This document shows positions 1 through 64,000 of a stretch of DNA of 64,000 bases, piece after piece (positions within the stretch are counted from its first letter, which is position 1; the number at the start of each line of letters is the position of its first letter). The notes under the pieces are model-generated. The model worked only from the letters and a program-made list of their open reading frames with translations. It made no database searches and was not told where the DNA came from. The position numbers and the translations under genes are program-made. The stretch spans positions 12,861,453-12,925,452 of the forward strand of contig NC_087084.1 in the NCBI RefSeq assembly GCF_026151205.1, read 5' to 3'. The DNA comes from Bolinopsis microptera (taxonomy: Eukaryota > Ctenophora > Tentaculata > Lobata > Bolinopsidae).

Positions 1-122
1 ATGCTATTTGTGACCTATTGTCTCATTACTTGCCGCTCTGGGGGGTAGCAAGGGAAATATTCTACAGATCCGAGCTGGAATGAGTAGTTGACATATAAGT
101 AGGCCTGGGACCATCAATGGGC

Positions 123-249
123 AGTTTTATTAATTTCTACACTAATATATAAACTTATTTGAGGGAAGATTAAGTTCCAATGTGTAACTGGTTCTCTCCG
201 GAGGACCAGACTTACACATCTTTTGGTAAGCCTTCCACAGGGATGGGCT
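123..249 (+). ncRNA. candidate SL RNA, copy 1
   Basis: Donor read as TTTGAG|GGAAG; terminal hairpin CCTTCC-ACAG-GGATGGG. Its unit has no 5S in the window because the window opens inside the spacer. Confidence 0.7.
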
Positions 250-491
250 CTAATAAACGATGCAAATTCTTAAAGATATAAAAGATGCTCCCGGTATTGT
301 ATCCTGACAGCCAGCTCCGACAGTCTTGTCCTCTTAGCATGGTTTTGTCGATCACTCAACCGCAAAAAGTAGAGCCAGCAATGATTGTTACAAACGAACG
401 TGCGTAATCGCCTAGCCATAAAAATTAAAAATTTGCAGGAACTGAGGAACTTAATATACTGAAAGGTTAGTGGCCGTAATTTATAACTTTC

Positions 492-616
492 GGATATCGG
501 CCATACGCGGGTTGAATACTCAACCCATCTCGTTTCAGATCTGGGAAGTTAGCAAACTGATATGGCGGGTTAGTATTGGATGGGTGACCGCTTGGGAATT
601 CCCGGTGCCCGTATCC
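492..616 (+). rRNA. 5S rRNA, copy 1
   Basis: Helix I opens GGATATCGGC and closes GTATCC followed by TTTT. Box C region reads TATTGGATGGGTGACCGC. Confidence 0.85.
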
Positions 617-1034
617 TTTTGCAACATGATTGTTTATTTCATCATTTTTGGAGGGGGACCTTTTTTGGGTAACGTGGACCCCTAAAATGGCACCCCCCAT
701 TTAGTCGAGAATGGCGGCCAAACATGAAGGGAAGGGGTCGGATCAGTGTCAAGAGCACTGTGATTTGTAGTGTGTGCAGCATCGGCGCTGCCATCTCCAC
801 ACGTCCAATTACATTCCCTTTTAGGTGGCGTGTTGGAAAGGCCATTTATGGGCAACATGATGATGGTGCATGGGTGACACTTTGGCCGTTAAATCATGCT
901 GATCTGGTGACCTCACGCTGTCTCATTACTGTGCCGCCTCGTGGAGGGTAGCAAGAGAAATATTCTACAGTTCCGAGATAGGAAAGAGCTTAGGGTGTGT
1001 GCATATAAGGTAGGCCTGGGACCACTCAATGGGC

Positions 1035-1164
1035 AGTTTTAATACTTTTCAACACTACTATATAACAAATAATTTGATGGTAGAATAAGTTCCTATGTGT
1101 AAACTGGGTTCTCTCCGGAGACAGACTTCACATCTTTTGGTAACTAGCCTTCACAAGGAGGGCT
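1035..1164 (+). ncRNA. candidate SL RNA, copy 2
   Basis: Donor read as TTTGATGGTAG (one base noise); Sm-like CATCTTTTGG kept; terminal hairpin ends GGAGGGCT. Confidence 0.7.
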
Positions 1165-1387
1165 CTAATAACGATTCAATAATAAAGTAAACAGAGCTCG
1201 GTATTGTATCCGGCAGCCAGCCTCCGAGTCATGTCCTCCTTGGCATGGTTTTGTGATCACAAGACCAAAAAGTAGCCAGCAATGGTTGTTACCAATCATA
1301 GTGCCTAATCGCCAGCCATAAAACTAATCTATTTGCAGGAACTGAGGAATTAATTATTAAATGTAGTGGCGTCAATTCATAACTTTC

Positions 1388-1523
1388 GGATTACGGCCAT
1401 ACTCGGTTGAATACACCCCTTTCTCTCTCCGATCTTGAGTAGTTGTAAGCAACTCGGCCAGGCGAGGGTCCGGGTTAGTACTTGGTGGGTGACCGCGTCT
1501 GGGAATTCCCGGGAGCCGTATCC
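1388..1523 (+). rRNA. 5S rRNA, copy 2
   Basis: Opens GGATTACGGC, closes CCGTATCCTTTT. Box A read as TTGTAAGCAACT. Confidence 0.85.
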
Positions 1524-1923
1524 TTTTGCAAATGATTTGTTAATTCCTCTTTTTTTTTGATGGAGGGTGTCCCTTTTTTGGGTAACGTGACCCCTAAATA
1601 TGTGCCCCCCCATTTCATCTGAAATGGCCGGCCCAAACCTGAGAAGTAGGGTCGGACGTGTCAAGAGCACTGTGGATGTAGTGTGGCAGCATCGGCTGAT
1701 CTCAACAGTCCAATTACATCCCTTTTAAGGTGGCTAATGGGAAAGCCTTTATGGGCCGAACATTGAGATGGTCAAGTGACACTTGCGTTTTAAATTCATG
1801 CATCTTGGGCCCTTCACGTGTTATCATTACTTGCCGCTCTGGTGGGGTAGCAAGGATATATTCTACGATCCGAGCAGGAAAGAGCTAGGTTGAATTATAA
1901 GTAGGCCTGGGACCATCAATGGC

Positions 1924-2054
1924 AGTTTTAATACTTTCATCACTACTATATACAAATAATTTTGAGGTTAGATTAAGTTCCAATGTGAACTGGATCTTCC
2001 TCCCGGAGACCAGACTTCACATGTCTTTTGGTAAGCCTTTCCACAAGGGGGGCT
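1924..2054 (+). ncRNA. candidate SL RNA, copy 3
   Basis: Donor TTTGAG|GTTAG; Sm-like TGTCTTTTGG; hairpin CTTTCCACAAGGGGGGCT. Confidence 0.7.
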
Positions 2055-2282
2055 CTAATATAAAACGATGCAATAATAAGATTAACTGAGCTCCCGGTTA
2101 TTGTATCCCTGACAGCAGCTCCGAGTCATGTCTTTAGCATGGTTTGTGGATCTCACCAATTAAAGTAGCCTGCAATGTTGTTTCAAGTCCAAGTGCTATT
2201 CGCAAGCCATTATAACTATTATGTTGCAGGAAGGAGGGGAATTAATTATTAATGTTGTGTGGCGTTAATTTCCTAAATTTTC

Positions 2283-2417
2283 GGATGTAAACCTCGGGGG
2301 CCCTCCCATACTCCGGTTGAATTACATCCCCTCATCTCGTTCGGACTGGGAAGTTTTTAGCAACTGCAGGCGGGTTAGTACTTGGATGGTGTGACGCTGG
2401 ATTCCGGTGCCGTATCC
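2283..2417 (+). rRNA. 5S rRNA, copy 3
   Basis: The 5' end is disrupted by an insertion of about 10 nt after GGATG; closes CCGTATCCTTTT. Confidence 0.75.
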
Positions 2418-2823
2418 TTTTGCAATTGATTTGTAATTTTCCCTCATTTTTTGAGAGGGTGGCCCTTTTTTGGTAACGGACCCGAAAATGGCCCCCCCAT
2501 TCATCGTGAATGGCCGGCCAAACCGAGAAGAGGTCGGATAACAGTGTCAAGAAGCACGTGATGTAGTGTGTGCAGCATTCCGAGCTGCTCATCTCCAACA
2601 CCGCATTAATCCCTTTAAGGTGGGCTAATGGGAAAGCATTAGGGCATCATGAGGATGGTCAGGTTGACACTTTTGGGGGTCGGTTAAATCATGCTATCTT
2701 GTGATCACGTGTCTCACTTTACTTGCCGCTTCTGGAGCGGTTGCAAGGAAATATTCTTCGATCGAGCAAGGTAAAGAGGCTAGGTTGGACTTGCATAAGT
2801 GAGGCCTGGGCCACTCTGAGGGC

Positions 2824-2955
2824 AGTATAAATACTATTCAACATACTATATACAAAATATTTGTGTGAGGTGAAAGATTAAGTTCAATGTGTAACTGGTT
2901 CTCTCCGGAGACCAGATTCACTCTTTTGGGTAGTGCCTTCCACAAGGAGTGGTCT
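2824..2955 (+). ncRNA. candidate SL RNA, copy 4
   Basis: Donor noisy (TGTGAG|GTGAAAG); stem-loop II TCTCTCCGGAGACCAG intact. Confidence 0.65.
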
Positions 2956-3185
2956 CTAATAAACGATTGGCAATATATAGATAAACAGAGCTCCCGGTAA
3001 TTGTATCCGACAGCCGCTCCGAGGTCTATGTCCTCGTTTTAGCATGGTTTTGTGATCAAAACCAAAAGTAGCCAGCAATGTTGTTACAATGTCAAATGCT
3101 AATTCGCCAGCCATAAAATCTAATATTTTGCAGGAACTGAGGAATTTAATTATTAAATGTAGTGGCCGTGTAATATCATACTTTA

Positions 3186-3315
3186 GGTATACGTGCGCTC
3201 CTATGGTTGAATACACCCCATCTCGTTCTCGATTCTGGGAAGTTAAGCAACTGCAGGCCGGGTTAGTTACTTGGAATGGGGTGACCGCATCCTGGGATTT
3301 CCCGGTGCCGTATCC
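3186..3315 (+). rRNA. 5S rRNA, copy 4
   Basis: Opens GGTATACGTG (noisy), closes GCCGTATCC. Box A GTTAAGCAACTGC exact. Confidence 0.8.
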
Positions 3316-3733
3316 TTGTTGCATAATGATTTGTTTAATTTCTCATTTTTTGAGACGGGTGACTACTTTTTTCGCGGTAACCGGTGACCCTAAAATGGCC
3401 CCCATTTCTTCCTGAATGCCGGCCAAACCCTGAGAAGAGGGTCGGGAACAGTGTCAAGAGCACTTCATGTGTATGTAGTGTGTGCAGCATCGAGCTGCAT
3501 CTCCAAATACACGTCCAATTAATCCTTTTAAGTTGGCTAATGGGAAAGGCATTATGGGCAAACATGAGATGGTCAGGTGACACACCTTGGCGTTACAATC
3601 AGGCTCTCTTGTGGACCTCACTGTTCGTCTCATACTTGCCGCTCTGGAGGGGTAGCAAGAGGAAAATCTTTACAGATCCGGCAAGGAAAGAGTAGGTTTG
3701 ACATTAAGTAGGCCTGGGACTCACACAATGGGC

Positions 3734-3869
3734 AGTCGTCTTAATCTTTCAACATTTACTAATATACAAATAATTTGAGGTAAGATTAAGTTCCAATTGT
3801 GTAACTGGTTTCTGTATCCGGAGACCCAGTCTTCACATCTTTTGGTAGAGCCTTCCACAAGGAAGGGCT
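3734..3869 (+). ncRNA. candidate SL RNA, copy 5
   Basis: Consensus donor TTTGAG|GTAAG; Sm-like CATCTTTTGG; hairpin CCTTCC-ACAA-GGAAGGG. Confidence 0.75.
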
Positions 3870-4102
3870 CTAATAAACGATGCAATAATAAAGATAAACA
3901 GAGCTCCCGGTATTGTATCCGACAGCCAGGCTCCGGCATGTCCTCTTAGGAGGGTTTTGTGATCAGACAACAAAAGTAGCCAAGCAATGTTGTTTACAAT
4001 CTAATTAAGTGCTAATCGCCAGCATAAAAAACTGTAATATTGTTGCTGGAACTGAGGAATTACATTTTTGTAATGTAGTGGCGTAATACTTCATAACTTT
4101 CT

Positions 4103-4220
4103 GGCTACGGCCATACTCGGTTGAATACACCCATCTCGTTCGATCTGGAAATTAAGCAACTGCAGGACCAGGGGATAGTACTTGGATGGGTGACGCCCTG
4201 GAATTCCCGGTGCCGTATCC
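4103..4220 (+). rRNA. 5S rRNA, copy 5
   Basis: Opens GGCTACGGCC, closes GCCGTATCCTTT. Near full consensus length (118 nt). Confidence 0.85.
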
Positions 4221-4624
4221 TTTGAAAATGATTTGTTTATTTTACTCATTTTGAGGAGGGTGACATTTTGGGTAACGTGACCTAAATGGCCCACCCATTC
4301 TTCGGAATGGGAACGGCCTACCTGAGAAAAGGTCGGAACCAGTGGTCAAGTGCACTGTGAATGTAGTGTCTGTGCCAGCATCGGAGCTGCATCTCCAACA
4401 CGTCAATTACATCATTTTAAGGTGGTAATGGGAAATGAGCCATTATGGGCAACATGAGATGGTCAGGTGTGACCACTTTGTGGCGTTAAATATGCTATCT
4501 TGTGACCTCACGTGTCTCATTACTTGCCGCTCTGGAGTTGTGTTAGCAAGAATAGTCTACTAGATCGAGTGCAATGGGAATGGCTGGTTGACATTATAAG
4601 TAGGCCTGGGACCACTCAATGGGC

Positions 4625-4757
4625 AGTTTTAATTCTTTCAACATACTATTTAACAAATATTTGAGGTACAGATTCAAGTTCCAATGTGGTAACTGGTTTA
4701 CATCTCCGGAGAAACCAGACTCACATCTTTTGGTAGAAGCCTTCCACAAGGAGGGTC
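4625..4757 (+). ncRNA. candidate SL RNA, copy 6
   Basis: Donor TTGAG|GTACAG; Sm-like CATCTTTTGG; hairpin CCTTCC-ACAA-GGAGGG. Confidence 0.7.
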
Positions 4758-4998
4758 TAATTAAAACGCATAGCAATAATAAGATCTAAACGCAGAGCTC
4801 CCGTATTGTATACCCGCGACAGCCAGCTCCGTAGGTATGTGTCCTATTTAGCTTGGGTTTTGTGTCACTGAAACCAAAAAGTAGCCAGCAAGTGTCACAA
4901 TCGCAAAGTGAGCTAATCGCCAGCCTTAAACTAATATTTGCAGGAACTGGGAGGAATTAATTATTAAATGTAGTGTGTGTAATTGTTCATAACTTTTC

Positions 4999-5123
4999 GG
5001 ATACGGCCATACTCGGAAGTTTACACCCGCATCTCGGTTCGATTTCGGGGAAGTTAAGCAATCTGCAGGCGGGTTGTAGCTGGTATGGGTGACCCTGGGA
5101 ATTCCGTGTTGCCGTCGCTATCC
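4999..5123 (+). rRNA. 5S rRNA, copy 6
   Basis: Opens GGATACGGCC; 3' strand noisy (GCCGTCGCTATCC). Confidence 0.85.
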
Positions 5124-5558
5124 TTTTGCATAATGATTTGTTAATCCTTCAACTCGCATTTTTTGGAGAGGGTGACCCTTTTTTTGGGTAACGTGACCCT
5201 AAAATGGGCTCCCCCCCTCGTTTCATGCTGAATAGCCGGCAAACCTGAGAAGAGTGTCGGAACTGTGTACAAGTGCACTGTGATGTAGTGTGGTGCAGAT
5301 CGAGCGCATCTCCAACACGTCCAATAACATCCCCCACCCCCCACTTTTAAGGTGGCTTATGGGAAAATAGCCATTTGTGGGCAACATGGGAGTGCTGGTC
5401 AGGTGACCACTTTGGCGTTAATTCATGCTATCTTGTGACCTCTGACGTGTCTCTTACTTGCCGCTCTGTGGTGGTTAGCAAGGAAATATTCTAAAGTATC
5501 CGAGCAAGGAAGAGTCTAGGTTGACAGTATAAGTAGCTTGGGACCACTCATATGGGGC

Positions 5559-5682
5559 AGTTTTAATACTTTAACATTACTATATAACAAATATTGAAGG
5601 TAAGATTAAGTTCCATGTGTAAAACTGGTTCTCTCGGAGACAGACTTCCACATCTTTTGGTATGCCTTCCACAAGGAGGCCT
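5559..5682 (+). ncRNA. candidate SL RNA, copy 7
   Basis: Donor TTGAAG|GTAAG; Sm-like CATCTTTTGG. Confidence 0.7.
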
Positions 5683-5910
5683 CTAATAATAGTGCAATAT
5701 AAAAGATAAACACTGTGTCTCCGGTATTGTATCCGACAGCCAGCTCCGTGTCATGTTTCTTCTTAGCATGGTTGTGTTCACAACCATAAAAGTAAGCCAG
5801 CAATGTTGTTACAATCAAAGTGCTAATTCGCAGCCATATGTAACTAATATTTGCAGGAACTGAGTGAATTAATTATTAAATGTTGTGGCCGTTATTTCAT
5901 TAACTTTCGT

Positions 5911-6034
5911 CGTTACGGCCAATACTTCGTTGTATACACCCCATCTCGTTCGATCTGGGAAGTTAAGCAACTGCAGGCCGGGTTTGTTCCTTGGAGGGTG
6001 ACCGCCTGGGGATGAGATTCCCGTGCCGTTATCC
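5911..6034 (+). rRNA. 5S rRNA, copy 7
   Basis: Opens CGTTACGGCC, closes GCCGTTATCCTTTT; box A GTTAAGCAACTGC exact. Confidence 0.85.
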
Positions 6035-6451
6035 TTTTCGAAAATGATTGTGTTATTTTTTCATTTTTTGATGAGGGGTGACCCTTTTTTGGGTGACGTG
6101 ACCCCTCTAAAATGGCGCCCCCCATTTCATGCTGAATGGCCGGCCAAACCTGAGAATGAGGTACCGGTACAGTGTTGCAAGAGCTCTGGGATTGTAGTGT
6201 GTGCCAGCTTCGAGCTGCATCTCAACACGTCAATTCCATCCCTTTTAGGTGGCTAACTGGGAAAGCCTAATTATGGGCAAACATGAGTTGGTCAGGTGAC
6301 CTCTTTGGCGTTAAATCATGCTTATCTTTTGTCCTCACGTGTTCTCATTACTTGCCGCTCTGTGCGGGTAGCAAGGAAATATTTCTACAGATCGAGAAGG
6401 AAAGAGCAGGTTGACATTATAAGTAGGGCTGGGACGCCACCTCTATGGCAC

Positions 6452-6582
6452 AGTTTTTATACTTTCACACTACTATATAACAATATAATTTGAGGTTAAG
6501 ATTAAGTTCCAACTGTGTGTAGCTGGTTCTCTCCGGAGACCAGACTTCACATCTTTTGGTAAGCCCTTCCTCAAGGAGGGCT
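6452..6582 (+). ncRNA. candidate SL RNA, copy 8
   Basis: Donor TTTGAG|GTTAAG; stem-loop II TCTCTCCGGAGACCAG and Sm-like CATCTTTTGG exact. Confidence 0.7.
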
Positions 6583-6800
6583 CCTTATAAACGATGCATC
6601 AATAAACGATAAACAGAGCTCCCCGGTATTGTATCCCGACAGCCGCTCCGAGTCATGGCCTCTTTGCATGGTTTTGTGATCACAACCAAATGTAGCCGCA
6701 ATGTTGTTACAATCAAAGTGCTAATCGCCATCATTAAAACTATATTGCAGGAACTGGAGGAATTAATTATTATATGTAGTGGCGTAATGTCATAAATTTC

Positions 6801-6917
6801 GGAAACGGCCATTCTCGGTTGAATACACCCCATCTCGTTCGATTGGGATGTTAAGCAACTGAAGGCCGGGTTAGTACTGGATGGGTGACCGCCTGGGGAA
6901 TTCCCGGTGCCGTATCC
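6801..6917 (+). rRNA. 5S rRNA, copy 8
   Basis: Opens GGAAACGGCC, closes GCCGTATCC; box C GGATGGGTGACCGCCTGG exact. Confidence 0.87.
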
Positions 6918-7330
6918 TTGTTGCTAATGATTTGTTAATTTCCTCATTTTTTGAGAGGGGTGACCCTTTTTTGGTACCTGTGACCCCTTATTTGGCCCAC
7001 CCAGTTTATCTGATGGCCGGGCCAAACCTTGAGAAGACGGTACGGAACGTGTTCAAGAGCCACTGTTGATGTGTTGTGTGCATCATCTGAGCTGCATCTC
7101 CAACACGTCCAATTAGTCATCCCTTTTAAGGTTGGCTAATGGGGAAAATCATTATGGGCTACATGGAAGGTCAGGTGACCACTTTGCGTTAAATCATGCT
7201 ATCTGGTGCACCTCATCGTGTCTCTATTACTTGACGCTGGGGAGGGTTAGCAAGGAAATATTCTACTGATCCGAGCAAGGGGAAAGAGCTTGGTTGGACA
7301 TATAAGTAGCCTGGGACCACTCATATGGGC

Positions 7331-7458
7331 AGTTTTTAATTGACTATCAACACTACTATATAACAATAATTTGAGTGTTAAGATTAAGTTCACAATGTGT
7401 AATGGTTCTCTACGGGACCAGACTTCAATCTTTTGGTATGCTTCCACAAGGGAGGGCT
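7331..7458 (+). ncRNA. candidate SL RNA, copy 9
   Basis: Donor noisy (TTTGAGTGTTAAG); hairpin CTTCC-ACAA-GGGAGGG. Confidence 0.65.
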
Positions 7459-7685
7459 CTAATGAAAACGATGCAATAATAAGTTAAAACAGAGCTCCGG
7501 TATTGTATCCTCGATCAAGCGCTCCGAGTCTATGTCCTCTCTTAGCATGGTTTTGTGATCACAACCAAAAGTAGCCAGCTATATGTGTTTACAATCAAAG
7601 TGCAATCGCACAGCCAGAAAATAATATTTGCAGGAATGAGGAATTTCATTATTAATGTAGTTGGCCGTAATTTCATAAACTTTCG

Positions 7686-7809
7686 GGATCGGCCATACTC
7701 GTGTTTGAATTTTACACCCCTCCTGTCGTTCGATTCTGGGTAAGTTAAAGCAACGCAGGCCGGGTTAGTTCTTGGTATGGGTGACCGCCTGGAATTCCGG
7801 TGCGTATCC
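7686..7809 (+). rRNA. 5S rRNA, copy 9
   Basis: Opens GGATCGGCC, closes GCGTATCCTTTT. Confidence 0.82.
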
Positions 7810-8204
7810 TTTTGCAAATGATTTGTTAATTCTCATTTTGTGAGAGGGTGACCTTTTTTGGGTAACGTGACCCTAAAGAATGGGCCCCCCCATTTCATCT
7901 CGATTGGCCGGGCCAAACATGAGAAGAGGTCGAACAGTGGCAAGAGCACTGTGATGTGATGTGTTGCAGCCTCGAGCTGCATCATCCACACGTCCATCTA
8001 CATCCTTTTAAGGTGGCTTAGGGAAATCCATTATGGCAACATGATGATGGTCAGGAGTGACCCTTTGGCGTTAAATCATGTATCTTGTGACTCACGTGTT
8101 CTCATTAACTTGCCGCTCTGGAGGGTAGCAAGAAATATTCTACAGATCCGAGCAAGGGAAAGAGCTGGTTGGACATTTAGTAGGCTGGGAACCACTCTAT
8201 GGGC

Positions 8205-8331
8205 AGATTTAATACTTTCAACACTTAGCTAGTATAACAAATATATTTGAGGTAAATTAAGTTCCAATGTGTAAGTGGTTCTCTCGGAGACAGGACTTAA
8301 CATTTTTGGTAAGCCTTCCACAGGAGGGTCT
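8205..8331 (+). ncRNA. candidate SL RNA, copy 10
   Basis: Donor TTTGAG|GTAAA; Sm-like CATTTTTGG, here without the interrupting C. Confidence 0.7.
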
Positions 8332-8567
8332 AATTACGATGCATATAATAAAGATATACAGAGCTCCCGGTATTGTATCCCGAAGCCAGCTTCGAGTCTT
8401 GTCCTTTAGCAGATGGTTTTCGCTTGTGCGCAACCATAAATAGCCAGGCTCATGTTGTTACAATCGCAAAGTGCTTAAATCGCCCAGCCATAAAACTTAT
8501 ATTGCAGGAACTGCTCAGGTACATTTAATTATTTTAGATAGAGAGTGCCGTATTTTCAATAACTTTC

Positions 8568-8688
8568 GGATACGGCCATACTCGGATGAATACACCCCAT
8601 CTCGCTCAGATGTGGGAAGTTTAGCAACTGACAGGCCGGGTTAGTTCTTGGTGGGTTGACCGCCTGGGATTTCCGGGTGCCGTATACC
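8568..8688 (+). rRNA. 5S rRNA, copy 10
   Basis: Opens GGATACGGCC, closes GCCGTATACC. Confidence 0.85.
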
Positions 8689-9120
8689 TTTGGCAAATGA
8701 TTTGTTAATTTCCTCATTTTTTTTTGAGAGGGTGACCTCTTTTTGAGGTAACGTGACCCACTAAAATGGCACCCCCACCTTTTCATCTGAATGGCGGCCA
8801 TACCTGAGAAGTGGTAGAACAGTGTCAAGAGCACGTGCTGTGTGTGTGCAGCATCTCGGAGAGCTGCGCGATCTCCACTTCGTCCAATTACATCCCTTTT
8901 AAGGGGGTTTTGGGAAAGCCATAGGGCAACATGAGATGGTACAGTGTGACCACTTTGGCGTTCCAAATCATGCTATATTGTGAACTCACGATGTCTCCAT
9001 TACCTCGTGTCCGCTATGGTGGGGTTGAGGAAATATTCTACAGTATCCGAGCATGGAAGAGAGCTTGGTTGACATATAAGTAGGCCTCTGCCATTACGTC
9101 GTGGGACAACTCATATGGGC

Positions 9121-9255
9121 GATGTTTTTCAAGATACTGTCTAAACACTACGCATATAACAAATAATTTGAGGTAAGATTAAGTTCCAATGTGTAACTGG
9201 TTCTCTCCGGAGACCATGACTTCACATTTTTGTAAAGCCTTCCACAAGGAGGGCT
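9121..9255 (+). ncRNA. candidate SL RNA, copy 11
   Basis: Exon 5' half noisy, donor TTTGAG|GTAAG exact, stem-loop II exact; hairpin CCTTCC-ACAA-GGAGGG. Confidence 0.7.
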
Positions 9256-9491
9256 CTATATTATAAACGATGCAATTATAACAGATAAAAGTGATCCCGG
9301 TATTGTATCCGTCAGCCAGCTCACGAGTCATGTTCCTCTTAGCCAATGGTTTTTGTGATCACAAACCAAAAAAGTAGCCAGCAATGTTGTTACAATCAAG
9401 TGCTAATCGCCTGCCTTAAAACTAATATTTGTCAGGAACTGAGGACATTAAATTATTAAATGTAGTGGCCGGAATTTTCCATAGACTTTTC

Positions 9492-9614
9492 GCGATACGG
9501 GCATGACTCGGTTTGATAGATACACCCATCTATCTGTGCGATCTGGAAGTAAGCTACTGCAGGCCGGGGTTAGTACTGGATGGGTGACCGCCTGGGAATT
9601 CGGGTGCCGTATCC
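9492..9614 (+). rRNA. 5S rRNA, copy 11
   Basis: Opens GCGATACGGG, closes GCCGTATCCTTTT; box C GGATGGGTGACCGCCTGG exact. Confidence 0.85.
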
Positions 9615-10046
9615 TTTTGCAAATGATTTCTTAATTTCCTCAATTTTTTGAGAGGGTTGACCTCTTTTGGGGTTACGTGACCCCTAAATGGCCCCCTTTT
9701 CGTCTGAATAGGTGCCGGCCAAAACCGAGAAGAGGTCGGAACATTGTCAGAGCACTGTGATGTAGTGTGTGCCAGGCATCGCGAGCCTGCTATCTCCAAC
9801 TCGTCAATTAGACATCCCTTTAAGTGGCTAATGGGAAAGCCATTATGGGCAACCCCTCCCTTCTCCTGAAGATGGTCAGGTGACCCAACTTTGGCGTCCG
9901 TTAAATATGCTATCTTGTGACCTCTACGTGTCTCATTACTTGCGCTCTGGAGGGTAGCAAGGGAAATATTCTTCAGATCCGAGAAAGGGATGTAAGAGCT
10001 TGCGTTGACTCATTATAAGAGGCCTGGGACCGCACTCAATCGGTGC

Positions 10047-10180
10047 AGTTTTAATACTTTCAACACTATATAACCTACAATAGTGAGGTAAGTAAGATTA
10101 AGTTCCAATGTTGTAACTGGTTTCTCTGCCGGGACCAGACTTCACATCTTTTGGTTATGCCTTCCACAAGGTGGGGTCGC
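10047..10180 (+). ncRNA. candidate SL RNA, copy 12
   Basis: Donor GTGAG|GTAAG with a short exon gap; Sm-like CATCTTTTGG. Confidence 0.65.
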
Positions 10181-10429
10181 TAATAGAACGATGCAAATAT
10201 ATAAGATAAACAGAGTTCCTGGTATTGTATCCCGACAGCAGCTCCGAGTTCATGTCCTTCTATCTTAGCTTGTGTCGTTGTGACGCACGCAACCTAAAAA
10301 AGTAGCCAGCAATGTTGTTACAAGTTCAATAGTGCTAATCGCCAGCCATAAAAAACAAACTAATATTTGCAGGAAACTGGGAATTAATTATTAAATGTAT
10401 AGTGCCGCGTAATTTCAATAAACTTTTCA

Positions 10430-10554
10430 GGATTCGGCCTTACTCGGTTGAATACACCCCTTCTCGTTCGAATCCTGCGGGAAGTTAAGCAACGGCAGGC
10501 GGGTTAGTCTTGGATGGCGTGACCGACTCCTGGGAATGCCCGGTGCCGTTGTCC
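10430..10554 (+). rRNA. 5S rRNA, copy 12
   Basis: Opens GGATTCGGCC, closes GCCGTTGTCCTTTT. Confidence 0.82.
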
Positions 10555-10977
10555 TTTTGCTAATGATTTGTTAATTTCCTCATTTTTCTGAGAGGGAGAC
10601 CTTTTTTGGGGATAAACGTGACCCCTAAATATGGCCCCCAATTTCATCTGTATGGCGGCCCAAACCTGAGAAGAGGTCGGAACACAGAGTGTCAGAGCAC
10701 TGTGAGTGTAGTGTGTGCACGAGCATCGAGCTGCATCTCAACACGTCCAATTACATTCCCTTTTAAGGGGCTACATGGGGAAGCCATTTATGGGGCAAAA
10801 TGAAGATGGTCAGGTGACCACTTTGGCGTTAATCATTTGCTATCTTGTGACCTCACGTGCTCTCAGTACTTGCCGCGCTGCTGGAGGGTAGCATGGAAAT
10901 ATTCTATACAGATCCGAGCTAAGGAGGAAGAGCTAGGTTGCACATATAAGTAGCCTCGGGAGCTACTTTCAATGGGC

Positions 10978-11104
10978 GTTTTAATACGTTCAACACTACT
11001 ATTTCAAACAACTAATTTGGGTATGATTAAGTTCCAATGTGTAACATGGTCTCTCCGAGGACCAGGACTTCACATCTTTTGGTAAGCCTTCCACAAGGAG
11101 GGCT
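10978..11104 (+). ncRNA. candidate SL RNA, copy 13
   Basis: Donor TTTGG|GTATG (A lost); hairpin CCTTCC-ACAA-GGAGGG exact. Confidence 0.65.
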
Positions 11105-11333
11105 TAAATAAACGATGCAATAATAAAGATAAGCAGATGCTCCCGGTATGTTATCCCGTCAGCCAGCGCTACTCGAGTCATGTCCCTACTTAGCATTGGT
11201 TTGGTGATCACAACCAAAAAAGTAGCAGCATGTTGTTACAATCAAAGTGAAATCGCCATAGCCATAAAACTAATATTTGCAGGAACTGAGGAATTAATTA
11301 TTTAGTATGTGGCCGTGTTAATTTATAACTTTC

Positions 11334-11467
11334 GGATACGGCCATACTCGGTTGAATACACCCTCTCGTTCGATTCTGGGAAGTTAGTGAAGCAACTGCA
11401 GGCGGCGTGAAGACATCAGATCCATAGAAAGGGATGGTGACCGGCCTGGGAATTCCGGTGCCGTATC
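11334..11467 (+). rRNA. 5S rRNA, copy 13
   Basis: Opens GGATACGGCC. About 30 nt of unrelated sequence (near 11404-11435) replaces the segment between box A and box C, so this copy would be dead if real; array noise is the likelier reason. Confidence 0.7.
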
Positions 11468-11914
11468 TGTTTGCAAGATGATTGGTATTTTCCTCATTTT
11501 TTTTGTGAGGATGTGACCCTTTCTTTTGGGTAACGTGACCACTAAAATTGGCCGCCCCATTTTTTTTAGTTCCAAATATTTTTCTGAATGGGCCGGCGTC
11601 AAACCTGAGAAGAGGTCGGTCAGTGTCAAGAGCACTGATGATGAGTAGTGTTGTTGGAGCAGTGAGCTGCTCGCCTAACACGTCATTTACATCCCTTTTA
11701 AAGTGGTAATTGGGAAAGCCACATTATGGGCAACTGTGAGATGGTTCAGGTGACTGCACATTGCGTTAAATTATTGCTGATTCTTGTGTCTGCTCCACTA
11801 GTGTCTCTTTTACTTGCGCTCTGGAGGGCTAGCCATTGGAAATATTCTACAGATTCCGAGCAAGGAATAAGAGCTAGGTTGAAATATAAGTAGGCTGGGA
11901 CCACTCAATGGAGC

Positions 11915-12063
11915 AGTTTTAATACTTTCAACAGACTACTATATATAACAAATGTAAGTTTGAGGTTAAGTTTATGTTCCAACTCGTGTAACTGGTTTTT
12001 TCTCTACGGAGACCGACTTCACATCTCTTTGGTAAGCACTGTTCGGAGCACAAGGAGGTCGCT
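11915..12063 (+). ncRNA. candidate SL RNA, copy 14
   Basis: Donor TTTGAG|GTTAAG; both hairpins inflated by insertions. Confidence 0.6.
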
Positions 12064-12299
12064 TATAAACGATGCAATAATAAAGATAAACAGTGCTCCC
12101 ACGGTATTGTATCCCGACAGCAGCTCCGATCGCCTATGTCCTCTTAGCATGGTTTGTGTTAGATCACAACCAAAAAGTTGCCAGCAATGTGTTTACCAAT
12201 CGAAAGTGCCTAATGTGGCTGCCAATAAAACGCAAGTATTTGCTAGGGAACTGTGGAATTAATTGTTTAAATGTAGTGGCGTAATTTCATAAATCTTTC

Positions 12300-12436
12300 G
12301 GATTCGGTCCATACTTCGGTTGCTAGATAGCACTCCCACTCTTATCGTTCTGAACTGGGAAGTAGTTAAAGCAACTGCAAGGCCGTGTTAGTACTTGCGA
12401 ACTGGGTGAACGCTGGGAATTCCCAGGTGCCGTATC
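12300..12436 (+). rRNA. 5S rRNA, copy 14
   Basis: Opens GGATTCGGTC; ends GCCGTATC and runs into noise in place of the T4 terminator. Confidence 0.72.
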
Positions 12437-12952
12437 ATCAGTGTGGATCAATGATCTAGATAGTTACATGCGCGCTATACATTTGAATCTCGAGAGTGGT
12501 GACCTTTTCGATGGGTCTCACGTGACCCCGATCTAAATGGACCCCCCCATTTCATCTGAATAGGCCGGCCCAAACTGGCAATGCAAGAGGTCATATGGAC
12601 ACCAGTATGTATATGTCAAGAGGCACTGAGATATGTGCAGTCTCGTGTGCAGCATCGAGCTGCACCTCCTCTTCTAACCAGTCAAATTAACATCCCTGTA
12701 TGAGTCGTTGGCACTGAGAATGGGAATCACGCCCTCACTGTCTCGGGATCAACTGATGAGATGGCTTCCAGCGTTGATCCTTCTGATACTGGCGTCGTAA
12801 ATCATGCTAATCTTGTGTACCTCACGGGTCCAGTTACTTGCCGCTCTGAGGTAGGTAGCAAGGATACATGTATTCGCTACAGATCCGCTAGAGCAAGGAA
12901 CAGAGCTAGGGGCTCGATCATATAAGTAGGCCTGGGACCACTCGAATGGGTC

Positions 12953-13097
12953 AGTTTTAATTCTTTCAAAACATACTAGATAACAAATAATTTTTGGGGG
13001 ATCGTAAGATTAAGTTTCCACCAAATGTGCTAACTGAGTTCTCTCCGGAGACCTCAGACTTCACATCCTTTTGGTAAGCACTTCCACAAGGAGGGCT
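12953..13097 (+). ncRNA. candidate SL RNA, copy 15
   Basis: Donor region corrupted by a G-run; stem-loop II and terminal hairpin recognisable. Confidence 0.6.
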
Positions 13098-13351
13098 TTA
13101 ATAAGAAACGACCCGGCAATAATAAGATAAAACAGAGCTATCCGGTATGTATCTCCGACAGCCAGCTCCCGTGTCATGTCCTCTTAGGCATGGTTTTGTG
13201 ATCAAACCAAAAAGTAGCCAGCAAATGTCGCGCTTTCCTATAATCTCAAAGATGCCTAGTAATCGCCAGCTTAAAATAACTAATTTTTGCAGGGACTGGA
13301 GCAATAATTATTAAAAAATGTTGTGGCCGTCTAATTTCCATTACGCGCTAG

Positions 13352-13483
13352 GGATACGGGCCCCTCTAACCTCGGTTGATCTTTCACCCATCTCGTTCGA
13401 TTGGGAAGTTAAGCAACTGCAGGCACGGGTTAGTACTTGGGATGGGTGACCGCTTCGGGCGGGATCGTCCCGGTTGCCGTATC
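13352..13483 (+). rRNA. 5S rRNA, copy 15
   Basis: Opens GGATACGGGC; box A GTTAAGCAACTGC exact; closes GCCGTATCTTTT. Confidence 0.78.
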
Positions 13484-13897
13484 TTTTGAAATTGATTTGT
13501 TAAGTTTCCCTGCTTTGTTCGTTTGAGAGCGGTGACCCTTTTTTGGGTATCGTGACCCTTTAAATTGGCCCCCCCTTTCCATGAATGGCCGGCCAAACCA
13601 GTCGAGAAGAGGTCGGAAACAGTGTCAAGAGCACTGTGATGTAGTGTTGCACATAGCATCGGCTGCATCTCCAACTCACGTCCAATTACATCCCTTTTAA
13701 GGCTGGCTATTTGGGAAAGCCATTATGGGCATACATGAGCTGGATCAGGTGACTCACTTTGCGTTAATCATGCTATCTTCTGACCTCACGTGTTCATACT
13801 TGCCGCTCTTGAGGGTAGCAAGGGAGATATTTCTACTGATCGAGCAAGGAAGAGCTAGGTTTGGAATATAAGTAGGGCCTGGGACCACTCAATGGGC

Positions 13898-14032
13898 AGT
13901 TTTAATCTTTCAAACATACTATATAACAAATAATTGGTAAGATTAAGTTCCAAATTGTGGTAACTGGTTCCTCGGCGACGAGAGCGTTCCTACAGCTGTT
14001 TGGTAATGGGGCCTCGTGTCACAGGTGTGGCT
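13898..14032 (+). ncRNA. candidate SL RNA, copy 16
   Basis: Donor TTG|GTAAG; the 3' half is heavily noisy and the terminal hairpin barely recognisable. Confidence 0.55.
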
Positions 14033-14289
14033 CAATAAACGACTGCAATATAAAAAATGGGGTTTTTTTTTAAACAGAGCTCCCGGTATTGTATCACGAC
14101 AGCCAGCTTGCCGAGTCAGTCCCTCGTGAAGCAATGGTTTTGTGATCACAACAAAAATGTACGCCAGCAATGTTGTTACCAATCAATGTGTCTAATCGCC
14201 AAGCCATGTAAAAACTACTATTGTGTGTGATAGACGAACTGGAGGAGTTAGTATTAGAATGTAAGTGGCCGTAATTTCATAACTTTCGC

Positions 14290-14422
14290 GGATACGGGCC
14301 ATTACTCGGTGAATACACCCATCTCGGTCGTCTGGAGAAGTTTAAGCAACCTGCAGGACCGTGGTTTGAGTACTTGGGATGGGTGACCGTTACTGGGGAA
14401 TTCCCGGTGCTCTCCGTAGTCC
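14290..14422 (+). rRNA. 5S rRNA, copy 16
   Basis: Opens GGATACGGGC; 3' strand CTCCGTAGTCC. Confidence 0.78.
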
Positions 14423-14890
14423 TTTTTGCAATTGAATTTGTTAATTTCCTCATTTGTTTATATAGAGAGGCGTGTACCTTTTTTGGCGCTAACGGTTCGC
14501 TCCCCTAGTGTATAAGCGGCCCCCCATTTCTTATGAAAGGGGCCTGGCCAATCCCTGAGATAGATGGTCCGGACCGTAGTCAATCGAGCCTGTGATTGTA
14601 GTGTGATGCAGGCATCGCGCACGGCATCATCCAACACGATCCAATTACATCATCCCTTTTAAGGTGGCGAATCGGGGGGAAGCATCATTATGGCAAATTA
14701 AGAGGGGGCCAGGTGACCCACTTCATGGCTCGCTCTAATCAATCTATGCTATCTCTTGTGACCGCCTCACGCTGTCTCACTTAACTTGCCGCTTCATGGA
14801 GGGTTCTAGCAAGGAAATATTTCTACAGAATCCGAGCAAGGAAAGAGCTAGGTCTTGACATTAAGTAGCCTGGGACCACCTTACAATGGC

Positions 14891-15060
14891 ACAAAGAGTC
14901 TTACCTCTTCCCTTTTCGAGACGCACTCACTACTATAAACAAAGTTTATAGATTTGACCCCCGTCCCCCCCAAGATTAGCTCCAATGTGTAACTGGTCTC
15001 TTCCGGGAGACCAGATCCTTCCTACATCCTTTTGGCTAGCCACTTCACATACAGGAGGCT
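14891..15060 (+). ncRNA. candidate SL RNA, copy 17 (badly read)
   Basis: Exon and donor scrambled by C-rich insertions (14940-14972); Sm-like CATCCTTTTGG and terminal GGAGGCT remain. Confidence 0.5.
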
Positions 15061-15293
15061 TCTAATAAACGAAGCAACTGCTGACTAAGATAATAAGAGC
15101 TCCCTGGTATGGTAGCCCCGACACCCCAGCCAAGCTCGTCGTTCATGTCCTCTTAGCATGGTTTTGTGAGTCTCAACCAAAAAGTAGCAGCAATGTTGTA
15201 CAATCAAAGTGCTAATCGCAGCCAAAAACTAAATATTTGCAGGAACTGAGGAATTGATTATTAAAGGTACGTGGCCGTAATTTCATAACTTTC

Positions 15294-15414
15294 GGTGATA
15301 CGGGCCATACTCGCGGTTGATACACCCCATACTCGTGTTTTCGTTCTGGAGTTAAGCACTGCAGGCCGGGTTAGTACTGGATGGGTGACGCTGGGTAATT
15401 CCCGGTGCGTTTCC
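15294..15414 (+). rRNA. 5S rRNA, copy 17
   Basis: Opens GGTGATACGG, closes GTGCGTTTCC. Confidence 0.8.
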
Positions 15415-15826
15415 TTTGCAAATGATGTGTTAAGTTCACTCATTTTTTTGAATGGGTGACCTTCTTTTGGGTATACGGTACCCCTGAAAAATGGCCCCCC
15501 CATTCAAATGAATGGCCGGCCAAACCTGAGAAAGAGGTCGGAACAGTGTTCAAGGGCACTGTGATGTAGTGTGGTGCAGCATCGGCTTGCTTCTCCAACA
15601 CGTCCAATTTCAATCGCCTTTTTAAAGGTGGCTTAATGGGAAAGCCGTTATGGGCAACATGAGATGGTCAGGTGACCACTTTGCGTTAAATCAGGCTAGC
15701 TTGTGAGTCCGCACGTGTCTCATTACTTGCCCGCTCTGGAGGGTTTAGCAGGAAATATTCTACAGATCGAGAAGGAAAGAGCTAAGGTTGACATGATAAG
15801 TAGGCCTGGGACCTACTCCTATGGGC

Positions 15827-15967
15827 AGTTTTAGATTCTTTCAACACTACGGTTAGAACAAATAATGGCTTGAAGGTAAGTTTTAAAGTTCCAATGTGTT
15901 AACTGGTTCTTCCGGGAGAACCAGAGTCACATCTTTTGGTACAGCAGCCTATCCACTATGGAGGGCT
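15827..15967 (+). ncRNA. candidate SL RNA, copy 18
   Basis: Donor TTGAAG|GTAAG; Sm-like CATCTTTTGG. Confidence 0.65.
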
Positions 15968-16200
15968 TAAAAACGATGGCAATTAATAAAGGATAAACAG
16001 AGCTCCCGGTATTGTATTCCCGACAGCCAGCTCCGAGTCAATGGCCTCTTAGCATGGTGTTGTGATCACAACCGAAAAGTAGCCAGCTATGTTGATTACT
16101 ATCAAGAGTTTGCTAATCGCCGAGCCTATAAAACTAATATTTGCAGGAACTGGGAATTAATTATTAAATGTTTGTGGCGCGTAATTTCACATTACTTTTC

Positions 16201-16321
16201 GGATTTACGGCACATATCCGTCGGTTGAATACACCCATCTCGTTTCGATCTTGCGAAGTTAAGCTACTGCAGGCCGGGTTAGTACTGGTAGGGTGACGCC
16301 TGGGATTCCCGGTGCCGTTCC
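16201..16321 (+). rRNA. 5S rRNA, copy 18
   Basis: Opens GGATTTACGG, closes GCCGTTCCTTTT. Confidence 0.82.
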
Positions 16322-16743
16322 TTTTGCAAATGATTTGTTAAATTTCATCGCATTTTTGAAGAGGGTGACCCTTATTTTGGGTAAACGTGACCGCCTAAAA
16401 TGGCCCCCCGCCTTTCTTCTGAATGGCGCGGCCAAACCTGAGAGAGGTCGGAACTGTCAAAGTGCACTGTTGATTTACAGTGTGGTGCAGCATCGAGCTG
16501 GCTCTTCAAACAGACGTCCAATTACATCCTTTTAAGTGGTGGCTAATTGGGAAAGCTCTCGCCTTTATGGGGCAACGATGAGATGTCAGGTGACCGCCTT
16601 TGGCGTTAATTCATGCTAATCATTGTGACCTCCTGTGTCTCATTTCTTCCGCACTGGAGGGTAGCAAGGTATATTCTACAGATCCGAGCAAGGAAAGAGT
16701 AGGTTGACATATAAGTAGGCCTGGTGGGTACCACTCAATGGGC

Positions 16744-16877
16744 AGGTATTAATACTTTCAATACACTACTATATAACAAATTTAAGTTTGAGGTAAGATT
16801 AAGTCCATAATTGTGTATCACTGGTTCTCGCGGTGACCAGACATTCATCTTTGTGAAGCCTTCCCACAAGGAGGGCT
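16744..16877 (+). ncRNA. candidate SL RNA, copy 19
   Basis: Donor TTTGAG|GTAAG exact; Sm site shortened (CATCTTTG). Confidence 0.7.
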
Positions 16878-17110
16878 CTGAATAAACGAGTGCCAATAAT
16901 AAAGGATAAACAGAGCGCCCGGTATTGTATCCGACCAGCGCAGCTCGAGTCATGTCCTCTTAGCATGGTTTTGTGATCTCAACCAAAGACAAAAGTTAGC
17001 CAGCATATGTTGTTAACACAAAGTGCTAATCGTCCAGCTCATTAAACTAATATTTGCAGGGGAACTGAGAAATAATTATTAAATGTAGTGGCCGTTATTT
17101 CATAACTTTC

Positions 17111-17236
17111 GGATTCGGCCATTACTCGGTAGATCTACACCCCATGCTCGTACGATTGGGCGTATTAAGCTACTGCAGGCCGGGTTCAGTACTTGGGAGG
17201 GGTGCCGCGCCTGGGAATTCAGCCGGTGGCGTATCC
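17111..17236 (+). rRNA. 5S rRNA, copy 19
   Basis: Opens GGATTCGGCC, closes GTGGCGTATCC. Confidence 0.82.
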
Positions 17237-17649
17237 TTTGCAATATGATTGTTAAGTTTTCCTGCGCATTGTTGTTGAGAGTGAGTGACCCTTTTTTTGG
17301 TAACGTGGGACCCCTAAAATGGCCCCCCCATTTCATCTGAATGCCGGCCAAAACCTGGAGAGGTCGGAACAGTGTCAAGAGCACTGTGATGTAGTGTGTG
17401 CAGCTTCGAGCTGCATCTGCCAACACGTTCCAATTACTTCCCTTTTAAGGTGGCTAATGGGAAAGGCCATTTTGGGCAACTATGAGATGGTTCAGTGACA
17501 CTTTGGCGTTAATCATGCTATATTGTGACCCTCACGTGGTCTCATTACTTGCCGCTCTGGAGGGTATGCAAGGAAATATTCTAGCAGGTATCCGAGCAAG
17601 AAAGAGCTAGGTTGACATATACGAGTAGGCCTGGGACCATCATATGGGC

Positions 17650-17777
17650 AGTTTTAATACTTTCAACATACTATATAAACAAATAATTTGAGGTATAGAT
17701 TAAGTTACAATGTGTAACTGGTTCTCTCCGGAGGACCAGACGTCACAACTTTTGGTAAGCCTTCCACAAGGAGGGCT
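17650..17777 (+). ncRNA. candidate SL RNA, copy 20
   Basis: One of the cleaner reads: exon opens AGTTTTAATACTTTCAAC, donor TTTGAG|GTATAG, hairpin CCTTCC-ACAA-GGAGGG exact. Confidence 0.75.
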
Positions 17778-18007
17778 CTAATATAACGATGCAATAATTA
17801 AAAGATAAAACAGGAGCTCCAGGGTATTGTATCCCGACAGCCAGCTCCTGGTCATGTTCCTCGTAGCATGTTTGTGTGATTCACAACCAAAAAGTAGCCA
17901 GCATGTTTTTACAATCAAGTGCTAATCGCCAGCCATAGAAAAACTAATACGTTGCGAGGAACTGAGGAATTAATTATTAAATGTTGTGGCCGTAATTTCA
18001 TAACTTC

Positions 18008-18122
18008 GGATACGGCCATACTCGGTTGGTACACCCCATATCGTTCGATCAGGAGTTATGCAACTGCAGGCCGGGTAGTACTGGTGTGGGTGACCGCTGG
18101 AATTCCCTGGGTGCCGTAGCCC
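18008..18122 (+). rRNA. 5S rRNA, copy 20
   Basis: Opens GGATACGGCC, closes GCCGTAGCCC. Confidence 0.84.
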
Positions 18123-18540
18123 TTTTGCAAATGATTTGTTTTAATTTCCTCATTTTGTTGGAGAGGGTGACCCGTTTTTGGGTAACGTGTCCACCTATAA
18201 ATGGCCCCCCCATTTCATCTTGAATGGCCGCCGAAACCTGAGAAGAGGTTCGGGAGTTCAGTGTAAGAGCACTGTGATGTAGTTTGTGTGCAGCATCGAG
18301 CTGCATCTCCAACAACGTCCAATTACATCCTTCTTAAGGTGGCTAATGGAAGAAGCCATTATGGGCAACATGGAGATGGTCAGGTGACCACTTTTGCGTT
18401 TTAAAATCAGCTATCTTGTGACGTCACGTGTCTCTTTACTTGGGCTCTGGGGGTAGAGCAAGGAAATATTCTACAGATCCGAGCAAGGAAAGAGGGAAAG
18501 AGCTAGGTTGACATATAAGTAGGCCTGGGACCATCATGGC

Positions 18541-18672
18541 AGTTTGAATACTTTCATACAATTCTAAGTTAACAAATAGAATTGGAGGTAAGATTAAGTT
18601 CCAATGTTGTAAACTGGTTCTCTCCGGAGACCTGACTGTCAGATTTTGGTTAAGCCTTCCACAAGGGAGGCT
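18541..18672 (+). ncRNA. candidate SL RNA, copy 21
   Basis: Donor TTGGAG|GTAAG; Sm site shortened to GATTTTGG. Confidence 0.65.
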
Positions 18673-18909
18673 CTAATAAACGATTGCAAATAAGTAAAGA
18701 TAACAGGCTCGGGGTATTGTATCCCGACAGGTCCAGCTCTCGAGTCATGTCCTCCTTAGCATTGTTTGTGATCACAAACCAAATAAGTAGCAGCCAATGT
18801 TGTTACAATGCTCAAAGTGCTATTCGCCAGCCTCTATAACTCAATTTTTGCAGGAACTGACGGAATTAATTATTTAATGTAGTGGCCGTAATTTCATAAT
18901 ACTCTTGTC

Positions 18910-19037
18910 GGAGATACGGCATTCTCGGTTTGAGTACACCCCATCTCGTTCGATCTGGGAAGTTAAGAACTGCAGGCGGGTTAGTACTTGGTGTCATGGG
19001 ATGACCGCCTGGGAATTCACGCGTGTTGCCGTGATCC
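18910..19037 (+). rRNA. 5S rRNA, copy 21
   Basis: Opens GGAGATACGG, closes GCCGTGATCC; clean 5' half. Confidence 0.82.
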
Positions 19038-19469
19038 TTTTTGCAAATGATTTGTGAATTTCTCATTTTTGTTTTGAAGAGGGTGACCTTTTTTGGGTAA
19101 ACGTGACCCTAAAATGGCACCCCATTTCATCTGAATGGCCGGCCAAACCTGAGAAGAGGTCCGGCGGAACAAGTGTCAAAGAAGGCACTGTGATGTAGTG
19201 TGTCTGCAGCATCGAGCTGCATCTCCAACCGTCCAATTACATCCCTTTTTAAGGTGGCTAATGGGAAAGCCATATGGGCAACATGAGATGGTCAGTCGTG
19301 ATCCACTTTGGCGTTTATTAAATCATGCTATCTTGTGACCTCACGTGTCTCATGTACTTGCCGCTCTGGAGGGTAGCTAAGGATGTGTAAAGTATTCTAA
19401 CAGATCCGAGCAAGGGAAAGAGCTAGGTTGAGACATATAAGTAGGCCTGGGGATCGCCACTCAATGGGC

Positions 19470-19599
19470 AGTTTTAATATTTCTGACACTACTATATAAA
19501 CAAATATTTTGAGGTAAGATTTAGTTCCAGATGTGTAACTGGTGCTTCTCCGGTGACCAGGGACTTCACTTTGTTGTAAGCCTTTCCACGAGGAGGGCT
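19470..19599 (+). ncRNA. candidate SL RNA, copy 22
   Basis: Donor TTTGAG|GTAAG exact; Sm region noisy (ACTTTGTTG). Confidence 0.65.
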
Positions 19600-19847
19600 C
19601 TATTAAACGATGCAATAATAAAGATAAATACAGGCTCTCCCGGTTTTTGTTTCCCGGACAGCCCAGCTCCGAGTCATGTCCTTCCTTAGCATGTTTTGTG
19701 ATCACAACGCCAAGAGAAGTAGCCAGTCACAATTGTTGTTACAATCAAAGATGCTAATCGCTCGCCATAAAAATAATATTTGCGAGGAAAATCGAGGAAA
19801 TTAATATTATCATAATGTAAGCTGGCCGGAATTTTATTAACTCTTTC

Positions 19848-19971
19848 GATACGGCAATAATCGTGTTGAATAAAACCCCATCTCGTTCGATCTGGGAAGT
19901 TAAGCAAACTGCAGGCCGGGTTAGTACTTGATGGGTGGACTAGCTGGGAGCATTCCCGGTGCCGTATCTCC
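19848..19971 (+). rRNA. 5S rRNA, copy 22
   Basis: Opens GATACGGCAA; box A GTTAAGCAAACTGC; closes GCCGTATCTCC. Confidence 0.82.
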
Positions 19972-20377
19972 TTGCTTTGCAACATGATTTGTTAATTTCC
20001 TCATTTTTGAGAGGGGACCCTTTTTTGGGTTAACGTGACCCCTAAATGGGGCCCCCCCATTTCATCAGAATGGCCCCGCCAAACCTGAGAAGAGGTCGGA
20101 CAGTGTCAGAGCACTGTGATTAGTGTGTGCAGCACTCGAGCTGCATCTCAACCTCCAATTAAATCCCTTTTACGGTGGCTAATGGGGGAATGCCCAATTT
20201 ATGGGCAAACATTTAGATGGTCAGGTGACCACTTTGGCGTTAAATATGCTAATCTTGTGACCTCACGTGTCTCATTCTTGGCCCGCTCTGAGGGTAGCAA
20301 GGAACTATGCTACTGATACTGAGCAAGGTCTAAAGAGCTAGGTTGACCTATAGTAGGCCTGGGACCACGCAATGGGC

Positions 20378-20506
20378 AGTTTTATTACTTTCATCACTAT
20401 ACTATAACAAATAATTTGTAGGTAAGATTAAGTTCCATGTGTAATGTTCTCTCCGGCTGCTCACCAGACCGCGCTCACATCTTTGGTAAGCTTCCAAAGG
20501 AGGGCT
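20378..20506 (+). ncRNA. candidate SL RNA, copy 23
   Basis: Donor TTTGTAG|GTAAG; Sm-like CATCTTTGG. Confidence 0.68.
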
Positions 20507-20749
20507 TCTAATAAACGACTGCAATTATAAAGATAAACAGAGCTACCGGTTTGGTATTGTCGACAGCCAGCTCCGAGGTTCATGTCCTCCATTAGCATGG
20601 TTTTGTGCTCAATACCATATAAGTAGCCAAGCATTGTTGTTCTCAATCAAAGTGCTAATCGCCAGCCATCTATCTCACTACTAATATTTGCAGGAACTGA
20701 GGATTTAATTATTAAATGTAGTAGGGCCCGTAATTTCATAACTTAGATA

Positions 20750-20872
20750 GGAATACGGCCATACTCGGTTGAAGACACCCAGTCTCGTTCAGATCTGGGA
20801 AGTTAAGCAATCTGCAGGCCGGGTCGAGTACTTGGATGGGTGACCGCCTCGGGAATTCCCGGTGCCGTATCC
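20750..20872 (+). rRNA. 5S rRNA, copy 23 (reference description)
   Basis: One of the least noisy copies, 123 nt. 5S rRNA is the small RNA of the large ribosomal subunit and is made by RNA polymerase III. Helix I pairs GGATACGGC with GCCGTATCC over nine base pairs. The conserved loop A segment GAATACACCCCATC is followed by CGTTCGATCTGGGAAG, internal promoter box A GTTAAGCAACTGC, then box C TACTTGGATGGGTGACCGCC and TGGGAATTCCCGGTGCC. A TTTT terminator follows at once (CCTTTTGCAAATG in consensus). Order, length and motifs are those of the eukaryotic 5S family. The neighbour on the same strand is the SL RNA gene about 400 bp downstream. Confidence 0.95.
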
Positions 20873-21289
20873 TTTTCGCAAATATGATTTGTTAATTTCC
20901 CATTTTTTGAGAGGGTGACCTTTTTTGGGTAAACGTGACCCCTAAAATGGCCCCCCCCATTTCATCTGATGGCCGGCCAAACCTGAGAAGTGGCGGATCA
21001 CAGTGTCTAGAGCACGTGATGTAGTGTGTGCAGCTTCGAGTATGCAACTCTCAGACACGTCCAATTAGATCCCTTTTAGAGGTGGCTAATGGCGAAAGCC
21101 ATCTATGGGCAAACATTGAGATGGTCAGGTGACACTTGTGGCGTTAAATCATGCTATCTTGTGAATCCTCACGTGTATCATTACTTGCCGCGCCTCGGAG
21201 GGTAGCAAGGAATTATTCTACAGTCCGAGCAAGGAAAAGGTGTCTAGGCTCTTGACATATACAGTAGGCCTGGGGACCACTCAATGGGC

Positions 21290-21422
21290 AGTTTTAATCA
21301 CTTTTAACACTATCTATTACAAATAATTTGACGGTAAGATTAAGTTCGCAATGTGTAAAATGGTTTCTCCCGAGACCTGACCTTCACCATCTTTGGTGAA
21401 GCCTTCCAACAAGGAGGGCCGT
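21290..21422 (+). ncRNA. candidate SL RNA, copy 24
   Basis: Donor TTTGACG|GTAAG; hairpin CCTTCCAACAAGGAGGG. Confidence 0.66.
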
Positions 21423-21662
21423 CTGTAATAACAACGATTGCAATATAAAAGATAAACTCCAGAGCTCCCCGGTATTGATCGCGACATAGCCAGCTCGAGT
21501 CATGTCCTCTTAGCATGCGTTTTGTGATCACAACAAAAAAGTAGCCAGCAATGTTGTTACTCAATCAAAGTGCTAGATCGCTCAGCCATTCAGTACTAAT
21601 ATTTGCAGGAAACCTGAGGAATTAATTATTAAATGTGTTTGGCCGTAATTTTCATAACTTTC

Positions 21663-21788
21663 GGTACGGCCATACTCGGTTGAATACAATCCGCATCTCG
21701 TTCGATTGGGAAGTTAAGCAACTGCGAGGCCGGGTTAGTACTGTATGGGTGACCGCCCGTCTGGGAATTTACCCTGGGCTGCCGTATC
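21663..21788 (+). rRNA. 5S rRNA, copy 24
   Basis: Opens GGTACGGCC; box A GTTAAGCAACTGC exact; closes GCCGTATCTTTT. Confidence 0.83.
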
Positions 21789-22229
21789 TTTTGCAAAATG
21801 AGTTTGTGTTAATTTCCTGTCATTTTTTTTTGAGGGGACTCCTTTGTTGTGGTATGCGTGACCCTAAAATGGCCCCCCATTTCATCTGAATGGCCGGCAA
21901 CCTGAGAAGAGTGTTTGCGGCTGTGTCAAGAGCGTGTTGTGATGTTTTTTGTGGTGTTGCAGCATCGCGAGCGTGTCTTGATCTCCGTAACAGTCCAATT
22001 ACATCCGCCGTTTTAATGTGTTTGGGCTAAGGAATAGCCATTATGTGGCAACATGAGATGGTCGGTGACGACTTTGGCTGTTTAGAATAGCATGCTATCT
22101 TGTGACTCAGTGTGTCGTCAGTACTTGCCGCTCTGGAGTGGGAGCAAGGTAAATATTTCAGAGTCCGAGCAGTGGATAAGATGCTTAGGTAGACATTTTT
22201 TAAGTAGGCCTTTGGGACCACTCAATGGC

Positions 22230-22376
22230 GTTTTGAATACTTTCAAGTCATACTATATATACAAATAATGTTTTTTTTGATTGGTATGTGTGTTTAGAAG
22301 TTCCAATGTGTAGAACTGGTTCTCTCCGGAGACCAGATTCCACATTTTGGTTAAGCCTTCCACAAGGTGACGGGCT
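22230..22376 (+). ncRNA. candidate SL RNA, copy 25
   Basis: T-run and GT-rich insertions at the donor (TTTGATTG|GTATG); stem-loop II exact. Confidence 0.6.
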
Positions 22377-22614
22377 TCTAATAAACGATGCAATAATAAA
22401 GTTAAAACAGATGCTCCGGTCTTGTATCCCGACAGCCGCAGATCTCCGAGTCATGTCCTGTCCTTGGCTATGGTTTTGGATCACAACCCAAAAGAGTACA
22501 GCATTGTTGGTTACAATTCAAAGATGCTAATCGCCAGCCTAAAACGTAATTATTAGCAGGAACTGAGGAATTAAGTTATTTAGAAGAATGTAGTGGCCGT
22601 AATTTCGTACTTTC

Positions 22615-22745
22615 GGGTTGTACGCCATACTCGGTTGAATACACCCCCATCGCGTTCGATCTGGGAAGTTAAGCAAACTGCAGGTCCGGTTTAGTCTTTG
22701 ATTGGTAGTGACCGCCTTGTCCTCGGAATTCCCGGTGCCGTATCC
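22615..22745 (+). rRNA. 5S rRNA, copy 25
   Basis: Opens GGGTTGTACGCC, closes GCCGTATCCTTTT. Confidence 0.8.
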
Positions 22746-23188
22746 TTTTGCAAATGATTTGTAAATGTGTCCTCATTGTTTGTGAGAGGTCTGGTGACTG
22801 TGTTGTTTTGTGGAAACGTGACCCTAAAATGGCCCCCCCCATTTCGAGCTGGAATGTTTTGGCCGGCCAAACGGTGAGGAGAGGTTCGGAAAGTGATCAA
22901 GTGCACTGTTGAATGTAGTCGTGTGCAGCATCGAGCTGATCTCCAACACTCGTCCAATTACATCCTTTTACAGGTGGCTAATGGGAAAGCATTATGGCAA
23001 CATGATTGATGGTCGAGGTGAGCCACTTTGGCGTTTAAATCATGCTATTGTTGTGACTCTGTCAACGTTGTCTCATTACTTGCCGCCTGGAGTGGTTAGC
23101 AAGGAAAATTCTACAGATCCGTAGCAAGGAGAAGTGTGTGTAGGTTTGACATATTATAGTAGCCTGTGGGACCATCTCATTGGGTGCT

Positions 23189-23322
23189 AGTGTTTTAATA
23201 CTTTCATACACGACTTATATAAACAAATAAGTTGAATGGTGAGTTTAAGTTTCAATGTTGTAATGGTTCTCCCGGGACCAGACTTTCACATTATTTTGGA
23301 AGTCCTTCCACAAGGATGGGCT
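23189..23322 (+). ncRNA. candidate SL RNA, copy 26
   Basis: Donor TTGAATG|GTGAG; Sm-like TATTTTGG. Confidence 0.62.
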
Positions 23323-23564
23323 CTTAATAAAACGATTTGCAGTAATAAAGATAAGACAGATTGGCTCCACGGTCTTGTATCCGACAGCCAGCTCCGAGTC
23401 ATTGTCCTTTCTTAGCATGGTTTTGTGATCACAACAAAAAATAGCCAGGCTATGTTTTGCAATCAAAGGTGGCTAATCGCCTTTGGCCATAAACTAATAT
23501 TTTGCAGGAATGATGGAATTTAATTATTAAATGTATGTTGGCGCGCGTAGATTGTGTAACTTTC

Positions 23565-23693
23565 GGAGTGGGCCATAGCTCGTTGCATTCACCCCATCTC
23601 GTTCGATCTGGGAGTAGTTTGAAAGCGCGTGCAGGCCGGTTAGTACTTGGATGTTTGTTGACCGCCTGGGGAATTCCCGGTTTCCGTTTATCC
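23565..23693 (+). rRNA. 5S rRNA, copy 26
   Basis: Opens GGAGTGGGCC; 3' strand noisy (TTTCCGTTTATCC). Confidence 0.75.
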
Positions 23694-24125
23694 TTTTGCA
23701 AATGATTTGTTAATTTCCTCTATTTTTGAGAGGGTGATCCCTTTTTTGGGTAATCGTGACCTCCTAAGTTAAAAATGGCCCCCCCATGTTTCATCTGATG
23801 GCCGGTCCGAGAAACCGCTGAGATAGAGGTCTGACAACGAGTGTCAAGATGCGTGACTGTTGTGTAGGTCGTGCGCTCGAGCTGCATCTCCAACACGTTC
23901 ATTCATCCCTTTTAAGGTTGTGCTAATGGGAAAGCATGTTATGAGGCTAACATGAGATGGTGAGGTGACCACTTTGGCGTTAAATCATGCTATTCTAGGT
24001 GACCTTCACTGTGGTCTCTATTACTTGCCGCTCTGGAGGGTAGAAGGAAATATTCGACAGATACTGAGCAAGGAAAAGAAGCTAGGTTGACATTTATAAG
24101 TAGGCCTGGGACCACTCAGATGGGC

Positions 24126-24276
24126 AGTGAGTTTTAATACTTTGTCAACACTACTTTATATAACAAAGTATTTGAGGTAGATTTAAGTTTCCAATGTGGT
24201 ATAACTGGTTGTCTCGTCCGGAGTGACCAGATATTGTAGCGTCTTCTTTTTGGTAAGCATTGCCACATGGAGGGCT
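24126..24276 (+). ncRNA. candidate SL RNA, copy 27
   Basis: Donor TTTGAG|GTAGA; long insertion between stem-loop II and the Sm region. Confidence 0.58.
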
Positions 24277-24530
24277 TCTCAATAGATCGTATTTGGCAAT
24301 GAATAAATTTAAACAGAGCTCTCCGGTTATTTGTATCCCAGACTGCCTGTCCGAGTCATGGCTTGGCGAGCATGGTTGTGTGAGCACAGAGACCAATATG
24401 TGGCCAGCTATGTTGTTAACTAGCAAACTGCTAATCGCCAGCCTTTAAACTGTATATATTTGCAGAACTGAGGATATTATTTATGAATGGTGGGCGGGAC
24501 CGTAATTGCTGTCACGGGTGGTGACGGCCT

Positions 24531-24661
24531 GGGGGGGAGTTAGGGGGGGGGGGGCGGGGGGTGGCGGGGGGGGGGCGGGGGGGGGGGTTGGGGGGGGGGG
24601 GGGGGGGGGGGTGTGTTGTGGGGGCTGGGTGGGGGTGGTTTGTCCATTTTTTGTTTTTTTT
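24531..24661. other. G-rich low-complexity insert, probable read artefact
   Basis: About 130 bp of almost pure G with a T-rich tail replaces the 5S upstream flank and the first ten or so bases of 5S copy 27. No other unit has it at this place, and its composition is unlike the unit. Confidence 0.8.
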
Positions 24662-24767
24662 CCATATCGGTTGAATACACCCATTCTCGTTCGATTGGGA
24701 AGTTAAGCAACTGCTGGAGGGTTAGTACTTGGATGGGTGACGCCTGGGAATTCCCGGTGCCGTATCC
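24662..24767 (+). rRNA. 5S rRNA, copy 27 (5' end lost in G-rich insert)
   Basis: Starts at CCATATCGGTTGAATACAC; box A GTTAAGCAACTGC, box C and closing GCCGTATCC intact. Confidence 0.8.
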
Positions 24768-25168
24768 TTTGCAAATGATTGTTAATTTTCCTCATTTTTT
24801 AGAGGGTGACCCTTTTTTGGGTAACGGACCCCTAAAATGGCCCCCCCCAATTTCATCTGAATGGCCGGCCAAACCTGAGAGAGACGGTCGGAACAGTGTT
24901 CAAGAGCACTGTGATGGTAGTGTGTGCCAGCATCGAGCTTGCATCTCCAACCACGTCCAATTACCATCCCTTTTAAGGTGGGCTAATGGGAAAGACTATT
25001 TATGGCAAACATGAGATGGTTCGGTGACCACTTTGGCGTTAAATCATGCTATCTTGTGACCTCAGTGTCTCATTACTTGCGCTCTGGAGGGTAGCAAGAA
25101 ATATTCTTCAGATCGAGGCAAGGAAAGAGCTAGGTTTGACATATAAGTAGGCCGGGACCATCAATGGC

Positions 25169-25296
25169 AGTTTTAATACTTTCAACACTACATATAAACA
25201 AATATTTGAGGTTGTAAGATAAGTTCCAATGTGTAACTGGGTTCTCTACGGCTACCAGACTTCACATCTTTTGGTAAGCCTTCCACAAGGAAGGCT
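25169..25296 (+). ncRNA. candidate SL RNA, copy 28
   Basis: Donor TTTGAG|GTTGTAAG; Sm-like CATCTTTTGG; hairpin CCTTCC-ACAA-GGAAGG. Confidence 0.7.
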
Positions 25297-25562
25297 CTAA
25301 TAGATGAACGATGCGGTATTAATAAAGATAACAGAGCTCCCGGTGATGTGTGATATCCCCGATACAGCCAGATCCGAGTCATGTCCTTTCTTTGTGCATG
25401 GTTTTGTGTTCACAAGTGCCTAAAAATGTATGAGCAAGGTTGTTGACATATGTCGAGAAGTGCTAAATCTGCGCTGCCATAAGAAACTATGATTTGCAGA
25501 AGGATAGTGTTGGGAATTAATTATTGTAAATTGTAGTGTGCCGTAATTTCGTATTAACTTTC

Positions 25563-25712
25563 GGATGTTGGGCATTGAGTCGTTTGTTAATTACACTCCC
25601 AAATATCGCGGTTCGCGCTGATCTGGGAAGTAAGCTGAACTGCAGGCACCGGGTTAGTACTTTGGATGGGGTGGTCGCCTTGTGGGATTGTTGTTCCCTG
25701 TGTGCCGTATCC
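25563..25712 (+). rRNA. 5S rRNA, copy 28
   Basis: 150 nt, inflated by G/T insertions; GGATGTTGGGC at the start, GTGCCGTATCC at the end. Confidence 0.72.
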
Positions 25713-26153
25713 TTTTTGCAAATGATTTGTTAAAATTTCCTTCATTTTTTGAGAGGGTGATCCTTTTTTGGGTAACGTGACCCCTTAAATTGGCCCCCCA
25801 TTTCATCTGAATGGCCGGCGCCAAACCTGAGAAGAGGGTCGGAAACGTGTCAATTGCACTGGAGTATGTGTGCATGTCAATATTTTTTTTGTCGAGCTGT
25901 GCATCTCCAAACACGTCCAGAGAGTCATCCTGTTTTATGGTGGCTAATGGGGAAAGCCATTTATGGGCAAGTAGTTGAGATGGTAAGGTGGTCACTTTGG
26001 CGCTATATCTTGCTTATCTTGTGACCTCACGTGTGTCTCATTACTTGCCGCTCTGGAGGGTGTTGTGCAAGGAAAATATTTGTACTGATCCGAGCAAGGA
26101 ATAGAGCTAGGTTGACATATTAAAGTAGGCCTGGGACCACTCATTCATGGGCC

Positions 26154-26299
26154 AGTGTTTAGATACTTTACAACAGTCTATATATATATGAAATAATTTG
26201 ATTGGTATGAGTTGTTAATGTTTCCAATGTGATACTGTGTTTCATCTCCGGAGGACCAGACTTCACATCTTTTGGTAATGCTTCCACTAAGTGAGGGCT
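26154..26299 (+). ncRNA. candidate SL RNA, copy 29
   Basis: Donor TTTGATTG|GTATG; Sm-like CATCTTTTGG exact. Confidence 0.62.
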
Positions 26300-26573
26300 C
26301 TTTAAAAACGCTCTTGATATTGGCATGTGTAATAAAAGATGTAGTAACAGAGCTTCCGGTATTTGTGTATCCTGACAGCCAGCTCTTGAGTATGTGTTGT
26401 TTTTTTTTTTCTGTAGCATGGTGTTTTGTGAATTGCACAACCATATAAAGTAGCCAGCAATGTTGTTACAATCAAAGTGACTGAATCGCCGGTGCCATAT
26501 GTAAAACTATTATTTGCAGGAGTATGGAGGATAATTAATTATTAATGTTGTGGCCGTTAATTTCAAAACTTTC

Positions 26574-26692
26574 GGTTACGGGCCATATCGGTTGAATTAC
26601 ACCCCATCTCGTTCGGTTCTGGGAGTTAAGCAACTGCAGGCTCGGTTAGTACTTGGATGGGGGACCGCCTAGGGATTCCCGGTGCTGTATCC
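26574..26692 (+). rRNA. 5S rRNA, copy 29
   Basis: Opens GGTTACGGGCC; closes GTGCTGTATCCTTTT. Confidence 0.83.
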
Positions 26693-27155
26693 TTTTGCAA
26701 TTGATTGGTTTTAATTTCTTCATTTTTTGTGATGATGTTGTGTGTGTGCCCTTTTTTTTGGGTAACGTGTACCCCTAATAATGGTCCCCTCTCCCTCTTT
26801 CATTTGTGAATTGGCTTGGCCAAACCTGTAGAGATGGTCGGACAGTGTCAAGAGCACGTTGTGTTGTGATGTAGTGTGTTGCTGCGGCATCGAGACTGCA
26901 TCTTCCAACACGTCCAATTTACATCCTCCTTTTAAGGTGTGTAATGGGAGAAAGCCTTTATGTGGCACATGATTGGTTCATGTGTTGACATTTTGTGGCT
27001 GTTAAATTAATGCTATCTTGTGATACTTCTGTCGGGTGCTCTATTATTGCCGCTTCGGGAGTGGTAGAGGAAATATTCTACGCTTGGTGTGCAAGGTGTA
27101 AGTGCTAGTGTTGACATATAAGTAGGCCTTGGGATACCACTTCATTTATGGCGGC

Positions 27156-27285
27156 AGTTTTAATACTTTCAACATCTGGTATGTACGCAAATAATTTGAG
27201 GTAAGTTAAGGTGTCGCAATGTGTAAAATGGTCTGCTCGGGACCAGACTTCACGAATCTTTTGTAAGCCTTCCACAAGGTGGGCT
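27156..27285 (+). ncRNA. candidate SL RNA, copy 30
   Basis: Donor TTTGAG|GTAAG exact; hairpin CCTTCC-ACAA-GGTGGG. Confidence 0.68.
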
Positions 27286-27520
27286 CTAATAAAACGATGG
27301 CAATAATAAAGATTAAAACTGAGCTCCCGGTTATTGTATCCCGTCAGGCCAGGTCGAGTTTCATGTCCCTTATTAGCATGTTTTGTGATCACAACCAAAT
27401 AAGTAGCCAGCAATGTTGTTACAATCAAAGTGTGTATTCGCCAGCCTTAAACTAATATTTGCAGGAAACTGAGGAATTAATTATTAAATGTAGTGGCGCC
27501 GTTTAATTTCATAAAACTTC

Positions 27521-27648
27521 GGTGTGTGTGGCCATACTCGGGTTGAATACACCCCATCTCGTTCGATTGGAAGTTTAAGCAACTGCACGGCCGTGGTGTT
27601 AGTACTGGATGTGCGTGACCGACCTGGGAATTCCCAGGTGCCGTATCC
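27521..27648 (+). rRNA. 5S rRNA, copy 30
   Basis: 5' end noisy (GGTGTGTGTGGCC), then ATACTCGG; closes GCCGTATCCTTTT. Confidence 0.8.
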
Positions 27649-28094
27649 TTTTGAACTATGATTTGTTTAATTTCTCATTTTTTGTGAGGGTGACCCTTTT
27701 TGGGTAACGTGACCCTAAAATGGCCCCCCTTTTCATCTGAATGGCCGGCCAAAACTGAGTAAGAGGTCGGGCAACAGTGTCAACGAGCACTAGTGATGTA
27801 GTGTTGCAGCTCGAGCTTGATCTCCAACTCGTCCAAATTTTACATCCCTTTGTGTGTAATGGTGTGCTATAGTGGTGTGTAGCCATTGTTGGGCAATGCA
27901 TTGGAGATGGTCCATTCTTTGGTGACCACTTTGGCTGTTAATGTCATTGCTATGTCGTGTGACCTCACGTTTTGTGTTCATGTGTACTTGCCGCTCTGGA
28001 GGGTAGCAAGTGAAATATTATACAGATCGAGCAAAGTTGGAAGGAGCTATGGTTTTGACATAGTAAGTAGGCCTGGGATCCACTCATTATGGGC

Positions 28095-28239
28095 AGTTTA
28101 ATAGAAGTGTTTCAACACTACTATATAATAAATAATTTGATGGTTAAGATTAGTTCCAATGTTGTAATCTGGTTGTACCCTCTCCGGAGACCAGACTTTC
28201 GCAACATCTTTGTGTTGGTAGCCTTCCACAAGGAGGGCT
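28095..28239 (+). ncRNA. candidate SL RNA, copy 31
   Basis: Donor TTTGATG|GTTAAG; stem-loop II core TCTCCGGAGACCAG exact; hairpin CCTTCC-ACAA-GGAGGG exact. Confidence 0.66.
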
Positions 28240-28491
28240 CTAATGTAAAAACGATTGTGCAATAATAGTAAGATAAACAGTGCTCCGGTATGGTATCCGA
28301 TCTGAGCAGTTCCGATGTCATGTCCTTTCTTTCGCATGTGCGTGCGCGTGTGATCGTCACAACCAAAATAGTGTGTGTCCGCGGCAGTGTGGTTATGTGA
28401 ATCAAGTGTAATCGCCAGCCATTAAATACTAATATTTGCTTGGAATGAGAATTAATTTATTAATTGTAGTGGCCGTATTTCATAAACTTTC

Positions 28492-28616
28492 GGATACGGC
28501 ATACTTCGGTGGAATACACCCCATCTCGTTCGATCTGGGAAGTTTAGCAACTGCAGGCCGGGTAAGTATTGGATGGGTGACGCCCTGGGAATTCCTCGGT
28601 GTGCCGTTCCGTATCC
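28492..28616 (+). rRNA. 5S rRNA, copy 31
   Basis: Opens GGATACGGC; 3' end has a small duplication (GCCGTTCCGTATCC). Confidence 0.85.
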
Positions 28617-29075
28617 TTTTTGCGCAAATGATTTGTAAATTTCCTCATTTTTTGAGAGGGTGACCCGTTTGTTTTGGGTAAAGTGCGTGACCCCTATAGG
28701 AAGGGCCCCCTCAGTGGTGTCTATCTGATTTGTTGGCGTCCGGGTCAAAACGTGAGTAAGAGGTCTGGAGTACAGTGTCAATTGGCATCTTTTCTGTGTG
28801 ATGAGTGTGTGCTGCATCGACGAAGTGTTGCAGCTGCCAATCACGTCCAATTACAATCCCTCTGTGAAGGTTGGCTAAGTGGGGAAGCATTTATGGCAAA
28901 TGCGATGGTCAGGTGATCCACTTTGGCGTTAAATCAGGCTATTCATTGGACCTCACGTGTTCATTACTTGCCGCTCTGGAGGGTTAGGCAGAAGGAAATA
29001 TTCTACAGATTCGGAGGCAAGGAAGAGTAGGTTTGTGTCATATGTAAGTAGCCTGGTGACCATCAGTAATGTGGC

Positions 29076-29206
29076 TTGTTGTAATACTTTTCAACACTAC
29101 TATTAACAATAATGTTTTGAGGTAAGATTAAGTTCCAATGTGTAATTGGTTCTTCCGGAGACCGTAGACTTTCACATCTTTTGGTAAGCCTTCCACAAGG
29201 AGGGCT
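29076..29206 (+). ncRNA. candidate SL RNA, copy 32
   Basis: Donor TTTGAG|GTAAG exact; Sm-like CATCTTTTGG and hairpin CCTTCC-ACAA-GGAGGG exact. Confidence 0.72.
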
Positions 29207-29438
29207 GCTGATAAACGATGCAATTATTAAATGATAAACAGAGCTCCCGGTATTGTATCCCGACTAGCCAGCTCGAGTCATGTTCTCTTAGCATGGTTTT
29301 TGTGATCACAACCAAAAAAGGTAGCCAGCGCAATGTGTTATACAATCCAAAAGTGCTATATCGCCAGATAAACTAATATTTGGCAGGAACTGAGGAATTA
29401 ATTATTATATGGTAGTGGCTGTAATTTTCTTAACTTTC

Positions 29439-29562
29439 GGATTACGGCCATACTCGGTTGAATACCCCCCCATCTCGTGTGCGTATTGGGAGTTGAAGCG
29501 CAACTGCAGCGGGGTTAGAGTACTAGGATGGGTGACCTGCTGGGAATTCCGGTGCCGTATCC
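29439..29562 (+). rRNA. 5S rRNA, copy 32
   Basis: Opens GGATTACGGCC, closes GCCGTATCCTTTT. Confidence 0.83.
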
Positions 29563-30002
29563 TTTTGTATATTGATTGTTTAATTTCCTCAGTTTTTTTG
29601 AGAGGTTATGACCCTGTTTTTGTTGTAACGTGACCCCTAATATGGCCCCCCATTTCATCTGTAAAGTGGCCGGCCAAAACCTGTGTAGAAAGAGGTCGGT
29701 ACTACAGTGTCAGAGCACTTTGGTTGTGATGTAGTGTGTGCAGTCATCAGAGCTGTCCATCTCCATCACGTCCAATTACATCCCTTTTAAGGTGGCTAAT
29801 GGGTAAGCCTTATGGGCAACTTGAGATGGTGCATTGGTGTCTCACTTTTGTGTCGTGTGAAATCATGCTATTCTGTTGTGACCTCACGTTTTCATTATCG
29901 CTTTCCGTGCTCTGGAGGGTAGCAATGGTAATAATATTCTACAGATCCGAGCAAGAAGAGCTAGGTTGATTTATAAGTTTGGATGGGACCACATCTATGG
30001 GC

Positions 30003-30221
30003 AGTTTAAACTTTCAACATCTAACTATTTTAACAAATATTTTGAGTTTTTTTTTTTATTTTTTTTTATATTTTTTTTTTCTTCTTATTTTTTTTTTTTT
30101 TGGTAAGTTTGAAGTTTACCAATGTGTTGTAACTGGTTCTCTCCGGAGACCAGATCTTCTACATCTTTTGGTAAGACTTCCGACAAAATAGGGGGGGTGG
30201 GGGGGGGGAAGGGGGTGGGCT
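30003..30221 (+). ncRNA. candidate SL RNA, copy 33 (two low-complexity inserts)
   Basis: Exon ends TTTGAG, then a T-rich insert at 30047-30101 precedes GGTAAG. A G-rich insert at 30191-30218 splits the terminal hairpin. The rest matches, including stem-loop II and CATCTTTTGG. Confidence 0.6.
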
Positions 30222-30465
30222 TCTAATATAACGATGCAATAATTAAAGTTAAACAGAGCTCACTGGTATTGTTTATCCCGACATGTACAGCTCCGTTGTC
30301 ATGTCTCTTTTAGCATTGGTTTTGTTGATCACAACCAAAAAGTAGCCAGCTATGTTGTTTACAATGTGTGCAAAGTGCTTCATCGCCGCTCATTAAACGT
30401 TATTATTTTGCAGGAACTGTGATATTAATTATTAAATGTAGTGGCCGTAATTTCCATAATTCGGA

Positions 30466-30584
30466 GGATACGGCCATTACTCGGTTGAATACACCCCATT
30501 CTCGTTCGATATGGAAGTTAAGCAACTGCATGGCCGGGTGGTTGTACTTGGAATGGGTGACCGCCTGGGAATTCCGGTGCCGTC
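30466..30584 (+). rRNA. 5S rRNA, copy 33
   Basis: Opens GGATACGGCC; closes GCCGTC plus TTTT; box C GAATGGGTGACCGCCTGG. Confidence 0.83.
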
Positions 30585-31014
30585 TTTTGCAAATGATTTG
30601 TTTTTTTCCTCATTTTTGAGATGGTGTGACCTCTTTTTTGGGTATACGTGACCCCTAATGGCCCCCCATTTCATCTGAATGGCCGGCCAAACCTGAGAGA
30701 GGTCGGAACAGTGTCAAGAGCACTGGACTTTGTAGTGTGTGCAGCATCGAGCTGCTCTCCAACTCGTCCAATTACATCCTCTTTTAAGGTGGCTAATGGA
30801 AAGCCATTTGTGGGTGAACATTTGTGAGATTGGGTTTCATGGTGTGACTCACTTGGCGTTGTAATTTCATAGCTATCTTGTGTGTGAGCCTTGCAGTGTT
30901 CTTTTACTTGCCGCTCTGGAGGTAGCAAGGAAATTTTCATGTGTAGTTCCGTTTGCATGGAGAAAGAGCTAATTTTAATTGACAATATAAGTAGGCTGGG
31001 ACCACTCAATGGGC

Positions 31015-31158
31015 AGTTTTAATACTTTCAAACATACGATTATAAACCAAATAATTTGAGGTAAGATTGAAGTTCCTTGTGTGTAACTTGTGTTCGCTTG
31101 TCCGGAGACTAGACTTCACATCTTTTGGGTAAAGCCTTTCCACAAGGAGGGCATGTCT
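31015..31158 (+). ncRNA. candidate SL RNA, copy 34
   Basis: Donor TTTGAG|GTAAG exact; Sm-like CATCTTTTGG exact. Confidence 0.7.
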
Positions 31159-31385
31159 AATAAACGATGCAATAATAACGTTAAAAACAGAGCTGACGGT
31201 ATATTGATCCCGACAGCCAGCTGTCCGAGTCTGATGTCCTTTAGCATGGTTTTGTGATCAGCAACCATAAAATTTAGCCAGCAATGTTGTTACTGTATCA
31301 AAGTGCTAATCGCAGCCATAAACTATTTTTGTCAGGAACTGAGGAATTAATTATTTAATTGTTGTGGCCGTAATTTCTAACTTTC

Positions 31386-31516
31386 GGAACTGGCCAATAC
31401 TCTGGTTGATATAATCCCCATCTCGTGTCGCGATCTGGGAAGTTGTAAGCAATGTGCAGGCCGGGTTTAGTACTTGGATGGGTGTCCGCACTCTGGATTC
31501 CCGGTGCTGTGTATCC
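31386..31516 (+). rRNA. 5S rRNA, copy 34
   Basis: Opens GGAACTGGCC; closes GTGCTGTGTATCC. Confidence 0.78.
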
Positions 31517-31740
31517 TTTTTGCTATTATGATGTGTGTGTTGTAATTTCCTCACTTGTTTGACGAGGTGTTGTACCTTTTTTGGGTTGTCACGTGACCCC
31601 GTAACAATTGTGCCCCCTATCCTTTTCATCTTGAATGGCCGGCCAAACCTGGTGGTAGAGGTCGGTTATCGTAGTGTCACAGTAGCGTACGTGGTGATTT
31701 GGGTGTGTGAGCAGCGTGCTGGCAGCTCCTACTCGGTCAT

Positions 31741-31866
31741 TTGTGATTTCGCGTCATTTGGTGGGGGCTTTGGGGGGTTTATCTAGGCCCTCTGGGCTCC
31801 CGGTCTGGACAGTTCTTGTTGCGGTCTTTCTTTTCCTATTTTCATCCCGCTCCAGTTCTCATACGT
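31741..31866. other. Unrelated insert in the 5S-SL spacer of one unit, probable artefact
   Basis: About 125 bp of G/T/C-rich sequence replaces roughly 40 bp of the spacer between TCCAATTACATCCC and ATTATGGGCAAC. Not seen in any other unit. Confidence 0.6.
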
Positions 31867-32057
31867 AATTATGGGCAACAATGAGATGGTCTGGTGCCCT
31901 ACGTTGGCGTTATAAATCCATGCTAATCTTGTGACTCCTCACGTGTCTCATTTACTTGCCGCTCTGGATGGGTAGCAAGGAACTATTTACAGTATATCGA
32001 GCATAGGAAAGAGCTAGGTTGTCAGTATAACGTGGCCTTGGGACCACTCAATGGAGC

Positions 32058-32196
32058 CTGTTGTTTTAATCCTTTCACACTACTAGATAACAAATGTGTA
32101 TTTGATTCGTATAGTTATCGCTAAGTTCCAATGTGTAACTGGTTCTCTCCGGAGACTGACTTCAATCTTTTTGGTAAGCTTCTCACAAGGAGGGCT
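32058..32196 (+). ncRNA. candidate SL RNA, copy 35
   Basis: Donor noisy (TTTGATTCGTATAG); stem-loop II exact. Confidence 0.6.
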
Positions 32197-32430
32197 ATAA
32201 TAAACGGGATGGCAATAATAAGATAATCAGTGCTCCCTGGGTTATCTGTATCCCGACAGCCAGCTCCGGTGTCATGGTCCTCTTAGCATGGTTTTTGTGG
32301 AATCACAGATAAAGGTATGCCAGCAATGTTGTTCAGATTCAAAGTGCTAATCGCCAGCATAAAAACTAATATTTGCAGGAAAGTGAGGAAGTATATTATT
32401 AAATGTAGTGGCCGTAATTTCATATCTTTC

Positions 32431-32554
32431 GGATACGGCCATCTCGGTTGAATACACCCCATCTCGTTCGAATGCTGGGAAGTTGTTTAAGGCAAGTGAG
32501 GGCGGCGTTAGGACTTGGGATGGGTGACCGCCTGGAATTCCCGGTGCCGTATCC
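32431..32554 (+). rRNA. 5S rRNA, copy 35
   Basis: Opens GGATACGGCC and closes GCCGTATCCTTTT, both exact; box A noisy. Confidence 0.86.
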
Positions 32555-32581
32555 TTTTGCAAATGATTTGTTATTTCCTCA

Positions 32582-32754
32582 TTTTTTTGAGGTGGTGACC
32601 CTTTTTTGGGTAACGTGACCCCCTAAATGCCCCCCATTTCCTCTGAATGGCCGGGCCAAACCTGAGAAGAGGTCGGAACTGTGTCAAGAGCACTGTGATG
32701 ATTGGTGTGTGCTTGCATCGAGCTGCGTCTCCAACACGTCCACTTAATCCTTTT
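32582..32754 (+). other. Spacer segment homologous to the 176-bp satellite (representative unit)
   Basis: Present in every unit between 5S and SL; this is a clean example. It runs from the T-tract before GAGGTGGTGACCC (consensus GAGAGGGTGACCC) to the T-tract after ACGTCC..AATCC. It contains GGGTAACGTGACCCC, a short C-run and the hairpins around GTGTCAAGAGCAC and GCATCGAGCTGC. The array at 58603-64000 is made of this segment. Confidence 0.85.
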
Positions 32755-32955
32755 CGAGGTGGCTAAATGGGAAAGCCATTATGGGCAACATGAGAATGGT
32801 CAGGTGACCACTTGGCGTTTATTCATGCAATCTTGTGACATATGCTCAGTGTCTCATTACTTGCGCTCGGAGGGTAGCAAGGAAAATATTCTTCAGATCG
32901 AGATGGAAAGGCTTGGTTGACATATAAGTAGTCCTGGGGAGCAGAGTCAGTGGGC

Positions 32956-33082
32956 AGTGTTAATCTTTCAAACATACTATATAAACAAATTAATTTGAGG
33001 TAAGATTAAGTTCAATGTGACCTGGTTCTCATCCGGAGACTGACGTTCACATCTTTTGGTTTAAGCTTCCACAAGGAGAGCT
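32956..33082 (+). ncRNA. candidate SL RNA, copy 36
   Basis: Donor TTTGAG|GTAAG exact; Sm-like CATCTTTTGG exact. Confidence 0.72.
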
Positions 33083-33317
33083 CTAAATTAAACGAGCAAT
33101 AATTATGATAAACAGAGCTCCCGCGGTATTGTATCCCGACAGCCAGCTCCGGTCATGTCCTCTTAGCATGGTTTTGTGATCTCAACAAAATGTAGCCAGC
33201 AATGTTGTTACAATCTTCGCAAAGTGCTATCGGCCAGCCATAAAACCTAATATTTGAGGATTGAGGAATTAAAATTAAATATTAAAATGTAGTGGGGCTC
33301 CGTAATTTCATACTTTC

Positions 33318-33442
33318 GGTACCGCCATACCTCGGTGTATACACTTCCCGATGTCGTCGCCGATCTGGGAAGTATGCAACTGCAGGCCGGGTTAGTACTT
33401 GGTGGGTGACCCGCCTGGGAAGTTCCCGCGGTGCCGTAGTCC
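33318..33442 (+). rRNA. 5S rRNA, copy 36
   Basis: Opens GGTACCGCC; closes GCCGTAGTCC. Confidence 0.82.
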
Positions 33443-33863
33443 GTTGTCGCAAATGATTGTTACGTTTCCTATTTTTATGTGGAGGGTGACCTTTTTTGGG
33501 TAACGTGACCTCTAAAAGTGGCCCCCCCCATTTCATCTGAAGATGGTCTGGGCCAAATCTGAGAAGAGAAGGTCGGAAACAGTGTCAAAGAGGCATGTGA
33601 TGTAGTGGTGTTGCAGCATCGCATGCTGCAGACTCTCCAACACGTCCAATTACATCCCTTTTATGGTTGGTAATGGGGAAAGTCATTATGGGGCAACTTG
33701 GAGATGGTCAGGTGACCACTTTGGGGCGTAAATCATGCTATTAGTGACCTCACGTGTCTATTACTTGCCGCTCTGGAGGGTAGCACAGGAAATATTCTAC
33801 GATCCGAGCAAGGAAAGAGCTTAGTTGAACATAGTAAGTAGGCGCTGGGACACTCAATGGAGC

Positions 33864-33996
33864 AGTTGTAATTACTTTACAACACTACTTTATAACAAAT
33901 AATTTGAAGGTAAGTTTAAGTTCAAATGCGTGTGAAATGGTTCTCTCGGAGCCAGACTTCACATCTTTTGGTGAAGCCTTCCACTAGGGAGGGGCT
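33864..33996 (+). ncRNA. candidate SL RNA, copy 37
   Basis: Donor TTTGAAG|GTAAG; Sm-like CATCTTTTGG exact. Confidence 0.7.
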
Positions 33997-34236
33997 CTAA
34001 ATTAACGAGTATGACAATAATAAAAGATAAACTGAGGCTCCCGGTAGTTGTATCCTCGACAGTCCAGCTCCGAGTATGTCCTACTAGCTATTGGGTTCGT
34101 TGTGAGTGTCACAACCCTCAAAAAGTAGCGAGCATGTTGTTTACATCAAGTGCTAAGTCGCCAGCCATAAAACTAAGTTTGCGGGATAATGAGGAATTAA
34201 TTATTAAATGTAGTGGCCCCGTAATTTCATAAATTC

Positions 34237-34356
34237 GGAGTACGGCCGATACTCGGTGAATACACCCATCTCGTTCGATCTGGAGGTTAAGCAACTTGCA
34301 GGCCGGTTAGTTCTTGGGTTGGGTGACCGCCTGGGAATTCCCGGGTGCCGTATTCC
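34237..34356 (+). rRNA. 5S rRNA, copy 37
   Basis: Opens GGAGTACGGCC; closes GCCGTATTCCTTTT. Confidence 0.85.
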
Positions 34357-34768
34357 TTTTGCAAATATGGTTTGTTAATTTTCCTCATTGTATGAGAGGG
34401 TGACCCTTTTTTGGGGTAACGTGCTCCCTAAAATGGCCCCCCATTCATCTGAATGGCGGCAAACCTGAGAAGAGGTCGATCAGTGTCAAGTGCAGCTGTG
34501 ATGTGAGTGTGTGACACATCGAGCTGCATCTCCAAACACGTCCAATTTACATCCTTTAAGCGCTGGCTATATGGGTAGCATTATGATGGCAAAAAGGAGA
34601 TGGTCATGTAGACCACTTGGCGTTATAGATATAAATCATGCTATCTTGTAGACCTTCACGTGTTCATTTTTGCCGCTCTGGAGGGTAGCAAGGAAATATT
34701 CTACAGTATCCGAGCAGGGGAAAGAGCTGGGTTGCAAATATAAGTAGGCATGGGACCACTCAATGGGC

Positions 34769-34901
34769 AGTTTTAATACTTTCAACACTACTTATATAAA
34801 CAAGGATTTGAGTAAGATATAAGTTCCAATGTGTAACTGAGTTCTCTCCGGGACCGAGACTTCCACATCTTTTGGTAGTGCCTGTTGCACAAGGTTGGGC
34901 T
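34769..34901 (+). ncRNA. candidate SL RNA, copy 38
   Basis: Exon opens AGTTTTAATACTTTCAACAC; donor TTTGA|GTAAG; Sm-like CATCTTTTGG exact. Confidence 0.72.
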
Positions 34902-35140
34902 TCTAATATAAACGATGCCAATAATAAAGATAATCAGAGCTCCCGGAGTATTGTATCCCTGACTGCCAGTCCGAGTCCTGTCCTCTTTGCATGGTTTTGT
35001 GATCACCTACCATAAAAAAGTTAGCCAGCTTATGTTGTTACAATCCAAAGGGCTAATCGCCAGACATAAAACGAAAGGTTTGGCAAGGAACTGGGGAATT
35101 AATTATTAAATGTAGGGGCTCGTAAGTGTCAGAACTTTCG

Positions 35141-35262
35141 GGATATCGGCCTATTGCTCGGTTGGAATACACCCCAGCTCAGTCGTTCTGGGAAGTTATG
35201 AGCAACTGCAGCCGGGTTAGTACTTGATGGGTGACCGCCTGGAATTCCCCGGTGCCGTTATC
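35141..35262 (+). rRNA. 5S rRNA, copy 38
   Basis: Opens GGATATCGGCC; closes GCCGTTATC. Confidence 0.82.
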
Positions 35263-35680
35263 TTAGCAAATGATTTAGTTTTATTTCCTCATGTGTTGTG
35301 GGAGGGGGTACCCTTTTGGGGTATCGTGTACTCACCTATAATGGGCCCCCCTTTTTATGTAATGGCACGGCCTATCAATGAGAAGAGGGTTCGGAGACCG
35401 TGTCAAGCACTGTGATGTAGGTTGTGCAGCGTCGAGCTGCGCATATCCAAACACGTTTTCTCCAACTTAAATCCCTTTTAAAGGGTGGCTAATGGGAAAG
35501 CCATTATGGGCAAATGAGATGGTCGTGAGCTTTGGCGTTAAATCATGCTATCCTTGGACCTCACGTGTGGTCGCATTACTTGTCGCTCTGGAGGGTAGAA
35601 GAACATATTCTACAGATCCGGCAAGGGAAAGGAGCTAGGTTGACATTATAAGTAGGTCCTAGGGGACCACTCAATGGGTC

Positions 35681-35820
35681 AGGTGTTAATACGTTTCAAA
35701 AGCATACTATATAGACAAATAATTTGAGGGGGTAAGGATTGAAGAGTTCAAGTGTGTAACTGGTTCTCTCGGAGGACCAGACTTCACATTTCTTTGGTAA
35801 AGCCTTCCACAAGGAGGGCT
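35681..35820 (+). ncRNA. candidate SL RNA, copy 39
   Basis: Donor with extra G (TTTGAGGGGGTAAGG); hairpin CCTTCC-ACAA-GGAGGG exact. Confidence 0.68.
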
Positions 35821-36059
35821 CAAATAAAACGTTGCTATGAATTAAAGATTAACAGAGCTCCCCGGGAAATGTATCCCGAGCAGCAGCTCCGAGTCATGTG
35901 GTCCTGCTTAGCATGGTTTTGTGATCACAACCAAAAGTAGCCTAGGCGAATGTGGTTACAATCAAAGTGCTAATCGCCTCCAGCCATGAAAAACTAATAT
36001 TTGCAGGAACGAGGAATATTAATTATTAAAATGTAGTGGACCGTTATTTAATAACTTTC

Positions 36060-36182
36060 GGAATACGGCCATACTCGGTTGAATAAAGCCAATCTCGTCG
36101 AGCTGAGGAAGCTAAGCAACTGCAGGCCGGGGTTGAGAACTTGGAATGGGTGGACGCATGGGAATTCCCGGTGCCGTATACC
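36060..36182 (+). rRNA. 5S rRNA, copy 39
   Basis: Opens GGAATACGGCC; closes GCCGTATACCTTTT. Confidence 0.84.
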
Positions 36183-36561
36183 TTTTGGCAAAATGTATTG
36201 TTAATGTCTCATTTTTTGTTGGGGGTGACCCCCTTTTTTTGGGTAAGCGTGGACCCTCTAAAAAATGGCCCCGCCATTTCATACATGAGATGGCCGGCCA
36301 AACCTGAGAAGAGGTGGACAGTGTCAAGAGCTACTGTGATGTAGTCGTGTGCAGCATGAGCATGCATCTCCAACAGTGCCAATTACATTCCCTGTTTTGG
36401 GGCTAAGTGGGGAAGCCATTAATGGGCAACATGAGATGGTCAGGTGACCTCTTTGGCGTTAAATATTGTATCTTGGACCTCACGTGTCTCATTACTTGCC
36501 GTCTGGAGGGTAGCAAGGATGATATATACAGATCCGAGCAAGGAAAGAGCATAGGTTGACA

Positions 36562-36567
36562 TATAAA
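36562..36567 (+). promoter_or_regulatory. TATA-like box of the SL RNA gene (representative unit)
   Basis: TATAAA in this unit; consensus GGTTGACATATAAGTAGGCC, found with noise in most units. It lies about 30 nt upstream of the GGGC-AGTTTT boundary taken as the SL 5' end, the spacing expected of a TATA box. The block before it (CTCTGGAGGGTAGCAAGG, ATATTCTACAGATCCGAGC) is also strongly conserved and could hold a proximal sequence element. Assignment is inference. Confidence 0.5.
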
Positions 36568-36592
36568 GTAGGCATGGGACCACTCAATGGCA

Positions 36593-36722
36593 AGTTTGTT
36601 AATACTTTCAACATACTATATAACAAAAAATTTGAGGTAAGATTAAGTGCCTATGTGTCACTGGTTCTCTCGGAGACCAGACTTCACATCTTTTGGTAAG
36701 GCCTTCCCCACAAGGAGGGGCT
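36593..36722 (+). ncRNA. candidate SL RNA, copy 40 (reference description)
   Basis: Proposed role: donor of a short capped 5' exon to mRNAs by trans-splicing. Consensus, about 126 nt: a 43-nt exon opening AGTTTTAATACTTTC and ending ACAAATAATTTGAG, then donor GTAAGATTAAG, 83 nt to the end. By hand, stem-loop I pairs AAT-CTT-TCAA of the exon with TTGA-AAG-ATT across the donor, leaving GGT bulged. Stem-loop II is CTGG-TCTC, loop TCCG, GAGA-CCAG. A single-stranded CATCTTTTGG resembles an Sm-protein site. The terminal hairpin is AGCCTTCC-ACAA-GGAGGGCT, eight base pairs. This exon/donor/hairpin/Sm/hairpin order is the SL RNA layout, as in nematode SL1, whose exon also ends GTTTGAG before GT. I could not match it to U1, U2, U4, U5 or U6. 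The 5' end is placed by spacing to the TATA-like box. No mRNA evidence is available here. Confidence 0.75.
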
Positions 36723-36813
36723 TCTAATAAACGATGCAATATAAGATAAACAGAGATCCCGGTATTGTATTCCCGACAGCAGACGCCGACAGTCTTGTCC
36801 TCTTAGCATGGTT

Positions 36814-36825
36814 TTGTGATCACAA
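36814..36825. promoter_or_regulatory. Conserved 12-bp palindrome of the unit (representative)
   Basis: TTGTGATCACAA, perfect dyad, inside GCATGGTTTTGTGATCACAACC, about 90 bp after the SL hairpin. Recurs at the same place in most units despite noise. Function unknown; could bind a dimeric protein. Confidence 0.45.
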
Positions 36826-36962
36826 CCAAAAAGTAGCCTCAGCAATGTTGTTCCAATCAAAGTGCTAATTCGCCAGAAGGCCATAAAACTTATATTTGCA
36901 GGAACTGAGGGACATAAATAGAATTTATTAAATGTAGTAGGCCGTAATTTCGTAACTCTTTC

Positions 36963-37083
36963 GGATACGGCCATACTCGGTTGAAATACACCCATTTCGT
37001 TCGATCTGAGGAAGTAAGCAACTGGCAGGGACGGGTTAGTTCTTGGATGGGTGACCGCCTGGGACATTCCCGGTGCCGTATCC
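36963..37083 (+). rRNA. 5S rRNA, copy 40
   Basis: Helix I exact on both sides (GGATACGGCC, GCCGTATCC); box C GGATGGGTGACCGCCTGG exact. Confidence 0.88.
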
Positions 37084-37520
37084 TGTTTGCCGAATGATTT
37101 GTTAATTTCCTCATTTTTGTGAGAGGGTGACCCTTTTTTGGGTAATCGTAGACCCCATAAAAGGGCCCCCACCATTTCATCTGAGATGGCCGGCCAAGCC
37201 TGAGAGTAGAGGTTCGGAAACAGTGTCACAGAGACTGTGATGTAGTGTCGTGCAGCAAGACGAGCTGCATCTCCAAAACACGTCCGCGTGTACATTACAT
37301 CGCAGTTTAGAAGGTGGCTAGGGAGAGAAGGCCATTATGGGCAACATGAGTGTGTCAGGTGACCATTTGGCGTTTTTAAATCATGCTATCTTGTGAACCT
37401 CAACGTGTCTCATTACTTGGCCGCGCTCTTAGGAGGGTAGAAGGAAATATTCTACAGATTCCGAGCAAGGAAAGAGCTAGGTTGACATATAAGTAGGCCT
37501 GGGGGACCACTTCAATGGGC

Positions 37521-37673
37521 AGAAGAACTTTTAATACTTTCAACATCTACTGGAGAGTATAACAAAGATAATTTGATGTAAGATTAAGGCTTCAATGTGT
37601 AAACTGGGTTCTCTCCGCGAGACCAGTACGCTTTTCAACATTCTTTTGGTACGCCTTACACGAAGGAGTGGCT
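37521..37673 (+). ncRNA. candidate SL RNA, copy 41
   Basis: Donor TTTGAT|GTAAG; TATA-like CATATAAG upstream exact; small insertion at the exon start. Confidence 0.65.
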
Positions 37674-37909
37674 CTAAGAACGATGCAATAGTAACGATTA
37701 AACAGGCTCCCCGGGTAATTGATATCCGCGACAGCCAGCTCGAGTCATGTCTAGCTTAGCATGGTTTTGTGATCATCAACAAAAAGTAGCCGCCTATGTT
37801 GTTACATATTCAAAAGTGCTAATCGCCAGCCATAAAACTTAAAGATTTGGCAGGAAACTTGGGGAAATTAATTATTAAATGTGGTGGCCGTAATTTGACT
37901 ATAACTTTC

Positions 37910-38039
37910 GGATGTTACGGGCCATACTCGGTTGGAATTACACCCCATCTCGTTCGATCTGGGGAAGTTAAAAGCTAATGCAGGCCGGGTTATAGTACTT
38001 GGATGGGTGACCGCCTGGGAAGTCCCGAGTGCCGTATCC
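37910..38039 (+). rRNA. 5S rRNA, copy 41
   Basis: Opens GGATGTTACGGGCC; box C exact; closes GCCGTATCC. Confidence 0.85.
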
Positions 38040-38449
38040 TTTTGCAATGATTTGTTAATTTCCTCAGTTTTTTGAGAGGGTGATCCCTTTTTTGGGTAAG
38101 CGTGACCCCTGAAAGATTGGCCCCCCTTTAATCTGAATGGCCGGCCAAACCTGAGAAGAGGACGGAACAGTGTTCAAGAGCACTGATGATGTAGTGTGTG
38201 CTCAGCATCGAGCTGCATCTCCAAACACGTCCTATTACATCCCTTTAAGGTGGCTAATGGGAAAGCCATTATGGGCAACATGAGATGGGTCAGTTTGACC
38301 ACTTGGCGTTAATTGGGATCTTGTAGGAGACATCACGTGTCTCATTATTGCAGCTCTGGAGGGTAGCAAGGAAAGTAGGTCTACAGATCCGTGCAATGGA
38401 TAAGCGCTAGGGTTGACTGTTATAAGTAGGCCTGGACACTCAATGGGGC

Positions 38450-38588
38450 AGTTTTAATACTGTTCAGACACTACTATTTAACAAATAATTTGAAGGGGTA
38501 AGATTATAAGTTCCATTATGTGTAAACTGGTTCTCTCCGTGAAGACAAGACTTCACATGCTTTTGGTAAGCCTTTCACAAGGAGGGCT
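38450..38588 (+). ncRNA. candidate SL RNA, copy 42
   Basis: Donor TTTGAAGGG|GTAAG; terminal GGAGGGCT exact. Confidence 0.68.
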
Positions 38589-38815
38589 CTAATAAACGAT
38601 TTGCAATAATAAAGATAACAGAGCTCCCCTGGTATTGTATCCAGTGACAGCCAGCTCGAGTCATGTCCTCGTAGCATGGTTTTGTGATCACAACCAAAAG
38701 TAGCCAGCAATGTTGTTATCAAAAAAATCAAAGTGGAATCGCCAGCCATAAAACTAATTATTGCAGAATGAGGAATTCAATTATTAAATGTAGTGGCCGT
38801 AATTTCATAACGTTC

Positions 38816-38940
38816 GGATACGGCCGTTACTTCGGTGAAAAATACACCCTTCTGTTCGATATCTGGGAGTTAAGCAACGGCAGGCGGGTTAGTACTTGGA
38901 TGGAGCCTGTCGCCTGGGGAATTCCCTGGTGCCGTATTCC
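38816..38940 (+). rRNA. 5S rRNA, copy 42
   Basis: Opens GGATACGGCC; closes GCCGTATTCCTTTT. Confidence 0.85.
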
Positions 38941-39358
38941 TTTTGCAAATGATTTGGTTTAATTCCTCATTTTTGAGAGGGGTGGACCTTTTTTGGTGTA
39001 ACTGTAGCCCCCTAGAAGAATTGGCCCCCCATTTCATCGTGAATGGCGGCCAACCTGAGAAGACGGTCGGAACCAGTGTCTAAGAGCACTGTGATGTAGT
39101 GTGTGCAGCATCGAGCTGCATCTCCAAGACAACGTCCAATTACATCCCTTTTAATGTGGCTAATGGGAAAGCCATTTATGGGCGAACATGAGTTGGGTCA
39201 GTTGTGACCACTTTGCGTTAAATATGCTATCTTTGTGGATCTCACGTGTCCTCATTTTCTTTGCCGCTCTGGAGGGTAGCAAGGAAAATTCTACAGATCC
39301 GGAGCAAGGAAAGAGCTAGGTTGACTTATAGTAGGCCTGGGGACCAGACTCAATGGGC

Positions 39359-39495
39359 AGTTTTTTGAATACTTTGAACACTACTATATAACAAATAATT
39401 TGAGGTAAGGATAATTTCCAATGTGTGTAATGGTTCTCTCCGGAGACCAGGACTTCACGTTCTTGTTTGGGTAAGCCTGCCACAAGGACGGTGCT
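39359..39495 (+). ncRNA. candidate SL RNA, copy 43
   Basis: Donor TTTGAG|GTAAGG; stem-loop II TCTCTCCGGAGACCAG exact. Confidence 0.68.
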
Positions 39496-39721
39496 GTGTC
39501 TAATGTTAAACTGAGCAATAATAAAGATAAAACGAGCTCCCGGTATTGTATCCCCGACAGACAGTCCGAGTCATGTCCTCTAGCATGTTTTGTGATTCAC
39601 ACCAAAAAAGTAGACCAGCAAATGTTGTTACAATCAAAGTGCTAAGACGCCCGCCATAAAACTAATATTTGCAGGAATGAGGAAATTCATTTTAAATGTA
39701 GGTGGCCGTAATTTCTAACTT

Positions 39722-39857
39722 GGATCCGGCCATATCGGTTGAATTACACACCATCTCGTGTTTCGACTCTTGTGAAGTTAAGCATCTGCAGGCCGGGTTG
39801 TTCTTGGTATGGTCGTGACCGGCGCTTGGAATTGTCCCGCGCGCGGTGCCCGTATCC
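39722..39857 (+). rRNA. 5S rRNA, copy 43
   Basis: Opens GGATCCGGCC; middle inflated by G/C insertions; closes GCCCGTATCCTTTT. Confidence 0.8.
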
Positions 39858-40296
39858 TTTTGCAAATGATTTGTTAATTTCCCTCATTATTTGAGAGGGT
39901 GACCCTTTTTTGGGTAACGTGACCCCTAAAATGGCCCCCCATTTCATCTGAATGGCCGGCCCCCCTAAACCTGGAAGAGGTCGGTAACAGTGTCGAAGAG
40001 TGCACTGGTGAAGTTAGTGTGCCTGCAGCATCGCGTGCTGCATCTCTCGAAAACGTCAAATTTAGATTCCCGTAAAGGTGGCTAAATGGTGAAAGCCATT
40101 ATGGGCAACATGAGATGGTCAGGTGAATCCACTTTTTTGTTTGGCGTTAAATCGACTATCTGTGGGACCGCTCGACGTGTGATTGACTGTAGCCTGTCTT
40201 TCTGGGAGGAGTAGGAGAAAATATTCAGTGGCGGATTCGGCTAAGGAATAGATGCTAGGTGACATATAAAGTAGGCCTGGGAACGCGTCCATGGGC

Positions 40297-40442
40297 AGTT
40301 TTAATTACTTTCAACACTTGTATATAACAACTATTGAGGAGGTAATGAGTAGATGTATCGCAATGTGTTAAACGAGGGAGACTTCTCGGCGAGCAGATGT
40401 CAGCTTATTAGATAAGAGCCTTCCCGAAGGAGGATGGCGTCT
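40297..40442 (+). ncRNA. candidate SL RNA, copy 44
   Basis: Strongly noisy: donor TTGAGGAG|GTAATG, Sm region unreadable, terminal hairpin partly kept. Confidence 0.52.
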
Positions 40443-40703
40443 AATAAACGATGCGATAATGAAAGAAAACATGATAGTCGCGTCGGCGTATTTGTGATGG
40501 GTGTGGTGTGGGAAAGCTCAGAGCCAGCCCGAGTCATTGATAACTTAGCATGGTTGTGTGAGCAACAACCAAAAGAGTAGCAGCAATGTTGTTACAATCA
40601 ATCTAGTGCTAATCGCCAGCCATTTAAACTAATTATTTATTGTGAGGAACTGAGGATTAATTATTACAATGTAGTGTGGCCGTAATTTCTGTATCTTCCG
40701 GAA

Positions 40704-40836
40704 GGATACGGCCCTCTACTCGGTTGAATACACCCCTTCTCGTTCGATCTGGGAAGTTAAGCAAACTGACAGGCCGGGTTAGTACTTGGATGGTTATGTG
40801 ACCGACTCTGCGGGAATTCCCATGGTGCGTCGTATC
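40704..40836 (+). rRNA. 5S rRNA, copy 44
   Basis: Opens GGATACGGCC; box A GTTAAGCAAACTG; 3' strand noisy (GCGTCGTATC). Confidence 0.8.
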
Positions 40837-41251
40837 TCGTTGTGCAAATGATGTGTTGTTAATTGTTTTCGTCGTGTTGTTGAGAGGGTGGACCCTTTTT
40901 TTGGAGTAAACGTGACCCTACAAATGGGCCCCCATTTCATCTGACATGGCCGGCCAAACCTGAGATAGAGGTCGGAACGCAGTGTCAAGAGCACTGTGAT
41001 GTGTGTGTGCTGACATCGGCTGCTATGTCCAACACGTCCAATTACATCCCGTTTAAGGTGGCTCTATGGGGAATGCCATTATGGGCACATGGATGGTCAG
41101 TGTGACCAGATTTGGCGTTAAATCATGCTATCTTGTGACCTCACGGTTATCATTACGCTTGCCGCTCTGAGGGTAGCAAGGAAATATTCTACAGATCGAG
41201 CAAGGAAAGAGCTAGGTTGACATATAAGTAGGCCTGGACCCACTCATGGGC

Positions 41252-41378
41252 AGTTTTAATACTTTAACCTACATATAACAAAAATAATTTGAGGTAAGAT
41301 TACGTTCCAAGTGTGTAACTGGTTCTCTCCGAGACCAGACTTCACAATCTTTTGGTAAGCCTTACTCACAGGAGGGCT
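41252..41378 (+). ncRNA. candidate SL RNA, copy 45
   Basis: Donor TTTGAG|GTAAG exact; TATA-like CATATAAGTAGGCC 29 nt upstream exact. Confidence 0.74.
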
Positions 41379-41615
41379 CAAAATAAAACGATGCAATAAT
41401 CAAGATAACAGAGCTCCCGCGGTATAGATCCCCGTCAGCCAGCTCGAGTCCATGTCTTCTTAGCATGGTTTTGTGATCACAACCATAAAGGTAGCCAGCA
41501 ATGCTTGTTACAAAACTCACAAAGTGCTAATCGCGCCAGCCATAAAACTAATATTTGCAGGTACTGAGGAAGTTAATTTATTTTTACTTGTAGTGGCCGA
41601 TTTTCATAACGGTTC

Positions 41616-41756
41616 GGATACGGCACCACTATCGGGTTGGATTCACCCCATCTCGTTCGATCTGGGAAGTTAAGCAAAACTGCAGGCCGGGTTAGTGATC
41701 TTGTGATGGTTGTGAGGACATGACCTGGGAGTTCATCGGTGCACGTAAGAATCTCC
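41616..41756 (+). rRNA. 5S rRNA, copy 45
   Basis: 5' half good (GGATACGGCACC, CATCTCGTTCGATCTGGGAA), 3' half degraded (ATCTCCTTTT at the end). Confidence 0.72.
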
Positions 41757-42020
41757 TTTTTGGCAGAGGAGATGTTTAGTTTGAATTTCCTGTTGTTTGA
41801 GAGGGAAGTGACCCTCTTTTTTGGGGTAACGTGACCCTTGAATAATGGCCCCCCCCATTTCATAATTGAATGGCCGGCACAGAAACTCTGATGAGGGAGT
41901 AACGGAGAACTCAGTGATTTCCAAGTGCACTCTGTGATGTTAGTGTGTGCAGCATTCGGCTGCATCTCCAACACGTTCCAATTACATCCCTTTTAAGGTG
42001 GCTATTGGGAAAGCCATTAT

Positions 42021-42056
42021 GTAAATAAAAATAAATAAACCAAAAAATAAAACGGG
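42021..42056. other. A-rich low-complexity insert, probable read artefact
   Basis: TAAATAAAAATAAATAAACC and following A-rich bases sit between CCATTAT and GGGACAA of the spacer, in one unit only. Confidence 0.7.
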
Positions 42057-42235
42057 ACAAATGAGTGGTCTGGGAGACCACTTTTGGCGTTTAAATCATG
42101 CTTTTGTGACCTCACGTGTCTCTTACTTGCCGCTCGGAGGGTAGCAAGGAATATTCTACAGTCCGAGCAAGAGGAAAGGGTAGGTTGACGTTAATAAGTG
42201 GAAGCATGGGAGACGTCTACGTAAGCGCAATGGGC

Positions 42236-42369
42236 ATGTGTTAATACGTTTTTGCTAACACTACTTATAACAAATAATTTGATTTGGGTAAGAATAATAT
42301 CCAATGTGTAATGGTTCTTCCGGAGACCAGACTTCACATCTTTGGGAAGCTTCCACAGAAGGAGGGGCT
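42236..42369 (+). ncRNA. candidate SL RNA, copy 46
   Basis: Donor TTTGG|GTAAG; Sm region shortened (CATCTTTGGG). Confidence 0.6.
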
Positions 42370-42643
42370 CTCTAATAACGAAGGCCAATAATAAAGATAA
42401 ACAGAGCTCCGGTATTGTATCCCTTGACGCAGCGCGCTGCCTGGTCAGTGTTTCCTCTGTTAGCGTATGGTTTGTTGGTGTATCATGATTCCAGATAAGT
42501 AGAGCCATCGCAATGTTGTGTTTGACTATATCAATTAGTGTCGATATCGTCCAGCCATTGTAAATGCTTATTATTTTGCAGGAACCCTTGAGGAGATATT
42601 AATTATTTGAAATGTAGATGGGCCGTAATTCAATGCTTTGCGA

Positions 42644-42781
42644 GAGATACGGCATATGTAATTCGGTGTTGAATAGTACCCACCTATGTTCTCGATATGG
42701 GAGAAGTTAGTAAAGCAACTGCAGGCGGGTTGAGTATCGTGGAAGGGTGACCGCCTGGGAAATTCCCGGTTGCCGGAGACC
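42644..42781 (+). rRNA. 5S rRNA, copy 46 (badly read)
   Basis: Helix I noisy on both sides (AGAGATACGGC; GCCGGAGACC); box A and GGTGACCGCCTGGGAA recognisable. Confidence 0.65.
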
Positions 42782-43216
42782 TTGAGTGGCTCAAGATGAT
42801 TTGGAATTTCCGTCGTTTTTTTGAGGGTGACATTTTGATGGGTATCAGTCGTGTTGCCCGCTAAAATGGCCCCCCATTTCATTGAATGGCCGGCCAAAAC
42901 GAGAAGAGTCGAACAGTGTCCAAATAGAGCACTGTGATGTAGTGTGTGTCAGCATTCGAAGCTGCACTCCAGCGTCCAATTACATCCTTTTAGGTGGCTA
43001 ATGGGAAAGCCATTTATGGGCAACATGCGTATGGTCAGGTGACCACTTTGGCGTGTTGTAAATCATGCTATCTTGTTGACTTCACGTGTCTCAATTGTGC
43101 TTGCCGCTCTGGAGGTATTAGCAAGGGAAATATATCTAAGAATCCAGAGCAAGGAAAGTGCTTGGTTGAACTATATAGTAGTTAGGCTGGGACTCTGTGT
43201 TCAGTGTGTTGTGGCC

Positions 43217-43360
43217 GTTTAATTACGTTCTAATCTAGACGCTTACTATTGTAAAAAATAATTTTGAGGTAAGATTAAGTTTCGTCAAGTGTAAAATGGT
43301 TCTCTCCGGAGACCAAGACTTCACATCAATTGTTGTTGAAGCCTGATCCACGAGTGGGCT
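43217..43360 (+). ncRNA. candidate SL RNA, copy 47
   Basis: Exon noisy, donor TTTTGAG|GTAAG; stem-loop II exact; Sm region CATCAATTG. Confidence 0.58.
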
Positions 43361-43633
43361 ATCTAAATGAAACTGAGATGCAAGATGTAATATGAAGGAA
43401 TAATGTGCAGGTAGCTCGCGCGGTTATTGTATCCCGACAGCCTGCTCCGAGGCATGTCCTCTTAGCATGGTTTTGGGATCACAAGTCAATGAAAGTTAAG
43501 CCTAGCAATGTTGTTACTCATAATCTCTGAAGTGTCTAACTACCAGCCATAAAACTAAAGATTTGCATGGAATGAGAATATAAATTATTAAAAGAGTAGT
43601 CGGCTCTCGTAACTTTCATTAAATGCTTTTTGC

Positions 43634-43780
43634 GGAGTACAGAGCCAAGATACTCTCGGTGTGAATGAGACAATCCCATCTCGTTCGATTTGGAAGAGAA
43701 GCAACTGCCAGGCAATAGGTGTTAGTACTTAGGATGGAGTTGGATCAGCTACGGGGATTCACGAATGCGGATGATATACC
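43634..43780 (+). rRNA. 5S rRNA, copy 47 (badly read)
   Basis: Only CATCTCGTTCGATTTGG, GCAACTGC and GTTAGTACTTAGGATGG align well; ends uncertain. Confidence 0.55.
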
Positions 43781-44241
43781 TCTTTTGCAAATAGATGATT
43801 TGTATAAATTCCTCATTTAATTTGAAGGAGGGATGGACTGTTTGTTTTTGTGTGTAAAGCGAGACCCCTAAAATGGCCCCCCATTTTCTATGCTGAATGG
43901 CCGGCCAAAACCTGAAGAAGGTGGTCGGATACTGTGTGTCAAGAGCACTGTGATGTAGTGTGTGCAGCATCGAGCTGCATCTCTAACAGTGTTTGTCAAT
44001 GAGATATTCCCTTTTAAGGTGGCTAAATCGGGAAAGCCAGTATGGGCAACTTGAGTTGTGGCAGGGGTCCGCACTTGTGGCGAGTTAATCATTGCATATG
44101 TCGTTTGGGACCTCTTTTGTGTCTTGATTACTTGCTCGCTCTGGGGGTAGCTGAATGGATAGTGTATTTCTACAGTATTCGAGCAAGGAAAGAGCTAGGT
44201 TGACATTTAGATAAGTAGGCCTGGGAAATCACTCAATGGGC

Positions 44242-44402
44242 GGTTTTAATACTTTTCAACCACTACTATATAACAAATGATTTGAGCGTAACATTATAAG
44301 ATTAAGTTACGGATATGTTTGTTTGTTGAAAATTCTGGGTGTTCTCTCCGGCGACCAGACTTCATCATTCTTTGGTATGCCTGTTTCCACAAGGAGTGGG
44401 CC
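44242..44402 (+). ncRNA. candidate SL RNA, copy 48
   Basis: Donor TTTGAGC|GTAAC with a duplicated GTAACATTATAAGATTAAG stretch; hairpins recognisable. Confidence 0.58.
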
Positions 44403-44647
44403 TGTCTAATAAACGATGCAATATCTAAAGATAAACAGAGCTTGAGCGGTATGTGTGCTTATCCGCCGACGTGACCAGCTCGCGATGTCATGTCCTCTTA
44501 GCATGTTTTGTGTTCACAACCAAAAAGTAGCCAGCGCGCATATCGGTTGTGACAATCAAAGTTGCTAATCGCCGGCCTTAAAACGAATTATTTGCGGATT
44601 CTGGGAATTATATATTAAATGTAGTGGCCGTAATTTCATAACTTTTC

Positions 44648-44772
44648 GGATACGGCCATACTCGCTTCGTTGAAATACCCCCATCTCGTGCGTTCTGGGA
44701 AGTAAAGCATTCTGCAGGCCGGGTTAGTACTTGGTTTGGGTGACCGACTGGGAATTCCCGGTTGCGTAATCC
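44648..44772 (+). rRNA. 5S rRNA, copy 48
   Basis: Opens GGATACGGCC; closes GTTGCGTAATCC. Confidence 0.83.
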
Positions 44773-45170
44773 TTTTGCAAATGAGTTGTTAAATTTTTCA
44801 TTTTTTGAAGGGTGACCCTTGTTTGGGTAACGTTGGACCCCTTAAAAATGGCCCCCCCATCTATTCTCTGAATGGGCGGCCAAACCTGAGAAGAGGTGTT
44901 TCGGAACAGTTGTAAGAGCACTGTGATTGTAGTGTGAGCAGCATCGAGCTGCATCGCCAACACGTTCCAATTACCTCCCTTTTAAGGTGGTAATGGGAAA
45001 GCATTATGTTTTAGGAAGGCTAAGGCTAAAATGAGATGGTCAGGTGGTACCACGTTTGGCGTTAAATCATGCTATCTTGTGACCTCACGTGTCTCATTAC
45101 TTGCCGCTTGGAGGGTATAGTCAAAGGAATTATTCTGAGATCCGAGCAAGGTAAGAAGCCTAGCGAGGTT

Positions 45171-45196
45171 GTTTTTTTGTTTTTTTTTTTTTGTTT
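45171..45196. other. T-rich low-complexity insert upstream of SL copy 49
   Basis: T-run between GAGGTT and ACATATAAG, splitting the conserved promoter block of one unit only. Probable read artefact. Confidence 0.65.
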
Positions 45197-45232
45197 ACAT
45201 ATAAGTAGGGCCTGGGACACACTCAATGGGCA

Positions 45233-45366
45233 AGTTTTGTAATACTTTCAGAGCACTGTTTGATAACAAATAGATTTGAAAAAGGGTAAGATTAAGTTCC
45301 AATGTGTAACTGGTTCTTCCGGAGACCGATTCAACATCTTTTGGTAAGCTTCCCACAAGGAGGGCT
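45233..45366 (+). ncRNA. candidate SL RNA, copy 49
   Basis: Donor with A/G insertions (TTTGAAAAAGGGTAAG); Sm-like CATCTTTTGG exact. Confidence 0.62.
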
Positions 45367-45679
45367 CTCTTAGATTAACCGATTGCATAAGAAAACAGAT
45401 AGACTCAGAAAGCAGTGTTTTATTTTCGGTATTGTATCCCTCGACAAGCATCAGCTACCAAGTCAAGTGTGACCTCACTCTTGTAGCAAATGGTTTTGTG
45501 ATACAACTCCAAAGAGTAGCCAGCCAATGTGGACGTTAACAATCAAAGTGCGAAGTCGCATAGCATGAAAACTAAAGATTTGCATAGGAAAGTGCGGAAT
45601 TAATTATTAAATGTAGTGGGCCGTGAAGAATCGGTGTCTAATAACTTTCGGGAAGAATAAAATAGAAAAAGAAAGGAGA

Positions 45680-45813
45680 GGATCCATACTCGGTTGAATA
45701 CACCCCCATCTCGTTCGATCTAGGGAAGTTAGAGAGTGACTGGATATGGACCGGGTTCGTATTGATGGAGTGGACTATCCTGGGAATTACCCGAGAGAGA
45801 TGCTAGAGAATCC
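45680..45813 (+). rRNA. 5S rRNA, copy 49 (badly read)
   Basis: An A/G-rich insert of about 30 bp precedes it; opens GGATCCATACTCGG; 3' half degraded. Confidence 0.6.
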
Positions 45814-46307
45814 TATATTTGACCAAATGATTTGTTAATTGATCCTCTCATGATTATAGAGGAGAGAAGAAGGTGACATCGTTGTTTGGGAGAAACGAGT
45901 AATGAAGACCTACTAGTGAAATGGTACCCCTCCTGAGTCAGCTGAATGGCCAGCCAAACCTGAGAGATAGGAGGGTCGGGAACACGTTAGGCGCAAGAGC
46001 AATCTGTGATAGTAGGGTGTGATTTGGCAGCAATCGGCTGCATCTCCAACCCACGTCCAATTGATAGATCCTTTATTCTGGTGGCGTAATAGGAAGCCAT
46101 TATAGGGCATGTCAAGGATGATGGTCAGGTGACACTAGTTTGTGGCAGTTAAATCTGTGCTTATGTTTGTGGACCTTCACGTGTCTCAAGATTACTTGCC
46201 GCTTGTCTGGAGAGGTGGAAAGGAATATATTTACAGATCCGAGCAAGGAGAGAAAGAGCTGTGGTTGACATTTAGAGTAGGCCCTGGGACCACTTACTCA
46301 GATGGGC

Positions 46308-46456
46308 AGCTTTTTAATTACTTTCTCAACACTACAATATAAGAGCGAAATAGATCGAGGTAAGATTTGAAGGTTTCCAATGTGTGACTGGTTTCTCTCC
46401 GCGTGAGACCAGGCTGTGCACATCTTTTGGTAAGACCTTCACAGAAAGGAGGAGCT
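46308..46456 (+). ncRNA. candidate SL RNA, copy 50
   Basis: Donor ATCGAG|GTAAG; Sm-like CATCTTTTGG exact; hairpin noisy. Confidence 0.6.
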
Positions 46457-46705
46457 TCTAATAGAACTGAAGAATATGTAAATAGATAAGAATAAGGGAG
46501 TGTGTGCCGGGTATGGTTATGTCGCGTGACGAGTCAGCTCCGAGTGTCGATGTCCTTGTGTTGAGATGGTTTTGTGTGCTGACAACAAAAAGATAGCCAG
46601 CGATGTTGTTACAATCAAAGTGCTAATCGCCACAGCCATAAAACTAATATTTGCAGGAATGAAGGAATTAATTATTAAATGTAGTGGCCGTATTTATAAC
46701 ATTCG

Positions 46706-46823
46706 GGATACGCGCCATTACTCGTTGAATAAACCCCATTCTGTTCGATCTGGGAAGTTAGCAACTGCAGGCCGGGTAGTATTTGGATGGTGTGACGCCT
46801 GGGAATTCCCGGGGCCGTATTCC
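46706..46823 (+). rRNA. 5S rRNA, copy 50 (last)
   Basis: Opens GGATACGCGCC; closes GGCCGTATTCCTTTT. Last 5S before the array ends. Confidence 0.84.
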
Positions 46824-47229
46824 TTTTGCAAATGATTTGTAGAATTTCCCTTAGATTTTTTGAGGGTGAACTCCTTTTTTGGGTAACGTGACCCCTAAAA
46901 ATTGTGCCCCCCCATTGATCTGAATGGCCGGCCAAATCCTGGAAGAGGTCGGACAGTATCCCACAAGCTACTGTGATGTAGTTGTGTGCAGCATCGTGCT
47001 GCATCTCCACACAGTCCAATTACATCCCTTTTAAGGTGGCCTAATGGGGGAAAGCCATTATGGGCAACATGAGGATGGTACAGGTGACCACTTGGCGTTT
47101 ATTCTGCTATCTTGTGACCTCACGTGTCTCATTTACTTGCCGCTTGGAGGGGTAGCAGGAATTATTATACAGATCCGGCAAGAAAGAGCTAGGTTGAATA
47201 TAAGTAGGCCTGGGAACCACTCAATTGGC

Positions 47230-47364
47230 AGTTTTTATTACTTTCAACACTACTATATAACAAATAATTTGAGGTAAGATTAAGTGTCCAATGTGGAAAC
47301 TGCGTTTTCTCTCGGAGACTGACTTCACCATCTTTTGTGAGTATGCCTTCCACAGGGAGGGTCT
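47230..47364 (+). ncRNA. candidate SL RNA, copy 51 (last)
   Basis: Donor TTTGAG|GTAAG exact. The unit stops about 190 bp further on, before its 5S gene, so this SL copy has no downstream 5S. Confidence 0.7.
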
Positions 47365-47555
47365 CTAATGAAACGAGGGCAATAATAAAGATTGACAGAG
47401 CTCCGGTATTGTATCCGACAGCCCTGCTCCGAGTCCTTGTCTCTTAGCATGGTTTTGTGATCACAACCAAAAAGTAGCAGCTATGTTGTTACAATCAAAG
47501 TGCTAATCGCCAGCATATAAAAAACTTAATATTTGCAGGAACTGCGGAATTAATT

Positions 47556-48040
47556 TTCCATCGACTTTTTTTTCTTAAAAAATCATAAGATTATAAATTT
47601 ATCGAAGAATCTACATGAATAAGTAGGCAGTTATGCTATACAAAATTTCAGAGTTTAAATATAATAATTAGTATAGTCGTGCGCAATGCCGGCCGTGCAA
47701 TCCGCAATCTGAAAACAAACGAACGAAATATTTTTGAATATAATTATATCCCACACAAAGTATTTCTCCTCGGTACTAAGAGTAAGACACAGAACCACCG
47801 GGACTCAATTTTAAAATAGCTTACAATAGCTTAGTTTACGTCACAGCACACCCGACACGTGCGTAACAATAGCTTGCTCTGTGACACGTGCCTTAAAAAA
47901 CACCCTGCGTGACCCGTGACCATACACTATTAATATTATGCATTTTCTGTATTCTATAAAATATAAAGAGACGATTTATTTTGCTGCCCAATATAATGGG
48001 ATGTAGCAACTTGGGACATATATTTGAGATATCAAAAACA
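47556..48040. other. AT-rich single-copy stretch
   Basis: Begins right after TTTGCAGGAACTGCGGAATTAATT of the last unit. Contains GTCACAG..CTGTGAC (about 47840-47885) and several CACGTG-like words. No gene or RNA seen. Confidence 0.6.
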
Positions 48041-49190
48041 CAATGCTGGCATGAAGCATTACCGTGCCTCTTATATCACAATGCTGGCAAGCATGACCGT
48101 CGCTCTTATATCACAATGCTGGCAAGCATTACCGTGCCTCTTATATCACAATGCTGGCAAGCATTACCGTGCCTCTTATATCACAATGCTGGCAAGCATT
48201 ACCGTCGCTCTTATATCACAATGCTGGCAAGCATTACCGTCGCCCTTATATCACAATGCTGGCAAGCATTACCGTCGCCCTTATATCACAATGCTGGCAA
48301 GCATTACCGTGCCTCTTATATCACAATGCTGGCAAGCATTACCATGCCTCTTATATCACAATGCTGGCAAGCATTACCGTCGCCCTTATATCACAATGCT
48401 GGCAAGCATGACCGTCGCCCTTATATCACAATGCTGGCAAGCATGACCGTCGCCCTTATATCACAATGCTGGCAAGCATGACCGTGCCTCTTATATCACA
48501 ATGCTGGCAAGCATTACCGTCGCCCTTATATCACAATGCTGGCAAGCATTACCGTCGCCCTTATATCACAATGCTGGCAAGCATTACCGTGCCTCTTATA
48601 TCACAATGCTGGCAAGCATTACCGTGCCTCTTATATCACAATGCTGGCAAGCATTACCGTGCCTCTTATATCACAATGCTGGCAAGCATTACCGTGCCTC
48701 TTATATCACAATGCTGGCAAGCATTACCGTCGCTCTTATATCACAATGCTGGCAAGCATTACCGTGCCTCTTATATCACAATGCTGGCAAGCATTACCGT
48801 GCCTCTTATATCACAATGCTGGCAAGCATTACCGTGCCTCTTATATCACAATGCTGGCAAGCATTACCGTGCCTCTTATATCACAATGCTGGCAAGCATT
48901 ACCGTGCCTCTTATATCACAATGCTGGCAAGCATTACCGTGCCTCTTATATCACAATGCTGGCAAGCATTACCGTGCCTCTTATATCACAATGCTGGCAA
49001 GCATTACCGTGCCTCTTATATCACAATGCTGGCAAGCATTACCGTGCCTCTTATATCACAATGCTGGCAAGCATTACCGTGCCTCTTATATCACAATGCT
49101 GGCAAGCATTACCGTGCCTCTTATATCACAATGCTGGCAAGCATTACCGTGCCTCTTATATCACAATGCTGGCAAGCATTACCGTCGCCC
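48041..49190 (+). repeat. 35-bp minisatellite, 33 copies
   Basis: Unit TTATATCACAATGCTGGCAA plus GCATTACCGTGCCTC. CAATGCTGG recurs exactly every 35 bp from 48079 to 49164; the first copy (48041) carries a 3-bp insertion. Each unit has the inverted repeat AATGCT-GGCA-AGCATT. Variants are confined to the last 15 bp (GCCTC, CGCTC, CGCCC; GCATT or GCATG). They are mixed in the first 700 bp, while the second half is almost pure GCCTC. The unit has no stop in any + frame, so long ORFs in three frames (up to 310 codons) are by-products. Confidence 0.97.
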
Positions 49191-49591
49191 TTATATTCAC
49201 AATACTATTTACCCCCTATACTATTATATCCCCTTTATTGTTTTCCAGGCATTAAGACTTTTTCGTAGTAGTTCAGCAGGTACATTTAAGTTAAAACATT
49301 CTAATTCTATGTTTAAGATGACAGGAATAAGAAATAGTTATATGGAGGTTTTTAAGAAATTTGCGAAAAATACGCGCCAGCATGTTATACGAAATTAGGT
49401 AAAAAACCCAAAATCGCCATATTCAGGTGCCTTAAAAACCATGTTAAAATTGAGTTAGAGATCTGAAACTTTGCAGGGCGTCTAGACCTTGTCCAAGTCG
49501 ACAGTAAAAAAAATTTCATGTTTCAGGAGTATCGGGAAGTGGGTTTTCTGGAACCCCTGTTTTACAACAGATTGTCGTGAAGATATATATG
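49191..49591. other. Single-copy stretch with one weak exon-like segment
   Basis: After the minisatellite decays (TTATATTCACAATAC), a pyrimidine-rich run ending TTGTTTTCCAG precedes an open + strand segment at 49249-49398 ending in TAG (starts ALRLFRSSSAGTF). It could be a terminal exon or chance; I do not recognise it. The rest shows nothing. Confidence 0.3.
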
Positions 49592-50488
49592 TATACCTTA
49601 TCGGACCTTATTTGGACGGACATTACTTGAACGCTGGAGGCCCTAGCGTTCATCTTAATGTCCGTTCAAATAAAGTCCGTTCAATTAATGTCCGTCCAAG
49701 TTAAAGTCCGTTGAAATTTTTTCAAAAATTTTTCCATTTCGAACTTTTTACCCAGAATTTGACAACTATGAGAACTTTATTGTGCCGTAAGTTAACGACG
49801 GAAAGGTTCTCCTTGGTCTGCCGGAGGCACAGAAAACTCTACTAGTATATGATGTTTTCAAGGGTCACTTGGCGGAAAAAGTCAACGAAATCATGACACT
49901 CAACAACATAGTTCATGAGCTAGTCCCCGCCAACATGACAAACTTGTTCCAGCCTCTAGATATTACGGTAAATCGTGTTGCCAAGGACATTGTCCGACGT
50001 TTTTATAGTTCATATTACTGAGGGGAGGTAATGAAACAGTGCTAGGAAAGCTCCACGTGATGTTAAGGTTACCCTTAAGTCGTCTAAGATAAAATCACTT
50101 CACGCCGAATGGCTTGTAAAAGTTAACACTGAAATGCAGGACCAGGGTAGTTTGATAAAAAAGGTTTCCACAAAGCTAGAAATCACTGATGCTTGTTTAA
50201 GCATGGACTATTTCATGCACGAAAACCTATTTAATGAAGATGATATGTGATATTAGACACTGATCATGTACACATATTTTAACATTTTTACTGCTTAATG
50301 ACTGCTATTCTTACTTACTGTATAAAAATGGATTAAAAAATCATTTGCTGAAATTAAAAAAACGTCAAAAATTTAAACAAATTCGGATTTTTGATGGTTT
50401 TGAATGCCTTCGAGCGTTCATATTAATGTCCGTTCACAATTATGTCCGTTCATGTAATGTCCGTCCAAATAAGGTCCGATAAGGTATA
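49592..50488 (+). mobile_element. pogo/Tigger-like DNA transposon, decayed, about 0.9 kb
   Basis: Terminal inverted repeats of 42 bp with one mismatch: left end TATACCTTATCGGACC.., right end ..GGTCCGATAAGGTATA. TA at both outer edges fits the TA target duplication of Tc1/mariner-pogo elements. Inside each end lie several copies of ATGTCCGTTCA / GTCCGTCCA. At the left end they form a palindrome around TGAACGCT..AGCGTTCA (49627-49651). The interior holds the C-terminal part of a DDE transposase. At under 1 kb with no N-terminal DNA-binding part, it is a deletion derivative that cannot move itself. Confidence 0.85.
49791..50250 (+). pseudogene. pogo-family DDE transposase remnant (frameshifted)
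   Basis: Frame 1 is open 49791-50021 and reads LLVYDVFKGH, then LVPANMTNLFQPLDITVN. These match the two blocks of the DDE_1 (pogo/jerky/Tigger) catalytic core that carry the second Asp (YDVF) and third Asp (QPLD). The frame ends at TGA 50019-50021. Homology resumes in another frame at about 50059-50250 (VTLKSSKIKSLHAEWLVK .. TGA), the usual C-terminal block after the core. The first catalytic Asp region and the helix-turn-helix domain are missing. It runs in the element's + direction. Broken by deletion, stop and frameshift; not functional. Confidence 0.85.
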
Positions 50489-51623
50489 ATATGTATAGAC
50501 GCTTTTTGCAGTCAATTGTAGCCTACATTTAAGTGTCCGTAGATTCAAAAGTATAAAAGATACAGTCATTTCGAACCACAGGTTTTAAAGATAATCGTTT
50601 ATACTTTACTTTACTTTATATTGAAAAATAATTTATCATCATCATCATCACTTGATGACGTCATCAATTTAAGTGTTTTTAAAACTTGATTTTTGACAAA
50701 ACAACAACTTTTCAAATCGATTTTACACCATTAAAGAGTAATTTTATTCAAAATCTGAGGACATTTTCACCTTAGATAATTGTTCAAGCATTCTAAAAAT
50801 CTACCGGAAAAGTTTCCTACCTTACTCTTTCATAAAGATATTTGCTATTGAAGTTAGTGCTTTTTTGAAGAATAATTTTATAAAAACACAAAAGTTGTGA
50901 ATTAGCATTCTCTGGTGTTGGGCTATCCCTTGGGTTGTGGAGCTCAATTTTGCTTCTTAAAGGTGTAAATTGTGTTATAAGCTAGTTTTAAAGTTAAAAA
51001 TCGAAAAGTTGCACACGTGGGGACACGCCCAAATTGATTTAAAATAGCTAAAATCACTAAAAATTTTGATTTTCACGATTTTTATCAACTTTGGAGTCCC
51101 GTTGTGATCTAAGTTCTATTTGAAATCTTTTGAAACTTTGCATGCTTATCAAACTATATATTAAATACCACTATGCAAAAATTTACGGTGATTCAATATT
51201 GTATGCGCACGCAACGTCCGCTCAAAGTTTGCACGTGCGAAAGGTGAGAATTTTGCTCATTCGTGATTTCGAATATATTCTGCTTTCCACGATATTTAAA
51301 TGGCATTATATATGAATTTAATGCCAACTTGAATGAGTAAAAAGTGCCATATTCAGTCGGTTATCGACAGGTATTCCTAACTAAACACAAGGAAACGTTT
51401 TCAAAGGCAGAATTTCGAAATCGTCGAAATTACCTCCTTGTTAATGAAGTTTCGACTAGCTGTGTAAATTATCCTGACATTATAATCAAAAAGAGATGAT
51501 ATTTGACCAAAACCCATAATCATGGGTAGAGTGTACCGCTGCCAGTGTCTCTCTTTTCCAAACAAAAGGAAATGATATTAATTTGAGGAACAGTCCGCTA
51601 ATGCAAATTGATACCGAGAATGA
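50489..51623. other. AT-rich non-coding stretch
   Basis: No convincing exon, RNA or transposon end. Contains an (ATC)n run at 50635-50650 and the palindrome listed next. Short ORFs are AT-rich and unlike proteins. Confidence 0.5.
50652..50667. promoter_or_regulatory. 16-bp palindrome with a CRE-like core
   Basis: TTGATGACGTCATCAA, perfect dyad with TGACGTCA at the centre, the consensus site of CREB/ATF bZIP factors. It directly follows the ATC run, so it may be a by-product of that repeat; no gene starts nearby. Confidence 0.3.
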
Positions 51624-51706
51624 AATCGGTCGCTCGCTTTTTCCATTCGATCACGGCTCACGAATTGTAATAAAGCTTATTGATTTGAAAAAGCGAGCGA
51701 CCGATT
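51624..51706. repeat. 20-bp perfect inverted repeat, 43-bp loop
   Basis: AATCGGTCGCTCGCTTTTTC at 51624-51643 and its exact complement at 51687-51706. GC-rich arms in AT-rich DNA. Could be a short fold-back element or a long hairpin; no TA or other target duplication is obvious. Confidence 0.8.
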
Positions 51707-52210
51707 ATGATACTCGTACATGAATATTTGTTTAAGATATTAACATCGTCGATGGGTTGCTAAGCAACTGGGCGCGCGCGTTAGTTGGTTATGAACCTAC
51801 AATATGTATATCAGTATATGTAATAATTTCTAACGTGTTAAAACAACAAGAATTGCGCCCGTTGTTTCGTTGTGGCGGACGCTAGATTTCCATTCACTTC
51901 AACTACAAGCTCTAATCACTGTAGAGTCAATCAGCTCACGTCATAATATGATCATTATGTTTAAAATAGGGAAACACTTGTGATTCAGAATCAGATTGAA
52001 TTCAATTGCCGTAGAACTTAATTTTTATCTGTAATTTAAGAAATTGTAAGCAAAAAGTGAACTATCTATACATCAGTACACTATACTATGTAATAGTACT
52101 ACGCATGTCAGTGTCACATAAAAATTGGGCTTATTGCCTAATTCTAATACATTAAAATACATTAAAATACACTCGCGCCGTGCATACACTAACTACAAGT
52201 ACATACACAC
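51707..52210. other. Single-copy stretch, no gene seen
   Basis: Contains GTTGCTAAGCAAC (51756-51768) next to a GC-alternating run, and ACATTAAAAT repeats near 52145-52170. Nothing else recognised. Confidence 0.5.
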
Positions 52211-52352
52211 AACAACAACAATGGCGAACCTAGCAAGCTAGGATCGAGGGGCCGATCTCCTTTTCTTTTGCGGTGCGGCCACGGCCCTACTGCATGGGAT
52301 TCGAACGTCAGGGCCAGTAGACAAACAGATTAACCAACTAAGCCACTAAAGT
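52211..52352 (-). mobile_element. tRNA-derived SINE (or tRNA-like pseudogene)
   Basis: Read on the minus strand, 52345-52334 is TGGCTTAGTTGG, a full match to the tRNA A box (TRGCNNAGYNGG). 52306-52296 is GTTCGAATCCC, the B box/T-loop. They are 27 nt apart, as in a tRNA, but no complete cloverleaf forms and a unique GC-rich body follows. The element ends in a (TTG)n tail (AACAACAACA on +, 52211-52220). A tRNA head, unrelated body and simple-repeat tail are the SINE layout. Target duplications not resolved. Confidence 0.7.
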
Positions 52353-52637
52353 ACATAAAGGGCTATAATAATACATAACAGGCTATAAAATACATCTAAC
52401 ATCACATCTCCGCAATTGCAACCCTTGCGCGTCTAGTTGTGTAGTTGTCATGATACGGTTTGACACTTGCAGGTTTATTACCTACCAAGACGCACGCCGA
52501 GTTGGACTCGTCGACGGTCTTGTATTTGGACTAATATTTGAAAAAAAAATTTTACGAGTATCGTACCCGTTCATTTTACACTGCAGTTGCTGTTGCTGCA
52601 ACCACAGAACATTCTATGATCACGAAAAGTTACACTT
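52353..52637. other. Short single-copy stretch
   Basis: No gene or RNA recognised between the SINE and the poly-G element. Confidence 0.4.
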
Positions 52638-52730
52638 GGGGGGGGGGGGGGGGGGGGGGTCCAACCCGATTCCGATCCCGATTTTGGCCTCATCAACCCT
52701 CATATCGGAAAAATCGGGAAAATTTAAATC
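52638..52730 (+). repeat. Poly-G/TCCAACCCGAT element, copy L
   Basis: G22 run (52638-52659), TCCAACCCGAT (52660-52670), a 31-bp core (52678-52708) bounded by CCGAT and ATCGG, then AAAAATCGGGAAAATTTAAA. The same parts recur at 55849-55931 in reverse orientation, but the core there is inverted relative to its flanks. Confidence 0.85.
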
Positions 52731-53318
52731 TTTTCTCTGAGGTTTCTAGGCGATATAGGTAGCTATTTCTGTACTTAAATATGACAAGAAATCGATTGGT
52801 GGTGGTCCCAGAACCCCAAAATGGTTTCTAGTTCCAAACAGGAATCGTTTCGTCCGAAAAACGACACACTGTCGTATCAACTCTTGTTTGACAGAAACAT
52901 CCACCCCGGTCCACATTTGAAAGAGGTACGGTTGGTAATAACAATCGTAACAAATAGGGAACGCTTTAGTAACTTTTGATTTAAATTGTCTCCACAATTT
53001 GTAACAGGCTACCTGCAGAAATTGGTAGCACGGTTAATGACCATTGACCATGGTCCTTTCTCAAACTTCCAATCCTCAGTTAGATACAAAGAATAGTCTA
53101 CACAATTTTAAATAACATTAAAAGAGATGAAAATCACTTTATTCATCAAAATCTTTATTTATCATGTAACAACTTTTCCATAGTACTGGAGAGTAAAACT
53201 CTGTTAAACAAAAAAATTCTCGAGCACATTTTGAGTCAGTAACAGTAACATGTCAATATGTTACAGACTCAAATGCGTTTAAAAACATTTTAGTAAGTAC
53301 AATAAATTGTGTAAACTG
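52731..53318. other. Single-copy stretch between the poly-G element and the GAG tract
   Basis: A minus-strand open frame of 83 codons (52746-52997) resembles no family I know, and its composition does not favour coding. No RNA or transposon end seen. Confidence 0.4.
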
Positions 53319-55380
53319 ATGAGGAGGAGGAGGAGTACTGAAGAGTAGGACTGAGGAGAAGGAGGAGGACTAAGGAGAAGAATGAGGAGGATGAGACTCA
53401 TGAGGAGGAGGAAGAGGACTGAGGAGGAAAACTAAGGAGGACGAGGACTAAGGACGAGGACTAGGAGGATGAGGAAAAGGGTTAAGGAAGAGGAGGAGGA
53501 CGACTGAGGAGGAGGACTGATTAGGAGAAGAAGGAAGAGGAGGATGAGGAGGAGGACTGAGGAGGATAAGGAGGATAAGGAGGAGAATGAAGAGGAGCAT
53601 GAGGAGGACTGAGGAGGAGGAGGATAAGGAGGAGAATGTGGAGGAGGATGACTCAGGAGGAGGACTCAGGAGGTGGAGGAGGATAAGGAGGAGGACTCAG
53701 GAGGAGGAGGAGGACTGATGAGGAGGAGGAGGAGGACTCAGGAGGAGGAGGAGGAGGAGGACGGGGAGGAGGAGGAGGAGGAGGACTAAGAGGACGCGAG
53801 GACTAAGGACGAGGAGGACTGAGGAGGAGGACGAGAGCGAGGACGAGGAGGAGGACTGAGGAAGAGGACTGATAAGAAGGAGAAGGAGGAGGAGGAGGAC
53901 TGAGGAGGAGGACTGAGGATGAGGATAAGGAGAAGGAGGACTGGGGGAGGACTGAGGAAGAGGAGGACTTGGGGAGGACTGAGGAGGAGGATGACTGGGG
54001 GAGGACTGAGTAGGATGATGAGGAGGAGGATGAGGCAAGGATGAGGAGAAGGAGGAGAATGAGGAGGAGGACTGGGGGAGGACTGAGGAGGAGGAGGATA
54101 AGGAGGAGGAGGACTAAGGATGAGGATGAGGACGAGGACGATTATGAGGAGGACAGAGGATGAGGACTGATGAGGAGGAGAAGGAGGAGGACGAGGATGA
54201 GGACGAGGACTAAGGACGAGGACTAGGAGGATGATAACGAGGGCTAAAGAAGAGGACTGATTAGGAGGAGAAGGAAGAGGAAAAGGAGGAGGAGAAGGAG
54301 GAGGACTGAGGAGGAGGAGGACTGAGGAGGAGGAGGATAAGGAGGAGAATGAGGAGGAGGAGGAGGAGGAGGATAAGGAGAAGATTGAGGAGGAGGAGGA
54401 TGACTCAGGAGGAGGACTCAGAAGGTGGAGGAGGACTCAGGAGGACTCAGGAGGAGGACTGAAGAGGAGGAGGAGGACTGATGAGGAGGAGGAGGAAGAC
54501 TCAGGAGGAGGAAGAGGAGGAGGACGAGGACTAAGGACGAGGAGGACTAGTGTAGGACTGAGGATGAGGACTGATGAGGAGAAGGAGGAGGAGGACTGAT
54601 GAGGAGGAGGAGACTGAGGAGGAGGAGGAGGAGTGAGGACTGTTGAGGAGGAGGAGGAGGATGATGAGGAGGAGGACTGAGGAGGACTGAGGAGGAAGAC
54701 TGAGGAGGACGAGGACGAGGACTAAGGACGAGGAAGGGGGGAGGACTGATTAGGAGAAGAAGAAAGCGGAGAAGGAGGAGGGGGATGAGGCTAGGAGGAG
54801 GAGAAGGAGGAGAATGAGGAGGAGGACTGGGGGAGGACTGAGGAGGAGGATAAGGAGTAGGAGGACTAAGGATGAGGATGAGGACGAGGACGATTATGAG
54901 GAGGACAGAGGATGAGGACTGATGAGGAGGAGAAGGAGGAGGATGAGGAGGAGGAGGACTGGGGAGGGCTGAGGAGGAAGAGGAGGATGACTGAGGAGGA
55001 GGATGAGGAGGAGGACTCAGAAGGAGGACTCAGGAGGTGGAGGAGGACTCAGGAGGAGGAGGACGATTATGAGGAGGACTCAGTAGGACTGATTGGGAGG
55101 AGAAGGAGGAGGAGGATGAGGGGGAGAAATGAGGAGGAGGAGGAGGAGAAGGAGAAGGAGGAGGACTGGGAGTAGGACTGGGAGTAGGACTGAGGAGGAG
55201 GAGGGGACTGAGGAGCAGGGTGAGGAGGACTGAGGAGAAGGACGAGGACGAGGACGAGGAGTCAGGAAGAGGACTGAAGAGAACTGAGGAGGAGAAGGAC
55301 TCTGGAGGAGGAGGAAGACTTAGGAGGAGGAGGAGGACTGATGAGAAGGAGGAGGAAGACTAGGGAGGAGGAGGAGGACA
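53319..55380 (+). repeat. 2-kb GAG-rich polypurine tract
   Basis: Imperfect (GAG/AGG)n broken by GACT, GATAAG and GACGAG words; the + strand is almost only A and G. It has internal duplications: 54030-54190 resembles 54785-54943, and 53440-53530 resembles 54205-54300, each about 760 bp apart. Mirror-repeat polypurine of this kind can form triplex DNA. Acidic or Pro/Ser-rich ORFs inside it are translations of the repeat. Confidence 0.95.
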
Positions 55381-55848
55381 TGTAAATGTTTTGTCTGTTT
55401 TTGTCCGTTTTTGTTCGCCCTACTTTTTGTCCGTTTTGAAAATATAGGGTACCGAACGGACACAACGTACATGAACCCCCAGCCAAGCATGTGTTACGAT
55501 ACAAATGTACTTGACTATACATTTAAGGTGCAGTGTACTAGAGATATTATGGTATGTTTAAAGACCGGACCACAAAATATAACCCGGTACCTAGTGTTGT
55601 ACTAATACATAATAACAAGTAACAGGGATAAAATTAATGAGCAGAAACAATCGATCTCACGTCAAAAGGCCAAAGCACTCGGGTCTGGGAGTACATGACA
55701 ACTCCAACTGCAGTAGAAAAACACATAAAACATACTATTGGAATGTCCAATTGGATCGTTTTCTCATAACAATATAGCATATGTAGGGGTTCTGGTTGAA
55801 TTATATCACTTCTGAGAGGTTTTAGAGATCGATTCTGTAAATTTCTCA
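55381..55848. other. Single-copy stretch after the polypurine tract
   Basis: T-rich TTTGTCCG/TTTGTTCG words at 55391-55438. A + strand open frame to 55605 contains KVQCTRDIMVCLKTGPQNIT, which looks protein-like but unrecognised. No other feature. Confidence 0.3.
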
Positions 55849-55931
55849 ATTTTCCGATTTTTCCGATTTTTCCGATTCCGATTTTGGCCTCATCAACCCT
55901 CATATCGGACATCGGGTTGGACCCCCCCCCC
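55849..55931 (-). repeat. Poly-G/TCCAACCCGAT element, copy R (reverse orientation)
   Basis: On the minus strand: G10 run, TCCAACCCGAT, then the 31-bp core (55878-55908) in flipped orientation, then (AAAAATCGG)n and AAAATT. The + strand core is therefore identical in copies L and R although the flanks are reversed. Confidence 0.85.
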
Positions 55932-56087
55932 ACACTTGACAGCGACCATGTTAACGGTTGATACTCGTGAAATATTTGTTCCGGATACAAAATATTGACC
56001 AAAATATTAACCTACATAACGACCAAAATGCAACTGTAGATCAAACAATGTAGAACTAGAAATGATGAAGAAAAGAAAGTCAATACT
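55932..56087. other. Short stretch beyond the gene's 3' end
   Basis: No gene seen. It separates the polyadenylation signal of the minus-strand gene from poly-G element R. Confidence 0.4.
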
Positions 56088-56093
56088 TTTATT
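56088..56093 (-). terminator. Polyadenylation signal AATAAA of the minus-strand gene
   Basis: Minus-strand TTTAATAAAAGTATTGAC, about 230 nt after the stop codon, with AT-rich 3' UTR sequence between. Position fits the terminal exon at 56321-56418. Confidence 0.5.
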
Positions 56094-56320
56094 AAACTAA
56101 ATTAATTTAAAAAATCACATTCATAATCATCAGTATCTTCAGTAAAACTTCAAATCAACTCAAAACTCAATGAAACTTAAAAGCACTCCATCAAAATAAT
56201 ATAGTTACTCCTTCATAATATTATAACATAGTTTTAAAGTTTTAAAAATTGTATATATTTCCCCATAATTACAAACATAAATGATCTTCAAATTAAAAAC
56301 TTAAAATCGAAACTCATGAC

Positions 56321-56418
56321 TCAAAAGGGGCGGAGTTCTAGATCTCGTTTGAGTCTCAGAACTTTCTGGCACATCTCGCTATACGTACTCTTGTAGGTGG
56401 AGCATGTCTTCTCCAGAC
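56321..56418 (-). CDS. Coiled-coil protein gene, terminal coding exon (exon D)
   Basis: Follows an acceptor reading GGTTACTTCAG on the minus strand. Two bases finish a split codon, then 31 codons and TGA (56321-56323). Reads LEKTCSTYKSTYSEMCQKVL, then a charged Lys/Arg/Glu stretch that could be coiled coil. The phase (needs one base from before) is exactly what the upstream exon at 56562-56662 supplies. The 33-bp minisatellite begins at its acceptor. Product not firmly identified; see the exon at 57623-57759. Confidence 0.6.
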
Positions 56419-56517
56419 CTGAAGTAACCATGGTAACTAATTACTACAGACCTGAAGTAACCATGGTAACTAATTACTACAGACCTGAAGTAACCATGGT
56501 AACTAATTATTACAGAC
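56419..56517. repeat. 33-bp minisatellite, 3 copies, with X-box-like motifs
   Basis: Unit GACCTGAAGTAACCATGG plus TAACTAATTACTACA, three copies. Each holds GTAACCATGGTAAC (from 56424, 56457 and 56490), matching the RFX X-box pattern GTNRCC-N2-RGYAAC. On the minus strand each unit also carries TTACTTCAG|GTCTG, a copy of the exon D acceptor. Confidence 0.9.
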
Positions 56518-56561
56518 AGCTGCTGTAACGAGTGAAGGGGCGGCGTTCCTTTCCAGCTCAC

Positions 56562-56662
56562 TAAATATGGGTAGTCTCATTAACAAACCATAACCCCCTC
56601 CTTTTGGTACACAGTGAAGTCCAGCAACCCCACTCCGTTTCTTACGAAGCTCCAAATATACT
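56562..56662 (-). CDS. Coiled-coil protein gene, penultimate coding exon (exon C)
   Basis: Acceptor GGATTTTTTAG, donor TTTA|GTGAGC on the minus strand. 101 nt: one base finishing a codon, 33 codons opening VYLELRKKRSG and ending LLMRLPIF, one base left over. Both phases fit the neighbouring exons (exon B leaves two bases, exon D needs one). Gly-rich centre (PKGGGYG). Without the donor the frame would run on to a stop, so it could also be a readthrough end. Confidence 0.5.
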
Positions 56663-56715
56663 CTAAAAAATCCAAAGAATATTTATCGATGAGCTTAATA
56701 ATATTACAATGCTAC

Positions 56716-56992
56716 ATAAATGTCACAAAGTTTCTAACTGACATGTTGCGTCGTGACAGTAGATAAATGTCACAAAGTTTCTAACTGACATGTTGCGTCG
56801 TGACAGTAGATAAATTTCACAAAGTTTCTAACTGACATGTTGCGTCGTGACAGTAGATAAATGTCACAAAGTTTCTAACTGACATGTCACAAAGTTTCTA
56901 ACTGACATGTTGCGTCGTGACAGTAGATAAATGTCACAAAGTTTCTAACTGACATGTCACAAAGTTTCTAACTGACATGTTGCGTCGTGACA
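56716..56992. repeat. 47-bp minisatellite at the exon B donor
   Basis: Unit ATAAATGTCACAAAGTTTCT plus AACTGACATGTTGCGTCGTGACAGTAG. Starts at 56716, 56763, 56810 and 56857, then units with an extra 22-bp GTCACAAAGTTTCTAACTGA insertion. The minus-strand unit contains AACAT|GTCAGT, a copy of the likely exon B donor, and overlaps the exon end. Confidence 0.9.
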
Positions 56993-57146
56993 GAACTGCC
57001 ATCTTCTCGTTCAGCCTCTTCTCGATCTCAAACAGCTGTTTCTGAGAATCCCTGCGTTCCTCTTCACATCTCAGAGTTAAATCAGCTACTTTGGTTTCTG
57101 CAGCAGCTAGCTCCAGCTTCTGCCGCTCCCACTCGTCTCTGTATAC
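56977..57146 (-). CDS. Coiled-coil protein gene, internal exon B
   Basis: Acceptor CCCTATCGCAG; reads in phase 0 from VYRDEWERQKLELAAAETKV and ends near NEKMAVL. Very rich in Glu, Lys, Arg, Leu and Gln with heptad-like spacing, so a coiled coil. Two donors give the same phase: AACAT|GTCAGT (end 56977, chosen because exon A also uses GTCAGT) or GTTCT|GTCACG (end 56992). It is bounded on both sides by minisatellites (56716-56992 and 57151-57422). The reading joins exon A without a stop. Confidence 0.65.
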
Positions 57147-57150
57147 CTGC

Positions 57151-57422
57151 GATAGGGTGCTAAGTAACAGTTAGTAACTATGTGCCTCAGGTAACGATAG
57201 GGTGCTAAGTAACAGTTAGTAACTATGTGCCTCAGGTAACGATAGGGTGCTAAGTAACAGTTAGTAACTATGTGCCTCAGGTAACGATAGGGTGCTAAGT
57301 AACAGTTAGTAACTATGTGCCTCAGGTAACGATAGGGTGCTAAGTAACAGTTAGTAACTATGTGCCTCAGGTAACGATAGGGTGCTAACTGCTAAGTAAC
57401 AGCTAGTAACCATAACGATAGC
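57151..57422. repeat. 45-bp minisatellite before the exon B acceptor
   Basis: Unit GATAGGGTGCTAAGTAACAG plus TTAGTAACTATGTGCCTCAGGTAAC. Exact 45-bp period with starts at 57151, 57196, 57241, 57286, 57331 and 57376, the last one degenerate. On the minus strand the final CACCCTATCG abuts the CAG of the exon B acceptor. Confidence 0.93.
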
Positions 57423-57513
57423 TTTATCAAGGCATGACTAAACACATAGACTTGTGTGAAAGAATGGAGGTCAGGAAGTGCTATAAGTTTGTTTTGACAC
57501 GTGATACTGATTT

Positions 57514-57600
57514 GGGGGGGGGGGGGGGGGGGGGGGGGGGGAGGGTCAACCCCCATCCAGTAGGGGGATGTTCCAGTATGGGGGGATGTTCCAGTAGGGA
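57514..57600. repeat. G28 run followed by GGATGTTCCAGTA repeats, intronic
   Basis: Uninterrupted G from 57514 to 57541, then AGGGTCAACCCCCATCCAG and two GGGGGATGTTCCAGTA copies. The G-run followed by TC(C)AACCC recalls the poly-G elements at 52638 and 55931 but lacks their core. It lies in the intron between exons A and B. Confidence 0.85.
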
Positions 57601-57622
57601 CTGCCTAACTTATAAAACTGAC

Positions 57623-57759
57623 CTGATTATAGGTCCGCTCGTTCTGACACTGCCTAACTTGACTCAGATATCTTCTGTTCCTCCTCTCGTGCTGGAATCT
57701 CAGGTATTTCTCTAGCATCAGCTCCCCTTCCAGTACCACTACTGCTGATTGGTTACTCC
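57623..57759 (-). CDS. Coiled-coil protein gene, exon A; hamartin (TSC1)-like segment
   Basis: Acceptor TTTTTTGCAG, donor AATCAG|GTCAGT. 137 nt: two bases finishing a codon, then 45 codons. Reads LEGELMLEKYLRFQHERRNR and on to RTYNQ. From memory of the family, the pattern E-[RK]-[FY]-x-R-x-Q-H-x-x-R-N-R-R-x-L-x-x-V matches the start of the hamartin (TSC1) coiled coil; hamartin scaffolds the TSC complex that restrains TORC1. About half of 22 aligned positions agree. The following exons are coiled coil too but show no clear hamartin blocks, and the gene seems to stop early compared with animal hamartins. Exon call fairly sure, family call about 0.35. Upstream exons should lie beyond 57760. Confidence 0.65.
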
Positions 57760-58602
57760 CTGCAAAAAGGTACTGCTTGGTAAAGTAATACCACGTTTCT
57801 GTTACCCCCTTTATTTAAGTATTGTAAGTCCCTAAAAAGCTTTTATACAAGTCGCAAGTCTTTTCTACAGCTTCCTCAAGAGAATCATCGTACCAATTGA
57901 AATCGGTGGCTGTTTTTTCTGCGGTGGACCATTCCAGGAGAAGATACTAATGTCTTGTCCAAATATGTTGATATCAGACCGTCGCTTATCGTGTTAACTA
58001 CTGAAATTTTGATGAGTTATAGATTCGAACATATCACACGCATACACTTAAGAAAATCCAACTAACAATAATTTGAGAATGCGTTTTCGAACATGGTAAG
58101 ATCAATGAATCGAGGGTTAAGCATACCATACAGTCTACAGAATCAGACAGATGATAATATGTAGGCCTTACACTGTGCTTTCAGCAATACTCATGAGTAA
58201 ACTGTCAACTGTGACCGACCACACAAGGCACGCGGCTAGTCGGCCACGCGCGCGCGCGCCGTGGGAAATGTTTATATTAGCTGTAAGTATTTACAATTTC
58301 AGAATGTTGCCGCGTCTTACGAATATGTTTCCAATATAAATGTCCCACTGAGACCATTTGTCCGTTTTGCCACAATGAAAATGAAGAACTTTAATTGAAC
58401 TAAAAAGAAGAAATATGTTCAGTTCTGCCAACAACATTTTAAGTTCAGATTTTTCAATGGGATAAAATTGATTCATAATTCTTGTTCAAAATAGATCTTT
58501 TGAAATACTAAAATACTGAATGATTCGGCAAATCCTGATAGAATGTGAAACACAAGCAAACATCTTTAGAAGAGGAATTTAATAATTCCGCTCCAATAGG
58601 GA
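57760..58602. other. Upstream intron or flank with one weak exon candidate
   Basis: On the minus strand 57946-57815 is open after a TAG and ends in TAA overlapping AATAAA. It contains VEKTCDLYKSFLGTYNT, whose EKTC..YKS echoes exon D (EKTCSTYKS). It could be an alternative terminal exon or chance. A (CG)n run lies at about 58246-58259. No promoter or other gene recognised before the satellite starts. Confidence 0.3.
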
Positions 58603-61600
58603 TTTTTTTGAGAGGGTGACCCTTTTTTGGGCAACATGACCCCTAAAATGGCCCCCCCCCCCCCCCCCCCATTTCATCTGAATGACCGGCAAAAGTTGAG
58701 AAGAGGTCGGAACAGTGTCAAGAGCACTGTGATGTAGTGTGTGCAGCATCGAGCTGCATCTCCAACACGTCCAATTACATCCCTTTTTTTGAGAGGGTGA
58801 CCCTTTTTGGGCAACATGACCCCTAAAATGGCCCCCCCCCCCCCATTTCATCTGAATGACCGGCAAAAGTTGAGAAGAGGTCGGAACAGTGTCAAGAGCA
58901 CTGTGATGTAGTGTGTGCAGCATCGAGCTGCATCTCCAACACGTCCAATTACATCCCTTTTTTTGAGAGGGTGACCCTTTTTTGGGCAACATGACCCCTA
59001 AAATGGCCCCCCCCCCCCCCCCATTTCATCTGAATGACCGGCAAAAGTTGAGAAGAGGTCGGAACAGTGTCAAGAGCACTGTGATGTAGTGTGTGCAGCA
59101 TCGAGCTGCATCTCCAACACGTCCAATTACATCCCTTTTTTTGAGAGGGTGACCCTTTTTTGGGCAACATGACCCCTAAAATGGCCCCCCCCCCCCCCCC
59201 ATTTCATCTGAATGACCGCAAAAGTTGAGAAGAGGTCGGAACAGTGTCAAGAGCACTGTGATGTAGTGTGTGCAGCATCGAGCTGCATCTCCAACACGTC
59301 CAATTACATCCCTTTTTTTGAGAGGGTGACCCTTTTTGGGCAACATGACCCCTAAAATGGCCCCCCCCCCCCCATTTCATCTGAATGACCGGCAAAAGTT
59401 GAGAAGAGGGTCGGAACAGTGTCAAGAGCACTGTGATGTAGTGTGTGCAGCATCGAGCTGCATCTCCAACACGTCCAATTACATCCCTTTTTTTGAGAGG
59501 GTGACCCTTTTTTGGGCAACATGACCCCTAAAATGGCCCCCCCCCCCCATTTCATCTGAATGACCGGCAAAAGTTGAGAAGAGGTCGGAACAGTGTCAAG
59601 AGCACTGTGATGTAGTGTGTGCAGCATCGAGCTGCATCTCCAACACGTCCAATTACATCCCTTTTTTTGAGAGGGTGACCCTTTTTTGGGCAACATGACC
59701 CCTAAAATGGCCCCCCCCCCCCCCATTTCATCTGAATGACCGGCAAAAGTTGAGAAGAGGTCGGAACAGTGTCAAGAGCACTGTGATGTAGTGTGTGCAG
59801 CATCGAGCTGCATCTCCAACACGTCCAATTACATCCCTTTTTTGAGAGGGTGACCCTTTTTTGGGCAACATGACCCCTAAAATGGCCCCCCCCCCCCCCA
59901 TTTCATCTGAATGACCGGCAAAAGTTGAGAAGAGGTCGGAACAGTGTCAAGAGCACTGTGATGTAGTGTGTGCAGCATCGAGCTGCATCTCCAACACGTC
60001 CAATTACATCCCTTTTTTTGAGAGGGTGACCCTTTTTTGGGCAACATGACCCCTAAAATGGCCCCCCCCCCCCCCATTTCATCTGAATGACCGGCAAAAG
60101 TTGAGAAGAGGTCGGAACAGTGTCAAGAGCACTGTGATGTAGTGTGTGCAGCATCGAGCTGCATCTCCAACACGTCCAATTACATCCCTTTTTTTGAGAG
60201 GGTGACCCTTTTTTGGGCAACATGACCCCTAAAATGGCCCCCCCCCCCCCCATTTCATCTGAATGACCGGCAAAAGTTGAGAAGAGGTCGGAACAGTGTC
60301 AAGAGCACTGTGATGTAGTGTGTGCAGCATCGAGCTGCATCTCCAACACGTCCAATTACATCCCTTTTTTTGAGAGGGTGACCCTTTTTTGGGCAACATG
60401 ACCCCTAAAATGGCCCCCCCCCCCCCCATTTCATCTGAATGACCGGCAAAAGTTGAGAAGAGGTCGGAACAGTGTCAAGAGCACTGTGATGTAGTGTGTG
60501 CAGCATCGAGCTGCATCTCCAACACGTCCAATTACATCCCTTTTTTTGAGAGGGTGACCCTTTTTTGGGCAACATGACCCCTAAAATGGCCCCCCCCCCC
60601 CCCCATTTCATCTGAATGACCGGCAAAAGTTGAGAAGAGGTCGGAACAGTGTCAAGAGCACTGTGATGTAGTGTGTGCAGCATCGAGCTGCATCTCCAAC
60701 ACGTCCAATTACATCCCTTTTTTGAGAGGGTGACCCTTTTTTGGGCAACATGACCCCTAAAATGGCCCCCCCCCCCCCCCCATTTCATCTGAATGACCGG
60801 CAAAAGTTGAGAAGAGGTCGGAACAGTGTCAAGAGCACTGTGATGTAGTGTGTGCAGCATCGAGCTGCATCTCCAACACGTCCAATTACATCCCTTTTTT
60901 TGAGAGGGTGACCCTTTTTTGGGCAACATGACCCCTAAAATGGCCCCCCCCCCCCCCATTTCATCTGAATGACCGCAAAAGTTGAGAAGAGGTCGGAACA
61001 GTGTCAAGAGCACTGTGATGTAGTGTGTGCAGCATCGAGCTGCATCTCCAACACGTCCAATTACATCCCTTTTTTTGAGAGGGTGACCCTTTTTTGGGCA
61101 ACATGACCCCTAAAATGGCCCCCCCCCCCCCCATTTCATCTGAATGACCGGCAAAAGTTGAGAAGAGGTCGGAACAGTGTCAAGAGCACTGTGATGTAGT
61201 GTGTGCAGCATCGAGCTGCATCTCCAACACGTCCAATTACATCCCTTTTTTTGAGAGGGTGACCCTTTTTTGGGCAACATGACCCCTAAAATGGCCCCCC
61301 CCCCCCCCCCATTTCATCTGAATGACCGGCAAAAGTTGAGAAGAGGTCGGAACAGTGTCAAGAGCACTGTGATGTAGTGTGTGCAGCATCGAGCTGCATC
61401 TCCAACACGTCCAATTACATCCCTTTTTTTGAGAGGGTGACCCTTTTTTGGGCAACATGACCCCTAAAATGGCCCCCCCCCCCCCCATTTCATCTGAATG
61501 ACCGGCAAAAGTTGAGAAGAGGTCGGAACAGTGTCAAGAGCACTGTGATGTAGTGTGTGCAGCATCGAGCTGCATCTCCAACACGTCCAATTACATCCCT

Positions 61601-64000
61601 TTTTTGAGAGGGTGACCCTTTTTTGGGCAACATGACCCCTAAAATGGCCCCCCCCCCCCCCCATTTCATCTGAATGACCGGCAAAAGTTGAGAAGAGGTC
61701 GGAACAGTGTCAAGAGCACTGTGATGTAGTGTGTGCAGCATCGAGCTGCATCTCCAACACGTCCAATTACATCCCTTTTTTTGAGAGGGTGACCCTTTTT
61801 TGGGCAACATGACCCCTAAAATGGCCCCCCCCCCCCCCCATTTCATCTGAATGACCGGCAAAAGTTGAGAAGAGGGTCGGAACAGTGTCAAGAGCACTGT
61901 GATGTAGTGTGTGCAGCATCGAGCTGCATCTCCAACACGTCCAATTACATCCCTTTTTTTGAGAGGGTGACCCTTTTTTGGGCAACATGACCCCTAAAAT
62001 GGCCCCCCCCCCCCCCCATTTCATCTGAATGACCGGCAAAAGTTGAGAAGAGGTCGGAACAGTGTCAAGAGCACTGTGATGTAGTGTGTGCAGCATCGAG
62101 CTGCATCTCCAACACGTCCAATTACATCCCTTTTTTTGAGAGGGTGACCCTTTTTTGGGCAACATGACCCCTAAAATGGCCCCCCCCCCCCCCCATTTCA
62201 TCTGAATGACCGGCAAAAGTTGAGAAGAGGTCGGAACAGTGTCAAGAGCACTGTGATGTAGTGTGTGCAGCATCGAGCTGCATCTCCAACACGTCCAATT
62301 ACATCCCTTTTTTTGAGAGGGTGACCCTTTTTTGGGCAACATGACCCCTAAAATGGCCCCCCCCCCCCCCCATTTCATCTGAATGACCGGCAAAAGTTGA
62401 GAAGAGGTCGGAACAGTGTCAAGAGCACTGTGATGTAGTGTGTGCAGCATCGAGCTGCATCTCCAACACGTCCAATTACATCCCTTTTTTGAGAGGGTGA
62501 CCCTTTTTTGGGCAACATGACCCCTAAAATGGCCCCCCCCCCCCCCCATTTCATCTGAATGACCGGCAAAAGTTGAGAAGAGGTCGGAACAGTGTCAAGA
62601 GCACTGTGATGTAGTGTGTGCAGCATCGAGCTGCATCTCCAACACGTCCAATTACATCCCTTTTTTTGAGAGGGGTGACCCTTTTTTGGGCAACATGACC
62701 CCTAAAATGGCCCCCCCCCCCCCCATTTCATCTGAATGACCGGCAAAAGTTGAGAAGAGGTCGGAACAGTGTCAAGAGCACTGTGATGTAGTGTGTGCAG
62801 CATCGAGCTGCATCTCCAACACGTCCAATTACATCCCTTTTTTTGAGAGGGTGACCCTTTTTTGGGGCAACATGACCCCTAAAATGGCGCCCCCCCCCCC
62901 CATTTCATCTGAATGACCGGCAAAAGTTGAGAAGAGGTCGGAACAGTGTCAAGAGCACTGTGATGTAGTGTGTGCAGCATCGAGCTGCATCTCCAACACG
63001 TCCAATTACATCCCTTTTTTTGAGAGGGTGACCCTTTTTTGGGCAACATGACCCCTAAAATGGCCCCCCCCCCCCCCATTTCATCTGAATGACCGGCAAA
63101 AGTTGAGAAGAGGTCGGAACAGTGTCAAGAGCACTGTGATGTAGTGTGTGCAGCATCGAGCTGCATCTCCAACACGTCCAATTACATCCCTTTTTTTGAG
63201 AGGGTGACCCTTTTTTGGGCAACATGACCCCTAAAATGGCCCCCCCCCCCCCCATTTCATCTGAATGACCGGCAAAAGTTGAGAAGAGGTCGGAACAGTG
63301 TCAAGAGCACTGTGATGTAGTGTGTGCAGCATCGAGCTGCATCTCCAACACGTCCAATTACATCCCTTTTTTTGAGAGGGTGACCCTTTTTTGGGCAACA
63401 TGACCCCTAAAATGGCCCCCCCCCCCCCATTTCATCTGAATGACCGGCAAAAGTTGAGAAGAGGTCGGAACAGTGTCAAGAGCACTGTGATGTAGTGTGT
63501 GCAGCATCGAGCTGCATCTCCAACACGTCCAATTACATCCCTTTTTTTGAGAGGTGACCCTTTTTTGGGCAACATGACCCCTAAAATGGCCCCCCCCCCC
63601 CCCCATTTCATCTGAATGACCGGCAAAAGTTGAGAAGAGGTCGGAACAGTGTCAAGAGCACTGTGATGTAGTGTGTGCAGCATCGAGCTGCATCTCCAAC
63701 ACGTCCAATTACATCCCTTTTTTGAGAGGGTGACCCTTTTTTTGGGCAACATGACCCCTAAAATGGCCCCCCCCCCCCCCATTTCATCTGAATGACCGGC
63801 AAAAGTTGAGAAGAGGTCGGAACAGTGTCAAGAGCACTGTGATGTAGTGTGTGCAGCATCGAGCTGCATCTCCAACACGTCCAATTACATCCCTTTTTTT
63901 TGAGAGGGTGACCCTTTTTTGGGCAACATGACCCCTAAAATGGCCCCCCCCCCCCCCCATTTCATCTGAATGACCGGCAAAAGTTGAGAAGAGGTCGGAA
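58603..64000 (+). repeat. 176-bp satellite array, 31 copies, derived from the 5S-SL spacer
   Basis: GAGAGGGTGACCC recurs from 58610 to 63902 with mean spacing 176.4 bp (range 171-181). Length varies almost only at a C-run of about 10-19 and a T-run of 6-8. Copies are otherwise near identical and cut by the window end. The unit matches the 5S-SL spacer from GAGAGGG to ATTACATCCC in the same orientation. Fixed differences: GGGCAACATG against GGGTAACGTG, AATGACCGGCAAAAGTTGAG against AATGGCCGGCCAAACCTGAG, and the longer C-run. Neither the 5S nor the SL gene is included. Repeated minus-strand ORFs of about 66 codons are by-products. Confidence 0.97.

Follow-up and report, generated by a model that had tools for sequence, protein, structure and literature searches.

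Spliced-leader (SL) trans-splicing has already been published for ctenophores (PMC8527503): in Hormiphora californensis the leader was found on 56% of Iso-Seq reads, and leader copies in ctenophore genomes were counted at 718 and 491. In its section on the SL, that account leaves open the nature of the 718 copies and describes no SL RNA gene, promoter or 5S linkage. Linkage of SL RNA genes to 5S rRNA genes has been published for nematode SL1 (PMC1657053, PMC7986045), copepods (PMC4664967) and Oikopleura (PMC8008620), in line with the statement of our preliminary description that it is known in some lineages. In the cited passages the SL RNA gene shares a repeat or cluster with 5S, as at the locus described here, but in other phyla and with other exons; the Oikopleura units are described as forming inverted repeats (PMC8008620), whereas ours run head-to-tail. 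Genomic retrocopies that retain a 5' SL, as here, have been described in dinoflagellates (PMC6050394). For ctenophores we found no report of SL-tagged retrocopies or of 5S and SL genes being linked, although the open-licence literature that we searched does not prove their absence; the linkage of 5S and SL genes in a ctenophore may be the new element of this work.

The window analysed is a stretch of 64,000 nucleotides of the Bolinopsis microptera genome (C13:12861453-12925452), and genome-wide counts cover 264,652,675 bases in 232 contigs. Window positions 1-47555 hold a head-to-tail array of units of ~900 bp with 50 5S genes and 51 SL RNA genes, all on the + strand (see table). Rfam placed 24 of the 5S copies above the gathering score and 42 at E up to 5, again all on the + strand. 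Fifty unit segments were cut from the window and aligned locally with the clean 5S and clean SL RNA of a polished unit (L010), and both genes were present in every segment. The lowest 5S score was 57, against a maximum of 27 for the reversed and reverse-complemented 5S, and the lowest SL score was 62, against 34 for the corresponding SL controls; the SL alignment of the unit at 29440 is restricted to positions 38-124. A covariance model of the SL RNA (R1) found all 51 genes on the + strand at E <= 6e-5, with three matches on the - strand, each at E > 3. Exon-only copies elsewhere in the genome score up to 46 bits with this model, and eight of the 51 SL RNAs score no higher, so that these eight rest on the local alignments, which reach the intron part. 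A clean unit measures 880 bp, with 404 bp between the 5S gene and the start of the SL exon and a further 357 bp from that start to the following 5S gene. The preliminary description, which had reported 5S and an Sm-type small RNA co-arrayed on one strand in about 50 units, with the small RNA some 400 bp downstream, is thus borne out in its layout. In C. elegans the SL1 and 5S genes lie on opposite strands, whereas here they share one. The satellite that closes the window extends past its end (L089).

Features of the window (positions within the 64,000 nucleotides).
Feature	Position	Strand	Evidence
Tandem 5S + SL RNA array, ~900-bp units, unpolished sequence	1..47555	+	Alignments, covariance model
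5S rRNA gene, top-scoring of the 50 in the window	6801..6918	+	Rfam RF00001, 81.4 bits
SL RNA gene, top-scoring of the 51 in the window: exon, GT donor, hairpins, Sm-like site	17650..17784	+	Covariance model R1, 133.9 bits
Last 5S rRNA gene of the array	46706..46823	+	Rfam
PSE-like promoter block, 33-50 bp upstream of the last SL exon	47180..47197	+	Largely conserved in alignment of 6 SL loci
Last SL RNA gene of the array	47231..47371	+	Covariance model
Non-array DNA: 35-bp minisatellite (48039-49203), GAG-rich stretch (53321-55378), other short repeats	47556..58602	.	Repeat analysis
176-bp satellite, 30.6 copies within the window, originating in part of the spacer of the 5S unit	58603..64000	+	Repeat analysis

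The SL exon is AGTTTTAATACTTTCAACACTACTATATAACAAATAATTTGAG, 43 nt long and ending in TTTGAG, with the donor junction GAG|GTAAG; by sequence the SL RNA measures ~128-130 nt, close to the 110-130 nt that had been expected. An ungapped comparison with the core exon of the Hormiphora leader (PMC8527503), which also ends in AATTTGAG and likewise has many genomic copies, gives identity at 34 of 43 positions, a value that none of 200,000 shuffles reached. The exon therefore belongs to the known ctenophore SL type and is not of the undescribed kind that had been considered possible; the identification of the small RNA as an SL RNA with an exon ending in TTTGAG stands, on this match and on the joining of the exon to many sequences. 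At six SL loci (two on C13 and one each on C5, C3, C1 and C2) we find the same small non-coding gene, a short 5' exon with a GT donor directly behind it, identical throughout the exon and 19 bases into the intron; these loci were located by exon-plus-donor patterns with three mismatches allowed, a search that would miss strongly diverged ones. Upstream of the exon the flanks drift, except for two blocks that the six loci largely share, a PSE-like one at -50 to -33 and another at ~-128 to -98, as would be expected for an snRNA-type promoter.

We propose a fold in which a donor hairpin and a central hairpin are followed by the motif AUCUUUUGG and, on its 3' side, the hairpin GCCUUCC/GGAGGGC. Folds of single sequences concur on the last parts of the RNA and disagree around the donor. 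The motif, which we take to be an Sm-like site departing from the textbook Sm motif, sits between predicted hairpins, and the folding z-scores are -3.6 (intron part) and -2.6 (entire RNA). No covariation was seen, with none of 27 pairs changed on both sides among five distinct rows, and the support for the fold thus comes from energy and conservation.

We propose, with a probability of about 0.94, that every unit combines a 5S rRNA gene with a gene for the ctenophore SL RNA, placed 404 bp further downstream on the same strand, and that this RNA donates its exon to many pre-mRNAs. The DNA itself shows how the unit is built, which exon and donor it has, that these are conserved and that the exon is joined to many other sequences. 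The steps beyond, the polymerase included, we infer: the SL RNA would be transcribed from its own snRNA-type promoter, would be capped and would bind Sm proteins, putatively at AUCUUUUGG. Its 43-nt exon would then pass from the GAG|GTAAG junction to the AG acceptors of many pre-mRNAs, and the trans-spliced mRNAs would carry AGTTTTAATACTTTC...TTTGAG at their 5' ends.

We read leader joining at the DNA level, from genomic retrocopies. The exact 25-base end of the exon occurs 1203 times in the genome, and the exon with the SL intron, at <=3 mismatches, 76 times (reversed controls, 0 in both cases). Subtracting the SL genes from the 1203 leaves ~1,100 exact copies outside recognisable SL genes, a few of which may be array copies in raw-read sequence (the window holds two exact 25-mers). 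We read 61 dispersed copies: 15 (L017-L031) picked by their near-donor letters and 46 hand-picked along C1 from 96 places on that chromosome, its sole SL gene (L015) being treated apart. The sequences that follow the exon form 25 clusters among the 46 C1 copies and 31 among all 61, where some may be remotely related to one another, as L064 and the L053 cluster look to be on inspection. The exon was predicted to stand 5' of many different sequences, and in the DNA it does so. In 16 of the 61 copies the exact match extends upstream as far as AGTTTT or a single base past it, and in none does it go any further, which fixes the 5' end of the exon to within one base. Behind some exon copies (the L037 and L058 families) lie letters resembling the hammerhead ribozyme core; Rfam listed no hammerhead ribozyme at E <= 0.5 in 20 loci. 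With palindromic head-to-head exons, Rfam returned microRNA models alone, all below their cut-offs.

Parents were traced for two genes among the acceptors, and both show an AG acceptor where the leader joins. At C1:14433186 the SL exon is followed by an intronless ORF of the EMC6 family (PF07019, E 3.5e-18) and an A-rich tail. The first 79 bases of this copy recur with 99% identity at C1:10217801 on the - strand, where the junction reads ...CATCTCATCAG| and GT follows the matching stretch; the 3.1 kb of this locus contain no SL-like exon, nor did we locate the later exons of the parent within them. The other gene encodes a secreted repeat protein with two SL-bearing intronless copies (L028, L029). 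Its parent at C3:14105323 has three exons and ...CTTGTTCTAG| (AG) at the junction, again with no SL-like exon in the 3.1-kb locus. Such parent/retrocopy pairs are what trans-splicing followed by reverse transcription would leave behind.

These pairs bear on two other accounts of the same sequences. The small RNA might be an ordinary spliceosomal or SmY-type snRNA that is linked to 5S, as snRNAs are known to be in animals, and that donates no leader. Weak Rfam matches to SmY (22-26 bits) speak for this, but all of them lie under the 39-bit cut-off, and no U1-U6 family was found in window positions 1-48500 (E <= 5) or in the clean SL loci L009, L010, L012, L015 and L016 (E <= 0.5); we rejected U1-U6 or SmY identity since Rfam matches above cut-off are absent. 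An exon that matches the published ctenophore SL and is joined to many sequences exactly at the donor junction, together with the parent/retrocopy pairs, leaves this account next to no probability. We give very little credence, too, to the idea that the dispersed copies are SL RNA genes or cis-spliced first exons and hence uninformative on trans-splicing. None of the 46 C1 copies read is followed by the SL intron, the copies start at varying 5' cut points without running more than one base past AGTTTT, and the two genes with traced parents have those parents elsewhere, with no exon nearby.

The window itself raises the question of whether so long an array could be an artefact of filling gaps with raw reads. 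Its units diverge 11-26% from their consensus, mainly by indels (gaps 11-12% and mismatches 3-4% against clean genes), and the Bolinopsis microptera assembly is described as built from PacBio CLR reads with TGS-GapCloser gap filling and pilon polishing (PMC10232365), a procedure that would explain this pattern of damage. The damage is even across the genes (identity to clean genes 85.6% for 5S and 84.0% for SL), which points to raw reads rather than real divergence. The arrays on the right flank, by contrast, have 35-bp copies 96% alike and 176-bp copies 98% alike. Three 10-kb stretches to the left of the window (L086-L088) hold the same array at 87-90% identity to clean genes. We rejected real divergence between units, because indel-rich damage that is equal in 5S and SL favours read error; raw long-read error is almost certainly what sets the copies apart. 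That the array as a whole is an artefact is nevertheless very unlikely: clean units with both genes return at C13:12937000, 28 kb past the array, and are found again at C13:15.24 Mb and C5:21.34 Mb. The array is therefore real, and it is the copy number and exact letters in the window that are unreliable. Of these three 5S-linked arrays, L009 and L010 are clean 5S-SL arrays, while the stretch at C13:15.24 Mb (L011) has eight SL genes against four 5S genes; both genes thus share one tandem unit in all 50 window units and in L009 and L010. A further SL array at C3:13.511-13.551 Mb has a 591-bp unit and no 5S in the units read, and with the 8:4 ratio in L011 it indicates that 5S linkage is common here but not required. 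The 5S-linked copies carry the variant CUCUCCGGAG with the loop ACAA, and the C3 copies CUCUCAGGAG with the loop UUCA. One could therefore ask whether the 5S-linked SL copies are relics and functional SL RNA comes from the 5S-free C3 array and single loci, given the 36 exact matches to the exon and intron start in the C3 array and the loosely kept linkage in L011. We regard this as improbable: the 5S-linked copies on C13 and C5 retain the exon, intron start, 3' hairpin and upstream blocks, and the 10 C5 copies read are identical across 130 bases. The C3 array could still be the main source of SL RNA. As to dispersed 5S loci, their alignment covers seven of the eight, without L001, where the 5S is one base off the query.

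Returning to the SL RNA as donor of the exon, LINEs are among the sequences that begin with it, a difference from the dinoflagellate SL retrogenes as described (PMC6050394). The sequence downstream of the SL exon in L024 has 30 genome matches at 74-100% identity, and the exon precedes such LINE sequence in all 10 loci fetched. The junction is altered in L098 and L099, whose upstream flanks agree with each other, as do those of L093 and L094, so that the ten represent about eight independent insertions. One element (L092, continued in L101) has an ORF1 of 323 aa, for which no Pfam match was found, and an ORF2 of 1012 aa, in which endonuclease and reverse transcriptase domains are recognised. 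Since the SL exon itself ends in AG, the same site could serve for a fresh trans-splicing of each new LINE transcript, and repeated re-splicing would maintain one leader per LINE copy across many generations. We tentatively suggest, as a possibility short of an even chance, that in ctenophore LINEs the spliced leader serves as a 5' end that can be renewed and that the ~1,100 copies are mostly fossils of trans-splicing and retroposition, not SL genes. Dinoflagellate transcripts are described as often carrying several SL relics (PMC6050394), whereas in none of our 61 dispersed copies do the 60 nt upstream contain another SL 3' end. Some loci run counter to a simple rule of a single leader: L070 has three SL copies spaced 100-140 bp, and L020 and L095 have a partial repeat of the 5' part of the exon.

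The SL gene with its upstream blocks, the three 5S-linked arrays and the 5S-free array provide material for comparing SL genes with those of nematodes, copepods and tunicates. The parent/retrocopy pairs show leader joining from the genome alone, and the leader copies counted in ctenophore genomes (718 and 491; PMC8527503) need not equal the number of SL genes.

A spacer stretch, GAGAGGGTGACCC, is common to the 591-bp SL-only units and the 5S-SL units when these are compared by eye, and its presence in both suggests that one of the two array types may be derived from the other. At the array locus L011 (C13:15240900-15248000), which holds eight SL genes and four 5S genes, units of about 705 bp without 5S are interleaved with units of about 854 bp that retain it. 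A 176-bp portion of the 5S-unit spacer is now a separate satellite, with 30.6 copies at 58603-64000 of the window and 58 BLAST matches in L089 (C13:12926000-12935999). Elsewhere in the window, 49800-50240 resembles a DDE transposase fragment by eye.

Dispersed copies of the SL exon are found with a LINE that has two reading frames, ORF1 and ORF2, the second an endonuclease-reverse transcriptase; in all ten of the loci fetched, out of 30 matches, the exon lies upstream of the LINE start. Other copies form head-to-head pairs whose members lie within about 50-70 bp (L040, L047, L058, L061, L069), and short sequences after some head-to-head exons carry the hammerhead-like letters CTGAAGA...GAAA; Rfam reported no hammerhead for the 20 loci searched (E <= 0.5).

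Dispersed 5S genes without SL (L001-L008) are embedded in repeated sequence, and the sequence upstream of the one at L002 appears unlike that of the others. Among the matches listed, several of these genes form inverted pairs, for example those tabulated below, with 2.7-3.2 kb between members and 33-bp tandem repeats within; such pairs are perhaps a mobile foldback element with 5S in each arm.

Coordinates of 5S- and SL-related features outside the window
Feature	Locus	Coordinates	Strand
Inverted 5S pair		C3:2780523 / 2783742	+ / -
Inverted 5S pair		C3:20269999 / 20273132	+ / -
Inverted 5S pair		C11:15365722 / 15368390	+ / -
Inverted 5S pair		C130:14121 / 17310	+ / -
SL-only array, 591-bp units	L012-L014	C3:13511053-13551312	
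LINE with ORF1 and ORF2	L101 and relatives	C3:3523400-3529400 (L101)
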